Assembly (NCBI RefSeq): GCF_900104795.1 | Contig: NZ_FNTG01000001.1 | Coordinates: 992,001-1,056,000, forward strand | DNA: 64,000 nt | Direction of reading: 5' to 3' | Origin: Burkholderia sp. WP9 | Lineage (GTDB): Bacteria > Pseudomonadota > Gammaproteobacteria > Burkholderiales > Burkholderiaceae | In this document: positions 1 to 64,000 of the stretch, piece by piece | How the letters are laid out: every line of letters starts with the position of its first letter | Numbering within the stretch: the first letter of the stretch is position 1 | Made by a program: the position numbers and the translations under genes | The notes under the pieces: generated by a model | Seen by the model: only the letters and a program-made list of their open reading frames with translations | Databases searched by the model: none | Told to the model about the DNA's origin: nothing

Positions 1-2
1 AC

Positions 3-266
3 GATCGCGCGCTGGTCGGCCGCGCCCGTCGCCTGCAACGCTTTCTGACCCAGCCGTTCGCGGTCACCGAAGCGTTTACGGGCGAAGCCGGCCGCTCGGT
101 GGCGCTCGCCGACACGATTGCCGGCTGCAAGGCGATTCTCGCGGGCGAGTGCGATACGTGGCAGGAGAGTTCGCTCTACATGATCGGCTCACTCGACGAA
201 GGGCGCAGCAGGGAAGAGGCTGCCGCGCAGCGACCCGCTGCTGCGGAGAAGGAGCCCGTGGCATGA
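3..266 (+). CDS. atpD: N-type ATPase beta subunit, C-terminal fragment
   Basis: Only the last 87 codons are present; the gene starts before the window. The reading frame shows the helical C-terminal domain of a rotary ATPase beta subunit, including [10 protein letters not shown] and GEAGRSV near its start, then a short charged tail ending EKEPVA. The catalytic nucleotide-binding domain lies off the window. Its stop overlaps the atpC start by four bases (ATGA). First place fits the N-type order atpDCQRBEFAG. Identity rests on the frame plus the eight genes that follow. Confidence 0.9.
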
Positions 267-721
267 GCAACAGCGCACTGAAGCTGACCATCGCCACGCC
301 GTCGCGGGTATGGTTCGACGGCGTCGACATCGTTTCCTTGCGCGCGGAAGACGCAAGCGGTTCGTTCGGCATCCGTATTGGTCATGCCGATTTCGTCACG
401 CAACTGACCTCTTCGGTGGTTCGCTGGACGGGTGCCGACAACGTGTCGCACTACTGCGCGGTGAACGGCGGCGTGCTGCTGGTATTGGGCGGCGCCACGG
501 TGTCCATCGCTTGCCGCGAAGCGATTCCGGGCGATTCGCTGGAAGGCCTCGAGGTGCTGGTGCGCAGCCGCCACGCCGACGAAGACGACGCGGCGCGCCG
601 TGCCCGGGTCGACCAGTTGCGGCTGCATGCGCGCGCGGTGCGTCAGATGCTGCGCTACTTGCGGCCGCGGCCCGGAACCGACAGTGCCAACCCGGCCGGC
701 TCGGGGGCGACACCGCAATGA
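263..721 (+). CDS. atpC: N-type ATPase epsilon subunit
   Basis: 152 residues from an ATG overlapping the atpD stop. Residues 1-85 form the beta-sandwich of F1 epsilon ([15 protein letters not shown], then [17 protein letters not shown], where the usual GxxGILPxHxP motif is degenerate). The C-terminus is a short, arginine-rich helical segment. Epsilon joins the gamma stalk to the c-ring. It overlaps atpQ by four bases. Degeneracy at the GILPGH-like loop is a visible departure from F-type epsilon. Confidence 0.88.
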
Positions 722-1035
722 GCACGCCACGGCACGACAAGCGCAATACCGAAGCCGACAGGCTGGCCGGCGCGGCGCAACAGGCTGCGGAGCGCGCGGC
801 GCGTGGGCGCGAAGAGCCGGAGCCGTCGCTCGGCAGCCGGCTCGGCCAGATCGGCATTCTTGGCTGGGCGATCGTCGTGCCGACTTTGCTCGGGCTCGCG
901 TTGGGGCACTGGCTCGACCGCACGTTCGGCACGCGGGTATTTTTCTCGGCGCCGCTTCTGATGTTAGGGGCGGCGCTCGGTTTCTGGTCCGCGTGGAAAT
1001 GGATGCATCGTCAACAGGGAACACACCGTGAATAG
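718..1035 (+). CDS. atpQ: N-type ATPase membrane subunit AtpQ (AtpI-like)
   Basis: 105 residues: a polar N-terminal 40 rich in R, E and A, then two membrane helices (about 47-67 and 76-95) separated by the GHWLDRTFGTR loop. This is the AtpI-like layout. AtpI-type proteins help to assemble c-rings or carry ions to them; the exact role of AtpQ in N-type ATPases is not settled. The ATG overlaps the atpC stop, and the end overlaps the GTG start of atpR. Called from position and topology. Confidence 0.82.
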   Translation: MSTPRHDKRNTEADRLAGAAQQAAERAARGREEPEPSLGSRLGQIGILGWAIVVPTLLGLALGHWLDRTFGTRVFFSAPLLMLGAALGFWSAWKWMHRQQGTHRE

Positions 1036-1321
1036 CGCGCTGGCATGGCCGCTACCGCCGCTCGCCGCCCAACTCGTGATCGGTCTCACGCTCGGCATGG
1101 TGGCCGGCGCGTGGCATTTCCTTTCGTTGCGCTGGAACTGGCCGCTGTTCGCAACGGGCAAAACGGCTGCGGCGCTCGCGCTGCAACTCGCGCGCATTGC
1201 GTTGACCTGTGCGGTGCTGCTGGTGCTCGCACGCATCGGTGCGCTCGCGCTGCTCGCCGGCATGGCAGGCGTGCTGCTCGCACGCAGGATCGCGCTACGG
1301 CGTTACGGAGGCCTGTCATGA
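1028..1321 (+). CDS. atpR: N-type ATPase membrane subunit AtpR
   Basis: 97 residues from a GTG start that overlaps the end of atpQ by eight bases. About three hydrophobic helices are visible (12-32, 45-67, 70-86) with few charges until the basic tail RRIALRRYGG. AtpR is a small integral membrane protein found only in N-type ATPase operons and is thought to act in assembly or ion supply of the membrane sector. Identification rests on its place between atpQ and atpB and its topology. Confidence 0.8.
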   Translation: MNSALAWPLPPLAAQLVIGLTLGMVAGAWHFLSLRWNWPLFATGKTAAALALQLARIALTCAVLLVLARIGALALLAGMAGVLLARRIALRRYGGLS

Positions 1322-2013
1322 CCGAATCACCGCTCACGATCGCGCCGCTTCTGCGGATTGGACCCGTGGCGCTTACCTCGCCCGTGTTGATCACCTGGGC
1401 GATCATGGCCGTCGTCACGCTGGCGGCTGTCGTGCTGAGCCGAAGACTCTCGCTTGCGCCCGGCAAGACGCAAACCGCGGTTGAGCTGCTGGTCGAAACC
1501 ATCGACCAGCAGATTCGCGACACCATGCAAACCGAGGCCGCAACCTATCGCGCGCTGATCGGCACGCTGTTCATCTTCGTGCTGGTCGCCAACTGGTGCG
1601 CGCTGGTGCCGGGCGTCACGCCGCCCACCGCGCACCTCGAAACGGATGCCGCGCTCGCGTTGATCGTGCTTGGCGCGACGGTCGTCTATGGCATTCGCAG
1701 CCGGGGTGCCACGGGCTATCTCGCGTCGTTCGCGGAACCGAGCTGGGTAATGATTCCGCTAAACGTCGTCGAGCAGATCACGCGGACGTTTTCACTCGTC
1801 GTGCGCCTGTTCGGCAACGTCATGAGCGGCGTGTTCGTGATCGGCATTCTGCTGTCGCTTGCCGGCCTGCTGGTGCCGATTCCGCTCATGGCGCTCGATC
1901 TGCTCACGGGCGCGGTGCAGGCCTACATTTTTGCTGTTCTCTCGATGGTTTTCATCGGTGCCGCGATCGGCGATCCGCACCATGTCAGTGTCAAAAAGGG
2001 CGAAGTCTCATGA
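1318..2013 (+). CDS. atpB: N-type ATPase a subunit
   Basis: 231 residues with five to six membrane helices. It provides the stationary half of the ion path. The stator arginine is in RLFGNVMSG (R163), and the last-helix motif GAVQAYIFAVLSMVFIGAA is typical of the a subunit; its glutamine is conserved. The ATG overlaps the atpR stop by four bases, and the end overlaps atpE by four bases, so translation is probably coupled along the membrane-sector genes. Confidence 0.95.
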   Translation: MTESPLTIAPLLRIGPVALTSPVLITWAIMAVVTLAAVVLSRRLSLAPGKTQTAVELLVETIDQQIRDTMQTEAATYRALIGTLFIFVLVANWCALVPGVTPPTAHLETDAALALIVLGATVVYGIRSRGATGYLASFAEPSWVMIPLNVVEQITRTFSLVVRLFGNVMSGVFVIGILLSLAGLLVPIPLMALDLLTGAVQAYIFAVLSMVFIGAAIGDPHHVSVKKGEVS

Positions 2014-2258
2014 ATAACCTTATCGAAGTGGTCAGTATCGCCGCGGCAGCGCTTGCCGTTTCGTTCGGCGCGATCGGGCCGGCGCTCGCGGAAGGCCGTG
2101 CGGTCGCCGCGGCGATGGATGCGATCGCTCGGCAGCCGGATTCGGCGGGCACCGTATCGCGCACGCTGTTCGTCGGGCTGGCCATGATCGAGACGATGGC
2201 GATCTATTGCCTCGTGATCGCCTTGCTGCTGCTGTTCGCCAACCCGTTTGCGAAATAG
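2010..2258 (+). CDS. atpE: N-type ATPase c subunit
   Basis: 82 residues, two membrane helices joined by the polar loop ARQPDSAG. The ion-binding carboxylate is E61 in IETMAIY on helix 2. Helix 1 carries a second carboxylate, E28, in GPALAEGRA where the usual motif has Q or a small residue; T62 and Y66 lie close to E61. Two facing carboxylates are characteristic of N-type c subunits. Whether H+ or Na+ is moved cannot be decided from sequence alone, though structural work on the Burkholderia pseudomallei N-ATPase ring, as I recall it, favoured H+. Confidence 0.95.
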   Translation: MNNLIEVVSIAAAALAVSFGAIGPALAEGRAVAAAMDAIARQPDSAGTVSRTLFVGLAMIETMAIYCLVIALLLLFANPFAK

Positions 2259-2267
2259 GCGGACTCC

Positions 2268-3017
2268 ATGCGAATCGACTGGTGGACGCTTGCGCTCCAG
2301 ACCATCAATGCACTGGTGTTGATATGGCTGCTCGCGCGTTTTCTGTTCCGCCCGGTCGCCGGGATCATCGCCGAACGTCAGAAGGCGGCGCGCGCGCTGA
2401 TCGCCGATGCCGAGGCGGCGAAGCTCGCAGCCATTCAGGAGCGCGACAAGGCGGCCCACGAAACGCAACAGCTGGCGGCGGCGCACGGCGAAGCGATGAA
2501 AACCGTCGCCGTGGAGGCCGCGGCGCAAAAGCAGGCGCTTCTGAGCGCCGCGCAAGCCGACGCGGACGCCTTGCGCGCGGCGGCGAAAGGCGAGGCCGCG
2601 GGGGCGCGCGCCGAGCAGGACAAGCTCGCGTCCGAACGGGCCAGCCGGCTTGCCGTCGATATCGCGGCAAAGCTGCTCGACAGATTGCCCGAGAGCGTGC
2701 GCGTGAGCGGCTTTATCGACGGTCTCGCCGAGGGGATCGCACAACTTCCGGAAACCGCCCGCGCGGCGCTTTGGGGCGACGGCGCGGTGCCGACACTCGC
2801 CGCGCCGCGTGTGTTGAGCGAGCGGGAGCAGCAGCAGTGCCGCACGATGCTCGCAACCTGCCTGAAACGTGATGCGCCGGTCAACTTCGAAGTGGATCCG
2901 CATTTGATCGCCGGCCTCGAACTGCGCTCGCCGCATGCCGTGGTGCGCAACAGCTTCGGCGCGGAACTCGTCCGGATCAAGGAGGCGCTGCTCGATGACA
3001 GTCATGCTTCCCGCTGA
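2268..3017 (+). CDS. atpF: N-type ATPase b subunit with delta-like C-terminus
   Basis: 249 residues, long for a b subunit (about 156 in E. coli). One membrane helix (8-28) is followed by a long alanine-, lysine- and glutamate-rich coiled coil (about 35-135), then a folded tail whose end ([18 protein letters not shown]) resembles the C-terminal part of delta. No separate delta gene exists in the operon, so this protein probably serves both as peripheral stalk and as delta. The gene overlaps atpA by 23 bases. Confidence 0.9.
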
Positions 3018-4563
3018 AACGAGCGACGACGCCTGGCTTGCGGCGCAGCGCGGGGCGCTGGCCCGCACGGCATGCGCGCCTTATGCCGATACGCTCGGCC
3101 GTGTCGAGCGGATCGGTGACGGGATCGCGTTCGTCTCGGGACTGGCCGATGCGGCGCTCGACGAATTGCTGCGATTCGAAAGCGGCGCGAGCGGCTTCGT
3201 GCACTCGTTGGAGGCCGATCTCATGAGCGTCGTGTTACTCGACGACGGCGCCACCGTCGAAGCCGGCGCGCGCGTGACGCGCACCGGCGCGGTGATCGAA
3301 GTGCCCGTGGGCGAAGGCTTGCTCGGTCGTGTGATCGATCCGCTTGGCCGGCCACTCGATCGCGACGAACCTGTGTCGGCGGTGAAGCGCATGCCGATCG
3401 AGCGGCCCGCGCCGGCGATCATCGATCGCGATCTGGTCAGCGAGCCTGTCGAAACCGGCGTGCTGATCGTCGACGCGCTCTTCGCCGTCGGACGCGGACA
3501 GCGGGAGCTGATCATAGGCGATCGTGCAACGGGCAAGACCGCGTTGGCGCTCGACGCCATCGTCAACCAGAAGCACTCGGACATGATCTGTGTCTACGTG
3601 GCGATCGGCCAACGCTCGACAGCGGTGCAGCAAGTGATCGAATCCGTGCGGCGGTACGGCGCACCCGAGCGCTGCGTGTTCGTGGTCGCGGCGGCGGCTT
3701 CGGCGGCCGGATTGCAATGGATCGCACCGTTTGCGGGCGTCACGATCGCCGAGTACTTTCGCGACCGCGGACAGCATGCGCTGGTCGTGATCGACGACCT
3801 CACCAAACACGCCGCGACGCACCGGGAGTTGGCGCTGCTGACACGCGAGCCGCCAGGGCGCGAGGCCTATCCCGGCGACATCTTCTACGTGCATGCGCGA
3901 TTGCTGGAGCGCGCGGCGAAACTGTCGGCGGCGCTCGGCGGCGGGTCGTTGACGGCATTGCCGATTGCGGAAACCGACGCGGGCAACCTGTCCGCCTATA
4001 TCCCGACCAATCTGATTTCGATCACGGACGGCCAGATCGTGCTGGACACCGCGCTGTTCGCCGCCAACCAGCGTCCGGCCGTCGATGTCGGGTTGAGCGT
4101 GAGCCGTGTCGGCGGCAAGGCGCAGCATCCCGCCTTGCGCGACGTGTCAGGCCGCTTGCGGCTCGATTACGCGCAGTTCCTGGAGCTGGAGATGTTCTCC
4201 CGCTTCGGCGGTCTGACGGATGCTCATGTGGCCGGCAAGATCGCACGCGGGGAGCGCATCCGGGCATTGATCGCGCAGCCACGCTTCAAGCCGCTGCGCA
4301 CGCTCGATGAAATCGCGTTGCTGGCCGCGTTGTCCGAAGGCGTGTTCGACGGCGTGCCACCAGCCATCGCCGCCGAAGTGCGGAGCCAGCTCGCCGAACA
4401 ATTGCCGGGCGGCAGCATGGCAGCCGGATGGGCGGATGCGCCGCTGGACGCCCCGACTCAAGCGGGACTCGTTACGGCGGTTCGCGAACTGGTGCAGCGC
4501 CTGACGTTGCAAGCGACGCTGCAAGCGCCGAACGGCGCCGCCCCGGCCGGGAGCGCGAAATGA
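2995..4563 (+). CDS. atpA: N-type ATPase alpha subunit
   Basis: 522 residues, non-catalytic nucleotide-binding subunit of the F1-like head. Walker A is GDRATGKT (175-182); F-type alpha subunits usually read GDRQTGKT, so Q is replaced by A. The [26 protein letters not shown] block and the [13 protein letters not shown] motif are well conserved. The ATG at 2995 lies inside atpF; another ATG follows nine bases later. Its end overlaps atpG by four bases. Confidence 0.95.
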
Positions 4564-5411
4564 GCGGCCGACTCGCGGAAATCGAAACGCGCACGGCGAC
4601 CGCGCAACAACTGGACGCCGTGATCGGCGCAATGCGTGGCATCGCTGCGGCGCGTTCGCGTGAAGCGCAGCGGCGGCTGCCGGGTATCCGCTCTTCGGCC
4701 GCGACCGTGGGGGCTGCGATCGGCGCCGTCCTTGCTCATGGAAGAGCGGCGCAAGCCGCCCTGTCGGAGCCGGATCATGGCGCGCGGATCGTGATCGCGC
4801 TGTGTTCTGAACAGGGCTTCGTCGGCTCGTTCAACGAGCAGGTTCTGGACTATGTGCGGCCTCGTCTGGATAACGCGCGGTGTGAACTCCTGCTCGTCGG
4901 CACGCGCGGAGAGATGGCGGCGAACGAACGCCACCTTCCGGTCGCATGGAGCTCGCCGGCGGCGTCCCATGCCGATGACGTGCCGTCGCTGGCCAACCGT
5001 GTCACGGATGCGCTCTATGTGCGTCTTGGCGCTCGCGCGGTGGACCACGTCTCGATCATCCATGCGCTGCCTGGCGTCGCTGCTGCCAGCGAGATGGTCG
5101 AACACCGGTTGATTCCGTTCGATTTTTCGCGGTTTCCGGTGGCGGCGCGCGCCGTGCCACCGTTGCTCACCTTGCCGGTCGAACGTCTGCTGCCTGGGCT
5201 GGTCGAGGAATATGTGTTTGTCGAGATATGCGAAGCGTTGATGCTCTCGTTCGCCGCGGAAAACGAAGCGCGGGTGAGGGCGATGCTGGCCGCCCGCACC
5301 AATGTGAGAGACACGCTCGACGAACTGACGCAAAGCTATCGTCGGGTCCGTCAGGACGAAATCACCGCCGATATCGCGGAACTGGCGGCGACCGCCACGC
5401 AGCCGATCTAG
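4560..5411 (+). CDS. atpG: N-type ATPase gamma subunit
   Basis: 283 residues; the central rotor shaft. The N-terminal coiled-coil helix ([21 protein letters not shown], a looser form of the F-type RI.S..N..KIT.AM motif), a Rossmann-like middle ([19 protein letters not shown], matching the F-type SDRGLCGG.N region) and the C-terminal helix ([23 protein letters not shown]) are all recognisable, with low identity to F-type gamma as expected in this divergent family. Last gene of the operon; a hairpin follows. Confidence 0.92.
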
Positions 5412-5413
5412 CG

Positions 5414-5449
5414 GAGCGGCGGGTCGTCGTCCCGACGCCGCTCGTCTTT
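5414..5449 (+). terminator. Possible terminator of the atp operon
   Basis: An 8-bp inverted repeat, GAGCGGCG (5414-5421) and CGCCGCTC (5436-5443), is followed by a weak T-tract (GTCTTTA). It sits just after atpG and overlaps the end of the convergent clpG gene. The U-tract is poor, so efficiency is doubtful. Confidence 0.4.
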
Positions 5450-8324
5450 ATCCGGCCGCGAGATCGCCGCCGTCGACTTTGCCGCGCTTGCGCGCCGGGC
5501 TGACACGCTTGCGCGCGGGTTTCCCGGTCGGCCCGGCGTCATCCTCTCCATTAACGGGCGCATGGTCTTCCGGCTTTATTGCGCCGGCGAGTTCCGGCTG
5601 TGGCGCTTCAGTGAGTTCGAAGACCGTATCATCCTGGAGCGCGTCGAAACGGCACAAGACCCGGTTGCCCTCGCGGATCGCACCGTCGAGCATCTGCTTC
5701 GCGAGCGGATTCTCGATGGTCTGGCGGATGCGCCGCCGCAGCTCACGCGCCCCATATTCCGGTCGATAAGCCTCGGTCACGAGCTGGTCGACGATACTGT
5801 CGTCGAATACGATGTCGATGTCCTGGCTCTTCGCGACGCGCGCAACCTTTTCGAGCTGCAAGCGCACGATCGAACGAATCTGATCCGCGCTCAACGATTC
5901 GAAAATGATGATTTCGTCGATGCGGTTCAGGAACTCGGGGCGGAAATGCGACCGCAGCACCGTCATCACGCCTTCGCGCACGCCGTCCGGCTGTCGGCCT
6001 TTACGGGCACTCTTGCCGGTATCGCTGCCATTTTCCGACGCAATGAAACCCGGACGCTTGCGAGGCGTGCCCATGATGACGTCCGAGGCGAGATTGCTGG
6101 TCGCAATGATCAAAGTGTTGGCGAAGTCAATCACGCGACCCTTGCCGTCGGTCAGCCGCCCGTCGTCGAATACCTGCAGCAGAACGTTGTAGACGTCCGG
6201 ATGCGCTTTTTCGATTTCATCGAGCAGAATCACGCTATGCGGGCGCCGCCGCACGCGCTCGGTCAACTGGCCGCCTTCGTCGTAGCCGACGTAGCCGGGC
6301 GGCGCGCCAATCAGTCTCGCCACCGCGTGCCGCTCCATGTACTCGCTCATGTCGATACGCACAATGGCGTCTTCGTCGCCGAATACGACTTCAGCGAGCG
6401 CCTTGGCCAGTTCGGTCTTGCCGACGCCGGTCGGGCCAAGGAACAGAAACACCGCGAGCGGCTGATGGCGGGCCTGCAAACCGGCGCGGCTGCGCCGCAC
6501 CGCATCGCTGACCGCGCCGATCGCTTCTTCCTGGCCGATCACGCGGCGGTGCAAACGGGCCTCCATTTGCAGCAGTTTGGTTTTCTCTTCCTGCGTCAGG
6601 TCGGCAACGGGAATGCCTGTCATCTTCGCGACGATCTCGGCGACCAGCGTGCGGGTGACCTCCGCGCTGCTCGTGCTCACGCGGCGCTTCCATGCCTGCG
6701 TCGCGTCGTCGAGCTGGGTTTGCTTGCCGGCCAGTTGTTCTCCGAGCGCCTTCGCACGCTCGAACTGTTTGTGCGACGCCGCGTATTCCTGTTCGCGCCG
6801 AACCTGGGCGATTTCCGATTCGAGTTCCAGCACCTCGGCCGGGCGTGACGTGGACGACAGATGCTCACGCGCGGCCGCCTGGTCGATCAGGTCGACTGCC
6901 TTGTCCGGCAGGAAGCGGCCCGTGATGTAGCGGTCCGACAGTTCGGCGGCGGCCACACAGGCTTCGTCGAGAATCGTGACCTTGTGATGCGCTTCCAGAC
7001 GGTCGCGAAGCCCGCGCAGAATGCCGATGGTCTGGTCCACACTCGGCTCGCCGACCAGCACGGGCTGGAAGCGCCGTTCCAGTGCTGCGTCTTTCTCGAT
7101 GTACTTCTGGTATTCGGCGAGCGTGGTTGCGCCGATCAGATTGAGCTCGCCACGCGCCATGGGCGGCTTGAACACGTTGGCGATATCCAGGCCGCCTTCG
7201 CCGCCGCCCTGGCCTGCACCGACGATCGTGTGCACCTCATCGACAAAGAGGACCAGCTGATCCTTGTGCGCTGAGATTTCGTCCATGACCTGCTTGACGC
7301 GTTCCTCGAATTCACCGCGATATTTGGAGCCCGCGACGAGCGAGTTGACGTTGAGTTCGATCAGGCGTTTTTCGCGTAGTGTTTCCGGCACGTCGCCGCT
7401 GATCATCCGCTGCGCGAGTCCTTCGACAATCGCGGTCTTGCCGACGCCGGGCTCGCCGATCAGCACGGGGTTGTTCTTTTTGCGTCGGGCCAGCACCTCG
7501 ACGAGCGTCTCTGTTTCCTTCGACCGTCCGATAACCGGATCGAGTTTGCCGTCACGGGCGAGCCGCGTGATATCGCGGCTGTACTTGTCGAGCTGCGGCG
7601 TGTCGCTGGGGGCCTGCGCGGCTTCTTCCTGGCCCGCCACCTTCAAGGTCTGCTGACGCAGCTGGTGAGGCGACAGGCCGTACTTCATCAACAGATCGCC
7701 GGCAAAGCTGTCGGTCACCTCGGCAAGGCCGGTGAGAATGTGTTCGGGGCCGACGTAGTTCTGTCCGAATTCACGCGACGCGATAACGGCGCGTTCGAGC
7801 GCACTCTTCAGGCGTGGAGAAACGGAGATTTCGCCCTGCGGCGCTTTCGTCGTGGCATGTCCTTTTGGAGCGTTCGCCTCGATGTACTTTTGCAGCTCGC
7901 TGGCGGAGATTTTTACTGCCGACAGAATCCGCTGCACGCTTTCGCTTTCAGCGAGTTCATAAAGCACGTGTTCGGTGTCCACTTCGTGACGGCCGAATTG
8001 CACCGCGCGTTCGGCGGCGCGTTGCAGTATTTCCTTCGCCTGCTCGCTGAAGTGCTGTTGCAGGTCGATTCCTTTGTTCACGGGACCGTCGTGCTGCGTG
8101 CGGGCGGACTCGGGGCCCGGGCCATTCGCCGCCGGGTCCAGCAAGCCTTCGAAGAGACCGCCGCGGAACAGCGATTCGAGCGGCGACACCTGTCGTTGAT
8201 GCCGCGTGAGTTGCGCGTAGTGGTAGTCGCAGACGTCGAGTTGCCTTCTGCGCCCTCCCTGAATGACCGCGACGCGGATGGTTGCCGGCCTGACGCCGCA
8301 AAGCTCGCACAGATGTTCCGCCAT
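5448..8324 (-). CDS. clpG: ClpG/ClpK-type AAA+ disaggregase
   Basis: 958 residues. Order of parts: an N-terminal Cys/His motif (C6xxC9...C32xxH35) that looks zinc-binding; Clp-N repeats (about 85-230); AAA-1 with Walker A GEPGVGKT (290-297); a short M-domain-like coiled coil (about 490-550); AAA-2 with Walker A GPTGVGKT (630-637); and a basic C-terminal extension. The N-terminal Cys motif and the tail place it with ClpK/ClpG, the stand-alone heat-tolerance disaggregases, rather than ClpB or ClpA. At the position of the ClpP-binding IGF/IGL loop it reads PGF (758-760). The RBS GGGAG precedes the ATG. An FNR-type site lies 114 bp upstream, with a CACAAT -10 at 8411-8416. Confidence 0.88.
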
Positions 8325-8437
8325 GTCGTATCTCCCGAATGTACCGGTGTTGGAAAAGCAGGCGAGCGGGAAGGTGACTGTCGTAGTGCCCGCCGCCTGT
8401 CGATCGGATCATTGTGGGCGGCGGGCAGTACGAGTCG

Positions 8438-8451
8438 TTGAGCTTGATCAA
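8438..8451. promoter_or_regulatory. FNR/ANR-type site between clpG and usp
   Basis: TTGAG-CTTG-ATCAA, nine of ten defined bases of the FNR consensus TTGAT-N4-ATCAA. On the minus strand a CACAAT -10 at 8411-8416 begins 21 bp from the site edge, which is class II spacing, so it most likely activates clpG. No good -10 is seen toward the plus-strand usp gene. Confidence 0.65.
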
Positions 8452-8695
8452 GCGTTGCCGCGTCGTGAATCCGGGGTGGGCCGGTGGCCCGGCATGCGAA
8501 CCGCCGCGCGGCGTGATACGCGCATGCGGTCGATGCCGCTTTTGCATGCGCCTTCGCGCTTCCCGCGCGCAATGCGATTGCTTGACGCAGGTCAGGCCGA
8601 CAGAGCCATTCGCGCCGATCATCCATCTAATCTGCAGCGATGGACAGTATCAAGACGTCGAGCGGGGGTTCTGCAACGTCTACGAGGAGCCGGTC

Positions 8696-9172
8696 ATGTA
8701 TCAGAAGATCGTCGTGGCTCTGGATGGCAGCGAGTCGTCCAGATGGGCGCTGTATGAAGCGCTCGAATTTGCTCAGCTGACGCAAGCGTGGCTTCACGCG
8801 GTGTACGTCGTCAATCCCTGGTGCGTGTCGCGCTACGCGGGCTATTTCAATGCCGAACAGCTTCGTAACGTGCTGCGCGAAGACGGCCGTCTCGCGCTCG
8901 ACGAAGCGCGCCGGGCCATGGCCGAGCGCGGCGTGCCCGGCGACACCGAGATCGAGGAGACAGAGAATGCAGCGGACGATATCCCGCATTGCCTCGCCCG
9001 TTGCGTGCAGCGCCAGGGCGCCGGCCTGGTGGTGATGGGCACGCAAGGCCGGCACGGCATAGGAAGGTTGTTGCAGGGCAGCGTTGCGGAAACGTTCTTG
9101 CGGAGCGCTCACGTTCCGGTGCTGCTTGTCAGGACTCCACGCGATCAGGACGAGATACCGTCGGGGCTGTAA
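8696..9172 (+). CDS. Universal stress protein, single domain
   Basis: 158 residues, one Usp fold. It begins [18 protein letters not shown] and carries the ATP-binding signature [15 protein letters not shown] (G-2x-G-9x-G-S), so it is expected to bind ATP, like UspFG-type proteins. An insert around residues 38-55 ([17 protein letters not shown]) is typical of oxygen- and starvation-induced Usps in this genus. The start is fixed by GAGGAG at 8684-8689. It is divergent from clpG with an FNR-type site between them. Confidence 0.9.
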
Positions 9173-9233
9173 AAAGGACGCCGGCGGCCGGGCGTCAGCG
9201 GCCGTCGCCGCCACGCCCAAGCTCTCAATGCCA

Positions 9234-9887
9234 CTAGTGCTGGATCGGACTGAAGCCGACCGTCTGCGCGAGAATCGGCAGTTCGTCTTCGTTGAGCGAC
9301 AGCGCGGTCGCGAGCAGTTGCGCATTGATCCAGCCGCGGATCACGCAGGCGAGCCCCGCCGACGCACAATACAGCGAGACGTTCTGCGCGATCGCTCCGG
9401 CCGTCACGGCGGAAAACCGCTCGCGCTGCTGCGCGGGCATGTCCAGTAAGCGCGACGTGCGAACTACGTAGACGAGGTCGAGCGGCGCCTCGCCGACGAA
9501 ATCCTGGTAGCCGGTCTGCCCGCGCGCGTCGATGGCATGTTTGAGAACCAGTTGATGGTTCGGCGCGTCGTACCGGTACACGCCGTTTTGCAGTGCGGCG
9601 TAGATGTCGATTTCGTTGAACGCGTGCGGTGAGGGCGCGGTGCGGCCGCCGGTTGCGGGCCGGTTGATGCCGTCGGCGGCCCAGAGCAACTCGCCCAGCA
9701 CCGTGGGCGGCAATGCTGTCGGCGCGAACGATCGGCAACTCGCGCGCTGCGCGAAGGCGGTCATCAGCGGCACGCCGGTGTGCAATTCGGGCTTGGGCAG
9801 CGTAATGACAGCGGGAGTTTCGCCGGTGGCGAGCGGCGGCCGCAGGAGAGGCGCGGCCTGGTACGCAAGGAGTGGCATGTCGGTCAT
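9234..9887 (-). CDS. Nitroreductase-family (SagB/ThcOx-like) flavoprotein
   Basis: 217 residues; FMN-binding nitroreductase fold. Motifs: QRASCRSFAPTALPPTVLGELLWAA at the N-terminus (RxS..F flavin-phosphate contact) and SAVTAGAIAQNVSLYCASAGLACVIRG in the middle, followed by the C-terminal TVGFSP. Related to SagB-type dehydrogenases that stand alone, outside peptide clusters. The substrate is unknown; a redox role in low oxygen is plausible. The start is supported by GGAG eight bases upstream. An FNR-type site lies 98 bp upstream. Confidence 0.82.
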   Translation of the reverse strand: MTDMPLLAYQAAPLLRPPLATGETPAVITLPKPELHTGVPLMTAFAQRASCRSFAPTALPPTVLGELLWAADGINRPATGGRTAPSPHAFNEIDIYAALQNGVYRYDAPNHQLVLKHAIDARGQTGYQDFVGEAPLDLVYVVRTSRLLDMPAQQRERFSAVTAGAIAQNVSLYCASAGLACVIRGWINAQLLATALSLNEDELPILAQTVGFSPIQH

Positions 9888-10223
9888 ATCGGACTCCGTT
9901 TAATTGCGCCGAGGGTGGCCGTGGCACCGCCACGCTGCCCACGACAAGTGCCATTCCACGTTAGTCCGAAATCTCCGCTGCCGATTGATACAGATCAGGC
10001 GAAGCAGGTCCCTGCTTGCAGAGACGCTCGCGGGCAATAACGCCCATGCCTGTTGTGCAAAGACGCGACACGGATCGCGTCGATCCGGTCGAGTCCCGCT
10101 GCGTCGAGCAGCGCATTGCCATGCTGCGCTGGACGAACATGAACGAGAGTCCGCGCAGTTCAATGGGCAGCGCGCGCCAGCATCGGGCGCGCAAGCGCAC
10201 GAGCGAATGCGCCATCACGGCAT
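9888..10223. other. Non-coding gap upstream of the nitroreductase gene
   Basis: About 336 bases between the nitroreductase start and the end of the next minus-strand gene. It holds the FNR-type site at 9985-9998. The open frames here lack ribosome binding sites and family features; I see no gene. Confidence 0.5.
9985..9998 (-). promoter_or_regulatory. FNR/ANR-type site upstream of the nitroreductase gene
   Basis: TTGAT-ACAG-ATCAG: nine of ten defined positions match TTGAT-N4-ATCAA. It lies 98 bp upstream of the minus-strand ATG at 9887. The best -10 at class II distance is only TAACGT (9958-9963), 3/6. Confidence 0.6.
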
Positions 10224-10529
10224 TTAAAGGCCGTGGGTCGTTTCATCGATCGATTGCTTGCGCTTGGCGCTCGGTTGCGCCGATGCGCCGTCGAGGGCGT
10301 CCAGTTTGGCGAGCAGCGCTGACGCCCGCGCGCCTATCGGGCTCTGCGCGTCGGTTTGGGCCGCCGCGGACTCGATACGCGCTCGCCAGTAGGCCGGCTG
10401 GAAAACAAAGTGAGCGGAGCGCGGCGCTTCACACTGGAGTAGCCGTTCGAGTTGCCCGATCATCGAACCGATATGGGCAAGGTCTCGTTCATTGGAATCG
10501 ATTCGAGCCATGTGCGTGACGGGCCCCAT
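10224..10529 (-). CDS. Hypothetical protein, helical, 101 aa
   Basis: No family recognised. The sequence is mostly amphipathic helix: a conserved-looking start (MARIDSNERDLAHIGSMIGQ from residue 7), a middle with FVFQPAYWRARIE, and a charged tail. An alternative ATG at residue 7 (position 10511) gives 95 residues; neither start has a clear RBS. Reality is supported by an upstream FNR-type site at 10656-10669 with a TATGCT -10 at 10628-10633, giving a leader of roughly 90-110 nt. Confidence 0.6.
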   Translation of the reverse strand: MGPVTHMARIDSNERDLAHIGSMIGQLERLLQCEAPRSAHFVFQPAYWRARIESAAAQTDAQSPIGARASALLAKLDALDGASAQPSAKRKQSIDETTHGL

Positions 10530-10655
10530 TTCGTGATGACAGGACGTGTTGCGATCCGACGAGACAAGTCCATGACGGGGCCATGTGAATGCGCCGCAAC
10601 GCGCGACTCAGTCCCGCTGTATCGACCAGCATAGAGGTGCGCCCAGATGGTTTGA

Positions 10656-10669
10656 TTGATCGCCGTCAA
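10656..10669 (-). promoter_or_regulatory. FNR/ANR-type site upstream of the 101-aa gene
   Basis: TTGAT-CGCC-GTCAA: the left half-site is perfect and the right has 4/5. On the minus strand TATGCT (10628-10633) starts 22 bp beyond the site, exactly class II spacing. The same TATGCT hexamer occurs at equal spacing from the site at 23935. Confidence 0.62.
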
Positions 10670-10875
10670 GGGCGCGTGACGTAGATCACGCGAAAACGCC
10701 TGTTTAATTCAATTTGCCGTGTGAGCTTGTGTGGACCGCACTTGTCTCCGCATGCTCACTGTGGTGTATCGGACGAGTGGTTTCCGCTCGCGACCGCTGT
10801 CCATTCGTGTGCATAGGCGGGCCGGAACTCCAATCTGCATTTGGCGCCGGTCGTCCGGGCGGCGGTGATAGTGGC

Positions 10876-10889
10876 TTGACGTGTATCAA
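10876..10889 (+). promoter_or_regulatory. FNR/ANR-type site upstream of the tandem Usp operon
   Basis: TTGAC-GTGT-ATCAA, nine of ten consensus positions. GAGAAT at 10911-10916 (4/6 to TATAAT) lies 21 bp downstream, fitting a class II promoter with a transcript start near 10924 and a leader of about 45 nt to the ATG at 10968. Confidence 0.68.
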
Positions 10890-10967
10890 TGAGTGACCAG
10901 GCAGGGCGCAGAGAATCAGATATCGACGTCAGCTGGGCGAACGCACGCCCTCTTTGGGGACCCGATC

Positions 10968-11921
10968 ATGAGCACAACGCACCTTGGCGGTCATGCCATT
11001 CACTCAATCCGACGCATCCTCGTGGCTGTGGACACTTCGCCGGAGTCAGCGCGCACAGCGGCGTATGTGTGTCACCTGAAGCTGCCCGGCGCGCGGGTCC
11101 GCGTGGTGAGTGTCGCCGAAAATCCCCGCACCCTGTTGCCGCTCGGGTCGATGACGGATGGCGAGCTGCAGCTTGCACGCGCCGAACTTGCCCGCGACGC
11201 GGGTGACGCCGTGGCCCACGCAAAAAGTATATTCGCGGATGCCGGCATCGACGTCGAGTCGGACGTCGTGGAAATTTCGCGGCAAGGCGGCTATACCGCT
11301 AACGCATTGATCGATGCCGCGGCGCAATGGCAGGCGGATCTGCTCGTCGTGGGCGCGCGTCAGCATCACGGTATGTTGCGCTGGATCGAAGGTACGGTTT
11401 CCGAATTCGTCACCACCCAGGCACCCTGTTCGATTCTCGTTGTGCCGGCCAGTTACGAAACGGAGATCCAGTCGTCGCCGCGCCGGATCCTGTTCGCGCT
11501 GGATGGAAGCGCCGCGTCGCGCGACGCGTTGCATTTCGGGCTTCAACTCGCCACACCCGAGGCCCGCCTTCGCGCCGTCTATGTGATAGATCGCGCCGTC
11601 CGGCTAACCGATATCGTGCCGATCCGCATGCTCGAGGAGGCGTTCGTCGAAGAAGGAAAAGTGATTCTGGCCGCGGCAGCGAAGGTCTTTGCCGAATTGC
11701 CGAATCAGGCTGAGACCACGGCGGTCGAAACGGCCCCCGCACGTGACGACGTCGCGCACGCGATCATCCGCGACGCGCAACAGTGGCACGCGGACCTGGT
11801 CGTCGTCGGCACCCATGGGCGGCGCGGCGTCGCGCGCTGGTTTCTCGGCAGCGTGGCCGCGCGCACCGCGCGTCTCGCCGGCACGCCTTTACTGCTGGCG
11901 CGACCGGGCCACGAAACGTGA
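10968..11921 (+). CDS. Tandem-domain universal stress protein
   Basis: 317 residues made of two Usp domains (about 15-155 and 165-317), like UspE. Domain 2 has a complete ATP signature, GTHGRRGVARWFLGS. In domain 1 the equivalent is GARQHHGMLRWIEGT, which lacks the second glycine of G-2x-G and may not bind ATP. The ATG at 10968 is preceded by GGGGA. It is the first gene of a likely operon with the exported protein and P-type ATPase that follow, controlled by the FNR-type site at 10876. Confidence 0.88.
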   Translation: MSTTHLGGHAIHSIRRILVAVDTSPESARTAAYVCHLKLPGARVRVVSVAENPRTLLPLGSMTDGELQLARAELARDAGDAVAHAKSIFADAGIDVESDVVEISRQGGYTANALIDAAAQWQADLLVVGARQHHGMLRWIEGTVSEFVTTQAPCSILVVPASYETEIQSSPRRILFALDGSAASRDALHFGLQLATPEARLRAVYVIDRAVRLTDIVPIRMLEEAFVEEGKVILAAAAKVFAELPNQAETTAVETAPARDDVAHAIIRDAQQWHADLVVVGTHGRRGVARWFLGSVAARTARLAGTPLLLARPGHET

Positions 11922-12055
11922 AACGGGCGACGGACATCGGCTGAACACACTGCGCGCCTGTCGCGCCATGCGAGCGCGGGGAGTGGCCGAAACGCCGGCG
12001 CGAAACGCCGGCTGACACACCTCCGGGCGCTCACGAACCTGGGGATCTTTCCGAC

Positions 12056-12544
12056 ATGTCGATCTTTAACTCACACGCGCTGCGCACCGCCGTTGCATTC
12101 GGGTTTCTTGTCCTGAGTGCCGCCGTTGCCGGGCAATCACTGCCCGAGGCGGTCAGCCGTGACGGCGTGCTGTACATGACGGGCGGCATCGGCGAGGACG
12201 ACGCGAAAGCCTTTCGCGCACTCGCGCCTCGCTACAGCCTGCGCATGATGTTTACCACGGCTGCGGGCAACTATCTCTCCGATGTGGATGTGACGATCGC
12301 AAGCGCATCGGGGCGCGCTGTCCTCGACACCCGCACCGAAGGGCCGTTCCTGTTCGTCATGCTGCCGGCCGGACGCTATCGTATCGTCGCACATGCCGGG
12401 AGCACGGAGATCGGCAAGACAGTCGACGTGCCGCGCCGCGGCGGGGCGGATCTGCACATCGTGTTGCAGGAACGTGCCACCGGCAATGCGCGGACCAACT
12501 GTGCGCATTGCCGTGCACCCATGCGCGGCCAGAGCGAACCCTGA
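12056..12544 (+). CDS. Exported protein with carboxypeptidase-regulatory-like beta domain
   Basis: 162 residues. A signal peptide is clear (about 1-26, ending SAAVAGQ). The mature part reads as one beta-sandwich of the carboxypeptidase regulatory-like/transthyretin-like type: LRMMFTTAAGNYLSDVDVTIAS, then LPAGRYRIVAHAGSTEIGKTVDVP. The tail contains CAHC. Two bases separate its stop from the P-type ATPase start, so the pair is probably co-translated. Function unknown; a periplasmic partner of the ATPase is one possibility. Confidence 0.72.
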   Translation: MSIFNSHALRTAVAFGFLVLSAAVAGQSLPEAVSRDGVLYMTGGIGEDDAKAFRALAPRYSLRMMFTTAAGNYLSDVDVTIASASGRAVLDTRTEGPFLFVMLPAGRYRIVAHAGSTEIGKTVDVPRRGGADLHIVLQERATGNARTNCAHCRAPMRGQSEP

Positions 12545-12546
12545 TC

Positions 12547-15039
12547 ATGGCGACGCAAGGCGCGACATCCGACGTGCCGGCGTCCGCCGTGCCTGCGCGG
12601 CATGTGGCGGGTGGACTGACGCACGCGGAGGTCCTGGCATTGCAGGTGCGGCACGGCCGCAATGTGATCACGCGGGGCAATCGCCATCTCTGGTGGAGCA
12701 CCGTGCGCGATGCGTTCACCGAGCCGATGTTCCTGCTGCTGCTCAGCGCGAGCGGCCTGTATGGCCTGATCGGCGACATGACGGAGGCATCGACGCTGCT
12801 CGCCCTGGTCGTTGCCGTGCTGGTACTGACCATTGTCCAGAGCCATCGGACGGCGAGCGTGCTCGAAGCGCTGCGTGATCTGTCGGCGCCGCGAGCGCAG
12901 GTATTGCGCGACGGCAAGCGGGAATACGTATCGGCGGCGGAATTGGTGCCCGGCGATCTTGTCATTATCGAGGAAGGGGCGAAGGTGCCGGCCGACGGTG
13001 CGGTAACGGAAGCCCACGAACTGAGCGTCGACGAATCGCTGCTCACCGGCGAGTCCGTCGCCGTCGAGAAGTTTGCCGGTTCATCCGGCGAATCGCCCGC
13101 AGACCCGTCGCGGAGCTGCCTGTTTTCAGGGTCGATGGTGGTGCGGGGTCAGGGCCGCATGTACGTCACGGCGACGGGCGCGCAGACCGAGCTTGGCCGG
13201 CTCGGCGCGAGCCTTGCCGAAGTGAGCGAGCCACCTTCACCCTTGCAGGTCGAGATGCGCGGCTTCGTCAGGCGGTTTGCGACGCTCGCGGTGATCATCT
13301 GTGTGCTGCTCGTCTTCGCCTATCGCTGGCGCATGGGCGGCTGGATACCGGGTCTGCTGGCCGGCATTACGCTCGCGATGGGCATTTTGCCCGAAGAGCT
13401 GCCGGTGATATTCACCGTCTTCATGGCGCTGGGCGCGCGCCGGATCGCGAGGGAGGGCGTGCTGACACGGCGTCTGAGTGCCATCCAGACGCTCGGGCAA
13501 ACCTCGGTGCTATGCGTCGACAAGACGGGCACGCTGACCCAGAACCGTATGTCCGTGCGCGTGCTGTATGCACGCGGCGAAGAGCTATGGCTGAAGGACG
13601 GCGCGGTCAAGATCGGCCCGCAGTTTCATGAACTGCTGGAGTACCTCGTGCTCGCGAGCGAAATCGAGCCGCTCGATCCCATGGAGCGCGCGTTCCACGA
13701 GACGGGCCGCTCCTGTCTGGCCGGCACGGACCGGCTGCATGAACAATGGTCGCTCGTGCAGGAATACGCATTGACGCCTGAACTGCCCGCCATGTCGCAT
13801 GGATGGGAGAGCCCCGAACTCGATCATCGGCTGGTGGCGTGCAAGGGTGCGCCTGAGGCGATCTGCTCGCTGTGCCACCTCGAAGCCGGTGAGGCGCGAG
13901 CGCTGATGGAGCGCGCCACGCATATGGCGGAAAGCGGGTTACGCGTGCTCGGCGTGGCGCGGGCGCGGCATTGCGGCGAAACGTGGCCTGATCAGCAGCA
14001 CGACTTCGCGTTCTCGCTGGTGGGGCTCGTCGGACTGCTCGACCCGGTGCGCCCGGAGGTGGAAGGCGCGGTTGCGCAGTTGAAGGTCGCGGGCGTGCGG
14101 GTCGTGATGATTACCGGCGACTATCCGTCGACGGCGCGGGCGGTCGCGGCGGAAGTCGGCATCGACAGCGGCCGCGTCGTAAGCGGCGCCGACCTTGCCG
14201 GCATGGACGATGCCGCGTTGCAACGCGCGATCGTCGACGCAAGCGTGTTCGCGCGGGTCAGGCCGGAGCAGAAGCTGAGGCTCATCGACGCGTTCAGGCA
14301 TGCGGGCGAGGTCGTCGCGATGACGGGCGACGGCGTCAATGATGCGCCCGCGCTGAAAGCCGCGCATATCGGCATCGCGATGGGCACGCGGGGCGCGGAG
14401 GTTGCGCGCGAGGTGGCGTCGCTGGTGTTGCTGCGTGACGATCTGACGCCGATCGTGTCGGCCCTGCGGCTCGGCCGGCGCATCTACGAGAATCTGAAGA
14501 TGGCGGTGGCATACACGATCGCGGTTCATATTCCGATGATCGCCGCCGCGACCCTTCCCGTGGTGGCGGGCTGGCCGCTCATGCTCGCGCCGGTGCACAT
14601 CGTGTTCCTCGAAATGATCATCACACCCGTTTGCTCGATTGTCTTTGAAAACGAACCGGAGAGCCGCTCGCTCATGCGTGATCCGCCGCGGCGAATCGGC
14701 GAGCGGCTCATGTCCAACCGCATCCTGGGGCTGAGCATTGCGCTCGGGTGCGTAGCCGCCCTGATCGTCGTAGGCGTGTATGCGGCACTGCTCGGGCGCG
14801 GATTCGATCCGCTCGACGCTCGCACGGCCGGCTTCCTGCTGCTCGTGGCATGCAACGTCGGGCTGATGTTCGCCGTGCGCGCGTTGCCGCACCGGCCGTC
14901 GGCGCGCCGCGCACGCCAGACGAACTTTTATGGGTGGGCCGTCGTGTTGCTTACGACGCTCGCTGCGGGCGTGTTGATGACCTGGCCGGCGCTTGCCCGG
15001 CTGTTCGCTCTGCGTCCTGTTCTTGCCGTATGGCTGTGA
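12547..15039 (+). CDS. P-type cation-transporting ATPase, substrate unknown
   Basis: 830 residues with full P-type ATPase machinery: a short cation-ATPase N domain, TGES in the actuator domain, phosphorylation site D325-KTGTLTQN, and the hinge motif TGDGVNDAPAL. The membrane motif is PEELP, not the PEGLP of Ca2+ pumps, PEMLP of Mg2+ pumps or CPC of heavy-metal pumps, so the ion cannot be named. About ten membrane helices. Related proteins occur in low-oxygen or dormancy gene sets (CtpF in mycobacteria is a functional parallel, not shown to be an orthologue). Confidence 0.9.
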   Translation: MATQGATSDVPASAVPARHVAGGLTHAEVLALQVRHGRNVITRGNRHLWWSTVRDAFTEPMFLLLLSASGLYGLIGDMTEASTLLALVVAVLVLTIVQSHRTASVLEALRDLSAPRAQVLRDGKREYVSAAELVPGDLVIIEEGAKVPADGAVTEAHELSVDESLLTGESVAVEKFAGSSGESPADPSRSCLFSGSMVVRGQGRMYVTATGAQTELGRLGASLAEVSEPPSPLQVEMRGFVRRFATLAVIICVLLVFAYRWRMGGWIPGLLAGITLAMGILPEELPVIFTVFMALGARRIAREGVLTRRLSAIQTLGQTSVLCVDKTGTLTQNRMSVRVLYARGEELWLKDGAVKIGPQFHELLEYLVLASEIEPLDPMERAFHETGRSCLAGTDRLHEQWSLVQEYALTPELPAMSHGWESPELDHRLVACKGAPEAICSLCHLEAGEARALMERATHMAESGLRVLGVARARHCGETWPDQQHDFAFSLVGLVGLLDPVRPEVEGAVAQLKVAGVRVVMITGDYPSTARAVAAEVGIDSGRVVSGADLAGMDDAALQRAIVDASVFARVRPEQKLRLIDAFRHAGEVVAMTGDGVNDAPALKAAHIGIAMGTRGAEVAREVASLVLLRDDLTPIVSALRLGRRIYENLKMAVAYTIAVHIPMIAAATLPVVAGWPLMLAPVHIVFLEMIITPVCSIVFENEPESRSLMRDPPRRIGERLMSNRILGLSIALGCVAALIVVGVYAALLGRGFDPLDARTAGFLLLVACNVGLMFAVRALPHRPSARRARQTNFYGWAVVLLTTLAAGVLMTWPALARLFALRPVLAVWL

Positions 15040-15072
15040 GTCTGTCCATGCGGCGAAGCCATCACGGCAGGT

Positions 15073-15086
15073 TTGACCTCGATCAA
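15073..15086 (+). promoter_or_regulatory. FNR/ANR-type site upstream of the first BON gene
   Basis: TTGAC-CTCG-ATCAA, nine of ten consensus positions. CATAGT at 15106-15111 (gap 19) or TAGTCT at 15108-15113 (gap 21) could serve as -10. The coding start at 15230 is about 110 nt beyond the predicted transcript start. Confidence 0.65.
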
Positions 15087-15229
15087 TCGCATCGTGCCGC
15101 AGGGCCATAGTCTGAGGAGGTGGCGCATTGCCGGTGGGGTGCAACTTATTTGCGGGAATGCTTGCCGCGTCGAATCAGTTCGCAGCCGCGCGCAATCGCG
15201 CTGCCAGGTCATGCCGGAGGAGAAATTCC

Positions 15230-15880
15230 ATGAAGTCGGACAGTCAATTGAAGCAGGAAGTCGAGGACGAACTGATGAGCAGTCCGGCCGTCGACGCAAA
15301 CGGGATAGGTGTTGCCGTGGTCGACCGTGTGGTCACGATCACCGGACACGTTCCAAACTATGCGGCGAAAGTCGCGGCCGAAAAATGCGCGATGCGAATC
15401 GCCGGTGTCGTCGCGGTGGTAGTCGGTATCGACGTGAAACTGCGCGAATCCGAGCGGCGTACCGACGAGGACATCGCCTTGAGCGTGCGCGCGGCCCTGG
15501 ACTGGATCGCCGGCCTCGAAGAGCATGCGATCAGGATCAAGGTCGAGAAAGGCTGGGTGACATTGAGTGGCGAAGTCGAGGACGGTTACCGCAGCCACAT
15601 CGCCGAGAAAAATGTCGTCCATATGCGTGGTGTGACGGGCGTGACGAATGAGATCAGGATCCGCGGTTCGGCTTCTCCGCTCGACATTGAGTACAGCATC
15701 CGCAAAGCCATTCAACGCCATACCGATCGCGAGTTGAAGCATGTGGGCGTCGAAGTCGACGACGGCAAGGTAACCTTGTCGGGGCGTCTCAGTTCGGGCG
15801 TCGAGCGCTCCATCGTGACGGGCGCGGCGCGCTCGACGCCGGGTGTGACGGCCGTTGTCGACCGTCTGGTGGTCGGTTGA
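15230..15880 (+). CDS. Triple BON-domain protein A
   Basis: 216 residues with three consecutive BON domains (about 3-68, 76-143, 147-215), each ending in the typical G-V-x-x-V-x-(N/D)-x-(L/I) strand. No signal peptide, so it is cytoplasmic unlike OsmY, and close in layout to the second copy at 24139 (also 216 residues, also starting MKSD). BON domains are thought to bind phospholipid or membranes. Start fixed by GGAGGAG at 15216-15222; an FNR-type site lies 144 bp upstream. Confidence 0.88.
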   Translation: MKSDSQLKQEVEDELMSSPAVDANGIGVAVVDRVVTITGHVPNYAAKVAAEKCAMRIAGVVAVVVGIDVKLRESERRTDEDIALSVRAALDWIAGLEEHAIRIKVEKGWVTLSGEVEDGYRSHIAEKNVVHMRGVTGVTNEIRIRGSASPLDIEYSIRKAIQRHTDRELKHVGVEVDDGKVTLSGRLSSGVERSIVTGAARSTPGVTAVVDRLVVG

Positions 15881-15904
15881 CGAAGCAGACCGCTGCCGCC
15901 GCGC

Positions 15905-16912
15905 TCATGGTTGTCGTGAGCGGTTGTCGAGCGCGGCGTGTGCTTCATGCCAACGGACGATGGCGGACCAGATATCCGCCGCCGTCTCGCAGAAAATGAA
16001 TAGTGCGGCGTCCTGTGGCGCGATCATGCCTTCGCTGATCAGAAACTCGAAATTGATCGCGCGGCGCCAGAACGATTCGCCGACCAGCACGACGGGCAGC
16101 CGCCGGATCTTGTTCGTTTGCAGCAGGGTCAACACTTCGAACAACTCGTCACAGGTTCCAAAGCCGCCCGGAAAAAACACGGCGGCTTGCGCGCGTTCCA
16201 GCAGATGGAGCTTGCGAATGGCGAAATAGTGAAGCTTGAAGCAGAGTTCAGGTGTGAGGTAGGGATTGGGTTCCTGCTCACGCGGCAACGCGATATTCAA
16301 GCCGATGCTCGGCGCCTTGAGTTCGTACGCACCTCGATTCGCTGCTTCCATGATGCCGGGGCCGCCGCCGGTGACGACGGCGAGCGACGACAGCGCTCCC
16401 GTACACCGCGCGCTGCCGACAATACGGCCGAATTCGCGCGCGATCCCGTAGTAGCGACTGCGCTTGAGCAGTTGCTTCGCGACTTGCAAGGCGCTCTCGC
16501 TCTCGGGGTCGCCGGGCCGGCTTTCGAGCGTCCGCCGCGCTTCCTCGACCCGGCGGCGGGCGGCGGCCGGCGCGATGATCCGTGTGCTGCCGTACACCAC
16601 GATCGTGTGCTGTATCGCATGGCGCTGCAACGTCTCCTCAGTCTTCCAGTAGTCGAGTTGCAGACGGATGCCGCACATTTCCGGGCGCCGCAGAAAGGCG
16701 AGGTCTTCGTCCGCTTCCAGGTAGGTTGGGCTTTCGATCATATGGCGCACGCGCGCCGAACGTTCGGAAGGGGCGTCCGCGTGGAGACGCCGCGCTCTTC
16801 GCACGGATTCGGCCACGGCGGGCGCGTCCTGACACTGCGCGCACGCGGGGTCCGCACGATGCTCGACCACCGTGCCGACACGCGTTGCCTCGTTTTTATG
16901 GATGCTTGTCAT
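15905..16912 (-). CDS. LOG-family nucleotide phosphoribohydrolase
   Basis: 335 residues. The Rossmann core carries both LOG signatures, GGGPGIMEAANRGA and PGGFGTCDE, which bind nucleotide phosphate and catalyse cleavage of the base from a nucleoside 5'-monophosphate. An N-terminal extension of about 110 residues is not part of the core fold. The actual substrate (cytokinin-type or ordinary NMPs) is open. The ATG at 16912 has GGGAG upstream. It follows the lipocalin gene by 34 bp and probably belongs to its operon. Confidence 0.85.
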   Translation of the reverse strand: MTSIHKNEATRVGTVVEHRADPACAQCQDAPAVAESVRRARRLHADAPSERSARVRHMIESPTYLEADEDLAFLRRPEMCGIRLQLDYWKTEETLQRHAIQHTIVVYGSTRIIAPAAARRRVEEARRTLESRPGDPESESALQVAKQLLKRSRYYGIAREFGRIVGSARCTGALSSLAVVTGGGPGIMEAANRGAYELKAPSIGLNIALPREQEPNPYLTPELCFKLHYFAIRKLHLLERAQAAVFFPGGFGTCDELFEVLTLLQTNKIRRLPVVLVGESFWRRAINFEFLISEGMIAPQDAALFIFCETAADIWSAIVRWHEAHAALDNRSRQP

Positions 16913-16946
16913 GCGCGCTCCCGCCCGCTTCGTTACCGCAAAACTT

Positions 16947-17528
16947 TCATTGAAAGCCCGGTTGACCGATTTGCCCGGCGCTTTGCGCAACCCGCCGTAG
17001 CCTGTCGGTGTTGAAGCCCATCGCGGCTAGCCGGGCGAGCATGCCGGCGTAGGTGGCATCGTCCATCGCCGGCGCGCGTGCGAGTACCCACACCATGTTG
17101 CCGTCGGCCATGCAGCGAATCGTGTAGCGATAGTCGGGGTCCACATACGCGGTGACAACCACCACTTCGAACGGCCAGATCAGTCCCACTCGCCATTTCG
17201 TGTTGCCGGTTCCGGGCATCACCTTCGCGACGAACTGGCTTCCCGTCGGCGGCTGATCGAAACCGTGACGCCGGCCGAGGTACTTGTCGTCGATGCTTCC
17301 GTCGTCGCGCAAGGTCCACTCGTCGTAACTGCCGACATAATCGGATTCGCTGAGAAACGGGGTGTCCGCGATCACGTACCAGCGGCCCATGTACCGCTGC
17401 AGATCGATTGGCGGTCCTGCCACGCAGGCGGACTGGGATGCTTGCGCGTGCGGCGGGACCGCCGGATCATGCGCGCACCCCGCAAGGAGAATGGCAAGCG
17501 AGGCGATGCACGCGATTGACTTGTGCAT
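16947..17528 (-). CDS. blc: Blc-type lipocalin lipoprotein
   Basis: 193 residues. The lipoprotein signal ends in the lipobox LAGC (C18). The lipocalin signature is DLQRYMGRWYVIADTPF (G-x-W), followed by SYDEWTLRDDGSI and the barrel strands, and the C-terminal YAGMLARLAAMGFNTDRLRRV helix is typical of Blc. Expected to sit in the outer membrane and bind fatty acid or lysophospholipid. Middle gene of a likely operon: small membrane protein, lipocalin, LOG enzyme. Confidence 0.9.
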   Translation of the reverse strand: MHKSIACIASLAILLAGCAHDPAVPPHAQASQSACVAGPPIDLQRYMGRWYVIADTPFLSESDYVGSYDEWTLRDDGSIDDKYLGRRHGFDQPPTGSQFVAKVMPGTGNTKWRVGLIWPFEVVVVTAYVDPDYRYTIRCMADGNMVWVLARAPAMDDATYAGMLARLAAMGFNTDRLRRVAQSAGQIGQPGFQ

Positions 17529-17545
17529 AGTTTTTATCCGATGGG

Positions 17546-17728
17546 TTAGCGATGAAGCAACCTTGCCCGGATCCCCGCACACGAGCGCCCGGCCTTCGTC
17601 AATGAACTGGACAGGCCGCTGAAGTTCACGATCTCGCGGCGAAGGCGCGGATGAATACAGGCGAGGCCGAGGACGAGGAACGCGCCCGGCAGCATTAAAA
17701 GGCCAACGAGTATTGTGCTTCTCAACAT
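17546..17728 (-). CDS. Small membrane protein, 60 aa
   Basis: Sixty residues with one strong membrane helix (about 4-24, STILVGLLMLPGAFLVLGLA), followed by a basic segment (HPRLRREIV) and a polar tail. The start at 17728 has an excellent RBS, GGAGGCGAT directly before ATG; the in-frame ATG 42 bases upstream lacks one. It lies 65 bp from the FNR-type site at 17793 and 17 bp ahead of the lipocalin gene. No family recognised. Confidence 0.65.
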   Translation of the reverse strand: MLRSTILVGLLMLPGAFLVLGLACIHPRLRREIVNFSGLSSSLTKAGRSCAGIRARLLHR

Positions 17729-17792
17729 ATCGCCTCCGGACCCCGATTGGTTTCTCCATTGATCGAGCATAAGGTTCGCGGCTCATGGCAGA

Positions 17793-17806
17793 TTGACGTG
17801 TGTCAA
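17793..17806. promoter_or_regulatory. FNR/ANR-type site between lipocalin operon and DHH gene
   Basis: TTGAC-GTGT-GTCAA, eight of ten consensus positions and itself a perfect inverted repeat at the outer half-sites. It is centred between divergent genes. On the plus strand AGTAAT (17834-17839) lies 27 bp away, slightly beyond class II spacing; no clear minus-strand -10 is seen. Confidence 0.55.
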
Positions 17807-17947
17807 GGCTGCGACGGGCCCCGCGAAAGTGACAGTAATACGCCCCAGGAGAGCGCCATGCGGGCCACAATGCGGACATCGGGGCAGATTCACTGAACTC
17901 GCGGATCTGCTTTTTGACGACGCTCCATCCTCGTCCGGTGACAAGGC

Positions 17948-18958
17948 ATGAAACATTTCGATGTGTTCAATGGTGACGCCGACGGAATCTGCGCGCTGCA
18001 TCAATTGCGATTGACGAAGCCGTTGAAGTCGTTGCTGATCACCGGTGTCAAGCGTGACGTGGAACTGCTCGCCCGCGTTCCAGCCAGGTCCGGCATATCC
18101 GTGACCGTCCTGGACATCTCGTTGGACTCCAATCGGGCCGCGTTGCTCGAATTGCTTCGACACGGCGCCGAAGTCGAGTACTTCGATCATCACTTTTGCG
18201 GAGCCATTCCTGGGCATCACAACCTGAAGGCGCACATCGATACCGCGCCCGACACGTGTACGAGCCTGCTCGTGGATCGCCATGTGGGCGGGCGACAGCG
18301 GCTGTGGGCTATCGTGGGCGCTTACGGCGACAACCTCCTGCACGCGGCGCGCACGCTTGCCGCGAGTTGTACGCTCGAGCCCGCGCAACTCGACCAGTTG
18401 CGTGAACTGGGCGAGTCGATCAACTACAACGCCTACGGAGAGAGTGAGGCGGATTTGCTGATCCCGCCTGTCAGGCTTTACGAAATTTTGCGCCCGTATG
18501 CCGACCCATTCGACTTTCTGAAGAACGAGCCGATCGCGCGGACGCTCTGTGAAGCGCTACGCCGGGACATGGCACTGGCGCTGAGTTTGCCGCCCGATAC
18601 CGCTTTAGCGGGCGGAACCATCTATGTGCTGCCCAATGAACCGTGGGCACAACGGGTGCGCGGCGCTTTCGGCAATTTTCTGGCGACGAGTTCTCCTGAT
18701 CGTGCTCACGCCGTGCTGAGCCAGAGCGTTCAGGGGGAATACGTCGTCAGCGTGCGCGCGCCGCTGGCGAATCCTTATGGTGCCGTCGAACTGTGCAGGC
18801 AGTTCTCAGGCGGAGGAGGGCGCGAGGCTGCGGCGGGTATCGGCCGGCTTCCGCATGATCGGCTGAGGGAATTTACGGTCGCGTTTGAACGAGCGTTCGC
18901 TGATGCGTCTCTGGCTCAGACGCTTTCCGCTCAGGCTGCGGGGCCAGCCACGAAGTGA
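17948..18958 (+). CDS. DHH-family phosphoesterase
   Basis: 336 residues. The N-terminal DHH domain has NGDADG (8-13) and YFDHH (D80-H81-H82), the metal-binding motifs of RecJ/NrnA-type phosphoesterases. A DHHA1-like C-terminus follows, but the substrate-binding GGGH motif reads GGGGREAAAG (288-297), so the histidine is replaced by arginine. The substrate may therefore differ from the nanoRNA or cyclic dinucleotides cleaved by classic members. The FNR-type site is 142 bp upstream. Confidence 0.82.
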   Translation: MKHFDVFNGDADGICALHQLRLTKPLKSLLITGVKRDVELLARVPARSGISVTVLDISLDSNRAALLELLRHGAEVEYFDHHFCGAIPGHHNLKAHIDTAPDTCTSLLVDRHVGGRQRLWAIVGAYGDNLLHAARTLAASCTLEPAQLDQLRELGESINYNAYGESEADLLIPPVRLYEILRPYADPFDFLKNEPIARTLCEALRRDMALALSLPPDTALAGGTIYVLPNEPWAQRVRGAFGNFLATSSPDRAHAVLSQSVQGEYVVSVRAPLANPYGAVELCRQFSGGGGREAAAGIGRLPHDRLREFTVAFERAFADASLAQTLSAQAAGPATK

Positions 18959-18969
18959 CGCCGCGTGCA

Positions 18970-19644
18970 CTACTGCGTGTCCTGAGATGGACGGGCGAGG
19001 AGCGCGCGTACTTCAGCGTCGTTGGTCTGCTCGAACTCCTGATAGAACTGGCCGACGCCGCCGAAATGACGCGCGCGGTGCAGACAGACGAACTCATCGG
19101 CGAGGGCGGCGAGCCGCCTGGCCGTGCTTTCCGGCGCGACCGGTACGGCAACCACGATCCGAGCCGGCTTGCCGCTGCGCAACGCCGCAATGGCGACACG
19201 TACCGATGAGCCGGTAGCGACGCCGTCGTCGACGATGATCACTGTGCGGCCCTCGAGATTTAGCGGTGGATCCTGTCCGCGATAGAGCGCTTCTCGCCGT
19301 GCCAGCTCGCGGCGTTCATCGTTGAGTACGGTGACGACTTCCGACTGGCTGACGCCTGCCATCCGGATCGTCTGCTCGTCGAGATAAAGCGCGCCGCCCG
19401 AGGCGATCGCGCCCATGGCCATTTCCGGATCTTGCGGCACACCCAGCTTGCGCACGATCAGCACGTCGAGCGGGACGCCCAGTGCATGCGCGACCTCGTA
19501 GCCGACCGGCACGCCGCCACGCGGCAACGCCAGTACGATTACATCGGCGCGCCCTGCGTAGTCGCCCAATTGCCGCGCGAGCAGGCGCCCTGCGTCGGCG
19601 CGATCGCGGAACGGAGGCTCTGTCTCTATCCGGTTCCAGATCAT
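18970..19644 (-). CDS. Phosphoribosyltransferase-fold protein
   Basis: 224 residues from the ATG at 19644. The PRPP-binding signature VIIVDDGVATGSS (about 135-147) and ALPRGGVPVGYEVAHAL mark a type I PRTase fold; similar proteins are widespread in stress loci and their reaction is unproven. The start is chosen because the ATG overlaps the stop of an 18-codon ORF (19641-19697) with a strong RBS, suggesting translational coupling; a GTG seven codons upstream is the alternative. Probably the last gene of the ppsA-pfkB operon. Confidence 0.82.
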   Translation of the reverse strand: MIWNRIETEPPFRDRADAGRLLARQLGDYAGRADVIVLALPRGGVPVGYEVAHALGVPLDVLIVRKLGVPQDPEMAMGAIASGGALYLDEQTIRMAGVSQSEVVTVLNDERRELARREALYRGQDPPLNLEGRTVIIVDDGVATGSSVRVAIAALRSGKPARIVVAVPVAPESTARRLAALADEFVCLHRARHFGGVGQFYQEFEQTNDAEVRALLARPSQDTQ

Positions 19645-19697
19645 GGCATCACCGCTTCGATCCACAATCGGCCCATCTTGCGAGGATAGATTGTCAT
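19641..19697 (-). CDS. Candidate 18-aa leader peptide of the PRTase gene
   Basis: A short ORF, MTIYPRKMGRLWIEAVMP, directly preceded by GGAGGGAGACGGGAC, one of the better ribosome binding sites in the region. Its stop overlaps the PRTase ATG in an ATGA. The PRTase ATG has no RBS of its own, so this ORF may exist to deliver ribosomes to it. Confidence 0.5.
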   Translation of the reverse strand: MTIYPRKMGRLWIEAVMP

Positions 19698-19740
19698 GTC
19701 CCGTCTCCCTCCGAATGCGCGATACTGCGGCACTCGTCGC

Positions 19741-20673
19741 TCACCTGATCGATATCTCGCGATAGAGTCGCTCGATTTCCCCGCGCTCACAGAGCGTCGT
19801 GCCCGCACCGAGCAAAGTCGCCGATGCCGCAGCCATGCCATAGCGAAACGCTTCATCGATACCCGCATTTCGATTCAGCGCCCAGATCAGCGCGCCCACA
19901 AAGCTGTCACCGGCGCCGATTGAACTGGTCACTTTCATCGGCAGTCCCGCCGCCCGCAAGCACCGCTCGGCGGTGACCACCAACGCGCCTTGCTCTCCGA
20001 GCGTCAGCGCGACGATCCGGGCGCGACCGGCCCGCACGATCTCCTGCGCGGCGTCGATCCAATCAGGTTCTTCGCGCAGTGGCCGGCCCGTGAGATCCCG
20101 CAACTCGTTCAGACTCGGCTTGACGAGCCAGACGCCCGCGTCGAGCGCCGCGGTGAGTGCCGGTCCCGACGTGTCGAGCACGACCCGCGTGTCCTGCGCC
20201 GATGCGAGGTTCGCGAAGCGCGCGTAAATGTCGTCCGGCGCACCGGGCGGCAGGCTGCCGCTCAGCACCAGATAGCGCGGCGGCGCGCTCAGTGCGCGCA
20301 CCTCGTCGATGCAGCGCTGCCATTCGAGCGCGGCGAGCGTCGGCCCCGGCAACACGAAGCGGTATTCCAGACCGGTGGATTGCTCGTGGACGGAGAAATT
20401 CTCGCGCGTTTCCCCGGCGATCTCGATGCACACGCCGGTGAACGCTTCGGCGTCCAGCAGACGTCTCAGCATCTGGCCGGTTGCGCCGCCCGCGAGATAG
20501 AAGGCCGAGCAGTCTCCGCCAAGACGCTGGATGACGCGGGCGACGTTGATCCCGCCGCCGCCCGGATCACGCCGCGCGGCGCTGCATCTCAGCTTGCGAG
20601 TATCGACCACTCGTTCGATCGATGTCGCGACATCGACGGCGGGGTTGAGTGTGATCGTCACGATGTCCGGCAT
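19741..20673 (-). CDS. pfkB: 6-phosphofructokinase II
   Basis: 310 residues, the same length as E. coli PfkB (309) and alike throughout: TLNPAVDVAT at the start, RRDPGGGGINVARVIQRLGG, VLSGSLPPG, and catalytic GAGDSF near the C-terminus. It phosphorylates fructose 6-phosphate, allowing glycolysis through the Embden-Meyerhof upper branch, a step lacking in many Burkholderia core pathways. The start lies 37 bp after the ppsA stop. A 1-phosphofructokinase role is the main alternative. Confidence 0.88.
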   Translation of the reverse strand: MPDIVTITLNPAVDVATSIERVVDTRKLRCSAARRDPGGGGINVARVIQRLGGDCSAFYLAGGATGQMLRRLLDAEAFTGVCIEIAGETRENFSVHEQSTGLEYRFVLPGPTLAALEWQRCIDEVRALSAPPRYLVLSGSLPPGAPDDIYARFANLASAQDTRVVLDTSGPALTAALDAGVWLVKPSLNELRDLTGRPLREEPDWIDAAQEIVRAGRARIVALTLGEQGALVVTAERCLRAAGLPMKVTSSIGAGDSFVGALIWALNRNAGIDEAFRYGMAAASATLLGAGTTLCERGEIERLYREISIR

Positions 20674-20710
20674 GGTCGGCCAGTCTCCTTCGATTCGGCG
20701 CGGCGAGCGG

Positions 20711-23137
20711 CTAGGCCGCCGAAATCACCGGCAGCGCCGATGCCGCCGATGCCGCCACCGCGGCCTGCTCGGCGGCGGCAACGCGTTGCTTGACCGCGAT
20801 GAAGCTATCGGGGCTCACCGACATCGAATCAATGCCGCATTCGACGAGAAACCCGGCGAACTCAGGATGGTCGCTCGGCGCCTGGCCGCACAGACCGATA
20901 TGCACGCCCGCCTTGTGCGCTTCGGCCACGACACGCTCGATCATCCATCTGACGGCGTCATCCTGTTCGTCGAACAGTTCGGCGAGTTCGACGGAGTCCC
21001 GGTCCACGCCCAGGGTCAACTGCGTCAGATCGTTGCTGCCTATGGAGAAGCCATCGAAGCGTTGCGCGAAAGCCTTGGCCAGAATCACGTTGGACGGTAT
21101 CTCGCACATCACATACACCTGGAGATCTGCTTCCCCGCGTTTCAGCCCGTTTTCCGCCATGACTTCGAGCACGCGGTCGGCTTCTTTCGTCGAGCGGCAG
21201 AACGGAATCATGACAACCACGTTGTCAAAGCCCATTTCGTTGCGCAGGCGGCGAATAGCCTGGCACTCCAGCGCAAAACCTTCGCGGTAGCGCGCCGAGT
21301 AGTAGCGCGACGCGCCGCGGAAACCCAGCATCGGGTTTTCTTCCTTCGGCTCGAACTCGGAGCCGCCGATCAGGTTGGCGTACTCGTTCGTTTTGAAGTC
21401 ACTCATACGAACAATCACGGGATGCGGGTATTGAACGGCGGCAATCCGGCCCAGACCCCGCGCGAGCCGGTCCACGAAATACTCGGTTCGGGGTTCATAG
21501 CCGGCGGTCAGTTCGGCGATGGTCTTTTTTGCGTCCTCGTCTTTTAACGTGTCGTAGCGGACAAGGGCCATTGGATGAATCTTGATATGGTTGCTGACCA
21601 CGAATTCCATGCGCGCCAACCCGACGCCGTCGGCGGGGATTCGCCACCAGCGGAACGCCGCAGCCGGATTGGCGAGGTTCAGCATGATCCTCGTGCGCGT
21701 TGCGGGGATGTTGTCGAAATTGATTTCCTCGACCTCATAGTCGGCGGTGCCTTCGTACACGAATCCTTCGCGGCCTTCTGCGCATGAAACGGTGACGTTC
21801 TGCTCATCGTGCAGCACATGGGTCGCATTGCTCGCACCGACGATAGCCGGAAGACCGAGTTCCCGGCTCACGATCGCGGCGTGCGAGGTACGCCCGCCGA
21901 AATCGGTGACGATCGCGGCAGCACGTCTCATGAGAGGCACCCAGTCGGGGTCCGTCGTTCGCGTGACGAGAATCGATCCGTCGACGAAGCGGTCCGCCTC
22001 GCGCGGACTGTCGATCACGCAAACCGCTCCGGCTGCCACGGCTTCGCCGATGCTCACGCCGGATACGAGCTTGCGGCCCGCCTTTCTGACGTGATAAGTC
22101 TTGACGGCACTGGCCTCCCTGCGCGACTCGACAGTTTCCGGCCGGGCCTGAACGATGAAGATTTCGTCGGTACTGCCGTCTTTGGCCCATTCGATATCCA
22201 TCGGCTGGCCGTAATGCTTTTCGATCGTGCACGCCCAGTGCGCCAGGGTGAGAATTTCCTCGTCGTTCAGTACGAACGCTGCGCGCTCCGCCTTCGAGGT
22301 CGGCACGTTTTTGGTGGGCCGCTCGCTCTCGTTCGTGTAGATCATCTTGAGGCCCTTGCCGCCGCGTTTCTTTTCAATGATGGGCGACAGTTTAGGGTCG
22401 GACAGAAGCGGTTTGAACACTTCATACTCGTCGGGATCGACCGTGCCTTGCACGACATTTTCGCCGAGGCCCCAGGCCGCGTTGATCAGGACAATCTTCT
22501 CGAATCCGGTTTCGGTGTCGATGGAGAACATCACGCCAGCTCCACCCTGGTCGGAGCGCACCATGCGTTGTACGCCGACCGAGAGAGCAACCTTCAGGTG
22601 GTCGAATCCTTTCGCCTGCCGATAGCTGATCGCGCGGTCCGTGAAGAGCGATGCATAGCAGCGCCTGCAGGCTTCCAGCAACGCGCGCTCGCCCCTCACG
22701 TTCAGAAACGTTTCCTGCTGTCCGGCGAAGCTGGCGTCCGGCAAATCCTCGGCGGTCGCGCTCGAACGCACGGCCACGTCCATCTCGGTCGATCCGGCGC
22801 GGCGGTTCAGTTCCGCGTAGCCGCGGCGGATGGCTTGAGCCGTGTCATCGGGCCATTCACCGCGCAGGATGGCCCGGCGGATAGTCTGCCCGGCTTCGGC
22901 CAAAGGGATCTTGCCGTCAGCCAGTTCCGCGAGCACGGACGACAGTGTGTTCGTCAGGCCATTCGCTTCGATGAAGTGCCGGTACGCGTCGGCTGTCACG
23001 GCAAAGCCTGGTGGCACTTTAATGCCACGCGCCCCGAGATTGGCCACCATTTCACCGAGCGAAGCATTCTTTCCGCCGACGCGAGGCACATCGGTGCGCC
23101 GCAGTTCCTCGAACCAGACAACGTGCTGATCGTCCAT
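20711..23137 (-). CDS. ppsA: Phosphoenolpyruvate synthase
   Basis: 808 residues. N-terminal ATP-binding domain (GGKNASLGEM, VAVRSSATAEDLPDASFAGQQETFLNV), swivelling phosphohistidine domain with catalytic H419 in GGRTSHAAIVSRELG (E. coli H421), and C-terminal PEP/pyruvate barrel (FSIGSNDLTQLTLGVDRDS, then GLCGQAPSDHPE with the catalytic cysteine). Makes PEP from pyruvate and ATP with release of AMP and phosphate. It is second in an operon headed by a 157-aa gene and followed by pfkB. Confidence 0.95.
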   Translation of the reverse strand: MDDQHVVWFEELRRTDVPRVGGKNASLGEMVANLGARGIKVPPGFAVTADAYRHFIEANGLTNTLSSVLAELADGKIPLAEAGQTIRRAILRGEWPDDTAQAIRRGYAELNRRAGSTEMDVAVRSSATAEDLPDASFAGQQETFLNVRGERALLEACRRCYASLFTDRAISYRQAKGFDHLKVALSVGVQRMVRSDQGGAGVMFSIDTETGFEKIVLINAAWGLGENVVQGTVDPDEYEVFKPLLSDPKLSPIIEKKRGGKGLKMIYTNESERPTKNVPTSKAERAAFVLNDEEILTLAHWACTIEKHYGQPMDIEWAKDGSTDEIFIVQARPETVESRREASAVKTYHVRKAGRKLVSGVSIGEAVAAGAVCVIDSPREADRFVDGSILVTRTTDPDWVPLMRRAAAIVTDFGGRTSHAAIVSRELGLPAIVGASNATHVLHDEQNVTVSCAEGREGFVYEGTADYEVEEINFDNIPATRTRIMLNLANPAAAFRWWRIPADGVGLARMEFVVSNHIKIHPMALVRYDTLKDEDAKKTIAELTAGYEPRTEYFVDRLARGLGRIAAVQYPHPVIVRMSDFKTNEYANLIGGSEFEPKEENPMLGFRGASRYYSARYREGFALECQAIRRLRNEMGFDNVVVMIPFCRSTKEADRVLEVMAENGLKRGEADLQVYVMCEIPSNVILAKAFAQRFDGFSIGSNDLTQLTLGVDRDSVELAELFDEQDDAVRWMIERVVAEAHKAGVHIGLCGQAPSDHPEFAGFLVECGIDSMSVSPDSFIAVKQRVAAAEQAAVAASAASALPVISAA

Positions 23138-23270
23138 GTGCTACTCCTTTGCGGCGGCCAGATACCGATATGCCGGCAGACGTGAACCAACCGTGAACCA
23201 GGCGCGAGCCAGGCGCGAACGTCGGCCGCGGCCGGCGAGATGGGCCGGGCTTGTCGGCCCTGGCCGGGCG

Positions 23271-23744
23271 TCAAATCGTAAGGAAACCCTGGAAAATCCA
23301 GGGAAGCTTCAAACGGGAAGCGTGGGTCGGCTCATCGAACGGGCCGGTGCAGGAGCCGGAGAAGCCCGGACTGCCATCGGATGAAAACGCCGGCACGAAT
23401 GAATAGACGTCGTTGATCGTGACCAGAAAGTCGGGGTTGAACCGGGAAGGCGCGTAGATCGAAACGTTCTTGAAGAACTTGAGCGATGGCTCATCGAGCA
23501 GTGCGTCGGGTGTCGCGGCGCTCAACGGCTCCGCCGTGTCGTAGTGCGCGGGTAGCTCGAAGCGAAACTTTCCGTGTGTGACGGTTTCTGGCGGTGTGAA
23601 AGTCAGTTGGACGCCGGGATAGCACAAAGCGTAAGCCGGCGGCGCAACAGGCCCTTCAGGCCCGACAAGGAGGGGCGGATAGGCCCAGAGGGCGAGCGTC
23701 AGCGGGCTAGTCCGCTGAGCGAAATATTCGGCCAGCCAGTTCAT
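23271..23744 (-). CDS. Hypothetical protein, 157 aa, first gene of the ppsA operon
   Basis: No family recognised. Residues 1-60 are rich in proline and hydrophobic residues (LALWAYPPLLVGPEGPVAPP), followed by a soluble part with SLKFFKNVSIYAPSRFNPDFLVTINDVYSF, and the end is WIFQGFLTI. No clear signal peptide. The start at 23744 is fixed by GGAGGAGACAAC; longer in-frame extensions lack an RBS. It is preceded by the only perfect FNR consensus in the window (23935-23948). Confidence 0.68.
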   Translation of the reverse strand: MNWLAEYFAQRTSPLTLALWAYPPLLVGPEGPVAPPAYALCYPGVQLTFTPPETVTHGKFRFELPAHYDTAEPLSAATPDALLDEPSLKFFKNVSIYAPSRFNPDFLVTINDVYSFVPAFSSDGSPGFSGSCTGPFDEPTHASRLKLPWIFQGFLTI

Positions 23745-23934
23745 GTTGTCTCCTCCTATGGGCATGGGGACGTCGTCGTTCCATGCCGGTCTCAACAGCG
23801 TCGGGTGTTCACGACGTGATGCAGGCGCGGATCTCGCCGCGCACTGTGCCGCGCATCGAGCCGCGCACCAAACCAAACGGTCTGCATCGCTTCACCGTGA
23901 CTCTTTCAGCATATGCGCGCGACCTTGGACGCCG

Positions 23935-23948
23935 TTGATGTGCATCAA
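23935..23948 (-). promoter_or_regulatory. Perfect FNR/ANR site, ppsA operon
   Basis: TTGAT-GTGC-ATCAA matches all ten defined positions and is fully palindromic in its half-sites. On the minus strand TATGCT (23908-23913) lies 21 bp away. The predicted transcript starts near 23900 with a leader of about 155 nt to the 157-aa gene. Confidence 0.75.
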
Positions 23949-24015
23949 CCCCGAAGTCACTGCCGAACCAGAACGGCGCGACGCGGCGCATGAGCGTGAC
24001 GTGGTCCGGGCGTGC

Positions 24016-24029
24016 TTGACTTGAGTCAA
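24016..24029 (+). promoter_or_regulatory. FNR/ANR-type site upstream of the second BON gene
   Basis: TTGAC-TTGA-GTCAA, eight of ten positions. TATGGT at 24052-24057 (4/6) lies 22 bp downstream, so it faces the BON gene 110 bp away. It is 68 bp from the perfect site at 23935, which faces the other way. Confidence 0.63.
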
Positions 24030-24138
24030 TCGGGAGTCGCCGGCGCAGGACTATGGTTCACGCATCCGGTCCCGGATTCTTTCGCATTCACGGCGCGCAT
24101 CGCGCGCGGCGAAGGGCGCATAGCGGCAGGAGATATCG

Positions 24139-24789
24139 ATGAAATCAGATCTGGAACTCAAGCATGACGTGGATCAGGAGTTGCTTTGGGATCCTGCGCT
24201 CGATGCCAGAACCATCACCGCCACGGTGCTCAACCGCATCGTCACGCTCGAAGGTTCCGTGAACAGTTGCGCCCAGAAACTCGCCGTGCAGAAAGCCGTG
24301 CAGCGGGTGGCCGGCAGTCGTGCGGTGGTGCTCGACCTGGTGGTTCGCGCGCCGTCCCCGCTGAAGCACACGGACGAGGAACTGGCTGACGCGATCGTCT
24401 CGGCGTTGCGATGGCAGGAAGGACTTCCCGGAGACGCGATCCAGGTGTTGGTGGAACACGGTTGCGTCACGCTGACCGGCGAGGTGGATTACGGCTTCCA
24501 GCGTCAGATGGCCGAAGTACTCGTGAGCCGGATGCGAGGGGTCGTAGGCGTGGCCAATCAGATCGAGGTACGAATCGATCCGGTCGCCGCCGACGTCAGC
24601 AAACAGGTGGCCGATGCATTGCAACGACGTTCGCGGCATGAGTCGGGCGGTATTTCGGTCGACGTGCACGATGGCGTCGTCCGCTTGACCGGCGTGGTCG
24701 ACTCGCTGCTCGACAAGCGGGTGGCCTGCGGCGTCGCCTGGGGCACCAAGGGCGTCCGGTGGGTGGTCGACCAACTGGTCGTCGCATGA
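24139..24789 (+). CDS. Triple BON-domain protein B
   Basis: 216 residues, three BON domains (about 3-68, 76-143, 148-215), no signal peptide. Diverged paralogue of the protein at 15230: same length, same MKSD start, same domain spacing. RBS AGGAGAT precedes the ATG. Likely first gene of an operon with the Zn-ribbon protein and FtsH. A cytoplasmic, membrane-associating role is inferred from the domain. Confidence 0.87.
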   Translation: MKSDLELKHDVDQELLWDPALDARTITATVLNRIVTLEGSVNSCAQKLAVQKAVQRVAGSRAVVLDLVVRAPSPLKHTDEELADAIVSALRWQEGLPGDAIQVLVEHGCVTLTGEVDYGFQRQMAEVLVSRMRGVVGVANQIEVRIDPVAADVSKQVADALQRRSRHESGGISVDVHDGVVRLTGVVDSLLDKRVACGVAWGTKGVRWVVDQLVVA

Positions 24790-24910
24790 ATGGCATCGGC
24801 GCAGCATGCGCGCGCCGGAACGTCTGCGCTTGATCTGAAACACTGTGGGCGCTACGCGCCTTCCTACCCTGTTCGCAACTACTGCGACTTCTATGACGAG
24901 GGGTTCCGAA

Positions 24911-25423
24911 ATGACCGCGATACAAGCACGATTGAAGCGCAAACAGATGCGCCGCGACAAACAGCCTCAGGCCCATATCTACGACAGTTACCGGCCGCGC
25001 GGACGGAGTGCCGGCGCATCGCGTTGCCCCGACTGCGGCGCGATCTATGACGACGGCCGCTGGACGTGGCGCATGTCGGCCGAGCAGATGCATCAGTTGC
25101 AATGCCCGGCGTGCAAGCGGATCCACGAGCAGGCGCCGGCTGGAGAAATCACGTTCGAAGGTGACTATTTGCTGAGCCGCGCGGACGAGGTCCTGGCGCT
25201 GCTTCATCACCAGGCGGATGGCGAGAGCAAGGAACATCCGCTCGAACGGATCATGGATATCCAGCAAAACCCGGAGCATATCGTCGTGCAGACGACGGGG
25301 CCGCATCTGGTTCGCCGGCTCGGCGCGGCGATGTTGCATGCGCATCAGGGAACGCTGGAGATCAGCTACCGGGACAACGAAGGGCTACTGCGTGCCCATT
25401 GGGCCCGTTCATCGGTGAAGTGA
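24911..25423 (+). CDS. Zn-ribbon protein of unknown function
   Basis: 170 residues. An N-terminal basic stretch (ARLKRKQMRRDKQ) leads to a zinc ribbon with C39xxC42 and C65xxC68; the remaining 100 residues look alpha/beta (EHIVVQTTGPHLVRRLGAAMLHAHQGTLEISY). The layout is reminiscent of NMD3-like RNA or ribosome-binding proteins, but that is only a resemblance. The start at 24911 has GAGGGG nine bases upstream. It sits 49 bp before ftsH. Confidence 0.72.
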   Translation: MTAIQARLKRKQMRRDKQPQAHIYDSYRPRGRSAGASRCPDCGAIYDDGRWTWRMSAEQMHQLQCPACKRIHEQAPAGEITFEGDYLLSRADEVLALLHHQADGESKEHPLERIMDIQQNPEHIVVQTTGPHLVRRLGAAMLHAHQGTLEISYRDNEGLLRAHWARSSVK

Positions 25424-25472
25424 CAGGCGCGGCCGGTTTTCCCCAACTGACCGACGATCGACGCAAACCGCG

Positions 25473-27446
25473 ATGAATGAAAAATCCAATTTCACTGGCT
25501 TCCTGATACCGATCGGCGTCGTCCTCCTGCTGCTGGCGCAGATCTTCCTGTACCGGCAGCCGATCGAACCGATCGCGTACAGCGACTTTCACCGGCTGCT
25601 GGTCGCGCGGCAACTCGACAATCTGGAAATCGGCACGGAGCAGATCACCGGCAGCGTCCGTATGCCCGGCGCGGCTGCGCTGTTGCCGGCCTCCGCCGCA
25701 AGCGGAATCGCCGCCAACGGCGAGCCGTGGCGCTTTTCGACCGTGCGGGTGAGCGACGAGCATCTGATCGAGGATCTGGCCGGCTCGGGCGTCCGCTATA
25801 CCGGTGTGGCCGACAAGATGGGCTTGGCGGCATTGCTGGGCTGGATCTTTCCGGTCCTGATGTTTGCGGCCGTCTGGAGTGTTTTCATGCGGCGCGGTGG
25901 CGGTGGTTTGCGCGATTTCAGCGGGATCGGCAAAAGCAAGCCCAGAATCTACGTCGCGCAGGATACCGACGTTACGTTCGACGACATCGCCGGCATTGAC
26001 GAAGCGAAAGCCGAACTGAAACAGATCGTCGAATTTCTGCGTAACGCCGAGCGCTATCGCCGCCTCGGCGGCAAGATTCCGAAGGGTGTGCTGATCGTCG
26101 GTGCGCCGGGTACCGGCAAGACCTTGCTCGCGAAAGCCGTGGCGGGAGAGGCGGGCGTGCCGTTCTTTTCGATTAGCGGGTCGGCGTTCGTCGAGATGTT
26201 CGTGGGCGTGGGGGCGGCGCGCGTGCGCGACCTGTTCGAACAGGCGCAAAAGAAGGCGCCGTGCATCGTCTTTATCGACGAACTGGATGCGCTGGGCAAA
26301 GTGCGCGGCGCCGGGGTCACGTCCGGCAACGACGAACGCGAGCAAACGCTGAATCAACTGTTGGTCGAGATGGACGGATTTCAGCCGAATTCCGGCGTGA
26401 TCATTCTGGCGGCGACCAATCGCCCGGAGATTCTCGATCCGGCATTGCTGCGTCCTGGACGCTTCGACCGGCACATCGCGATCGACCGCCCGGACCTCAA
26501 CGGACGCCACCAGATTCTGCAGGTCCACGTGAAGAAAGTGACCTTGGCCGCCGACGTCGATCTGGCCGAGATCGCATCACGCACGCCCGGTTTCGCCGGA
26601 GCCGATCTCGCCAACGTGGTCAACGAGGCGGCCTTGCATGCTGCCGAACTCGACAAGCCGGCGGTAGGCATGGCGGACTTCGACGAAGCGATCGACCGTG
26701 CGATGACGGGCATGGAACGCCGAAGCCGCGTGATGAACGAACAGGAAAAGATCACTATTGCCTACCACGAAGCGGGACACGCGCTGGTCGCGCTGACCCG
26801 GCCGCATTGCGACCCCGTCAAGAAGGTATCGATCATTCCGCGTGGCGTCGCCGCGCTCGGCTATACGCAGCAGGTGCCGACCGAAGACCGCTACGTGCTG
26901 CGCAAAAGCGAACTGCTGGACCGGCTCGACGCGTATCTCGGCGGCCGAGTGGCGGAGGAGATCGTCTTCGGCGACGTCTCGACCGGCGCCGAGAACGATC
27001 TGGATCGGGCCACGGCGTTGGTGCGGCATATGGTGACCCGCTATGGAATGAGCGAACCATTGGGGCTTTTCACGTTCGACAGCAGCGATCCCGGCTTGGG
27101 TTATCCGTCGGCGGGCGGGCGCGGCGAGCGCTTCAGCGAGAGCACGGCGAAGCTGGTCGACGACGAGGTTCGGCGCACACTCGCCGAGGCGCATGAACGT
27201 GTCACGCGCACGCTCGCTGAGCGCCGCGAGCAGTTGGACCGCATCGCCAGGCGGCTTTTGGAGTGCGAAGTGCTCGATCAGGCCACCTTGCTGCAGGTGA
27301 TGGCTGGCGACGCGGCGCCGGCCGCAGGGCGGCAACCAGGCACGCCGGAGGCGGAGATACCAGGTGTCGCGCCGGGCGCTTCCGGCCGTGCGGCGCCTGA
27401 GGCGCACGTGGCAGGCAGTCCGTCTCCAGTCGAGCAACACGGTTGA
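25473..27446 (+). CDS. ftsH: Accessory FtsH membrane AAA+ metalloprotease
   Basis: 657 residues. Two membrane helices (10-26 and about 117-138) flank a periplasmic domain; the AAA domain has Walker A GAPGTGKT (210-217) and the SRH region [20 protein letters not shown]; zinc site HEAGH (432-436) with the third ligand in [11 protein letters not shown]. The tail is a long, proline- and alanine-rich extension. It is embedded in a stress locus rather than next to rlmE/folP, so it is probably a second, accessory copy, as in transferable protein-quality-control islands of Pseudomonas. Confidence 0.93.
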
Positions 27447-27537
27447 CCCGGATAGCGGTTAGCGATCCACGCGCCGGACTGCCCGCGCCTGAACGGCACG
27501 GCAGCACCCGGCGATAAAACGAACCGGAGCCGACGCG

Positions 27538-28764
27538 CTAATCGATGGAGCGCCAGAACGCGGTCAGCGCAGGGTAAATGACATCGTGCCATTTCGGCCC
27601 GGTGAACAGGTCGTAGTGGTCACAATTCTCAACGGTCAGCATTTGCCGCATGGCCGGCGCAATACCGCTGCAAAGCGTCTGTGCCGCATGTGTCTGGCCG
27701 GCTCCGGTAATGTCGTCGCGTGCGCCTTCGACCGTGCAGAGCGCCGTCGAAACGATATCCTGAGGCCGCACCGGTTGCGTGCCGATCTGCCAGGTCCCGC
27801 GAGCCAGCGAGTATTCCTGAAAAGACACACGGATCGAATCGAGAAAGTAGTCCTCGGTCATGTCGAGGACGGCCGCATATTCGTTCAGGCGCCGCAAAGC
27901 ACTCGCGCTCGCCCGCTGATCGCCCGAACACTGGGCGGCCCAGTAGCCCGATTCGAGCGCCCATTGCCGGTCGGGGTTGGCGGCGACGAACGCCGCATGC
28001 TGGACGAACCCGGGATAGACGCGCCGGCCGGCGCCGGGGTGGGGCGGCGGGACCGTGTCGATCGCCGTGTTGCGAAACCAGTCGAGCGAATGGGTTCCAG
28101 CAAACTTGCCGATCTGCGTTGGAGCGATACGCGCGTCGATCGGACCGCCCATGAGCGTGATGCTGCGCGCGGGCAGCTCGCCGGCGCTTGCCGACAGCGC
28201 GGCGGCCGCTAGCGCGGGGCTCGTTGCCTGACAAACGGCGACGATGTGCAGCGCGGCGCTTCCCGTCGCGCGCAAGAACTGCTGGATGACGAGGACGTAG
28301 TCGTCGAGTCCGAACGACCCGGCGTCCAACGGCACGTCGCGCGCGTTCGCCCAGTCGGTGACGTACACGTCACCGTCCTGCAGCAGCGTTTCAACGGCTT
28401 CGCGCAACATCACCGCGTGGTGGCCCGCGAGCGGTGCACAGAGAAATACCGCGGGCGCGTCGCTGCCCGGCTCCGGCAGGAACGCCCCGACGTCCGGCGC
28501 GCGGCTGAACTTGCGCAGCGCGCAAAACGGCGTGCGCTCGATCACCTGCTCGACGACCGCAACGTCCCGTCCGCCGATGCGTACTGTCGGGATGTCGAAA
28601 CGGGGCGCTTCCGCCGGCGGCTGAATCAGGCGATAGAGCCAGTCGTAACCCACCGCGGCGGCTCGCGTCTCGGGCGCTTGCATGCTGCCGTCGCCGGCAG
28701 GCAGACTCCACGCGCCAAGCATGCGCATCAGGTTGCGCTGTGTTTCCAGCCATGCGTACCACAT
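27538..28764 (-). CDS. phaZ: Intracellular polyhydroxybutyrate depolymerase
   Basis: 408 residues, alike over its full length to the PhaZa1 type of Ralstonia eutropha: VYVTDWANARDVPL, catalytic cysteine C178 in IVAVCQATSP, catalytic Asp in GARDDITGAGQ and His in NCDHYDLFTG. It attacks amorphous intracellular PHB granules, releasing carbon and reducing power. RBS GAGGAGGCAGC before the ATG. Divergent from lemA; the FNR-type site at 28968 lies 204 bp upstream. Confidence 0.92.
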   Translation of the reverse strand: MWYAWLETQRNLMRMLGAWSLPAGDGSMQAPETRAAAVGYDWLYRLIQPPAEAPRFDIPTVRIGGRDVAVVEQVIERTPFCALRKFSRAPDVGAFLPEPGSDAPAVFLCAPLAGHHAVMLREAVETLLQDGDVYVTDWANARDVPLDAGSFGLDDYVLVIQQFLRATGSAALHIVAVCQATSPALAAAALSASAGELPARSITLMGGPIDARIAPTQIGKFAGTHSLDWFRNTAIDTVPPPHPGAGRRVYPGFVQHAAFVAANPDRQWALESGYWAAQCSGDQRASASALRRLNEYAAVLDMTEDYFLDSIRVSFQEYSLARGTWQIGTQPVRPQDIVSTALCTVEGARDDITGAGQTHAAQTLCSGIAPAMRQMLTVENCDHYDLFTGPKWHDVIYPALTAFWRSID

Positions 28765-29107
28765 GCTGCCTCCTCAAGGTTCTATTGGACCCGTCAGTCG
28801 ATACCGGCGCCGATCGTTTGCCGCGCCTGCGAAGCCACGCGGGCGTTATTCGTGTGCTGTTCTTGCCTGTTCGCGGTCTCGCACGATTTCATACCTGCCC
28901 CGGAGAGCGATCCGGAGAATTCTCTGCATAGCCGAGGATAACGTTGCGCCGGCCAGTTCTCATGGGCTTGACCGTGATCAACGAAGCCAGGTTCACAGCG
29001 AATACTGTAGGTCTGCAGGGATACACGAGTTTGCGCCGGGTAGCGTGCACCGATGCCTGCATTCATCAGCCCAGTCCACGGGGTCATTAAAACAGGGAGA
29101 AGGCTCA
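28765..29107. other. Divergent promoter region phaZ/lemA
   Basis: 343 bases without a gene. It holds one FNR-type site (28968-28981) with a -10 on the lemA side. Nothing else recognisable. Confidence 0.5.
28968..28981 (+). promoter_or_regulatory. FNR/ANR-type site upstream of lemA
   Basis: TTGAC-CGTG-ATCAA, nine of ten consensus positions. AATACT at 29001-29006 (4/6) lies 19 bp downstream. The lemA ATG is 127 bp from the site. Confidence 0.63.
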
Positions 29108-29728
29108 ATGCGCATCCTATGTCTTGGTTTGCTGGCTGTCATGGTCATGGCGGTTTCCGGATGCGGTTACAACGCCATTCAGAGGCAGGACGAGCAGGTA
29201 AAGGCAGACTGGTCGGAGGTGGTCAACCAATACCAGCGCCGCGCCGACCTGGTGCCGAACCTCGTGAATACGGTAAAGGGTTTTGCTGGCCAGGAGCGGT
29301 CTGTGCTGATCGGCGTTACCGAGGCTCGCGCGCGTGTCGGATCCTTGCAGGCAACGCCTGAACTGCTGAACGACCCGCAGGCGTTTGCCCGTTTCGAATC
29401 GGCTCAGGCCCAACTGTCGAGTTCGCTCTCGAGGCTGCTCGTCGTATCCGAGGCGTATCCGCAGCTGAAGTCTGACGCGAACTTTCGGGACCTGCAGGCA
29501 CAACTCGAAGGCACCGAAAACCGCATTGCGGTGGCCCGAAACCGATACATCAAGGCAGTGCAGGACTACAACACGACGGTTCGGTCGTTCCCTTCCAATC
29601 TGACGGCCAGTGTGTTCGGCTACAAGGAAAAGCCCAATTTTTCGGTCACGAACGAAGCGGAGATCGCTCGGCCGCCGCAGGTCGATTTCACTACGGCGCC
29701 CACGCCGGCAAGCGGAGCAGCCAATTGA
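29108..29728 (+). CDS. lemA: LemA-family lipoprotein
   Basis: 206 residues. The signal sequence ends in lipobox VSGC (C19), so it is predicted to be lipidated. The LemA domain follows: YNAIQRQDEQVKADWSEVVNQYQRRADLVPNLV, then LEGTENRIAVARNRYIKAVQDYN. LemA proteins are helical membrane-anchored proteins of unclear function. The stop overlaps the TTG start of the next gene by four bases (TTGA). Confidence 0.92.
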   Translation: MRILCLGLLAVMVMAVSGCGYNAIQRQDEQVKADWSEVVNQYQRRADLVPNLVNTVKGFAGQERSVLIGVTEARARVGSLQATPELLNDPQAFARFESAQAQLSSSLSRLLVVSEAYPQLKSDANFRDLQAQLEGTENRIAVARNRYIKAVQDYNTTVRSFPSNLTASVFGYKEKPNFSVTNEAEIARPPQVDFTTAPTPASGAAN

Positions 29729-30582
29729 ACTTCCTCAAAGTCGCCGGCACATGGCTATTTGTGCTCTCAGCATTTTTGTCGTCCGGCGCCGGCGCGCAAG
29801 CGCCGATTCCGGCCCTGACCACGCATGTGACGGACGTGACGGGCACGCTCGCCGACGCTCAACGCGCATCGCTCGAACAGACCTTGCAGGCGTTCGAGGC
29901 GAAAAAGGGCAGCCAGATCTCGGTGCTCATGGTGCCGACCACCGCGCCGGAAACCATCGAGCAATATTCGCTTCGCGTTGTCGAGCAATGGAAGCTGGGC
30001 CGCAAGAATATCGATGATGGCGTGCTGCTGATCATCGCGAAGGAGGACCGGACGCTTCGCATCGAAGTCGGCTATGGCCTCGAAGGCGCGCTCACCGACG
30101 CGACGAGCAGTCGCATCATCAACGAGACGATCGTTCCGCGGTTCAAACAGGGCGATTACTACGGCGGCGTCGCCGCCGGCGTCGACAGCATCATGCGTGT
30201 GGTCGATGGCGAGCCGTTGCCGCCGCCGGACCAGCGCGCAAGCGGCCCGGCGCAGCTTGCACATTATCTGCCGGTTCTTTTCGTGCTGACGCTCGTCGCG
30301 GGCGGTGTGTTGCGCGTCTTGCTGGGGCGGTTGCCCGGCGCCGTCGTGACCGGGGGCGCGGTTGCGCTCGTGGCCTGGATGTTGTCGGGCGCGCTGTTCA
30401 TCGCCGCCGTCGCGGGGGTGATTGCGCTCGCGTTTACGCTGCTCGGCAGCGGTCTCGGCGCGGTCGCCGGCGCTCGCGTGATCGGCGGGCAGCCCGGCAG
30501 GTTCGGCGGCGACTCGGGCCGCACGATCTTCCGGGGCGGTGGCGGCGGATTTGGCGGCGGTGGCGCGTCGGGCAGGTGGTAG
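29725..30582 (+). CDS. TPM-domain membrane protein (YgcG-like)
   Basis: 285 residues from a TTG start that overlaps the lemA stop. Signal peptide (1-25, ending GAGAQA), TPM domain (about 30-160: VTDVTGTLADAQRASLEQTLQAFE, LRIEVGYGLEGALTDA), then two or three membrane helices (about 177-245) and a glycine-rich tail (GGGGGFGGGGASG). A standard partner of LemA. Some TPM domains have phosphatase activity, but here it is unproven. Confidence 0.88.
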   Translation: MNFLKVAGTWLFVLSAFLSSGAGAQAPIPALTTHVTDVTGTLADAQRASLEQTLQAFEAKKGSQISVLMVPTTAPETIEQYSLRVVEQWKLGRKNIDDGVLLIIAKEDRTLRIEVGYGLEGALTDATSSRIINETIVPRFKQGDYYGGVAAGVDSIMRVVDGEPLPPPDQRASGPAQLAHYLPVLFVLTLVAGGVLRVLLGRLPGAVVTGGAVALVAWMLSGALFIAAVAGVIALAFTLLGSGLGAVAGARVIGGQPGRFGGDSGRTIFRGGGGGFGGGGASGRW

Positions 30583-30584
30583 CC

Positions 30585-31082
30585 ATGAACCTCGAGCGCA
30601 TCGTCAGACATTTGTTCCTGACTCGCTGGCATGTGAACCGGGCCTTTCCGGTCCCCGTGCTGCGCGCCATCGAGAAAGCCGTCCGCGACAGCCATCGCGC
30701 GCACATGGGGCAGATCCGGTTTGCGGTCGAAGGTACGCTCCACATCGCGGCGCTATGGGAGGGCATGTCGGCCAGAGAACGTGCGATCGACGTGTTTTCC
30801 CAATTGCGAGTCTGGGATACGGAGCACAACAATGGGATACTGATCTATCTGCTGCTCGCCGACCATGATGTGGAGATCGTTGCCGACCGTGGCGTGCATG
30901 CGAGGGTCAAGCCGGGCGAGTGGGAAGCCATCTGCCAGCGAATGGAGGCGGAATTCAGACGGGGTAACTACGAGGCTGGCGTGCTGAGTGGCGTCGCGCA
31001 GGTAACGGAGTTGCTCAAGAAGCATTTCCCCGCGGAAACCGGGACGTTCGAGGAACTGCCGAGTAAGCCGGCTATTCTTTGA
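30585..31082 (+). CDS. Cytoplasmic TPM-domain protein
   Basis: 165 residues, a second TPM domain without signal peptide or membrane helix: GQIRFAVEGTLHI, VWDTEHNNGILIYLLLADHDVEIVADRGVHARV. It starts two bases after the previous stop; AGGTGG provides an RBS, and a GTG nine bases upstream is an alternative. The LemA-TPM-TPM gene order is common in beta-proteobacteria. Confidence 0.85.
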   Translation: MNLERIVRHLFLTRWHVNRAFPVPVLRAIEKAVRDSHRAHMGQIRFAVEGTLHIAALWEGMSARERAIDVFSQLRVWDTEHNNGILIYLLLADHDVEIVADRGVHARVKPGEWEAICQRMEAEFRRGNYEAGVLSGVAQVTELLKKHFPAETGTFEELPSKPAIL

Positions 31083-31218
31083 CCATGCGCCCGTTTGCGC
31101 AGGGCAGACAAGGGTTCCTCGAGCGAGTGGCCAGTGGTGTGATTCGGACTGTCTCGTTTGCACCCCGGGCCGACATGCGCGGGGTTCGAAGAGATGTTGT
31201 GTGCAGGGAGTTGAAAAC

Positions 31219-31788
31219 GTGAAAGATGCGTACGAGCGGCGTGCATTGCTGCTTCATCTGGGCGACGTGCTGGAGACGGTCAATCGTCTCATGGCTTGTG
31301 GCGCCGACAGGCATACCGTGAACGAGGCGGTGGCCGCGAATGATTCGCTCAAGGGCTTACCGTTGCTCACGCACGTATTGCCCTCGATGAACTCACGGGA
31401 TTTCATCGAGCATGTCGCCGCTGGTTTTGTTTCGTGGCCGAAAGCGTTGCTTGAATTGGAACTGGATCGCGAGCAGCTCGCTCGTACGGTGCGGCAGGCG
31501 CTGTTTGCCGGCAACGCGCAAGGCTGGCAGGACTATGTCGCGACACTGCGCGAGTCGGTCGCGTGGTTTGGCTCGGGTCAGGAACCGATGGAAGCGAGCG
31601 AGGCAGCCGACGAGGCCACGAGCAGTGATGCGGAACAGCCGGAGCCTCTGGCTCGCGACGCGCAGATGGCGCGGCCGGGTGCCGGCGATGTCGAACGGGA
31701 AAGTGGCGACCCGTCATCGGCTTCGCGTGAGAGCGTGGAAAACGACGAGCGCTTGTACCCGTCGTGGCCCTGGAAGTCGGGAGTGTGA
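31219..31788 (+). CDS. Hypothetical protein, 189 aa
   Basis: No family recognised. The first 115 residues are helical and look folded (RRALLLHLGDVLETVNRLMACG, FIEHVAAGFVSWPKALLELELD); the rest is acidic, low-complexity (EASEAADEATSSDAEQPEP) and ends with YPSWPWKSGV. GTG at 31219 is chosen because AGGGAG lies ten bases upstream; a GTG at 31201 is possible. It lies 136 bp downstream of the TPM gene and upstream of a candidate small RNA. Confidence 0.6.
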   Translation: MKDAYERRALLLHLGDVLETVNRLMACGADRHTVNEAVAANDSLKGLPLLTHVLPSMNSRDFIEHVAAGFVSWPKALLELELDREQLARTVRQALFAGNAQGWQDYVATLRESVAWFGSGQEPMEASEAADEATSSDAEQPEPLARDAQMARPGAGDVERESGDPSSASRESVENDERLYPSWPWKSGV

Positions 31789-31820
31789 CTGGTCTGATCA
31801 AATGATGTTCAGCGCGTGCC

Positions 31821-31834
31821 TTGATTCAGCACAA
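31821..31834 (+). promoter_or_regulatory. Weak FNR-like site ahead of a candidate small RNA
   Basis: TTGAT-TCAG-CACAA: the left half-site is perfect, the right only 3/5. GATAAG (31855-31860, 4/6) lies 20 bp downstream, the same geometry as the stronger sites in this window. Confidence 0.35.
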
Positions 31835-31866
31835 AGATGATCGGGCGGGCCCGCGATAAGGTTCGT

Positions 31867-31929
31867 ATTGGGGGTGGGGACCCCCAAGGAGTAGCGTGTT
31901 GAGCCCGGTTCGTCCGGGCTTTTTTTTTT
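31867..31929 (+). ncRNA. Candidate small RNA, about 63 nt
   Basis: Between a possible promoter (GATAAG at 31855-31860) and a strong terminator the DNA could form two hairpins: GGGGGT-GGGG-ACCCCC, then AGCCCGG-TTCGT-CCGGGCT followed by nine T. The linker between them contains AAGGAG. No convincing ORF is present. The 5' end is a guess from the -10 position. Confidence 0.42.
31902..31929 (+). terminator. Intrinsic terminator
   Basis: Perfect 7-bp stem AGCCCGG/CCGGGCT with a 5-base loop and nine consecutive T. It lies 113 bases after the stop of the 189-aa gene; it ends either that transcript or a separate small RNA. Confidence 0.85.
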
Positions 31930-32018
31930 GCGCTTCCGCGCAAGAGGGGCTGCTCCCGTTGGTTTGCGAGCCCGCTTGGTGTTGGGCGAGGCCATGCGCG
32001 ATGACGAGGCATCTAACA

Positions 32019-33038
32019 TCAATCGCGCCTTGGGCGGAATATCAGCCACGCTGCGAGGCTGGTGAACAGCACCGCGATCGTGGCGATGATCCAGAATCCG
32101 TGCGTGTCGTATTTGAAGGGAAGGCCACCCACGTTCATCCCGAGCAAACCGGAGATCAGGTTGATCGGCAACGCGATCACGGTGACGGCGGTCAGGATCA
32201 ACACGCTCCTGTTGGTATGCTCGGCAACGCGGTCGGCAATCTCCGCTTCCAGCAACTTGATGCGCTCCTCGAGGCTGCTCATGTCGCGCAATCTTAGCGA
32301 GAACTCCTCGGCGGATTGCCGCAGTGACTGCATGTCTTCGTCACGTGCCCCTTTGGGCGGCCGGTTGACGAGGCGAAAGAGCGCGGCGGGCTCCGGCGCC
32401 AACAGGCGGCGCAGGCTGACCAGATCGCGGCGAATGATGCCGAGGCCCGAACGCTTCGGCAATTTACCGGCGAGCAGCGTTTCATCCACCTTATCGGCCG
32501 ATCTCGCCGCCAACCGCACAATCCCGATCAGCACATCGGCCTGCTCTTCCAGCAGGTTGATCAGGAGCGACAGCGGGCTGCGAAAGGGTTGCCCGGCTTC
32601 GACAGCCAGTCTCAATTGATTGACCGAACGCAGCGGCCGAGCGTGCGCGCTGAGCAGGCAGCGATCGCTGACATTGAGCCATAACGTTGCCACCTGGAGA
32701 GGCTTTTGCCTTCCGAAGTCGTATTCGACGTCGTTGAGTACGGCAATGACGTCGTCGTGGACGTGCGTCATACGGGTTGAACGGGAGCCTTCCCTGAGGG
32801 CTTCGGCGAAAGCCTCGGGCATGGCCACGCTGTGTTGCAACGGCAAACTCTCCAGCACGGCGGGAATATCATGAAAGTGCAGCCAGATGAATTCGCCGCT
32901 GTTGTCGTTGCGATTGGCTAACCACCGGGTCGCCGAGTCTGCGTCTATCTTGCGGCCCACGCCGTCAGCTGAAAACAGATAGCCGCGCTCCAGAGGGAAT
33001 GCGTCTGTTGTCTGCGCTAGCGGCGTGGCGGTGCTCAT
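32019..33038 (-). CDS. zntB: CorA/ZntB-family divalent metal transporter
   Basis: 339 residues. A large cytoplasmic N-terminal domain, then two C-terminal membrane helices bracketing the selectivity motif GMN (in ISGLLGMNVGG). The tail ends FRPRRD. The N-terminal domain (IWLHFHDI, LRLAVEAGQPFRSP) is closer to ZntB than to CorA, which favours Zn2+ or other divalent export or uptake. Start fixed by GGAAGGAGCATCGA before ATG; an ATG eight codons upstream has no RBS. No convincing FNR site is seen. Confidence 0.85.
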   Translation of the reverse strand: MSTATPLAQTTDAFPLERGYLFSADGVGRKIDADSATRWLANRNDNSGEFIWLHFHDIPAVLESLPLQHSVAMPEAFAEALREGSRSTRMTHVHDDVIAVLNDVEYDFGRQKPLQVATLWLNVSDRCLLSAHARPLRSVNQLRLAVEAGQPFRSPLSLLINLLEEQADVLIGIVRLAARSADKVDETLLAGKLPKRSGLGIIRRDLVSLRRLLAPEPAALFRLVNRPPKGARDEDMQSLRQSAEEFSLRLRDMSSLEERIKLLEAEIADRVAEHTNRSVLILTAVTVIALPINLISGLLGMNVGGLPFKYDTHGFWIIATIAVLFTSLAAWLIFRPRRD

Positions 33039-33220
33039 TCGATGCTCCTTCCTGCCCGGCATGAGCGGTTGCGCTTCGACGATCTTGAGCGTGCACCTGT
33101 CCTTATCCGATCATCTGTTTTTTAGTCAGGACGGTGAGCGCGTCAGTCTCGCGGTTATCTCAGTCAAGCCGCGCGAGCGCACGTCGCCTTGAACGCCGTG
33201 CCGACTCAAGACCTCTCTGC

Positions 33221-33346
33221 TCAGGTCCTTCTCTGTTCAGGGCGCTTCGCTTCCTGAACCGGTTGGCGTGACTCAAGCCAGAGCGCGTTGACTATGCCGA
33301 ACGAAAGCGCCACGCCAATACCAAGAATCCAGCTGAAATACCACAT
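33221..33346 (-). CDS. cydX: Cytochrome bd small subunit CydX
   Basis: 41 residues, starting MWYFSWILGIGVALSFGIV, the CydX signature with one membrane helix, then NALWLESRQ and a charged tail. CydX stabilises the haem groups of cytochrome bd. It starts 56 bp after the cydB stop, completing the cydP-A-B-X operon. Confidence 0.92.
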   Translation of the reverse strand: MWYFSWILGIGVALSFGIVNALWLESRQPVQEAKRPEQRRT

Positions 33347-33402
33347 TGTGTGCTCCCGGTTGTTCAGGTCCAGTGATTGAAGCAAGATTCGCGTATTGGC
33401 GA

Positions 33403-34539
33403 TCAATACATCGAATGGTGATTTTCTTCGAGCGCTGCCGCAGTCACCTTGCCGCGCATCACGCGATACACCCAGCTCGTATAGATCAGGATGATCGGCA
33501 GGAACACGATCACGGCGATCAGCATGATCTGCAACGTCATGCGGCTTGAGGTCGAATCCCATACGGTGAGACTGCTGCGGCCGTCGAGCGAGGAGGGCAT
33601 GATGAACGGAAACATCGAGAAGCCCGCCGTAAGGATCACGCCGATGATCATCAGCGAGGTCGACAGGAACGCGCTCTTTTCGAATCGCGAACGCGCGAGC
33701 AACGCGGCCAGCACGCCGCCCACCAGGCCGGCTACGGGAGCGGCCACCATCCACGGATAGGTGGCGTAGTTGGTGAGCCATAAGCCCGGTGCGCCGATCA
33801 CGCTCTTCAGCAGCGGATTGGCAACCGTATCGAGCGGCGCCGCGTCGACCAGCTGATAGCCGCCGATCATCGTGGCGATCAGCGCGCCCGCAATCAGGAA
33901 CAGCACCACGGCCGCGAGCGACGCGATGCGCAGCGCGAGCGATGCGCGCTCGGCAACCACGTCGTCCGCTTTCATCTTCACGAAGGCGGCGCCGTGCGCG
34001 GCCAGCATCGACACGCTGACGAGCCCGCACAGCACCGCGAACGGATTGAGCAGCGCGAAGAAGCCGCCGTGATAGGTCACGCGCAGGTCGGTGTCGAACG
34101 AGAACGGCACGCCTTGCAGCAGGTTGCCGAACGCGACGCCGAACACCAGCGCCGGCACGAAGCCGCCGACGAACAGCGCCCAGTCCCACGCACTGCGCCA
34201 GCGCGGGTCTTCGCGCTTGCTGCGGTAGTCGAAGCCGACCGGCCGGAAGAACAGCGAGAACAGCACCAGCAGCATCGCGAAGTAGAACCCGGAGAACGAG
34301 GCCGCGTACACCAGCGGCCACGCGGCGAACATCGCACCGCCGGCGGTGATGAGCCACACCTGGTTGCCTTCCCAGGTCGCGCCCACGGTGTTCACGACGA
34401 TGCGCCGCTCGGCGTCGGTCCTGCCGATGAAGGGCAGCAGGATCGCCGCGCCCATGTCGAAGCCGTCGGTGAGCGCAAAGCCGATCAGCAACACGCCGAT
34501 CAGTACCCACCAGATGAGTTTGAGGCTTGCATAATCCAT
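33403..34539 (-). CDS. cydB: Cytochrome bd ubiquinol oxidase subunit II
   Basis: 378 residues, nine membrane helices, closely resembling E. coli Cyd[23 protein letters not shown] at the start, [37 protein letters not shown] and FPFIMPSS. That makes it a true bd-I/II type rather than the cyanide-insensitive CioB type. It starts 35 bp after the cydA stop. Confidence 0.96.
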
Positions 34540-34574
34540 GATGTTCTTTTCCCTTGAAACTCGGTGGCGGCGAA

Positions 34575-36179
34575 TCAGGCGACCGTGTTGGTCGGCAACG
34601 GCTGGTTCAGCGGCTGATTCGGCGGCTGTTGTTCATGGTGATAGCGGCCCGTATGCAGCGACGAGGGACCGAGCCGCGCATACTTGAACATCAGCATGAT
34701 CTCGATGATGAACAGCACCGTGTAGAACACCACGAAGCCCCCGATACTCAGATACAGGTCGCCTGCCGTCAGGCTCGAGGCCGACAGGCTGGTGGGCAGA
34801 ATGCCCGCGATGGTCCACGGCTGGCGGCCCACTTCCGCGACAATCCAGCCGAATTCCGCCGCGAGCCACGGCAGCGGAATCGCCCACACGGCCCAGCGCA
34901 GGAACCAGCGGCGCTTCTCCAGCAGCAGCGAGCGCTGCGCGCAGAACCAGAACGCCAGCACGAAGGTGGCGAGGAACAGGATGCCGAGGCCCACCATCAG
35001 GCGGAACGAGAAGAACACGGGCGCCACGGGCGGGATCGTTTTCTTTGCGGCCTGGGTGATCTGGTCGGGCGTGGCGTCGGTGACGTTCGCGGTGAACTGC
35101 TTGAGCATCAGGCCGTAGCCGAGGTCCTGCTTGTGCGCGTCGAAGGCGGCTTTGGCTTCGTCGGTGACGTCGCCCTGTTTCAGCTTCTGCAGCGCGGCGT
35201 AGGCGAGCATGCCGTTCCTGATGCGCGCCTCGTTGCGCACCATCAGGTCCTTCAGGCCGACCACGGGTTCGTCGAGTGAGCGCGTCGCGATCAGGCCGAG
35301 CGCGTAGGGAACCCGGATCGCGTAGTCGGTGCGTTCTTCCTTCTGGTTCGGAATCCCGATGATCGTAAACGGTGCCGGAGCGGGCGCGGTTTCCCATTCG
35401 GATTCGATCGCGGCCAGTTTGACCTGCTGGACTTCGCCGGTGCGGTAGCCGGATTCGTCGCCGAGCACGATCACGCACAGCGTGGAGGCGAGGCCGAACC
35501 CGGCGGCGATCGCGAACGAGCGCAGCGCGAATTCGGTGTCGCGGCGCTTGAGCAGATACCACGACGACACGCCGAGCACGAACATCGAGGCCGTCACGTA
35601 GCCCGCCGAGACAGTGTGCACGAACTTGACCTGCGCGACCGGATTGAACAGCACGGAGAAGATGCTGTCGAGCTCCATGCGCATGGTCTGGTAGTTGAAG
35701 GTGGCGCCGACCGGATTGTTCATCCAGCCGTTGGCCACCAGAATCCACAGCGCCGAGAGGTTCGAGCCGAGCGCGACGAGGAACGTGACACCCACGTGCT
35801 GGACCTTCGAGAGACGCTTCCAGCCAAAGAAGAACAGGCCGACGAAGGTGGACTCGAGGAAGAACGCCATCAGGCCTTCGACGGCGAGCGGCACGCCGAA
35901 AATATCGCCCACGTAATGCGAGTAGTACGACCAGTTGGTGCCGAACTGGAATTCGAGCGTGAGGCCGGTGGTGACGCCCATGGCAAAGTTGATGCCGAAC
36001 AGCTTGCCCCAGAACTGGGTCATGTCCTTGTAGATCTGCTTGCCGGTCATCACGTAGACGGATTCCATGATGACGAGCAGCCAGGACAGGCCGAGCGTGA
36101 GCGGCACGAACAGGAAGTGATAGAGCGCCGTGATGGCGAACTGGAGGCGCGACAGTTCTACGACTTCGCTAACGGGCAT
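34575..36179 (-). CDS. cydA: Cytochrome bd ubiquinol oxidase subunit I
   Basis: 534 residues. Haem ligands are visible: H21 in [13 protein letters not shown] (E. coli H19), the His in [12 protein letters not shown], and the Met in [11 protein letters not shown]. The GRQPW motif is intact ([15 protein letters not shown]). The quinol-binding Q-loop is long, as in E. coli (long-loop class). High-affinity O2 reduction at low oxygen. The start at 36179 is chosen for AAGGTGATC upstream; a GTG three codons earlier is possible. It overlaps cydP by 11 bases. Confidence 0.96.
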
Positions 36180-36429
36180 GTTGATCACCTTGGGACGGAT
36201 GCGAGGCAGGCACGGACAGCAGCGCCTGCGCGACTTGCTCAGGCGGGAGCGACATGTGCTCTGCCTGTGGATGGTTGAAGAACGCGTATTTGAGCGCCAT
36301 CAGCAGTGCCAGTTTGACGACAAGCACAATGACGATGTCCCGCCTGAAAGTTGGTCTCGACACCCAGCCGGCGAGTCGCGCGCGCAGGACGGGGCGAGGC
36401 GGATTCCTGTCGTTCAGCGTGATGGTCAT
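36169..36429 (-). CDS. cydP: Cytochrome bd accessory small subunit CydP
   Basis: 86 residues, a single membrane helix (about 31-51, DIVIVLVVKLALLMALKYAFF) preceded by a basic region and followed by the short HPQAEHMSLPPEQVAQALL segment. This pattern matches the small CydP proteins encoded ahead of cydAB in many proteobacteria. The 3' end overlaps cydA by 11 bases, so translation is probably coupled. First gene of the cyd operon; an FNR-type site lies 167 bp upstream. Confidence 0.85.
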   Translation of the reverse strand: MTITLNDRNPPRPVLRARLAGWVSRPTFRRDIVIVLVVKLALLMALKYAFFNHPQAEHMSLPPEQVAQALLSVPASHPSQGDQHAR

Positions 36430-36595
36430 GATCGGTCGATGGACGACTTCGGTTGAATTTATTCAGTCTGTTCAAAACGCGTGCGCAAATCGGCAAGCGC
36501 ATGACACAGACAGCACAGCCGATGAATGGACGGGTCTGGTCCCATGTCACCGGTCGCGGTAACTCACATCTTCACGAAAGAACGGTTGCTCACGT

Positions 36596-36609
36596 TTGAG
36601 CGAAGTCAA
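36596..36609 (-). promoter_or_regulatory. FNR/ANR-type site upstream of the cyd operon
   Basis: TTGAG-CGAA-GTCAA, eight of ten positions. It lies 167 bp before cydP. The -10 at class II distance is poor (GAAGAT, 3/6), so the transcript start is uncertain. Confidence 0.55.
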
Positions 36610-36705
36610 CAAACTCAGCGCTAGAACACAGCGATGGGGATAGATCGCCGATCTTGCGTTGATTGAGTCCGTCGGCCATGGCTGTTTTTCAACGTTCGCG
36701 ATTTG

Positions 36706-36719
36706 TTGTGACACGTCAA
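36706..36719 (+). promoter_or_regulatory. Weak FNR-like site ahead of the 70-aa gene
   Basis: TTGTG-ACAC-GTCAA, seven of ten positions. TAGTCT (36741-36746) lies 21 bp downstream; the same hexamer sits 21 bp from the site at 15073. Recorded because of this shared geometry. Confidence 0.35.
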
Positions 36720-36908
36720 GTGGGCTGGGGAAAATGTGCGTAGTCTCAACACGGAGAACGCACCGACCTTGAGGCCTCGGGCGAAAAGTGCAGTAGGCAC
36801 ATGTCCGGTATTGCAGTCCGTCGGGCCTCGCGGACAGCGGCTCGCTGCATGATCCCTTCATCGCTTTCGAAGCGATGACCGGGCGAATGAAGATTTGGGA
36901 GCATGGGT

Positions 36909-37121
36909 ATGTCGCATCATTATCGAATTCTGGAGAAGATTGCCTTTTCAATGGTTGTATTGTCGGCCTTGGTGTGCTCGGTATTTATCGCTTACGAGAG
37001 ATGTCCCGAATTCAGATTCGCCATGCAGTTTGAAAAAGAAATTCTGACCTGCAATCGCGGCTACTCGGCTATTTGTGCGGGCGTGGGTATCGGCTTGCTG
37101 GGAGAAGCGCTGGCTTACTGA
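36909..37121 (+). CDS. Small membrane protein, 70 aa
   Basis: Seventy residues with one clear membrane helix (about 10-30, IAFSMVVLSALVCSVFIAY), a cysteine-containing polar middle (CPEFRFAMQFEKEILTCNRG) and a short hydrophobic end. The start at 36909 has GGGAG at good spacing; an ATG two codons earlier is too close to it. No family recognised. It lies next to, but is transcribed away from, the cyd operon. Confidence 0.6.
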   Translation: MSHHYRILEKIAFSMVVLSALVCSVFIAYERCPEFRFAMQFEKEILTCNRGYSAICAGVGIGLLGEALAY

Positions 37122-37204
37122 ATGCAGCAGATATCCGCCGGGGCCGAATCGCCAAATCGCCAATGCGCCAAATGAGCACCCCCCCGAGCCGAAAACACTG
37201 CGAT

Positions 37205-38335
37205 TCAATCGAGCGATTTGCGAAAGCGCAATACGCTTAGCGTCAGCATGACTGCACCGAGCGCTGCCATTGCCGCGAACTGCGGCCATAGCACGGCGAA
37301 TCCGGTGCCTTTCAGAAAAACCGAGCGCAGCACGACGAGAAAGTAACGCAGTGGGTTGATCAACGTAATCCATTGCAGGACTTTGGGCATCGCGGCGATA
37401 GGAAACGCAAACCCCGACAGAATGAAAAGCGGATTGATCAGAAAGAAATTGAGCGCGAACGCCTGTTGCTGCGTGCGCGAGAAGGTGGACAGCAGCAAAC
37501 CGAGACCCAATGCCGCGAACAGAAACAGCGATGCGCCGACCAGCATGACGAGCGGGTTGCCGACGAACGGAACCCGAAACCATCCTATGCCTACCGCCGT
37601 CACGAGGGCAACGTCGACCAGACCGATCAGGAAGAACGGCACGGTTTTGCCGAGGATGAACTCGACCGGCCTGATCGGGCTGACCATGATCTGCTCCAAC
37701 GTGCCGATCTCGCGTTCGCGAACCACGGCAAACGCCGTGAGGCTGACCACCTGCATCAGCGTGAGCGTGCCGACCACGCCTGGAATGAAGAACCAGCGAT
37801 CGTCGATCGTGTCGTTGTACCAGGGGCGCTCACGCAGCGTCACGGCGACCTCGGTGCGGGCGGGGCCCGTATAGTTCGACCACGGTTCGCTCATCTGATC
37901 GTTCTGGAACTGCGTGACGATCTGGCTGACGTAGCCGAGCGCAATGAGCGCGGTGTTGGAGTTGGTGCCGTCCACGACGACCTGCAGCGGCGCGCTCTGG
38001 CCGTTGCCGAGATGCTGCGCGAAGCCGGCATGGATGACGAGCGCCATCGTCGCCTTGTCGCTATCTATGTCATGCGTGATATCGCGGTCCGTGCCGGCGT
38101 TATCGACCACGTCGAATTTACCGGTGGCGACGAAGTGCGAGACGAGGTTGCGGCTCGCCTGGCTGCGGTCCAGGTCGAGCACGGCAAGGCTCACATGATT
38201 GACGGTGAAAGTCGCGGCGTAGCCGTAGATGATCACCTGCAGCAACAGCGGCACGACCAGCCGGAACATCGCCCACCGGTCGCGCTTGAGTTCGAGAAAC
38301 TCCTTCATCAACATGACCTGCAGACGGTCGAACAT
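37205..38335 (-). CDS. ABC-2 type permease 2
   Basis: 376 residues of the YbhR/YhhJ type: one N-terminal membrane helix (about 25-45), a large periplasmic domain (about 46-180), then five helices; the EREIGTLEQIMVSPIRPVEFILGK amphipathic loop is the family hallmark. Last gene of a five-gene exporter operon; it starts six bases after the preceding stop. Confidence 0.9.
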   Translation of the reverse strand: MFDRLQVMLMKEFLELKRDRWAMFRLVVPLLLQVIIYGYAATFTVNHVSLAVLDLDRSQASRNLVSHFVATGKFDVVDNAGTDRDITHDIDSDKATMALVIHAGFAQHLGNGQSAPLQVVVDGTNSNTALIALGYVSQIVTQFQNDQMSEPWSNYTGPARTEVAVTLRERPWYNDTIDDRWFFIPGVVGTLTLMQVVSLTAFAVVREREIGTLEQIMVSPIRPVEFILGKTVPFFLIGLVDVALVTAVGIGWFRVPFVGNPLVMLVGASLFLFAALGLGLLLSTFSRTQQQAFALNFFLINPLFILSGFAFPIAAMPKVLQWITLINPLRYFLVVLRSVFLKGTGFAVLWPQFAAMAALGAVMLTLSVLRFRKSLD

Positions 38336-38341
38336 GATGGG

Positions 38342-39478
38342 CTAGTCCAGATGTTTGCGGAACGCCCGGGCGGCGATCCAGATGATGGCGAGCGCATACA
38401 CGGCCAGCGCGAGAATCGGCACGGCGAGATCGGAAAGGGTGCTGCCTTTGAGGAATACGGCCCGCAGGATGGTGATGTAATAGCGGGCGTAGACGAGCAG
38501 CGTGGCAAGGCGAATGGGCGCGGGCATCTGGTCGATGGCGAAGGTGTAGCCTGACAGCATGCTGGTCGGCAGCATCGTCAGCAGCAGCGCAACCTGGCTT
38601 GCGCCGAGCTGGCTGCGAATGTGAACCGACACCAGATAGCCGATGCCAAGCACGACCAGCGTAAACAGCGCGGTCGTGACGATCAGGGTGCCGACGCTGC
38701 CGCGCAACGGCACGTGAAACCAGTAAACCGTGCTGAGCAGACAGAATGCGGCATTGACGAGTCCGATCACGAAGTACGGAAGCAGTTTGCCGAGCATGAC
38801 TTCGAGCGCGGTGACCGGCGTGGAGATGAGTTGCTCCATCGTGCCGCGCTCCCACTCGCGCGAGATGGTCAACGACGTCAGCTGCGCGCCGACCAGCGCG
38901 AGAATGACCGCGACGACGCCCGGGATAATGAAGTTACGGCTGTCGAGCGTCTCGTTGAACCAGACCCGCGGTTCGAGATCGACCAGACCGACGGTTTGCG
39001 GCCGAATGCCGTGGCTTTGCCGCCAGCGCAACTGGAATTCAGCCGTAATGCGCGCGATCACGTTCTGGGCGTAGCCGATTGCAATGTTGGTCGTATTGGC
39101 GTCCGTCGCATCGAACACGGTTTGCACCGAGGCGGTACCCGTCGTGGTGAACACGCGCGAGAAATCGACGGGGATCGTGACGACGCCGGCACACGTGCCG
39201 CGATCCATCGCGTCGCGCAATGCGCGTTCGTGGGTCACGTTCCGAACCGCGAGGAACCAGTGCGACGACACGAAGTCCTGCACCAGTTCACGGCTCAACT
39301 GGCTGTGTTCCTCGTCGTTGATACATAGCGGCACCTGCCGGATATCGAGGCTGACGCCGTAGCCGAGCAGCACCATCTGCAACAGCGGCATCAGCAGCGC
39401 AATGGCGAGACTGCGCGGATCGCGCCAGATCTGCAGCGTTTCCTTGAAGGCCATCGCCAGCAGCCGCCGCAGGCTCAT
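38342..39478 (-). CDS. ABC-2 type permease 1
   Basis: 378 residues, homologous in layout to the neighbouring permease: N-terminal helix (about 23-42), periplasmic domain, then helices with REWERGTMEQLISTPVTALEVMLGK. Two permeases probably form a heterodimer, as with YbhS/YbhR. It overlaps the upstream ATPase gene by four bases. Confidence 0.9.
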   Translation of the reverse strand: MSLRRLLAMAFKETLQIWRDPRSLAIALLMPLLQMVLLGYGVSLDIRQVPLCINDEEHSQLSRELVQDFVSSHWFLAVRNVTHERALRDAMDRGTCAGVVTIPVDFSRVFTTTGTASVQTVFDATDANTTNIAIGYAQNVIARITAEFQLRWRQSHGIRPQTVGLVDLEPRVWFNETLDSRNFIIPGVVAVILALVGAQLTSLTISREWERGTMEQLISTPVTALEVMLGKLLPYFVIGLVNAAFCLLSTVYWFHVPLRGSVGTLIVTTALFTLVVLGIGYLVSVHIRSQLGASQVALLLTMLPTSMLSGYTFAIDQMPAPIRLATLLVYARYYITILRAVFLKGSTLSDLAVPILALAVYALAIIWIAARAFRKHLD

Positions 39479-40425
39479 GGTGAGTGCACTCCCTTATCCG
39501 CGTGCGTGACCAGTTGGACGAACACATCTTCGAGGCTGGCCCGGATGGCGCGTACGGCGATAAACTCGATATGCCGTCCTGCAAGAAACGGCTGAAGCAC
39601 GGTTTCAGGCACGCCCGGGTGCATCAGCACGTGCAGCCGGTCGCCAAAGATCGCGGCGTCGATTACTTCGGGCGCCTCGCGCAGCGCGGCGAGAGCCGCG
39701 CCAGGCGGCGCGCACACCAGTTCGAACAGATTGCCGCCGAGATTGTGTTCGCGCAGCTCATTCGGGCTGCCGATCGCCACGAGATGGCCCGCGTCGATCA
39801 GCGCGATGCGGTGGCAGTATTCCGCCTCGTCCATGTAATGCGTAGAGACCAGCACCGTCACGCCGCCCGCGGCGAGGCCGTGAATCAGATCCCAGAAGCG
39901 GCGGCGCGCCTCGGGCTCGACGCCCGACGTCGGTTCGTCGAGAAACAGCACGGGCGGACGGTGCAGATTCGCACAGCCGAGTGCGAGCCGCTGCTTCCAG
40001 CCGCCCGCGAGCGTTCGCACGAGAATATTTTCACGCCCCTCGAGTCCCGCGGTCGAAATGGCGAGCCGGATACGCTCGGCGATGTCGTGTCGCGGAACCC
40101 GGTAGATGCCACAGAAAAAGCGCAGGTTTTCGTAGCAGGTCAGGTCGCCGTACAGCGAGAACTTCTGCGACATATAGCCAATGTGCGAGCGCAGCGCCTC
40201 GGCCTGGGTGCCAATGTCGTAGCCCGCCACCGAAGCGCGCCCCGCACTGGGCGAAAGCAGCCCGCACAGCATGCGGATGGTGGTCGACTTGCCCGCGCCG
40301 TTCGGCCCGATGAAGCCGACGACTTCGCCCCTGGCGATGGACAGGTCGAGCCGGTCGACCGCCGTGAACTTGCCAAAGCGCTTGGTCAGGCCGATTGCCT
40401 CGACGACGGGAGCCGCGGCGCTCAT
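39475..40425 (-). CDS. ABC transporter ATPase 2
   Basis: 316 residues. Walker A GPNGAGKST (40-48), signature LAGGWKQRLALG (LSGG replaced by LAGG), Walker B PVLFLDEPTSGVEP. The C-terminal 80 residues are the regulatory extension seen in drug/Na+ exporters of the DrrA/YbhF type. Overlaps both neighbours by four bases. Confidence 0.92.
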   Translation of the reverse strand: MSAAAPVVEAIGLTKRFGKFTAVDRLDLSIARGEVVGFIGPNGAGKSTTIRMLCGLLSPSAGRASVAGYDIGTQAEALRSHIGYMSQKFSLYGDLTCYENLRFFCGIYRVPRHDIAERIRLAISTAGLEGRENILVRTLAGGWKQRLALGCANLHRPPVLFLDEPTSGVEPEARRRFWDLIHGLAAGGVTVLVSTHYMDEAEYCHRIALIDAGHLVAIGSPNELREHNLGGNLFELVCAPPGAALAALREAPEVIDAAIFGDRLHVLMHPGVPETVLQPFLAGRHIEFIAVRAIRASLEDVFVQLVTHADKGVHSP

Positions 40426-41366
40426 GTCGGGCTTCCCGACCCGACGAGCGCGACGAACACGTCTTCGATGCCCGGCTCGATGGAAGTGATGGTTGCGTTT
40501 GCAATGGCGCGTGTGGCAAGCCGCTCCTGCAATTCCGGCAGACGGCGCGCGGCCTCGTCAACGCGCACGTGCACGCGGTCGCCCATCAGCAACGCGCTCA
40601 GCACGCCGGGCGCATCCACGAGGGCGTCGTGAACCGCGCGCGGGTCTGCCGCGGCGATGGCGAACAGGGCACCCGGCATGGCCTGCTTCAGCCGCGCCGG
40701 CGTGTCGCACTGGCGGATCTGCCCGGTATGCAGCAGCGCGAGCCGCGAGCAGCGTTCGGCTTCGTCCATATATGCGGTGGACAGCACGATCGTGACACCG
40801 CTTTCGCGCAGGTTGTACAGGATCGCCCAGAAATCGCGCCGCGACACCGGGTCCACGCCCGTGGTCGGCTCATCCAGCAGCAGCACGCGGGGCGTGTGAA
40901 TCAACGCGCACACCAGCCCGAGTTTCTGCTTCATGCCGCCCGATAGTTGACCGGCGAGACGATCGCGGAATGGCACGAGGCCGGCGGCCTCGAGAAGTTC
41001 GCCGCTGCGGGTCCGATTGGCTTTGCGCGATACCCCGAAGAGTTCGCCGTAGAAGAAAATGTTCTCGGCGACGGTCAGGTCTTCGTACAGGCCGAAACGC
41101 TGGGGCATATAGCTGAGGGCAGCCTTTGCGCGTTCCGGCGCCGCTATCACGTCGATATTTTCCAGCGAGATCTGGCCGGCGTCGGGCCGCAGCACGCCAG
41201 CCAGCATGCGCATGATGGTCGTTTTGCCCGCACCGTCCGGCCCGACCAGGCCGAAGATTTCCCCGCGTTCGATGTCGAAGCTGACACCCCGCACCGCCTG
41301 CACGGCGCCGAAACTGCGCACCAGGTCGTGCGCGCGGATGGCCGCCGCTGCCGGGTCGGTGCTCAT
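40422..41366 (-). CDS. ABC transporter ATPase 1
   Basis: 314 residues. Walker A GPDGAGKTT (42-50), signature LSGGMKQKLGL, Walker B RVLLLDEPTTGVDP. In E. coli YbhF the two ATPase domains are fused in one polypeptide; here they are two genes. Overlaps the HlyD gene by four bases. Confidence 0.92.
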   Translation of the reverse strand: MSTDPAAAAIRAHDLVRSFGAVQAVRGVSFDIERGEIFGLVGPDGAGKTTIMRMLAGVLRPDAGQISLENIDVIAAPERAKAALSYMPQRFGLYEDLTVAENIFFYGELFGVSRKANRTRSGELLEAAGLVPFRDRLAGQLSGGMKQKLGLVCALIHTPRVLLLDEPTTGVDPVSRRDFWAILYNLRESGVTIVLSTAYMDEAERCSRLALLHTGQIRQCDTPARLKQAMPGALFAIAAADPRAVHDALVDAPGVLSALLMGDRVHVRVDEAARRLPELQERLATRAIANATITSIEPGIEDVFVALVGSGSPT

Positions 41367-42352
41367 TTGCCCGCTGCCAGCAAAGCGATGGACGCATCGG
41401 CCGGCATGCCCGGCAGCAGTTCGTGCGTCGGGTTGTCGATATCGATACGGATCCGGTAGACGAGCGTCACGCGCTCGGCGTGCGTCTCGACGGTTTTGGG
41501 CGTGAACTCGGCCTGCGGGGAAATGAAACTGATGCGCCCTTGGTAGCGCTTGCCGGGGTAGGTGTCGGTCGTCACGGTGGCGGCTTCGTTGAGGCGAACT
41601 TTGCCGATATCGGGCTCGTTCACATACGCGCGCAGCCAGACGTGATCGAGTTCATCGAGCGTAACGATCGCGACGCCCGATCCCGCGAGCTGCCCGAGTT
41701 CCGCTTCGCGTACTGCGATGACGCCGTCGAACGGCGCGCGCAGCTCGGTGTAGGAGAGCATCACTTCGTCGAGCTTGAGCTTCGCCGCGGCGGCGGCCTG
41801 ATTGGCGCGCGCGAGCGTGATGTTGTTGCTTGCCACTTCCACCAGCGCCTTGTCGTGCGCGAGGGCCGCGGCGGATTGCCGTTCGGCGGTGAAGGCGAGG
41901 TCACGTGCCTGACGCGGAATCGCGTTGCCTTTCACCAGGATTTCCGCTCGCCCCAGGTCGAGCTGTTTTTCGCTGAGATCGAATTGATCGCTGACGACGT
42001 TGTGACGTGCCGCCGCCAAGGTGCTCTCATTGGCGCTGATCTGCGCCGTGGCAACTTGCAGGTTGGTCTGGTCGATTTCCGTCTGCCGCCGATACAGGCG
42101 ATCGTCCACGCGCGCGAGCACGGTGCCGCGCTTGACGTAAGCGCCTTCGTCGAATGGCAGGTAGACAATCGGCGCCTGGACCTGCGTGAAGCTCAGGACA
42201 CTCTCGTGAGCCTCGATGTTGCCGGACACGATGATATGGGTCGTATCATGATGGGAGCCGAACAGCACCGGCCAACGCCACACCACTACGCCGGCCGCGG
42301 CAAGAGCGACTAGCGCGAGCAGGGCCTGCATCCGGTGTTTCGATATGGCCAT
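41363..42352 (-). CDS. HlyD-family periplasmic adaptor
   Basis: 329 residues. N-terminal membrane anchor (about 10-28), biotinyl-lipoyl half-domains (SFTQVQAPIVYLPFDEGAYVKRGTVLARVD and SYTELRAPFDGVIAVREAELG) flanking a coiled-coil hairpin (about 85-200), then beta-barrel. With two ATPases and two permeases it forms a YbhGFSR-like exporter; cargo unknown. First gene of the operon; the FNR-type site is 110 bp upstream. Confidence 0.92.
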   Translation of the reverse strand: MAISKHRMQALLALVALAAAGVVVWRWPVLFGSHHDTTHIIVSGNIEAHESVLSFTQVQAPIVYLPFDEGAYVKRGTVLARVDDRLYRRQTEIDQTNLQVATAQISANESTLAAARHNVVSDQFDLSEKQLDLGRAEILVKGNAIPRQARDLAFTAERQSAAALAHDKALVEVASNNITLARANQAAAAAKLKLDEVMLSYTELRAPFDGVIAVREAELGQLAGSGVAIVTLDELDHVWLRAYVNEPDIGKVRLNEAATVTTDTYPGKRYQGRISFISPQAEFTPKTVETHAERVTLVYRIRIDIDNPTHELLPGMPADASIALLAAGK

Positions 42353-42461
42353 GGTTTTTGGTTCGGTTCAAACGCTTCCGGATGAAGAGATGCAAAACCG
42401 GAGATCGCCAGCCTGTGTATGGTGCGTCTGCTGAAGATAGAGCCGCTATCGCTCCGGCCAA

Positions 42462-42475
42462 TTGACTCAAGTCAA
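42462..42475 (-). promoter_or_regulatory. FNR/ANR-type site upstream of the exporter operon
   Basis: TTGAC-TCAA-GTCAA, eight of ten positions. On the minus strand TATCTT (42434-42439, 4/6) lies 22 bp away, class II spacing; predicted leader about 75 nt. Confidence 0.63.
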
Positions 42476-42681
42476 GTTGGAACCCGGTAGGGGCCAGGTC
42501 GCGGTTGGTTTGCCGCTCCACGGCATGGTTGATGCATTGCGCCGGTCGCGTCATGTGCTGTCGGCGCGGCATCCTTGCCACCTCCGCGCCGATCTCCGCG
42601 GGAGCCCCGCATACGCCGACGCACGCCGTTTCACCCTCCGCCGCGCTGGCGAATACTTGCCACTTTTTGTCCAGTCCCCCG

Positions 42682-42711
42682 TTGCCGTTCGTACTGTATG
42701 GATGTACAGTC
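42682..42711 (+). promoter_or_regulatory. LexA-type box overlapping a sigma-70-like promoter
   Basis: TACTGTATGGATGTACAGTC (42692-42711) contains CTGT-N8-ACAG, the LexA consensus of enteric and related bacteria. TTGCCG (42682-42687), a 17-bp spacer and TACAGT (42705-42710) form a promoter whose -10 lies inside the box. The first gene downstream is thpR. Confidence 0.6.
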
Positions 42712-42965
42712 TTGTGCGTGGGCCCGTCACGGCGAGCAATTCTTGAGTGGGAAGCGAAAGCGCTTCAACGGCAATGGCGTGCGCGCCGGGTGGCGACGCT
42801 TTCGCCTGCGGCCCAGCCATACCTTGCGAGTTCCGGGGCTTGCCGTAGCAAGGCGATCGTGCAACCTCGCATAGTCGAGTGGTCTGAGTCGATCACGCGC
42901 TCAGGCAAGCCCGCACAATGAACGGAGATTCATCTACATGCCGGCTTTATCTGGTCAGAAATCCC

Positions 42966-43571
42966 ATGCCTGAACAACTCTGGCTGCCTGGCCTCGAGGC
43001 GCCGCCAACGCCGACAGACGGCCTGTTTTTCGCTGTCTTTCCTGACGCCAATACGGCGGCAAGTATTTCGAAGCTCGCGCAACAGCTTTGCGGGGAGAGT
43101 CGCGCGCGCAGCAAACCGCTCGCGGCGGCCCGTCTGCACGTTACCTTGCAGCACCTCGGAAATTTCGCGGGCGGTTTGCCTCAGGCGCGGGTCGAGGCGG
43201 CCATGAAAGCTGCCTCGTTGGTCAGGATGGAGCCGTTCAGCGTCGAATTCGATACGGTGGTGAGCTTTGCATCCAAGCCACGACCGGGGCCGTTAGTGTT
43301 GGGCGGGGGCGAGGGCGTGAACGGTCTGCATCGGCTGCACGACGCTTTATGCCGCGCGTTGCAAGACGCAGGGTGCGGGGAGCATGCCATGTCAGCCGCG
43401 GTGGACTATACGCCGCACGTCACACTGGCGTATGGCATGCCTTGGGCCGCTGCGCGTCCGGTTGAACCGCTGTGCTGGAACGTGCGCGAATTCGCGTTGA
43501 TGCACAGTTTGCTCGGGCGTACGCGGCACGTCATGCTGGCTCGATGGCCATTGGCGGATGCACGCTCATAA
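42966..43571 (+). CDS. thpR: RNA 2',3'-cyclic phosphodiesterase (2'-5' RNA ligase family)
   Basis: 201 residues, 2H phosphoesterase fold with both catalytic HxTx motifs: H58-V-T60 (LHVTLQHLG) and H151-V-T (YTPHVTLAYG). The enzyme opens 2',3'-cyclic phosphates and can join tRNA halves through a 2'-5' bond in vitro. The start at 42966 (MPEQLWLPG) gives the usual length; an in-frame ATG at 42918 adds 16 residues and has no better RBS. Confidence 0.85.
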   Translation: MPEQLWLPGLEAPPTPTDGLFFAVFPDANTAASISKLAQQLCGESRARSKPLAAARLHVTLQHLGNFAGGLPQARVEAAMKAASLVRMEPFSVEFDTVVSFASKPRPGPLVLGGGEGVNGLHRLHDALCRALQDAGCGEHAMSAAVDYTPHVTLAYGMPWAAARPVEPLCWNVREFALMHSLLGRTRHVMLARWPLADARS

Positions 43572-43615
43572 TGCACGGCGCCGCAGTTGATGCCGACGTG
43601 TCCAGGCGCGACGGC

Positions 43616-43849
43616 TCAGAAACGCATGCCGGTCGCGCAGCCACCGGCGAAGCCGCCGCCGCTGCCGCCTGCGCCACCGCAGAACACGCCGCAGCCGGAT
43701 AGCACGAGCGAGATCATCACGGCGGCCAGCGCTGCGCGCAGGGGTGCCCGGGATATGCGTTTGCACAGGTGGAGAGGGTGTGCGGCTATGGCAGTCTCGA
43801 ACGTGATGGCGGCGTGGTTTCGGCTTGGGTAAGTCATTCCGGATTGCAT
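43616..43849 (-). CDS. Small lipoprotein-like protein
   Basis: 77 residues if started at the first ATG. A hydrophobic helix ends in LVLSGC, a good lipobox, followed by the cysteine- and glycine-rich mature tail GVFCGGAGGSGGGFAGGCA. The N-terminal extension before the helix is unusually long for a lipoprotein signal, and no ATG with an RBS sits closer, so the true start is uncertain. Similar very small lipoproteins are common in Burkholderia. Confidence 0.5.
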   Translation of the reverse strand: MQSGMTYPSRNHAAITFETAIAAHPLHLCKRISRAPLRAALAAVMISLVLSGCGVFCGGAGGSGGGFAGGCATGMRF

Positions 43850-44060
43850 ATCGGCGGTGGTTTTGAGAGGCCACGAGCAAAGGCGCGAACTGCGCGGTCC
43901 GTTGAAAGTTTTCTGTCAGGTTTTAGCGCGGGAGCGGGCGGCACGCGGCGTGGCGGCGAACCCTTGAGCCTAGCGTCCGGCCGTGTGCTCTCGAATGACG
44001 AAAAATCTGAAAACGTAGGGGGTTTCGTCGGTTGCGGAGCCGGAACGAGCGTGCGCTGCC

Positions 44061-44069
44061 TGATAGAAT
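44061..44069 (+). promoter_or_regulatory. Extended -10 promoter of the DUF1992-tadA operon
   Basis: TGATAGAAT is a TGn extended -10 with a 5/6 hexamer (TAGAAT), 28 bases before the ATG at 44098. No -35 is seen at 16-18 bp, which extended -10 promoters can do without. Confidence 0.5.
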
Positions 44070-44097
44070 GCTTGGGCCGCAACGTAGTGGATCGCAG

Positions 44098-45269
<1,172 letters not shown>

Positions 45270-45297
45270 AACTACAACGTCAAACAAGGTCTTGCTC

Positions 45298-46224
45298 ATG
45301 AGCGTCCATCGCACCATCGAACTGATCGCGCCGTCCGGGTATCCGCATGATCCGGAGGTGCTGCATCGCGCGCTGCAGCGTTTTCATGCCCAGGGCCATC
45401 GCATCGAGGGCGCGGAAGCGGCGCGGCGTCGCTACCTGCGCTTCGCCGGCACCGACGGCCAGCGCGCTGCCGATCTGAACCGGCTCGCCGACCCGTCGCG
45501 TGAGTTGCCGGATATCGTGCTGGCCGTGCGCGGCGGCTACGGCGCGGTGCGCATTCTGCACGGACTCGACTACGAAGGGCTGCAACGGCGGCTGACCGAT
45601 CAACCGGTTGCCCTCGTGGGGCATAGCGATTTCACCGCGATCCAGCTTGCGTTGCTGGCGCGAGCCGGGGTGAAAACCTTCGGCGGTCCGATGGTGATGA
45701 GTGATTTCGGGGCGGAGGAACTCAGCGAGTTCACCATGCAGCACTTCTGGTCCGCGTTGACGAAACCGACCATGACGGTCTCGAGCAACACGCCGCAGGC
45801 ACAGCCAGTAGATGTCTCGGGCATGTTGTGGGGCGGCAACCTGGCGGTGCTCGTGTCGCTGATCGGCACGCCGTACATGCCGCCGGTGAGTGGCGGAATC
45901 CTGTTTATCGAAGACGTCAACGAACAACCGTTCCGGGTCGAGCGGATGATTTATCAGCTGCACCTGTCCGGCATCCTCGCGCAGCAGCAGGCACTCGTGC
46001 TGGGCGATTTCTCCGGCGCCAAATCCTACGACTACGACAATGGTTACGACTTGCACTCGGTGATCGAGCAGGCGAGGTCGGTGATCGGCATTCCGATCGT
46101 GACAGGGCTGCAATTCGGTCATGTCCGCAACATGCTGACGCTGCCGGTGGGCGCGGACGCGCATCTCGTTGCCAACGCACAGGGATTCGAACTGAGCTTG
46201 TCGGGCTATCCGTATCTCGCGTGA
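45298..46224 (+). CDS. ldcA: LD-carboxypeptidase
   Basis: 308 residues of peptidase family S66. Nucleophile Ser in LVGHSDFTAIQLAL, Glu in GGILFIEDVNEQPFR and His in GLQFGHVRN form the Ser-Glu-His triad. Removes the terminal D-Ala from murein tetrapeptides during peptidoglycan recycling. No signal peptide, consistent with cytoplasmic recycling. Followed by a strong terminator. Confidence 0.92.
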   Translation: MSVHRTIELIAPSGYPHDPEVLHRALQRFHAQGHRIEGAEAARRRYLRFAGTDGQRAADLNRLADPSRELPDIVLAVRGGYGAVRILHGLDYEGLQRRLTDQPVALVGHSDFTAIQLALLARAGVKTFGGPMVMSDFGAEELSEFTMQHFWSALTKPTMTVSSNTPQAQPVDVSGMLWGGNLAVLVSLIGTPYMPPVSGGILFIEDVNEQPFRVERMIYQLHLSGILAQQQALVLGDFSGAKSYDYDNGYDLHSVIEQARSVIGIPIVTGLQFGHVRNMLTLPVGADAHLVANAQGFELSLSGYPYLA

Positions 46225-46239
46225 GCGGACGTGCGAGCG

Positions 46240-46265
46240 AAGCGGGCCATTGCCCGCTTTATTTC
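46240..46265 (+). terminator. Intrinsic terminator of ldcA
   Basis: 8-bp stem AAGCGGGC/GCCCGCTT with loop CATT, followed by TATTT. Sixteen bases after the ldcA stop. Confidence 0.8.
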
Positions 46266-46339
46266 TACTCCAGTAACGCAACTAACGGCCTGTGTTTTGG
46301 AATCGACCACGAGCAGAACGACCCGTGAAGGTCCATTGG

Positions 46340-46353
46340 TTTTGTTGACAAAA
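46340..46353 (+). promoter_or_regulatory. Candidate GntR operator 1
   Basis: TTTTGT-TG-ACAAAA, a perfect 6+6 inverted repeat. It shares the core TTGTTGACAA with the repeat at 46484 and lies about 200 bp upstream of the GntR gene. Confidence 0.45.
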
Positions 46354-46395
46354 CCCGCCCTCAACAGACGGCGTCCTTTCAGTCTAATTAAACTT

Positions 46396-46410
46396 ATACA
46401 TAGCCTGTAT
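46396..46410 (+). promoter_or_regulatory. Inverted repeat ATACA-N5-TGTAT
   Basis: ATACA-TAGCC-TGTAT lies in an AT-rich stretch ahead of the GntR gene. Possible additional regulator site; no consensus match claimed. Confidence 0.3.
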
Positions 46411-46483
46411 CAAGGCTTCGGGACTGATCTATAAGCCCGTCAGCCTTCCCTTGCCGTGAAAATTGTCAAAATTAAAATCAAAA

Positions 46484-46515
46484 ATTGTTGACAATCTTTA
46501 TGTCCATCCTAAGAT
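46484..46515 (+). promoter_or_regulatory. Promoter of the GntR gene with overlapping operator
   Basis: Perfect -35 TTGACA (46488-46493), 16-bp spacer, -10 TAAGAT (46510-46515). The -35 lies inside the inverted repeat ATTGT-TG-ACAAT (46484-46495), so a protein bound there would block transcription; autorepression is likely. The local AT content is far above the window average. Confidence 0.6.
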
Positions 46516-46539
46516 GACCAACATACCGAGACACACATC

Positions 46540-47253
46540 ATGTCCGACGCAGACCCTACCGCCGCCAATAGTACGAAACCTGAAGTGATCGCCGAGCGCA
46601 TCCGCGCCGCGATCCTCGAGCATCGGCTTGCGCCGGGCGCCAAGCTGACCGAAGCGCAGTTGTGCGAAGTATTCGGCGTGAAGCGCGGCCCGATCCGGCA
46701 GGCGCTGACGCAACTCGCGACGGACCACCTCGTCGATCTCGAACCGAATCGCGGCGCGTTCGTGGCGAGCCCCTCGCTACAGGAAGTGCACGAGGTGTTC
46801 GAGATGCGCCGCATCATCGAACTGGCGGTGGTGGAAAAGATTTGCAGCGGTCACGGCATGCGGCGCTTGAAGAGCATTGGCAGCATGATCGGCCGGGAAC
46901 GCAAAGCGTTCGAAACACGTGATTTTCCGGCGTGGATTCGCCTGTCGGGCGAGTTTCACACCGAATTGGCGGGACTGACCGGCAACACGGTGTTGTGCGA
47001 TTGCCTGAACGGGCTGGTGGCGCGCTCCACGCTGATTTCCGCGTTGTACGAGTCGCTCGGACGCAGCCCATGCTCGTTCGAAGACCACGAAGCCATACTC
47101 GCCGCGCTCGACGCCGGCGATGCAAAAGAGGCGGCGGCACTCATGTCGCGCCATTTGCAAAGCGTCGAGCTGAAGATGCTGGACCGCCCGGCGCGTGGTG
47201 CGGCCGATCTGCGGGAAGTATTCGGCGCCCTCAACGGTGCGCCTAGAGAATGA
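46540..47253 (+). CDS. GntR-family (FCD) transcriptional regulator
   Basis: 237 residues. Winged helix-turn-helix at about 14-80 (ERIRAAILEHRLAPGAKLTEAQLCEVFGVKRGPIRQAL), FCD effector domain at about 88-222 (EMRRIIELAVVEKI, FHTELAGLTGN, DHEAILAALDAGD, MSRHL), which usually binds a metal and a small acid. As the first gene before the permease and allantoin genes it probably controls them, with a ureide or related ligand; this is inferred from position. Confidence 0.88.
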   Translation: MSDADPTAANSTKPEVIAERIRAAILEHRLAPGAKLTEAQLCEVFGVKRGPIRQALTQLATDHLVDLEPNRGAFVASPSLQEVHEVFEMRRIIELAVVEKICSGHGMRRLKSIGSMIGRERKAFETRDFPAWIRLSGEFHTELAGLTGNTVLCDCLNGLVARSTLISALYESLGRSPCSFEDHEAILAALDAGDAKEAAALMSRHLQSVELKMLDRPARGAADLREVFGALNGAPRE

Positions 47254-47618
47254 CCCACGACAATGTCCACGCCATGCTGAGGCAGGCGGCCGGCGTGCGC
47301 GCCTGACTGGTGCGCGCCGCACTGAATTGAACTGAACGAATCACGTGTTGCAAGGCGGCTCGACGTGAGCGCTGCCGGCTTGCGCACGCGTGTCCGTCGC
47401 CGGGCGACGGACATCGAGTAGCAGCAACGCAACGCCGGCGCTCCGCGGCTGCTGACGGTGCGATAACCACAAGTACTTCAGTACGGAGATATCCGCGGCA
47501 CGGCAAACCAGGCGGCTCGCCTGTGCTTCGTCCCGAACGGGCAAAGCGCGCGCGACTGGCATGGCCGATGCATCGTCCTTCGATTCGCTATCGATGGTCT
47601 CTATCCCAAGGAGGAATC
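47254..47618. other. Regulatory gap before the NCS1 permease gene
   Basis: 365 bases with no gene. An inverted repeat GTACT-TC-AGTAC at 47473-47484 is the only structured element I noticed; it could be an operator for the permease gene. Confidence 0.45.
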
Positions 47619-49100
47619 ATGGCTCAGTTCAGTGCAGCGCCCGGCAATCCCGCAATTCCCACTTACGCAGACGGCGGCGCAACCGGCGATCCGTCAATGC
47701 CCGCAGGCTACAGCGAACGGCTCTATAACGAAGACCTCGCGCCGTTGCGCCACCAAACCTGGGGCGCGTACAACATTTTTGCGTTCTGGATGTCCGACGT
47801 GCACAGCGTCGGCGGCTATGTGTTTGCGGGCAGCCTGTTCGCGCTCGGGCTGACGAGCTGGCAGGTGCTGATCGCGTTGCTGGTCGGCATTACGATCGTG
47901 AACCTGTTGTGCAACCTGATCGCCAAGCCTAGCCAGGCGAACGGCGTGCCTTATCCGGTCGCGTGCCGTGCGACCTTCGGCGTGCTCGGCGCGAATATTC
48001 CCGCGGTGATTCGCGGCCTGATCGCGGTCGCGTGGTACGGCATTCAGACTTATCTGGCGTCGAGCGCGCTGGTGATCGTGGTGTTGAAGTTCGTTCCCCA
48101 GCTGCTGCCGTATGCCGATGTCCATCATCACGGCTTCATGGGCCTGTCGACGCTCGGCTGGGCCGGTTTCATGCTGCTGTGGGTCCTGCAGGCACTTGTG
48201 TTCTGGCACGGCATGGAGACCATCAAGAAGTTCATCGACTTCGCCGGCCCGGCCGTCTACGTGGTGATGTTCATTCTCGCGGGCTACATGGTGTATCGCG
48301 CGGGATGGCGCAACATCGGCATCAACCTGGGCGGCGTCAAATATCACGGCATGGAAGTCGTGCCGGTGATGATCACGGCGACTTCGCTGGTGGTGTCGTA
48401 CTTCTCCGGACCGATGCTCAACTTCGGCGACTTTTCGCGCTACGGCAAGAGCTTTCGCAGCGTGCAGCGTGGCAACTTCTGGGGGCTGCCGGTCAACTTT
48501 CTGGCCTTCTCGCTGGTGACGGTGATCACGACCGCTGCCACGCTGCCGGTATTCGGCCAGCTGATCACGGACCCGGTTGAAACCGTGGGCCGCATCGATT
48601 ATCCGACCGCGGTGATTCTCGGCGCGCTGACCTTCACGATCGCGACGATCGGCATCAACATCGTCGCCAATTTCGTCTCGCCGGCATTCGACTTCTCCAA
48701 CGTCGCGCCGCGCCTGATCAGCTGGCGCGCGGGCGGCATGCTCGCAGCGGTGGCATCGATTTTCATTACGCCGTGGAATCTGTTCAACAACCCCGCCGTG
48801 ATCCACTACACCCTCGATGTTCTCGGCAGCTTCATCGGACCTTTGTACGGTGTCCTGATCGTCGATTACTATCTCGTGAAGCGTCAGAAAATCGTGCTCG
48901 ACGATCTGTATACGGTTGCGCCCACCGGCTCGTACTGGTATCGCAACGGCGTGAACTATCGGGCGGTCGCCGCGTTGCTGCCGGCTGCCGTGATCGCCGT
49001 GCTCTGCGTGATGGTGCCCGCGCTCGACGGCATGGCGAATTTCTCGTGGTTCATTGGCGCCGGCCTCGCCGCGCTGTTCTATCGCGTGATTGCACGCTGA
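47619..49100 (+). CDS. NCS1-family permease (allantoin/purine/pyrimidine type)
   Basis: 493 residues, twelve membrane helices, nucleobase:cation symporter-1 family: LYNEDLAPLRHQTWGAYNIFAFWMSDVHS, NGVPYPVACRATFGVLGANIP, AVAWYGIQTYLASSAL, SPAFDFSNVAPRLISWRAGG. RBS AAGGAGGAATC. The substrate is not fixed by sequence, but the next genes make allantoin or a related ureide the best guess; hydantoin or uracil are alternatives. Confidence 0.88.
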   Translation: MAQFSAAPGNPAIPTYADGGATGDPSMPAGYSERLYNEDLAPLRHQTWGAYNIFAFWMSDVHSVGGYVFAGSLFALGLTSWQVLIALLVGITIVNLLCNLIAKPSQANGVPYPVACRATFGVLGANIPAVIRGLIAVAWYGIQTYLASSALVIVVLKFVPQLLPYADVHHHGFMGLSTLGWAGFMLLWVLQALVFWHGMETIKKFIDFAGPAVYVVMFILAGYMVYRAGWRNIGINLGGVKYHGMEVVPVMITATSLVVSYFSGPMLNFGDFSRYGKSFRSVQRGNFWGLPVNFLAFSLVTVITTAATLPVFGQLITDPVETVGRIDYPTAVILGALTFTIATIGINIVANFVSPAFDFSNVAPRLISWRAGGMLAAVASIFITPWNLFNNPAVIHYTLDVLGSFIGPLYGVLIVDYYLVKRQKIVLDDLYTVAPTGSYWYRNGVNYRAVAALLPAAVIAVLCVMVPALDGMANFSWFIGAGLAALFYRVIAR

Positions 49101-49138
49101 ATCGCACGCTGAATTGTGCAGATGCAACAGGAGTGGAT

Positions 49139-50005
49139 ATGCGCATCAAACTGATCAACCCGAATACGACCCAGCGCATGACGGAAGCAATGGGCCGCTG
49201 CGCGCGCGAAGTCGCCGCGCCGGGCACTGAAGTCATCGCGGTGAATCCGACCATGGGGCCGCCGTCGATCGAAGGCTATTACGACGAAGCGCTGGCGACG
49301 CCAGGCTTGCTGGCCGAGGTTGCGGCCGGCGAGCGCGAAGGCTGCGACGGTTACGTGATTGCCTGCTTCGGCGATCCGGGTCTCTACGCGGCACGCGAGT
49401 TGGCGCGGGGTCCGGTGATCGGCATCGCCGAGGCGGCAATGCACGCGGCCAGCGTGCTGGCGCCTGGCTTCTCCGTGGTGACCACGCTGGCGCGCACCTG
49501 CGGCATGGCGTGGCACCTCGCCGAGCGCTACGGCATGAAGCGGTTTTGCCGCAACGTTCGCGCCACCGACGTCGCCGTCCTCGATCTCGACAAGCCTGGC
49601 TCGGCGGCGCGCCGCATCATTCTCGACGAATGCCGGCGCGCGCTTGCCGAGGACGGCTCGGAAGCGATCGTGCTCGGCTGCGCGGGCATGGCCGAACTGT
49701 GCGCGGAGATCGAGGACGCGCTCGGCGCGCCGGTGATCGAAGGCGTGACAGCAGCGGTGAAATGGACCGAGGCGCTGGTCTCGCTGCGTCTTTCGACCGC
49801 CAAACGCGGCGACTATGCGCGGCCGCTGGCCAAGCGCTACGACGGCGCGCTGGCATCGTTCAGTCCGGTCGACGCCGATCCGAACCCGCGTGCGCTGCGC
49901 GGATCTACCGAAGTTTCCTCGGCAAATGCGCCGGAAAATGCAGGAACGTCCGATCTGGTGCGGGTAAACACTACGGAACCGGGCCGGCACATACATTCAG
50001 TGTGA
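49139..50005 (+). CDS. hpxA: Allantoin racemase (Asp/Glu/hydantoin racemase family)
   Basis: 288 residues. Starts with INPNTTQRMTEAM, and the two active-site cysteines lie in IACFGDPG and LGCAGMAE, as in hydantoin racemases. In purine clusters this family interconverts (R)- and (S)-allantoin so that the stereospecific allantoinase can use both. The last 45 residues are a Ser/Asn-rich tail not needed for the fold. RBS CAGGAGTGG. Confidence 0.82.
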   Translation: MRIKLINPNTTQRMTEAMGRCAREVAAPGTEVIAVNPTMGPPSIEGYYDEALATPGLLAEVAAGEREGCDGYVIACFGDPGLYAARELARGPVIGIAEAAMHAASVLAPGFSVVTTLARTCGMAWHLAERYGMKRFCRNVRATDVAVLDLDKPGSAARRIILDECRRALAEDGSEAIVLGCAGMAELCAEIEDALGAPVIEGVTAAVKWTEALVSLRLSTAKRGDYARPLAKRYDGALASFSPVDADPNPRALRGSTEVSSANAPENAGTSDLVRVNTTEPGRHIHSV

Positions 50006-50017
50006 CACGCACTATCT

Positions 50018-50048
50018 GCCCCGGTGTATGGGCGCACCGGGGCGTTTT
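50018..50048 (+). terminator. Intrinsic terminator after the racemase gene
   Basis: 9-bp stem GCCCCGGTG/CACCGGGGC with an 8-base loop and GTTTT. It separates the permease-racemase pair from puuE. Confidence 0.75.
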
Positions 50049-50203
50049 CGCTACACTGGTCCAACTCGGCGCGGGGTGCCTGAAAGGTTTTTTGTGTTGC
50101 TTCAGGCGCTGTTTCCGGTGTTTATTCGGCCGCGCCCACCCCACGTGCATACACGTGAGCTCCACGCGAATTTTACGTAACGTCACCACGCATTCGTCAA
50201 ACC

Positions 50204-51154
50204 ATGCCACTCGACCCGAACTACCCACGCGATCTGATCGGCTACGGCCGCCACCCGGTGCAGGCCAACTGGCCGGGGCGAGCGCGTGTCGCGGTGCAAT
50301 TCGTTCTGAATTACGAAGAGGGCGGTGAAAACTGCGTGCTGCACGGCGATCCTGGCTCGGAGCAGTTCCTGTCGGAAATCGTCGGCGCCGCGGCTTATCC
50401 GGCTCGCCACATGAGCATGGAGTCGATCTACGAATACGGCTCGCGCGCGGGCGTCTGGCGCATTCTGCGCGAATTCGAAAAGCGCGGCCTGCCGCTCACG
50501 GTGTTCGGCGTTGGCATGGCGATCGAACGGCATCCGGAACTGGCGCGCGCGTTCGTGGAACTCGGTCATGAGATTGCCTGCCACGGCTATCGCTGGATTC
50601 ACTATCAGGACGTGTCGCCGGAGAAAGAAGCGGAGCACATGCGTCTCGGCATGGAAGCGATCGAACGCGTGACGGGCGAGCGTCCGCTTGGCTGGTACAC
50701 CGGCCGTGACAGTCCCAATACGCATCGTCTGGTCGCCGAATACGGCGGATTCCTGTACGACTCCGATTACTATGGCGACGACCTGCCGTTCTGGATGGAC
50801 GTGGACGTTACCGGCGGCACGACAGTGCCGCAATTGATCGTGCCGTACACGCTCGACACCAACGACATGCGCTTTGCAAGCCCGCAAGGCTTCAACACGG
50901 CAGACCACTTCTTCACGTACCTGCGCGATGCATTCGACGTGCTCTACGAAGAGGGCGACGAAGCGCCGAAGATGCTTTCCATCGGCATGCATTGCCGTTT
51001 GCTCGGGCGCCCTGGGCGTTTTCGCGCGCTGCAACGTTTTCTCGACCATATCGAACAGCACGATCGCGTGTGGGTGACGCGGCGCGTCGATATTGCGCGC
51101 CACTGGCGCGAACATCACCCTTACCAACAAGACAACCGCGGGGCAGCGGCATGA
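50204..51154 (+). CDS. puuE: Allantoinase, polysaccharide-deacetylase-like
   Basis: 316 residues; metal-independent PuuE-type allantoinase with the NodB-like fold. Marks: DLIGYGRHPVQANWPGRARVAVQFVLNYEEGGE, the RHMSMESIYEYGSRAGVWR block, HEIACHGYRWIHYQDV, and WYTGRDSPNTHRLVAEYGG. Opens allantoin to allantoate. Its stop overlaps uraD by four bases (ATGA). Confidence 0.95.
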   Translation: MPLDPNYPRDLIGYGRHPVQANWPGRARVAVQFVLNYEEGGENCVLHGDPGSEQFLSEIVGAAAYPARHMSMESIYEYGSRAGVWRILREFEKRGLPLTVFGVGMAIERHPELARAFVELGHEIACHGYRWIHYQDVSPEKEAEHMRLGMEAIERVTGERPLGWYTGRDSPNTHRLVAEYGGFLYDSDYYGDDLPFWMDVDVTGGTTVPQLIVPYTLDTNDMRFASPQGFNTADHFFTYLRDAFDVLYEEGDEAPKMLSIGMHCRLLGRPGRFRALQRFLDHIEQHDRVWVTRRVDIARHWREHHPYQQDNRGAAA

Positions 51155-51672
51155 AGGCGATGCAATACACTCTGGACCAACTCAACAGCATCTCGACCGA
51201 AGCGTTCGTGGCAACGCTGTCGGGTATTTTCGAGCACTCGCCGTGGGTCGCGGAAATCGCCGCGCAGCAACGGCCTTTCGCCAGTATCGACGAGTTGCAT
51301 CGCAAGATGTCGAACATCGTCGAAACGGCCGGTGAAGAGAAGCAACTGGCGCTGATCAATGCTCACCCGGAACTCGCCGGCAAGGCCGCGGTGCGCGGCG
51401 AACTGACCGCCGAATCCACGCGCGAGCAGAGCGGCGCCGGCCTCGCGCAATGCACGCAGGAAGAGTTCGACAAGCTGCTCGCGCTGAACGCCGCTTATCG
51501 CGAGAAGTTCGGTTTTCCATTCATCCTCGCCGTGCGCGGTTATGACCGTCACGGCATCATCGCGAACTTCGAAGCGCGCGTGAACAATAGCCGCGCCGAA
51601 GAACTGCGCGCGAGCCTCGATCAGATCTACCGCATCGCACGTTTCAGGCTCGACGACCTGATCGACGCATAA
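51151..51672 (+). CDS. uraD: OHCU decarboxylase
   Basis: 173 residues. Converts 2-oxo-4-hydroxy-4-carboxy-5-ureidoimidazoline to (S)-allantoin. The catalytic H72 lies in NAHPELAGKAA, and FGFPFILAVRG plus RLDDL complete the family pattern. The ATG is translationally coupled to puuE. Confidence 0.95.
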   Translation: MKAMQYTLDQLNSISTEAFVATLSGIFEHSPWVAEIAAQQRPFASIDELHRKMSNIVETAGEEKQLALINAHPELAGKAAVRGELTAESTREQSGAGLAQCTQEEFDKLLALNAAYREKFGFPFILAVRGYDRHGIIANFEARVNNSRAEELRASLDQIYRIARFRLDDLIDA

Positions 51673-51744
51673 GGCTTAACCACGCGTCGCGGACCTCGAA
51701 CCGAAACGTTTTTTCAGCACTGGCAAATATCAAGGAAGACAAAA

Positions 51745-52758
51745 ATGGCACTCCCGATTCTCGACCCCAACGCACCGGAATTCACGCGCCGCTATGTGAA
51801 CCTGGCGGACCCGCGTCTGGGCGCGCAGGCGCTCGAGGCCAGCGACGACTTCTTCGCACCGAAGGAGCGCATGCTGAATCCGGAGCCGGCCGTTTTCATT
51901 CCGGGCAAATACGACGACAACGGCAAGTGGATGGACGGCTGGGAAACCCGCCGCAAGCGCGCCAACGGCTATGACTGGTGCGTCGTGAAGCTGGCTCGTC
52001 CGGGCGTGATCAAGGGGCTGGATCTCGACACCAGCCACTTCACGGGTAATTTCCCGCCGGCGGCGTCGGTGGAAGCCGCGCGCGTGGTGGACGGCGCGCC
52101 GAACCAGTCGACGCAATGGACCGAAATCGTGCCGTCGACCACGTTGCAAGGCAATAGCCATCATTATCACGAAGTCAGCGACACGAACGCTTACACCCAC
52201 CTGCGCGTAAACATTTATCCGGACGGCGGCATTGCGCGTCTGCGGGTGTATGGTCAGCCGCAAGTCGATTGGGCCGGCGCGAGCCGCACGGAGCAGTTCG
52301 ATCTGGCTGCGATGGAGAACGGCGCCTATCTCGTCGCGGCGAACAACCAGCACTTCGGCGCAGCGTCGACGATCCTGATGCCGGGCCGTGGCGTGAACAT
52401 GGGAGACGGCTGGGAAACGCGCCGCCGTCGTGAGCCGGGTAACGACTGGGCGATCGTCGCACTGGCGCAACCGGGCGTGATCAGGAAAATCGAAGTCGAT
52501 ACGGCGCACTTCAAGGGTAACTTTCCGGACCGCTGCTCGATTCAAGCCGCGTATGTCACGGGTGGCACGAACAGCTCGCTGATCACGCAAGCCATGTTCT
52601 GGCCGGTGCTGCTCGGCGAACAGAAACTGAAGATGGACAACCAGCACTATTTCGAAAGCGAGATCGCGGCACTGGGTCCGGTGACGCACGTGCGCTTCAA
52701 TATCATTCCGGACGGCGGCGTGTCGCGCCTGCGCCTGTGGGGCACGCTCGCATCATGA
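51745..52758 (+). CDS. alc: Allantoicase
   Basis: 337 residues made of two similar jelly-roll domains; each contains a GWETRR(K/R)R block and a HF(T/K)GNFP block. Hydrolyses allantoate to ureidoglycolate and urea. RBS AAGGAAGAC. The stop overlaps allA by four bases. Confidence 0.95.
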
Positions 52759-53267
52759 AAACGCTCGCGATCGAACCGTTGACGAAAGAAGCGTTCGCCG
52801 CATTCGGCGACGTGATCGAACTCGAAGGCGCGAAGCAGATCCCGATCAACCTCGGCACGACGATCCGCTATCACGATCTCGCGAAAGTGGATGTCGCCGA
52901 CGAGAACGGCCGTACGCTCGTGAACCTGTTTCGCGGGCAACCGCGCACGCTGCCGTTCGAAGTGAAGATGCTCGAGCGGCACCCGCTCGGCAGCCAGGCG
53001 TTCGTCCCGCTGAACGACAAAGCGTATCTGGTGGTCGTGGCGCCGGCAGGTGAGCTGGACGTGTCGAAGATTCGCGCTTTCGTGACGAGCGGCTGGCAGG
53101 GCGTGAACTATGCGAAGGGCGTGTGGCATCATCCGCTGATTGCGTTGGGTGAGGTGAGCGACTTTATCGTCGTCGATCGCGGCGGGGATGGACTCAATCT
53201 CAATGAGCGGGACCTCGCGGAGTCGTTGTGGCTCACGGAAGATGCGTTGAGCGCGGTGGCGGTTTGA
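52755..53267 (+). CDS. allA: Ureidoglycolate lyase
   Basis: 170 residues, cupin-fold All[17 protein letters not shown] at the start, [28 protein letters not shown], and [13 protein letters not shown]. Splits ureidoglycolate to glyoxylate and urea, the last ring-carbon step. Coupled to alc by an ATGA overlap and followed by a terminator. Confidence 0.95.
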
Positions 53268-53307
53268 GGTTTACCGCTACGGCGTAGCGAGCAGGTTGAT
53301 TTGAAAG

Positions 53308-53339
53308 AACCCACAGCATTACCAGTGCTGTGGGTTTTT
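53308..53339 (+). terminator. Intrinsic terminator of the puuE-allA operon
   Basis: 11-bp perfect stem AACCCACAGCA/TGCTGTGGGTT with a 7-base loop, followed by TTTG. Forty bases after the allA stop. Confidence 0.88.
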
Positions 53340-53780
53340 GTTTTGGTGGCCAACCCAAAAGCCGAGCTACGCCGTCGTTGTGCGTTTAGCTCCGTTTGGC
53401 GAGAAGCGGCGATTGCCCGATTACTTGGCGCACGCGTTGCGCCGGGTCAGGCGCGAAAAAACCCGCCGCTTCTATCGCCGGTTTGAGTCTCTCGAATTGC
53501 AGGCTCTTCCTCGGCGAGCGCAAAGACGCCATGCTATCGACTCAGGCGTGAAGCTTCTGCTTCCCGACGGCGTGCCATTACAACCCAATAAACAACATAT
53601 ATCCTCGACGCCGTACGCCGGCACTCCCAGTGCGTCGATGTCGAAGCGTTCGATGCGCGACGCCGAGCGGCTCCAGCACGCGCATGGAATAGAACTCGTT
53701 GAAGCCGGGAACCGGCGTGTTGTCGTCCGAGCCCGTGACGATGCGGCTCGTCACGGAGAAACCGACACCAGCCGGCCAAT
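53340..53780. other. Unassigned stretch between allA and puuD terminators
   Basis: About 440 bases flanked by two terminators that point toward each other. Frames of 60-90 codons exist on both strands (one minus frame reads PVPGFNEFYSMRVLEPLGVA), but none has an RBS or a recognised family. Possibly the remnant of a lost gene. Confidence 0.35.
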
Positions 53781-53818
53781 GAAAAGCGGGCTTTCCGCTC
53801 ACGCGAAAAGCCCGCTTC
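53781..53818 (-). terminator. Intrinsic terminator of puuD
   Basis: Read on the minus strand: GCGGGCTTT ... AAAGCCCGC with an inner loop of about 12 bases, followed by TTTTCATT. It begins 49 bases after the puuD stop. Confidence 0.72.
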
Positions 53819-53866
53819 AAAGTCGCTCGATTCTTCGCGACGCCGGGCGGCATGCCCGGCTAGTGG

Positions 53867-55060
53867 TTACTTCGCCGCACCACCTTCAAACCACGCGGCG
53901 ATCTTCATCCGCTCGTCGTCGGTCATATGCGTCACGTTGCCAAGCGGCATGGCCTTCAACGTCACGGCTTGCTGATAGATCCGTTGCGCGTTCTGCGAGA
54001 TCTCATCCGGCGTATCCAGCAGCACGCCGGCAGGAGCGCTCCCCATCATCGTCGGATGCGCGGAGTGGCAAGCCACGCAGCGCTGTTGCAGAACCGGGGC
54101 GATATCGGCCACCTTCACCGTCGGCGCGTTCGCGGCTTGCGCTTGCGGCACGATCGGCTTCGGCATGGTCCAGAAGAGCGCGCCGAACATCAACGCGATA
54201 CCCACCAGCGGCAGATACCACAGCACCTGGCCACGGTGGCGCATCACGAAGAACTGACGAATCAGCGCGCCAGCCAGCATGATGACCAGCAGCACAGCCC
54301 AGTTGTACGGATGCGTGTAGGTCATCGCGTAGTGGTTCGACAGCATCGCGAACACCACCGGCAACGTGAAATACGTGTTGTGCACCGAGCGCTGCTTGCC
54401 GCGCTTGCCGTAGATCGGGTTCGGCGTGTCGCCCTTGAGCATGGCGTCGACCATCTTGCGCTGGCCCGGAATGATCACGAAGAACACGTTCGCCGACATG
54501 ATGGTCGCCAGCATCGCGCCCATGATCAGGTAAGCCGCGCGGCCCGCGAAAATATGGCACGCGAGCCATGCCGCGATCAGCACATACACGCCGACGCAGA
54601 TGCCCAGCACCTTATCCTTGTTACCGAGGATGCGGCACAGCGAGTCGTACACGATCCAGCCAGCGGCGAGGAAGCCGAGCGCCGCGGCCACAGCGACCAC
54701 CGGGCCCATATCCAGCACGTTCTTGTCGATCAGGTAAGTGCTCGGCGAGAACAGATACAGCACGGTGAAAAGACCAAAGCCCGACAGCCACGTGGTGTAC
54801 GAGGGCCACTTCGACCAGTGCAGATCTTCCGGCATTTCCGGCGGCGCGACGGTGTACTTCTGCATGTTGTAGAAGCCGCCGCCGTGCACGTGCCACAACT
54901 CGCCGAACACGCCGCGTTTGCGCTGGTTCGGGTCCGTTGGCGGTTTCAGGCTGTTGTCGAGCGCGACGAAATAGAACGATTCGCCGATCCATGCAATCGC
55001 GGCGATGACGTGGAACCAGCGAATCGCCAGATTCAACCAGTCTGTGATAAAGCCTTCCAT
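53867..55060 (-). CDS. puuD: Urate hydroxylase with C-terminal cytochrome c domain
   Basis: 397 residues. Eight or so membrane helices (urate_ox_N domain: RWFHVIAAIAWIGESFYFVALDNSL, ELWHVHGGGFYNMQKY, several conserved His) followed by a periplasmic c-type haem domain with CVACH (328-332). Oxidises urate to 5-hydroxyisourate and passes electrons to the respiratory chain instead of to O2 as H2O2. RBS GGAGGAGTTTC. Confidence 0.93.
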   Translation of the reverse strand: MEGFITDWLNLAIRWFHVIAAIAWIGESFYFVALDNSLKPPTDPNQRKRGVFGELWHVHGGGFYNMQKYTVAPPEMPEDLHWSKWPSYTTWLSGFGLFTVLYLFSPSTYLIDKNVLDMGPVVAVAAALGFLAAGWIVYDSLCRILGNKDKVLGICVGVYVLIAAWLACHIFAGRAAYLIMGAMLATIMSANVFFVIIPGQRKMVDAMLKGDTPNPIYGKRGKQRSVHNTYFTLPVVFAMLSNHYAMTYTHPYNWAVLLVIMLAGALIRQFFVMRHRGQVLWYLPLVGIALMFGALFWTMPKPIVPQAQAANAPTVKVADIAPVLQQRCVACHSAHPTMMGSAPAGVLLDTPDEISQNAQRIYQQAVTLKAMPLGNVTHMTDDERMKIAAWFEGGAAK

Positions 55061-55416
55061 GAAACTCCTCCACTTCTGATTCGTTGTACACGCAACGACG
55101 TTGGGTGCCTTCTGGAACCCGGCTAGCGGGTTGTCGGCAGACAAAACGTCGCTGCGCAGACTGCGGGGTGCCCCCAAGGGGCCATCTTTCGGTGCCAGGC
55201 CCCTGAGGACGAAAGACGCGGTGCGCTCAGTTCGCACGCGCCGTTTTTTATTGGCTCGTCGGGTCGGATCGGGTTCGCTGGAACCGCATGTGTTCGATTG
55301 CGTTTCGCGGGTACTCGCATGAGTCTGCGCGAGCATCTGCGCAATGCAATCGAGCGCGATCGGCAGGTGGCGCGAACTCGACCTCGATTTCCCAACACCT
55401 CGTGGCAGATATCTCC
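55061..55416. other. Gap between uraH and puuD
   Basis: 356 bases. No gene, terminator or operator recognised. uraH and puuD run in the same direction and may have separate promoters. Confidence 0.45.
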
Positions 55417-55770
55417 TTAGCTGCCGCGATAGGTGCTGTACGACCACGGCGACACCAGCAACGGCACGTGATAGTGCGCGCCGGCATCGGCCACGCCGAA
55501 GCGCAGCACGACACGATCGACGAAACGCGGCTCCGGAACCTTCGTGCCGATCGACGCGAAGTAGTCGCCGGCGCCGAACACGAGTTCGTATTCGCCCGCG
55601 ACTAGCGCGTCGCCTTCGAGCAGCGGCTGGTCGCAACGACCGTCGTCATTGGTGGTGGTGGTTTTGAGCGCGCGGCGCGTATCGCCTGAGAGCGCGAAGA
55701 GTTCGACCTTGATGCCCGCGCCGGGACGGCCGTTCGCGGTGTCGAGCACATGGGTAGTGAGCTTTCCCAT
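55417..55770 (-). CDS. uraH: 5-hydroxyisourate hydrolase
   Basis: 117 residues, transthyretin-like protein. Catalytic residues: H7 in LTTHVLD, Arg in NDDGRCDQPL, His in HYHVPLLVSPW, and the diagnostic C-terminal YRGS. Converts 5-hydroxyisourate to OHCU, the substrate of UraD. The ATG at 55770 has AAGGAAAA upstream. Confidence 0.95.
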   Translation of the reverse strand: MGKLTTHVLDTANGRPGAGIKVELFALSGDTRRALKTTTTNDDGRCDQPLLEGDALVAGEYELVFGAGDYFASIGTKVPEPRFVDRVVLRFGVADAGAHYHVPLLVSPWSYSTYRGS

Positions 55771-56307
55771 TCGCAATTTTCCTTATGTGAATGCGAGGTT
55801 TCGGCGGCAGCCCGATCCAGATACGTTTGCGGCGGATCGAGGCTCCACGTCAGTGGCTACATACCCGTCGGCGAATTGAAGCGAGCGCCGTGGCAGCCAT
55901 TGTAAAAAGGTTGTTCCGTTCAGCGCGCGCGAGATAGGAAAGATAATAGCTGGCGCATGACAGACAGCCTGCTGAAAGCCATAACGAGCGGGTTTTCCCG
56001 ACCTTTTCGCTGCATTTGTCTTACCGGCGGATCGTACCGGCGCCAAAAAAGGCCCACTATATCGGCAGCGTGAGGTTGGGTATCGCATTGGCGTGAGTTG
56101 TCAGCATTATTTTGGCCGTCGAAGGTTACGTCTGTGCGTTGCAGCAAACAGGAATCGATGACGAACCAGCCGCAACGCACCCCGAAGACGGCGGAAACAC
56201 GCTGGGTAACCGGGCCAACGGCGTTCGACGGGACGCGGCGGCACGGTGGCGTGCCGTCACATCGCGTTCGAACGGCTTTGCACGGAAGCAATGAAGCGGA
56301 GAAACGA
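55771..56307. other. Divergent promoter region uraH/8-oxoguanine deaminase
   Basis: 537 bases without a convincing gene. The deaminase frame stays open upstream of 56308 but has no RBS or conserved residues there. I could not identify a LysR or GntR site with confidence. Confidence 0.45.
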
Positions 56308-57705
56308 ATGACGATGGAACAGACGGCCAATCAAACGAATAAGCCGAAGAAAACGATGCTGGTCAAGCACGCAGACGTGCTGGTTACGATGGACGGCGAC
56401 CGGCGCGAACTGCGCGACGGCGGCCTGTATATCGAAGACAACCGCATCGTCGCGGTCGGCCCGACGGCGGAACTGCCGCAAGCCGCCGACGAAGTGCTGG
56501 ATATGCGCGGGCATCTGGTGATTCCGGGTCTCGTGAACACGCACCACCACATGTATCAGAGCCTGACGCGCGCGATTCCTGCCGCGCAGAACGCCGAGTT
56601 GTTCGGCTGGCTGACCAGCCTCTACAAGGTGTGGGCAAACCTCACGCCGGAGATGATCGAAGTCTCGACGCTCACAGCCATGGCCGAGCTTTTGCTGTCC
56701 GGTTGCACGACTTCGAGCGACCATTTGTATATCTATCCGAACGGCAGCCGGCTCGACGACAGCATCGCCGCAGCGCGCCGGATCGGCATGCGTTTTCACG
56801 CGGCGCGCGGCAGCATGAGCGTGGGGCAGAAAGACGGCGGACTGCCGCCGGATTCGGTGGTGGAGCGTGAGGCGGACATCCTGAAGGATACGCAGCGTCT
56901 GATCGAGACGTACCACGACGAAGGCCGTTACGCGATGTTGCGTGTGGTGGTCGCGCCGTGCTCGCCGTTCTCGGTGAGCCGCGATCTGATGCGCGAATCG
57001 GCGGTCATGGCGCGGCAGTACGGCGTGTCGATGCATACGCACCTGGCGGAGAACGTCAACGACATCGCGTATAGCCGCGAGAAGTTCGGCATGACGCCGG
57101 CGGAATATGCGGAAGACCTCGGCTGGGTCGGTCACGACGTGTGGCACGCGCACTGTGTGCAACTCGACGACGCGGGCATCGAACTGTTCGCGCGCACCGG
57201 CACTGGCGTCGCGCATTGTCCGTGTTCGAACATGCGGCTCGCGTCGGGCATCGCGCCGGTCAAGCGCATGCGTTTGGCGGGCGTGCCGGTGGGCCTGGGT
57301 GTCGACGGTTCAGCGTCGAACGACGGCGCGCAGATGGTCGCCGAAGTGCGTCAGGCGCTGTTGCTCCAGCGGGTCGGCTTCGGTCCCGATGCGATGACCG
57401 CGCGCGAAGCGTTGGAGATTGCGACGCTCGGCGGCGCGAAGGTGCTCAACCGCGACGATATCGGCGCGCTGGCGCCAGGCATGGCGGCGGACTTTGTATC
57501 GTTCGACCTGCGCCAGCCGCTTTTTGCGGGCGCGTTGCATGACCCGGTCGCGGCGCTGGTGTTCTGCGCGCCTTCGCAGGTGAGCTACAGCGTGATCGGC
57601 GGCAAGGTGGTCGTGAAGGAAGGGCAGTTGACGACGCTGGAACTTGCACCGGTCATCGAGCAGCACAACCGGTTGGCGAAGACGCTTTACGAAGCGGCGG
57701 CGTAA
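56308..57705 (+). CDS. 8-oxoguanine deaminase-like amidohydrolase
   Basis: 465 residues, metal-dependent amidohydrolase barrel. Metal and catalytic residues: NTHHH (79-81), HTHLAE, WHAHCVQLDDAG and the Asp in LGVDGSASND. It belongs to the AtzB/8-oxoguanine deaminase branch, whose members include Pseudomonas 8-oxoguanine deaminase; the product would be urate, which PuuD next door consumes. Guanine or isoxanthopterin deaminase are alternatives. RBS GGAG at 56297-56300. Confidence 0.82.
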   Translation: MTMEQTANQTNKPKKTMLVKHADVLVTMDGDRRELRDGGLYIEDNRIVAVGPTAELPQAADEVLDMRGHLVIPGLVNTHHHMYQSLTRAIPAAQNAELFGWLTSLYKVWANLTPEMIEVSTLTAMAELLLSGCTTSSDHLYIYPNGSRLDDSIAAARRIGMRFHAARGSMSVGQKDGGLPPDSVVEREADILKDTQRLIETYHDEGRYAMLRVVVAPCSPFSVSRDLMRESAVMARQYGVSMHTHLAENVNDIAYSREKFGMTPAEYAEDLGWVGHDVWHAHCVQLDDAGIELFARTGTGVAHCPCSNMRLASGIAPVKRMRLAGVPVGLGVDGSASNDGAQMVAEVRQALLLQRVGFGPDAMTAREALEIATLGGAKVLNRDDIGALAPGMAADFVSFDLRQPLFAGALHDPVAALVFCAPSQVSYSVIGGKVVVKEGQLTTLELAPVIEQHNRLAKTLYEAAA

Positions 57706-57794
57706 CAAGAAGAGAGAACGAAGAAGCAAGCACCGTGAAGGCAAGGCTGCCGGCGGCGACACACGCGGCCGCCGGTAACCGGCAAAACAACTGA

Positions 57795-58727
57795 TTAAGG
57801 CTTGTCGATCAACGTCTTGGTCGCTTCGGCGACCAGACTGCGCAGCCAGCGCACTTCGTCGGAGTAATGCACGCGCTCGTGCCACAGCTGGTAGTACTGC
57901 ATCGGCGGGAAATCGAGCGGTGCGGGCACGACGGTGAGCGGCAGGAACTTGGCGTAGTAATCGGCAAAGAGGCGCGTCGTCGTAAAGATCAGGTCGGACT
58001 TGATCAGCACGTACGGCGCCAGATTGAAGTACGGCAAGGTCACGACCACATGACGCTTTAACCGCTCGCGCGCGAGGTGCACGTCGATCGCGCCGCGCTG
58101 GCCCACCGAATAAGGAGTAGGCGCGAGATGCGGAGCGTTCAGGTACTGGTCGAGCGTGAGCCCGCCGCGTTTGGCGAAGGGATGCGTGTTGCTCATCAGG
58201 CAGACGATCTGATCGACGAACAGGTTCGACAGGTGCAACTGCTCGGGCGGCTCAGGCCAGTTGCCGACCACGATGTCGAGCTTGCCGTCTTCGAGCGCGA
58301 GTTCGTAGTCGAAGGCCGGCCCGAGCGAATGAAACTCGAGCGTCGCGTTCGGCGCGGCCTGGCGAAAGCGTTCGACCACCGTCGGCACGAACAGCACGTT
58401 CAGATAGTCCGGGCAGCCGATCCGGTAGCAACGGATGGAAGTGGCCGGATCGAAGTTGTGCTGCTGGAACTTGATGCGTTCGATCTCGCGCAGCGCGTTC
58501 TGCACCGGTTCGAGCAGGCGCAGACCGTATTCCGTCGGCACCATGCCGGATTTGCCGCGTACCAGCAGCGGGTCGCCGGTGATGTCGCGCAAACGGCGCA
58601 GCGCCGCGCTGATGGCGGGTTGCGATTGATTCAGTTTGACGGCCGCGCGCGTGACGCTGCGTTCCATCAACAGGGTATGCAAGACGCGTAATAGGTACGT
58701 ATCGATCGCCTCGCGTTGCTGACTCAT
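57795..58727 (-). CDS. LysR-family regulator
   Basis: 310 residues. Helix-turn-helix in RSVTRAAVKLNQSQPAISAALRRLRD (about 23-48), and a substrate-binding domain of periplasmic-protein type. Closest in style to PcaQ/NodD-like regulators. Convergent with the deaminase gene and divergent from the purine ABC importer, so it likely controls one or both. The start at 58727 is set by GGAGAAGTC. Confidence 0.88.
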   Translation of the reverse strand: MSQQREAIDTYLLRVLHTLLMERSVTRAAVKLNQSQPAISAALRRLRDITGDPLLVRGKSGMVPTEYGLRLLEPVQNALREIERIKFQQHNFDPATSIRCYRIGCPDYLNVLFVPTVVERFRQAAPNATLEFHSLGPAFDYELALEDGKLDIVVGNWPEPPEQLHLSNLFVDQIVCLMSNTHPFAKRGGLTLDQYLNAPHLAPTPYSVGQRGAIDVHLARERLKRHVVVTLPYFNLAPYVLIKSDLIFTTTRLFADYYAKFLPLTVVPAPLDFPPMQYYQLWHERVHYSDEVRWLRSLVAEATKTLIDKP

Positions 58728-58977
58728 GACTTCTCCGAAATATATGTTCTGGCTGATCGAGCGGGCGTGGGTGTATATGACTTTTAATATGAACACAAAG
58801 CCGCGTCAAGAGTGGGATACCCGCAGAGCACGCTGCGGCGCGGGTTTGCGGGAATTTTGATGGCTCGACTGACTGGGTCGAATTAGGTATTGTCATCCGG
58901 TTGTGGTGACGGATCGTCTGCCGGCAAGGTGGGCGGACGCGCTGAAACCGGCAGTCACTGGCGTACTACGGAATCAC

Positions 58978-60579
58978 ATGAGCGACTCTTCTTATAGCGA
59001 CGGCGCCGCCGCGCAGCCGGCACACAGGCCGGAACAGACGGCGCCCCGGCTGGTGCTCCAGGGCATCACCAAACAATATCCGGCCGTGCGAGCCAACGAC
59101 GACGTCACGTTGATCGTCGCGCCGGGCGAAATCCATGCCGTGCTCGGCGAGAATGGCGCCGGCAAAAGCACGCTGATGAAAATCATCTACGGCGCGGTGC
59201 GGCCCGACGCCGGCGAGATTCGCTGGGAAGGCGAGGTGGTCGAGATTGGCAGTCCGGCAGCGGCGCGCAAGCTGGGTGTCGGCATGGTGTTCCAGCACTT
59301 TTCGCTGTTCGAGACGCTCACGGTCGGCGAAAACATCGCGCTTGCACTCGACGAACCCTTCGATCTGAAGACGCTCTCGAAGCGTATCCGCGAAGTCTCC
59401 GCCGACTACGGCCTCGATATCGACCCGCAGCGTCACGTGCATAGCCTGACCGTGGGCGAGCGGCAACGCGTCGAGATCGTGCGCTGCCTGCTGCAGAACC
59501 CGCGTCTGCTGATCATGGACGAACCGACTTCGGTGCTGACACCGCAAGCGGTCCGCAAGCTGTTCGAGACGCTGCGACGCCTCGCCGCCGAAGGCTGCAG
59601 CATCCTGTACATCAGCCACAAGCTCGACGAAATCCAGGAACTGTGCGACACCGCGACGGTGATGCGCGGCGGGCGCGTGACCGGTCATGTGAAGCCGAAG
59701 GGCGAAACCCACGCGTCGCTCGCGCAATTGATGGTCGGTCATTCACTGCCGGATTACACGCGTCGCGAGCACAATCCGGGCGCGGTGCTGCTCGACGTGA
59801 AGCAGCTCTCGGTGGAAAGCGACGACCCGTTCGGCACCTCGCTGCGTGATGTGTCGTTCGGCGTGCATGCCGGCGAAATATTCGGCATCGCTGGCGTCTC
59901 GGGCAACGGACAGGCGGAATTGCTATCGGCCCTGTCGGGCGAAAAGCGGGGCGTGCGCGCCGACGCCGTCACGATTTGCGGCAAGGCGGCAGGGCGCCTC
60001 GGCGCGGGCGGCCGGCGCGCGCTCAGTTTCGGCTTCGTGCCGGAAGAGCGCCTCGGCCGCGGCGCGGTGCCGGCCATGACGCTGTCGGAAAACGCGCTGC
60101 TTACCGCGCATCGTCAGCAGATGGTGAGCTCGGGCTGGATCAAGGCGGGCGCGATGCGGGCGTTTGCGAAACGCTGCATCGAGGCGTTCGACGTGCGCTG
60201 CGGCGGCTCCGAAGCGCTCGCGCAAAGTCTTTCTGGCGGCAACCTGCAGAAGTACATCATGGGCCGCGAGATTCTGCAGGCGCCCAAGGTGCTGGTGGTC
60301 GCGCAGCCTACGTGGGGCGTCGACGTCGGCGCGGCGGCGTTCATTCGCCAGCAACTGCTCGACCTGTCGGCGCGCGGCGTGGCGATCCTGGTGATCTCGG
60401 AGGAGTTGGAAGAGTTGTTCGACATCTGCGATCGCATCGCGGTGCTCGCAGGCGGCAGACTCTCGCCGGTGCGCGCCACGGGGGCGACCAATGCCGAGGA
60501 AATCGGCCGCTGGATGGCGGGCCTGTTCGGCGACCGCGAAGGCGCGGCGCCATCCGCGGAACAGCCGGCGCACGCCTGA
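58978..60579 (+). CDS. Nucleoside/purine ABC importer ATPase, two domains
   Basis: 533 residues with two ABC domains, as in NupA/YufO. Domain 1: Walker A GENGAGKST, signature LTVGERQRVE, Walker B RLLIMDEPTS. Domain 2: the usual degenerate Walker A (GVSGNGQAE) and signature LSGGNLQK. The start at 58978 removes a 25-codon upstream extension lacking conservation. Followed by two permeases and a BMP-type binding protein. Confidence 0.92.
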   Translation: MSDSSYSDGAAAQPAHRPEQTAPRLVLQGITKQYPAVRANDDVTLIVAPGEIHAVLGENGAGKSTLMKIIYGAVRPDAGEIRWEGEVVEIGSPAAARKLGVGMVFQHFSLFETLTVGENIALALDEPFDLKTLSKRIREVSADYGLDIDPQRHVHSLTVGERQRVEIVRCLLQNPRLLIMDEPTSVLTPQAVRKLFETLRRLAAEGCSILYISHKLDEIQELCDTATVMRGGRVTGHVKPKGETHASLAQLMVGHSLPDYTRREHNPGAVLLDVKQLSVESDDPFGTSLRDVSFGVHAGEIFGIAGVSGNGQAELLSALSGEKRGVRADAVTICGKAAGRLGAGGRRALSFGFVPEERLGRGAVPAMTLSENALLTAHRQQMVSSGWIKAGAMRAFAKRCIEAFDVRCGGSEALAQSLSGGNLQKYIMGREILQAPKVLVVAQPTWGVDVGAAAFIRQQLLDLSARGVAILVISEELEELFDICDRIAVLAGGRLSPVRATGATNAEEIGRWMAGLFGDREGAAPSAEQPAHA

Positions 60580-60664
60580 TCCGACGTCTGCCGCGCACGC
60601 GCGGCGGGTCGCCTGGCATTAGAACCAGAACCAGAAGCAGAACCCAGATAAGCACACGCTACCC

Positions 60665-61771
60665 ATGATCCTTCCGTATCGACTCGAAGCACGCACGACG
60701 CCCTCGCGCACCATGCAGCTCGCCGTGCCGTTGATCGCCGCGTTGCTCACGCTCGCGATCGGCTTTTTGATCTTCAGCCTCGTCGGCCGTGATCCGTTAC
60801 AGGCCATGCACGCGTTTTTCATCGAGCCGCTCTCCAGCGTGAACGGCTGGTCCGAGCTGCTGCTCAAGGCGTCGCCGCTGTGCCTGATCGGCCTCGGGCT
60901 TGCCATCGGCTATCGCGCCAATGTGTGGAACATCGGCGCCGAAGGGCAGATGCTGCTCGGCGGCATCGCCGCGAGCGGCGTCGCGATCTATTTCGATCAG
61001 GCCACCGGCTGGTGGATTTTGCCGACCATGATGATCGCCGGCGTGCTCGGCGGCATGGCGTGGGCGGCGATTCCGGCGCTGCTCAAGAGCCGCTTCAACA
61101 CCAACGAGATTCTCGTCAGCCTGATGCTCACGTATGTGGCCACGCAACTGCTGATCTATCTGGTGAGCGGCCCGTGGCGCGACCCGCAAGGCATGAACTT
61201 CCCGCTCTCGGAAATGTTCAGCGGCGACGCGCTCTATCCGACTTTCTCCGGCGACTGGCACATCAAATGGCTGCGCGGCACGCGCCTGAACGCCTCGGTA
61301 TTCGTCACGCTGATCGCAATTCCGCTCGTGTGGGTCTTCATGCGCAAGAGCTTCGCGGGCTATCGCATGAACGTCGGTGGTCTCGCGCCGCTCGCCGCGC
61401 GCTACGCCGGCTTCTCCGACAAGAAAACCATCTGGACCTCGCTGCTGATCAGTGGCGGCCTCGCGGGCCTCGCCGGCATGGGGGAGATCGCCGGCCCGAT
61501 CGGACAATTGCAGGCCACGTGGTCGCCGGGTTACGGCTTCACGGCGATCATCGTCGTGTTCGTGGGACGGTTGCATCCGCTCGGCATCGTGCTCGCGAGC
61601 CTGCTGATGGCGTTGCTGTATCTCGGCGGCGAAGCGGTGCAGACCTCGATGCAACTGCCGCAGGCGCTTTCCGGCGTGTTCCAGGGGCTGTTGCTGTTCT
61701 GCCTGCTGGGTGCCGACCTGTTCGTGAACTACCGTGTGCGCCGCCGCTCCCTGGCCGCCCAGGTTCACTGA
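60665..61771 (+). CDS. Nucleoside/purine ABC importer permease 1
   Basis: 368 residues, about ten membrane helices, BPD_transp_2 family (NupB/YufP). Family marks: LLLKASPLCLIGLGLAIGYRANVWNIGAEGQ and the GINVGGLAPLAARYAGF-like cytoplasmic loop here reading MNVGGLAPLAARYAGF. A short repeat of GAACCA lies just upstream (about 60620-60645). Confidence 0.92.
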   Translation: MILPYRLEARTTPSRTMQLAVPLIAALLTLAIGFLIFSLVGRDPLQAMHAFFIEPLSSVNGWSELLLKASPLCLIGLGLAIGYRANVWNIGAEGQMLLGGIAASGVAIYFDQATGWWILPTMMIAGVLGGMAWAAIPALLKSRFNTNEILVSLMLTYVATQLLIYLVSGPWRDPQGMNFPLSEMFSGDALYPTFSGDWHIKWLRGTRLNASVFVTLIAIPLVWVFMRKSFAGYRMNVGGLAPLAARYAGFSDKKTIWTSLLISGGLAGLAGMGEIAGPIGQLQATWSPGYGFTAIIVVFVGRLHPLGIVLASLLMALLYLGGEAVQTSMQLPQALSGVFQGLLLFCLLGADLFVNYRVRRRSLAAQVH

Positions 61772-61822
61772 CCGGTTCGCCAACATTCGCTCATTGCTCA
61801 CTGATTTTTGCGCCGGATCTCC

Positions 61823-62752
61823 ATGGACATTCAACAAGCCAGCTCGCTCACCTCGAGCGCCGTCACCGCCGCGATTCCGCTGATGTTCGCGGGCGCGGGC
61901 GAACTCGTCACCGAAAAATCGGGCGTCCTCAACCTCGGCGTCGAAGGCATGATGCTGATGGGCGCGGTGACCGGCTACGCGGTCACCGCGATCACCGGCA
62001 ACCCGTGGCTCGGCGTGCTCGCCGCGATCGGCGCCGGTCTCGCGATGTCGCTGCTGTTCGCCTTTCTCACGCTCACCATGCTCGCCAACCAGGTCGCCAC
62101 CGGCCTCTCGCTGACCATCTTCGGCATTGGTCTTTCGGCGTATGTCGGTAAGCCCTACACGTCGGCCGCGGTGCGCGCGACCATCGACACGTGGACCATT
62201 CCCGGCCTCTCGAAGATTCCGGTGCTCGGGCCCGCGTTCTTCAGCCTCACGCCGCTCGATTACCTCGCGTTCCTGATGTTCGCGGTGATCGGCTGGTTCC
62301 TGTACCGTACCCGCGCGGGTCTCGTGCTGCGCTCGGTCGGCGAGTCGCCGCAAGTCGCGCACTCGGTGGGCTTTCCAGTGGTCGGCGTGCGCTACGGCGC
62401 GGTGGCTTTCGGCGGCGGCATGGCCGGGCTCGCGGGCGGCTATTATTCGATCGTCAATCTGCATCTGTGGCAGGAGCAGCTCACTTCGGGCCGCGGCTGG
62501 ATCGCGCTCGCATTGGTCGTGTTCGCGACGTGGCGCCCGGGGCGCCTGCTGATCGGCGCGCTGCTGTTCGGCGCCGTGACCGGCCTGCAGTTCTACGCCC
62601 AGGCGATCGGCGTGCCGGTGCCGACGCAATTCCTCGCGATGCTGCCTTACGTCGCGACGGTCGTCGTGCTGGTGCTGATCTCGCGCAATCCGAACACGAT
62701 TCGTCTGAATGCGCCCGCATCGCTGGGCAAGCCGTTTTTCTCGGCGGGCTGA
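61823..62752 (+). CDS. Nucleoside/purine ABC importer permease 2
   Basis: 309 residues, about eight to nine membrane helices, the partner permease (NupC/YufQ type): [31 protein letters not shown] at the start and [17 protein letters not shown] in the cytoplasmic loop. The ATG at 61823 is preferred over a TTG five codons upstream. Confidence 0.92.
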
Positions 62753-62805
62753 CCGACCATCGACCCGACGTTTCACATCATTCGACAAACACGACAGGAG
62801 AAAAC

Positions 62806-63900
62806 ATGAAGAGAAGAAATCTGCTGACCGCTTTCGCATGGGGCGCGGCCTCGCTCGCGCTCGCCGCGCCGCTCGCGCAAAGCGCGCAGGCCGCCGATGC
62901 GCCGGGCGTCGCGTTCGTCTACCTCGGCAATCCGGGCGATGCCGGCTGGACCTTCGCGCACGATCAGGGCTCGAAGGAAGCGGAAGCGAAGTTCGGCAGC
63001 AAGGTCAAGATCACGCGCATTGAAAACGTGCCCGAGTCGGCCGACTCCGAGCGCGTGTTCCGCGATCTGGCGAACAAGGGCAACAAGATCATCATCGGTT
63101 CGAGCTTCGGCTATCAGGACTTCGAGCTGAAGGTCGCGAAGGATTTTCCGGACACCGTTTTCCTGCACGCCACCGGCTACAAGAAGGCGCCGAACTTCGG
63201 CACCTATGACGTGCGCATGTACCAGGGCGCTTACCTCGCGGGCGTCGCCGCGGGTTACGTGACGAAGACCAACACGCTCGGCTTCGTGGCTTCGGTGCCG
63301 ATTCCGGAAGTGATCCGCAACATCAACGCGTACACGCTCGGCGCGCGTTCGGTGAACCCGAAGGTGCATACCAAGGTCATCTGGATCAACAGCTGGTTCG
63401 ATCCGGGCAAGGAAAAGCAGGCGGCTGAAACGCTGATCGGCCAGGGTGCCGACGTGCTGCTGCAAAACACCGATTCGAGCGCCACGCTCGCCACGGCGTC
63501 GGCCAAGCACGTGCACGCGTTCGGCTGGGATTCGGATATGAAGAAGTTCGGTCCCGACGCGCACCTCGGTTCGGTGGTCGCGCACTGGGGCGTGTACTAC
63601 AACGCGGCGATCCAGCAGGTGCTGGACGGCAAGTGGAAGAACGATCCGGTGTGGTGGGGCATTCCGCAGAAGGCCGTCAACCTCGAAGATCTGAACACGT
63701 CCGCGATTCCGGCTGACGCGCAGAAGCAGGTTTCGGCCAAGCGCGACGAACTGGCGGGCGGCAAGTGGGACGTGTTCACCGGCCCGATCAAGGACCAGTC
63801 CGGCGCGGTGAAGGTGCCGGCCGGCAAGACTCTCACCGATCCGGAACTGCAACGCCTGAACTGGTACGTCGAAGGCGTGGACGGGTCGCTGCCGAAGTAA
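62806..63900 (+). CDS. BMP-family purine/nucleoside-binding protein
   Basis: 364 residues. Signal peptide 1-29 (ends AQSAQA). The mature protein is a basic-membrane-protein (PnrA-like) fold: VAFVYLGNPGDAGWTFAHDQG, GNKIIIGSSFGYQDF, and AFGWDSDMKKFGPDAHLGSVV. No lipobox, so it is a free periplasmic protein. RBS AGGAG. Together with the deaminase and LysR genes it suggests uptake of purines or oxidised purines. Confidence 0.92.
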   Translation: MKRRNLLTAFAWGAASLALAAPLAQSAQAADAPGVAFVYLGNPGDAGWTFAHDQGSKEAEAKFGSKVKITRIENVPESADSERVFRDLANKGNKIIIGSSFGYQDFELKVAKDFPDTVFLHATGYKKAPNFGTYDVRMYQGAYLAGVAAGYVTKTNTLGFVASVPIPEVIRNINAYTLGARSVNPKVHTKVIWINSWFDPGKEKQAAETLIGQGADVLLQNTDSSATLATASAKHVHAFGWDSDMKKFGPDAHLGSVVAHWGVYYNAAIQQVLDGKWKNDPVWWGIPQKAVNLEDLNTSAIPADAQKQVSAKRDELAGGKWDVFTGPIKDQSGAVKVPAGKTLTDPELQRLNWYVEGVDGSLPK

Positions 63901-64000
63901 CTGCGTCCGTGGCGTGCCGCGTCAGGAAGCGGCGCCAGAAGGTCGACCAGGCGGCGGTCTCAGCAACCGCTGCTCTAGAGCGCTGCGTCCGGTTCGGACG

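Follow-up and report, generated by a model that had tools for sequence, protein, structure and literature searches.

The 64,000 nucleotides of Burkholderia sp. WP9 DNA analysed here (the window, carried by the contig that we call C1) contain a block of stress genes in whose intergenic DNA eleven FNR/ANR-type palindromes had been picked out by eye, which raises the question of whether these genes answer to a single oxygen-responsive regulator. Our analyses indicate that, very probably, the block makes up the right-hand portion of a 79-kb island of the low-oxygen-activated (lxa) type, in a Paraburkholderia close to P. xenovorans, where most units are transcribed from class II FNR promoters and are activated by an FNR/ANR-type regulator as oxygen falls.

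All eleven palindromes are present in the sequence, eight as exact matches to TTGAYNNNNRTCAA and three (8438, 9985 and 36596) with one mismatch. With up to one mismatch allowed, 13 matches are found in the window; 100 shuffles averaged 3.84 (sd 2.25), with a maximum of 12. The two additional ones are a site at 8582, a twelfth that had been missed and that looks real from its −10 hexamer at gap 21 and its retention in P. xenovorans LB400, and a match at 20790, within the pps coding region, that is probably due to chance. The strict pattern occurs 51 times in 9.02 Mb, and 15 of these sites are packed into C1:955358-1034475 (79,118 bp), where 0.45 would be expected; this is 47 times the density in the rest of the genome, and stretches of equal length in 20,000 random genomes reached 7 at most. 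Positions are those of 50 of the 51 sites, among the matches listed, with the remaining one lying beyond the block by listing order. All 15 block sites are intergenic according to the gene calls made in this analysis, by which intergenic DNA makes up 12.2% of the block. The possibility that an AT-rich or repeat-rich stretch yields such palindromes by chance might invoke the reversed pattern, which is found 13 times in the genome, but within the block the reversed relaxed pattern has 0 matches against 19 true ones, and the GC content of the window is 60–67% in 4-kb steps. Together, the shuffles, the genome scan and the block counts rule out chance clustering, to which we assign a negligible probability. 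The left end of the block is 37 kb left of the window, and the 34 kb originally proposed fall well short of the 79 kb of the cluster. No tRNAs and no Rfam families at gathering score were found within the window.

FNR/ANR class II promoters of E. coli and Pseudomonas consist of a TTGAT-N4-ATCAA-like site centred near −41.5 followed by a −10 box, and the block promoters resemble them in both elements. When 208 site contexts are taken together, a TAnnnT hexamer stands out sharply at a distance of 21 bp from the edge of the site: at least four of the six bases of TATAAT occur at gap 21 in 18.3% of 416 site sides, compared with 6.5% at gap 22, 3.6% at gap 19 and 0–3.4% at the remaining gaps in the range 0 to 73, and the raw base counts peak at gap positions 21, 22 and 26 (T 36%, A 42% and T 45%). 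This peak is consistent with class II geometry, with a site centred at about −41.5 and a fixed −10 spacing, and bears out the spacing originally proposed for these predicted promoters. A −10 of this quality at 19–22 bp had been claimed for eight of the eleven sites; we found one, on either side, at nine (background, 9.1% of 3,330 overlapping intergenic positions), the exceptions being 9985 and 36596. Unlike those of E. coli and Pseudomonas, the block promoters have a −10 of the form TAnnnT, often with C at position 5, and a sizeable fraction of the genome's sites (15 of 51) is concentrated in one island.

A composite model of site plus −10, trained on relatives only and applied by strand at a score of at least 10, gave 24 matches within the block; the remaining 100 kb of the region had 2, and the reversed 180 kb had none. 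It places a predicted promoter before 29 of 44 block units, compared with 2 of 54 outside, and before 13 of 20 units in the window part of the block, so that assigning the whole block to one regulon was too strong. The 15 block units without a predicted promoter include fnr, its neighbouring two-component genes, DHH and CorA. Of the 12 sites in total, seven were compared with P. xenovorans LB400, and six of them keep both site and −10 while the spacers drift. The palindromes might nonetheless be relics or decoys in a block run mainly by a sigma factor, response regulators or a nucleoid protein, with little contribution from FNR. The 15 units without a predicted promoter would fit such a situation, as would the expression of the B. 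contaminans lxa locus in air (PMC4981469, in the part of the paper available to us); however, we consider it very improbable given the retention of six of seven sites with their −10 boxes in LB400 despite spacer drift, and the fixed 21-bp geometry across 208 contexts.

Site by site, the predicted targets in the window are as follows. The one-mismatch site at 8438–8451 (minus strand) has a class II arrangement with a −10 CACAAT, both kept in LB400, and faces a ClpG/ClpK-like disaggregase gene (5448–8324, minus) whose best NCBIfam models, ClpG (1285.9 bits) and ClpK (1236.4 bits), both stay below their cut-off of 1900. Its neighbour at 8582–8595 (plus, one mismatch, −10 GATCAT) faces a Usp gene (8696–9172), and the site at 9985–9998 (minus, one mismatch), with only three of six −10 bases, faces a nitroreductase gene (9234–9887). 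The strict site at 10656–10669 (minus; −10 TATGCT, gap 22) faces a 101-aa gene (10224–10529), and that at 10876–10889 (plus, kept in LB400) faces a tandem Usp gene (10968–11921) and perhaps also serves the genes beyond it, up to the P-type ATPase (12056–15039). Two strict plus-strand sites kept in LB400 face BON genes: 15073–15086, before 15230–15880, and 24016–24029 (−10 TATGGT, gap 22), before 24139–24789, the latter perhaps also serving the downstream FtsH-like gene (to 27446). The strict site at 23935–23948 (minus; −10 TATGCT, gap 21) faces the ppsA-side genes (18970–23744). At 28968–28981, a strict site given no strand and kept in LB400 faces the lemA/TPM genes (29108–31082) with a plus-side −10 TACTGT and has a weaker minus-side CAACGT; it perhaps also serves the PHB depolymerase gene (27538–28764).

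The strict site at 17793–17806 (minus; −10 TATGCT, gap 21, on the minus side) had been placed before both lipocalin and DHH. It faces the lipocalin and LOG-like genes (15905–17528), but DHH is not faced and has no clear site; among DHH relatives, the strict site is present within 350 bp in 4 of 78 and absent from 74 of 78 (two of 80 loci were dropped for too short an upstream region), and DHH is thus not a conserved target. A global alignment of this region with LB400 failed to align the site, and LB400 has a strict site about 100 bp upstream of its lipocalin gene. BON upstream regions, most of them from paralogues at 33–55% identity, contain the strict site in 12 of 30 loci, including the window's own, and lack it in 18.

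The proposed extension to cyd and to the exporter stood in part. The one-mismatch site at 36596–36609 (minus, weak −10) lies upstream of cydP-cydA-cydB (33403–36429, minus), of which 33391–36370 recurs as a 98% identical second copy at C1:3152351-3155330, and relatives have an aligned degenerate site upstream of cyd. Among 32 cydA loci, 26 have TTGAY-N6-CAA at −480 to −380 of cydA (0 of 32 in the control stretch), but strict sites number 0 and TTGAN6TCAA sites 5. Native cyd copies carry a degenerate TTGAC-GTAW-CNCAA-type site at equal distance, which the strict pattern missed; we therefore rejected, in its simple form, the idea that cyd gained its site on entering the island. The usual cyd site is degenerate and, with a right half that we take to resemble a CRP half-site, may be a CRP/FNR hybrid instead of a pure FNR site. 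The exporter operon (37205–42331, minus; HlyD-type adaptor, two ABC ATPases and two ABC-2 permeases) is faced by the strict site at 42462–42475 (minus; −10 TATCTT, gap 22). Strict sites occur in one of its three other orthologues (two of four with the window's own) and in none of 11 non-orthologues, these being 11 of 26 such loci. Exporter genes already figure in the published list of lxa genes, as available to us.

A regulator had been supposed to be encoded elsewhere. One four-cysteine FNR-type gene lies inside the cluster itself, outside the window (C1:958667-959455), besides two paralogues on another contig, C2, which lends support from sequence to the proposed control by an FNR-type protein. 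The island FNR has the C-x2-C-x5-C motif, a fourth cysteine that we place by presumed correspondence with E. coli Fnr, and a Crp helix-turn-helix with E-x-x-S-R (the ETVSR helix); it scores 224.6 against the NCBIfam Fnr subfamily model (cut-off 228), and a P. graminis protein 79% identical to it is annotated Fnr. The recognition helix is identical across the three paralogues and hence singles out no one actor. FNR copy number correlates with site excess (rho 0.69 in 58 genomes, uncorrected for kinship and with islands carrying both), but three genomes without an FNR copy still have a site excess of 3 to 17. No predicted promoter was found before the fnr units that would suggest autoregulation.

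FixK and Dnr recognise nearly the same box as FNR, and the sites could be used by a cysteine-less regulator of this type, under a FixLJ-like two-component system or nitric oxide, in place of an oxygen-sensing FNR. The gene order at the island FNR (ADH, FNR, receiver, response regulator, PAS kinase) puts a PAS kinase and a LuxR-type response regulator beside it, and in B. dolosa fixK is induced by FixLJ under low oxygen (PMC5234846, available part). However, the kinase is a weak match to the FixL model, at 61.9 bits for a cut-off of 850, and every intact protein with the ETVSR helix has the FNR cysteines: 20 loci, read out of 21 CRP-domain matches (one had no locus), gave three intact proteins, one 53-aa fragment and no cysteine-less regulator with this helix, six of the 20 yielding no frame with the motif. 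We thus regard a FixK/Dnr-type regulator as unlikely.

We infer that an FNR/ANR-type activator would switch the island on as follows. The dimer would bind TTGAY-N4-RTCAA centred near −41.5 and recruit RNA polymerase to the degraded TAnnnT −10, 21 bp away from the edge of the site; this role would most likely fall to the island FNR and one or both C2 paralogues. With a drop in oxygen, their iron-sulphur clusters would stay intact, allowing dimerisation and expression of universal stress proteins, chaperone, BON proteins, nitroreductase, PEP synthase, bd oxidase, exporter and N-type ATPase.

The similarity noticed originally between this block and a low-oxygen locus of B. cenocepacia agrees with the gene content, compared by names. 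That locus, lxa, was reportedly described by Sass et al. in 2013. A scan of part of the block proteins gave at least six Usp genes, Hsp20, BON proteins, a LOG-like protein, PfkB, an FtsH-like peptidase, a P-type cation ATPase, the ABC exporter and, side by side, a zinc alcohol dehydrogenase gene, a CRP/FNR gene and response regulators. By gene names, and in the parts available to us of the papers on lxa in the Burkholderia cepacia complex (PMC4505428, PMC4981469, PMC6127331, PMC9104464), these Usp, Hsp20, BON, LOG-like, PfkB, FtsH-like, P-type ATPase and exporter genes recur in lxa, and so does a CRP/FNR gene between alcohol dehydrogenase and response regulator (BCAM0286-0287-0288, lxa genes named as in PMC4981469, Table 2). 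The presence of an FNR gene within the locus is already on record in these sources, as is a motif resembling the FNR box at many low-oxygen genes; they also place PpsA in an extended B. contaminans cluster. The island differs from lxa in its 79-kb size and in its N-type ATPase operon and second cydPAB, both absent from the published list as available. Relatives of the island are found on plasmids, of which one has been typed as conjugative.

The ATPase operon occupies the left edge of the window (1–5411, plus, atpD end to atpG). No site had been noticed in it, which holds within the window, but a one-mismatch site forming a predicted class II promoter lies some 1.3 kb to the left of the window's first base (C1:990707-990720). 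Pfam detects AtpR (PF12966, 50.7 bits, cut-off 26), ATPase_gene1 (PF09527, 57.8 bits, cut-off 26.6) and the remaining subunits in the order D-C-Q-R-B-E-F-A-G, which, with its subunit letters, we take to be the N-type order. The NCBIfam models for the alternate beta subunit (TIGR03305, 593.7, cut-off 752) and AtpR (TIGR03165, 46.7, cut-off 55.5) stay below cut-off, and the window beta passes the ordinary F-type model (TIGR01039, 600.4, cut-off 462.85); the operon is called N-type here on the strength of AtpR, the gene order and its status as a second copy. Of the 19 genomes of the genus in which the operon occurs, 14 have a predicted FNR-type promoter before it; none of 11 other F-type ATPase copies has one. 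The site is lacking at genus loci L253, L256, L258 and L259, at family loci L285, L289, L291 and L300, and, beyond the family, at all nine class-level loci. This predicted promoter, common at N-type ATPase operons of the genus, is our main addition.

Like the N-type ATPases of B. pseudomallei and Nitrospira marina, as far as the available text of both accounts goes, that of the window is a second rotary ATPase besides the housekeeping one; unlike them as published there, the operon here has a conserved FNR-type promoter and resides in an island, features that we found in no paper. The B. pseudomallei rotor ring has 17 proton-binding c-subunits, and the biochemical properties and cellular functions of N-type ATPases are described as largely unexplored (PMC5376962, available part); “oxygen”, “anaerob” and “transcri” are absent from its main text as available. 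In N. marina, several N-type subunits are more abundant at low oxygen (PMC8115632), a precedent from another phylum in whose available text “FNR” does not occur. About 3 kb from the N-type ATPase of plasmid pOLGA1 lies a complete arginine deiminase operon, a source of ATP under anoxia. On balance, we lean towards the N-type ATPase of Burkholderiaceae being oxygen-responsive, resident in lxa-type islands and switched by FNR through a class II promoter, and acting as an ATP-driven pump of protons (or ions) that keeps the membrane energised once respiration stops, fuelled by substrate-level ATP. By analogy, a large rotor ring would suit pumping.

A list of sites read by eye thus becomes a tested promoter map of the survival island of an aerobic soil bacterium, with the switch gene placed inside the island itself, and the predicted FNR promoter offers a genetic handle on the N-type ATPase. 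Since relatives of the island reside on plasmids, one of which is typed as conjugative, the capacity to survive anoxia may be passed on as a unit with its own switch.

All 11 FNR/ANR-type sites of the original prediction are present in the window, eight of them as exact matches to TTGAYNNNNRTCAA (strict sites) and three with one mismatch. At up to one mismatch the window holds 13 such matches, against a mean of 3.84 and a maximum of 12 in 100 shuffles; the unlisted ones are 8582, which behaves as a true site, and 20790, which lies inside the pps coding region. A genome scan, proposed with the prediction as a check on clustering, bore it out: the strict pattern occurs 51 times in the 9.02-Mb genome (reversed pattern, 13), and its density in the block C1:955358-1034475 on host contig C1 is 47 times that of the rest, with 15 sites observed and 0.45 expected, and at most seven in any stretch of block length among 20,000 random genomes. 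The relaxed pattern TTGAN6TCAA gives 126 matches genome-wide (control 51) and 19 in the block (control 0), one of the latter within a coding region. By our own gene calls, all 15 strict block sites are intergenic, in a block whose intergenic share is 12.2%. Because seven of these sites fall outside the window, on its left, the window takes in only the right part of the cluster; the extent first proposed, confined to the window, has to be widened to C1:955358-1034475. Elsewhere in the genome, three strict sites form a second, small cluster (C1:799994-803865) along with genes for a three-BON protein and a D12-type DNA methyltransferase, and four strict sites occupy 4.6 kb at C2:656062-660624, with a P-type cation ATPase and AMP-binding enzymes nearby.

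The predicted promoter spacing also holds. A hexamer sharing at least 4/6 positions with TATAAT lies on one side at a gap (bp between site edge and hexamer) of 19-22 in nine of the 11 sites, compared with 9.1% of intergenic positions. Among 208 unique strict-site contexts from the host and relatives (exact duplicates dropped, near-duplicates of related species kept), such hexamers occur on 18.3% of sides at gap 21, 6.5% at gap 22, 3.6% at gap 19 and 0-3.4% at other gaps. Raw base counts, which presume no hexamer, peak at gap positions 21 (T 36%), 22 (A 42%) and 26 (T 45%). The geometry is thus that of a TAnnnT -10 box with the site centre near -41.5, a class II arrangement. A composite promoter model was built from relatives (169 contexts, of which 132 were used), some of these contexts being from related islands so that the test is not fully independent. 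It yielded 24 strand-specific matches scoring at least 10 in the block, two in the remaining 100 kb of the region and none in the reversed sequence. At a score of at least 8, promoters are predicted for 29 of 44 units in the block versus 2 of 54 outside, on our own gene calls and a 100-bp operon rule under which some of the 15 block units without one may be operon tails.

Judged from sequence, the likely target gene of each site can be read from its -10 box. Each divergent pair has two sites, one per direction: 8438 would serve the ClpG-like gene with 8582 for Usp, 10656 the 101-aa gene with 10876 for the tandem Usp, and 23935 the pps side with 24016 for the BON side. The -10 box of 42462 faces the exporter, and that of 17793 faces lipocalin and not DHH, to which this site had also been assigned. 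In Paraburkholderia xenovorans LB400, the nearest named relative seen, 19 block proteins have matches, mostly in the same order, from the N-type ATPase (a second rotary ATPase operon across the left edge of the window) to cydB, and the host is therefore called a Paraburkholderia. The seven of 12 sites with an orthologous gene in the LB400 locus were compared: six align with 0-1 mismatch together with their -10 region, the spacer drifting, and the seventh (17793) did not align.

The cydPAB genes of the window are a second copy, 33391-36370 being 98% identical to C1:3152351-3155330; their promoter does not resemble that of the native copy, and at its start cydP is similar to the island copy in another species (G017). 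Gene conversion with the native copy as donor would produce this pattern, and site 36596 lies beyond the putatively converted stretch. A degenerate site is present at this distance in 26 of 32 native cyd loci of the genus, so a CRP/FNR-family protein probably controls cyd generally, but the native site departs from a clean FNR box. At about -430 of native cydA (loci L137-L165 and L226) there is a conserved TTGACGTAWCNCAA element resembling an FNR half-site joined to a CRP half-site. Another cytochrome bd subunit I gene also has a strict site 178 bp upstream (C2:422745), without a good -10.

The regulator had been expected to be encoded elsewhere; a CRP/FNR protein gene lies inside the cluster, at C1:958667-959455. 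Its product has the motif CTTCSMRSIC, a fourth cysteine and the helix LETVSR. Two more paralogues of this kind exist (C2:2367197 and C2:1448838), and any of the three may be the one that acts. In 20 loci read of 21 matches, no other protein has the LETVSR helix, bar a 53-aa fragment with the FNR helix-turn-helix on a 200-kb contig (C5:95256-95411), a probable broken copy. Across 58 genus genomes, FNR copy number (copies at E up to 1e-30) correlates with site excess at rho 0.69, kinship uncorrected. Upstream of the island fnr, a receiver-only response regulator gene (L017:9448-9879, minus strand, in island locus L017) overlaps the fnr start by eight bases and is preceded by a LuxR-type response regulator and a PAS kinase. 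The same four-gene order, overlap included, is found on plasmid pPHS1_P, and also on plasmid pOLGA1, where a CHASE-domain protein replaces the kinase. A signal may pass from the receiver-only protein to the FNR protein. The second PAS histidine kinase of the island (L018:8555-9676, minus strand, locus L018) has no response regulator among the neighbours scanned. Both plasmids, pPHS1_P being typed conjugative, carry island relatives with an FNR gene and Usp genes; about 41 kb of each holds six strict sites (pPHS1_P) or 12 (pOLGA1), with none in the reversed control, and pOLGA1 adds an N-type ATPase and an arginine deiminase operon.

No site had been noticed in the ATPase part. A one-mismatch site with TATCTT at gap 21 lies at C1:990707, 140 bp before atpD (C1:990860), where the N-type ATPase operon starts, 1.1 kb left of the window. 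The operon, with the subunit order D-C-Q-R-B-E-F-A-G, includes AtpR and one additional small subunit. Its beta subunit scores above the cut-off of the ordinary F-type model but below that of the 'alternate' one, and the operon is therefore called N-type on account of its accessory genes. The other F-type ATPase copy of the host is at C1:3712469. Close relatives of the operon (at least 75% identity) occur in 19 of 58 genus genomes; upstream of them a site at up to one mismatch is present in 15 of 19, and a site with a -10 at gap 20-23 in 14 of 19, versus 1/11 and 0/11 (site and -10) for other F-type copies, which are 50-53% identical and are mostly or all housekeeping enzymes. Among 16 further family loci, 15 of them outside the genus, 12 have a site and eight a site with a -10; class-level N-ATPase loci have a site in 0 of 9, and reversed upstreams a site with a -10 in 0 of 35. 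Among the best 41 FNR and 48 BON matches listed, an FNR gene of this type or a BON-family gene is no more than 60 kb from the operon in 17 of the 19 genomes, against about 4% by chance. On pOLGA1 the operon is accompanied by arcDABC-type genes, Usp genes and the FNR gene, and its atpD is preceded by a strict site that has TATCGT at gap 21. A low-oxygen link of the N-type ATPase is already known in another phylum, several subunits being more abundant at low oxygen in Nitrospira marina (PMC8115632). We found no literature linking N-ATPase to FNR, the single co-occurrence, in one paper, being that of the funding agency FNR with an N-ATPase reference title, and neither an FNR promoter nor residence in an island of the lxa type (the low-oxygen-activated locus of the Burkholderia cepacia complex) in literature on the N-ATPase in connection with Burkholderia, low oxygen or anaerobic conditions.

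The lxa locus was reportedly described in 2013. Later literature gives its gene list and extended, strain-specific lxa clusters with PpsA (PMC4981469), and B. cenocepacia H111 is without lxa. Given this published background, the core idea is already known in Burkholderia, and what is added here is the map for Paraburkholderia, a test of the promoter geometry, the location of a regulator gene and the promoter of the N-type ATPase. The original prediction was right in substance and went astray in the extent, the regulator's location, DHH and the ATPase. The whole is a real, well-supported regulon map of an island of known kind.
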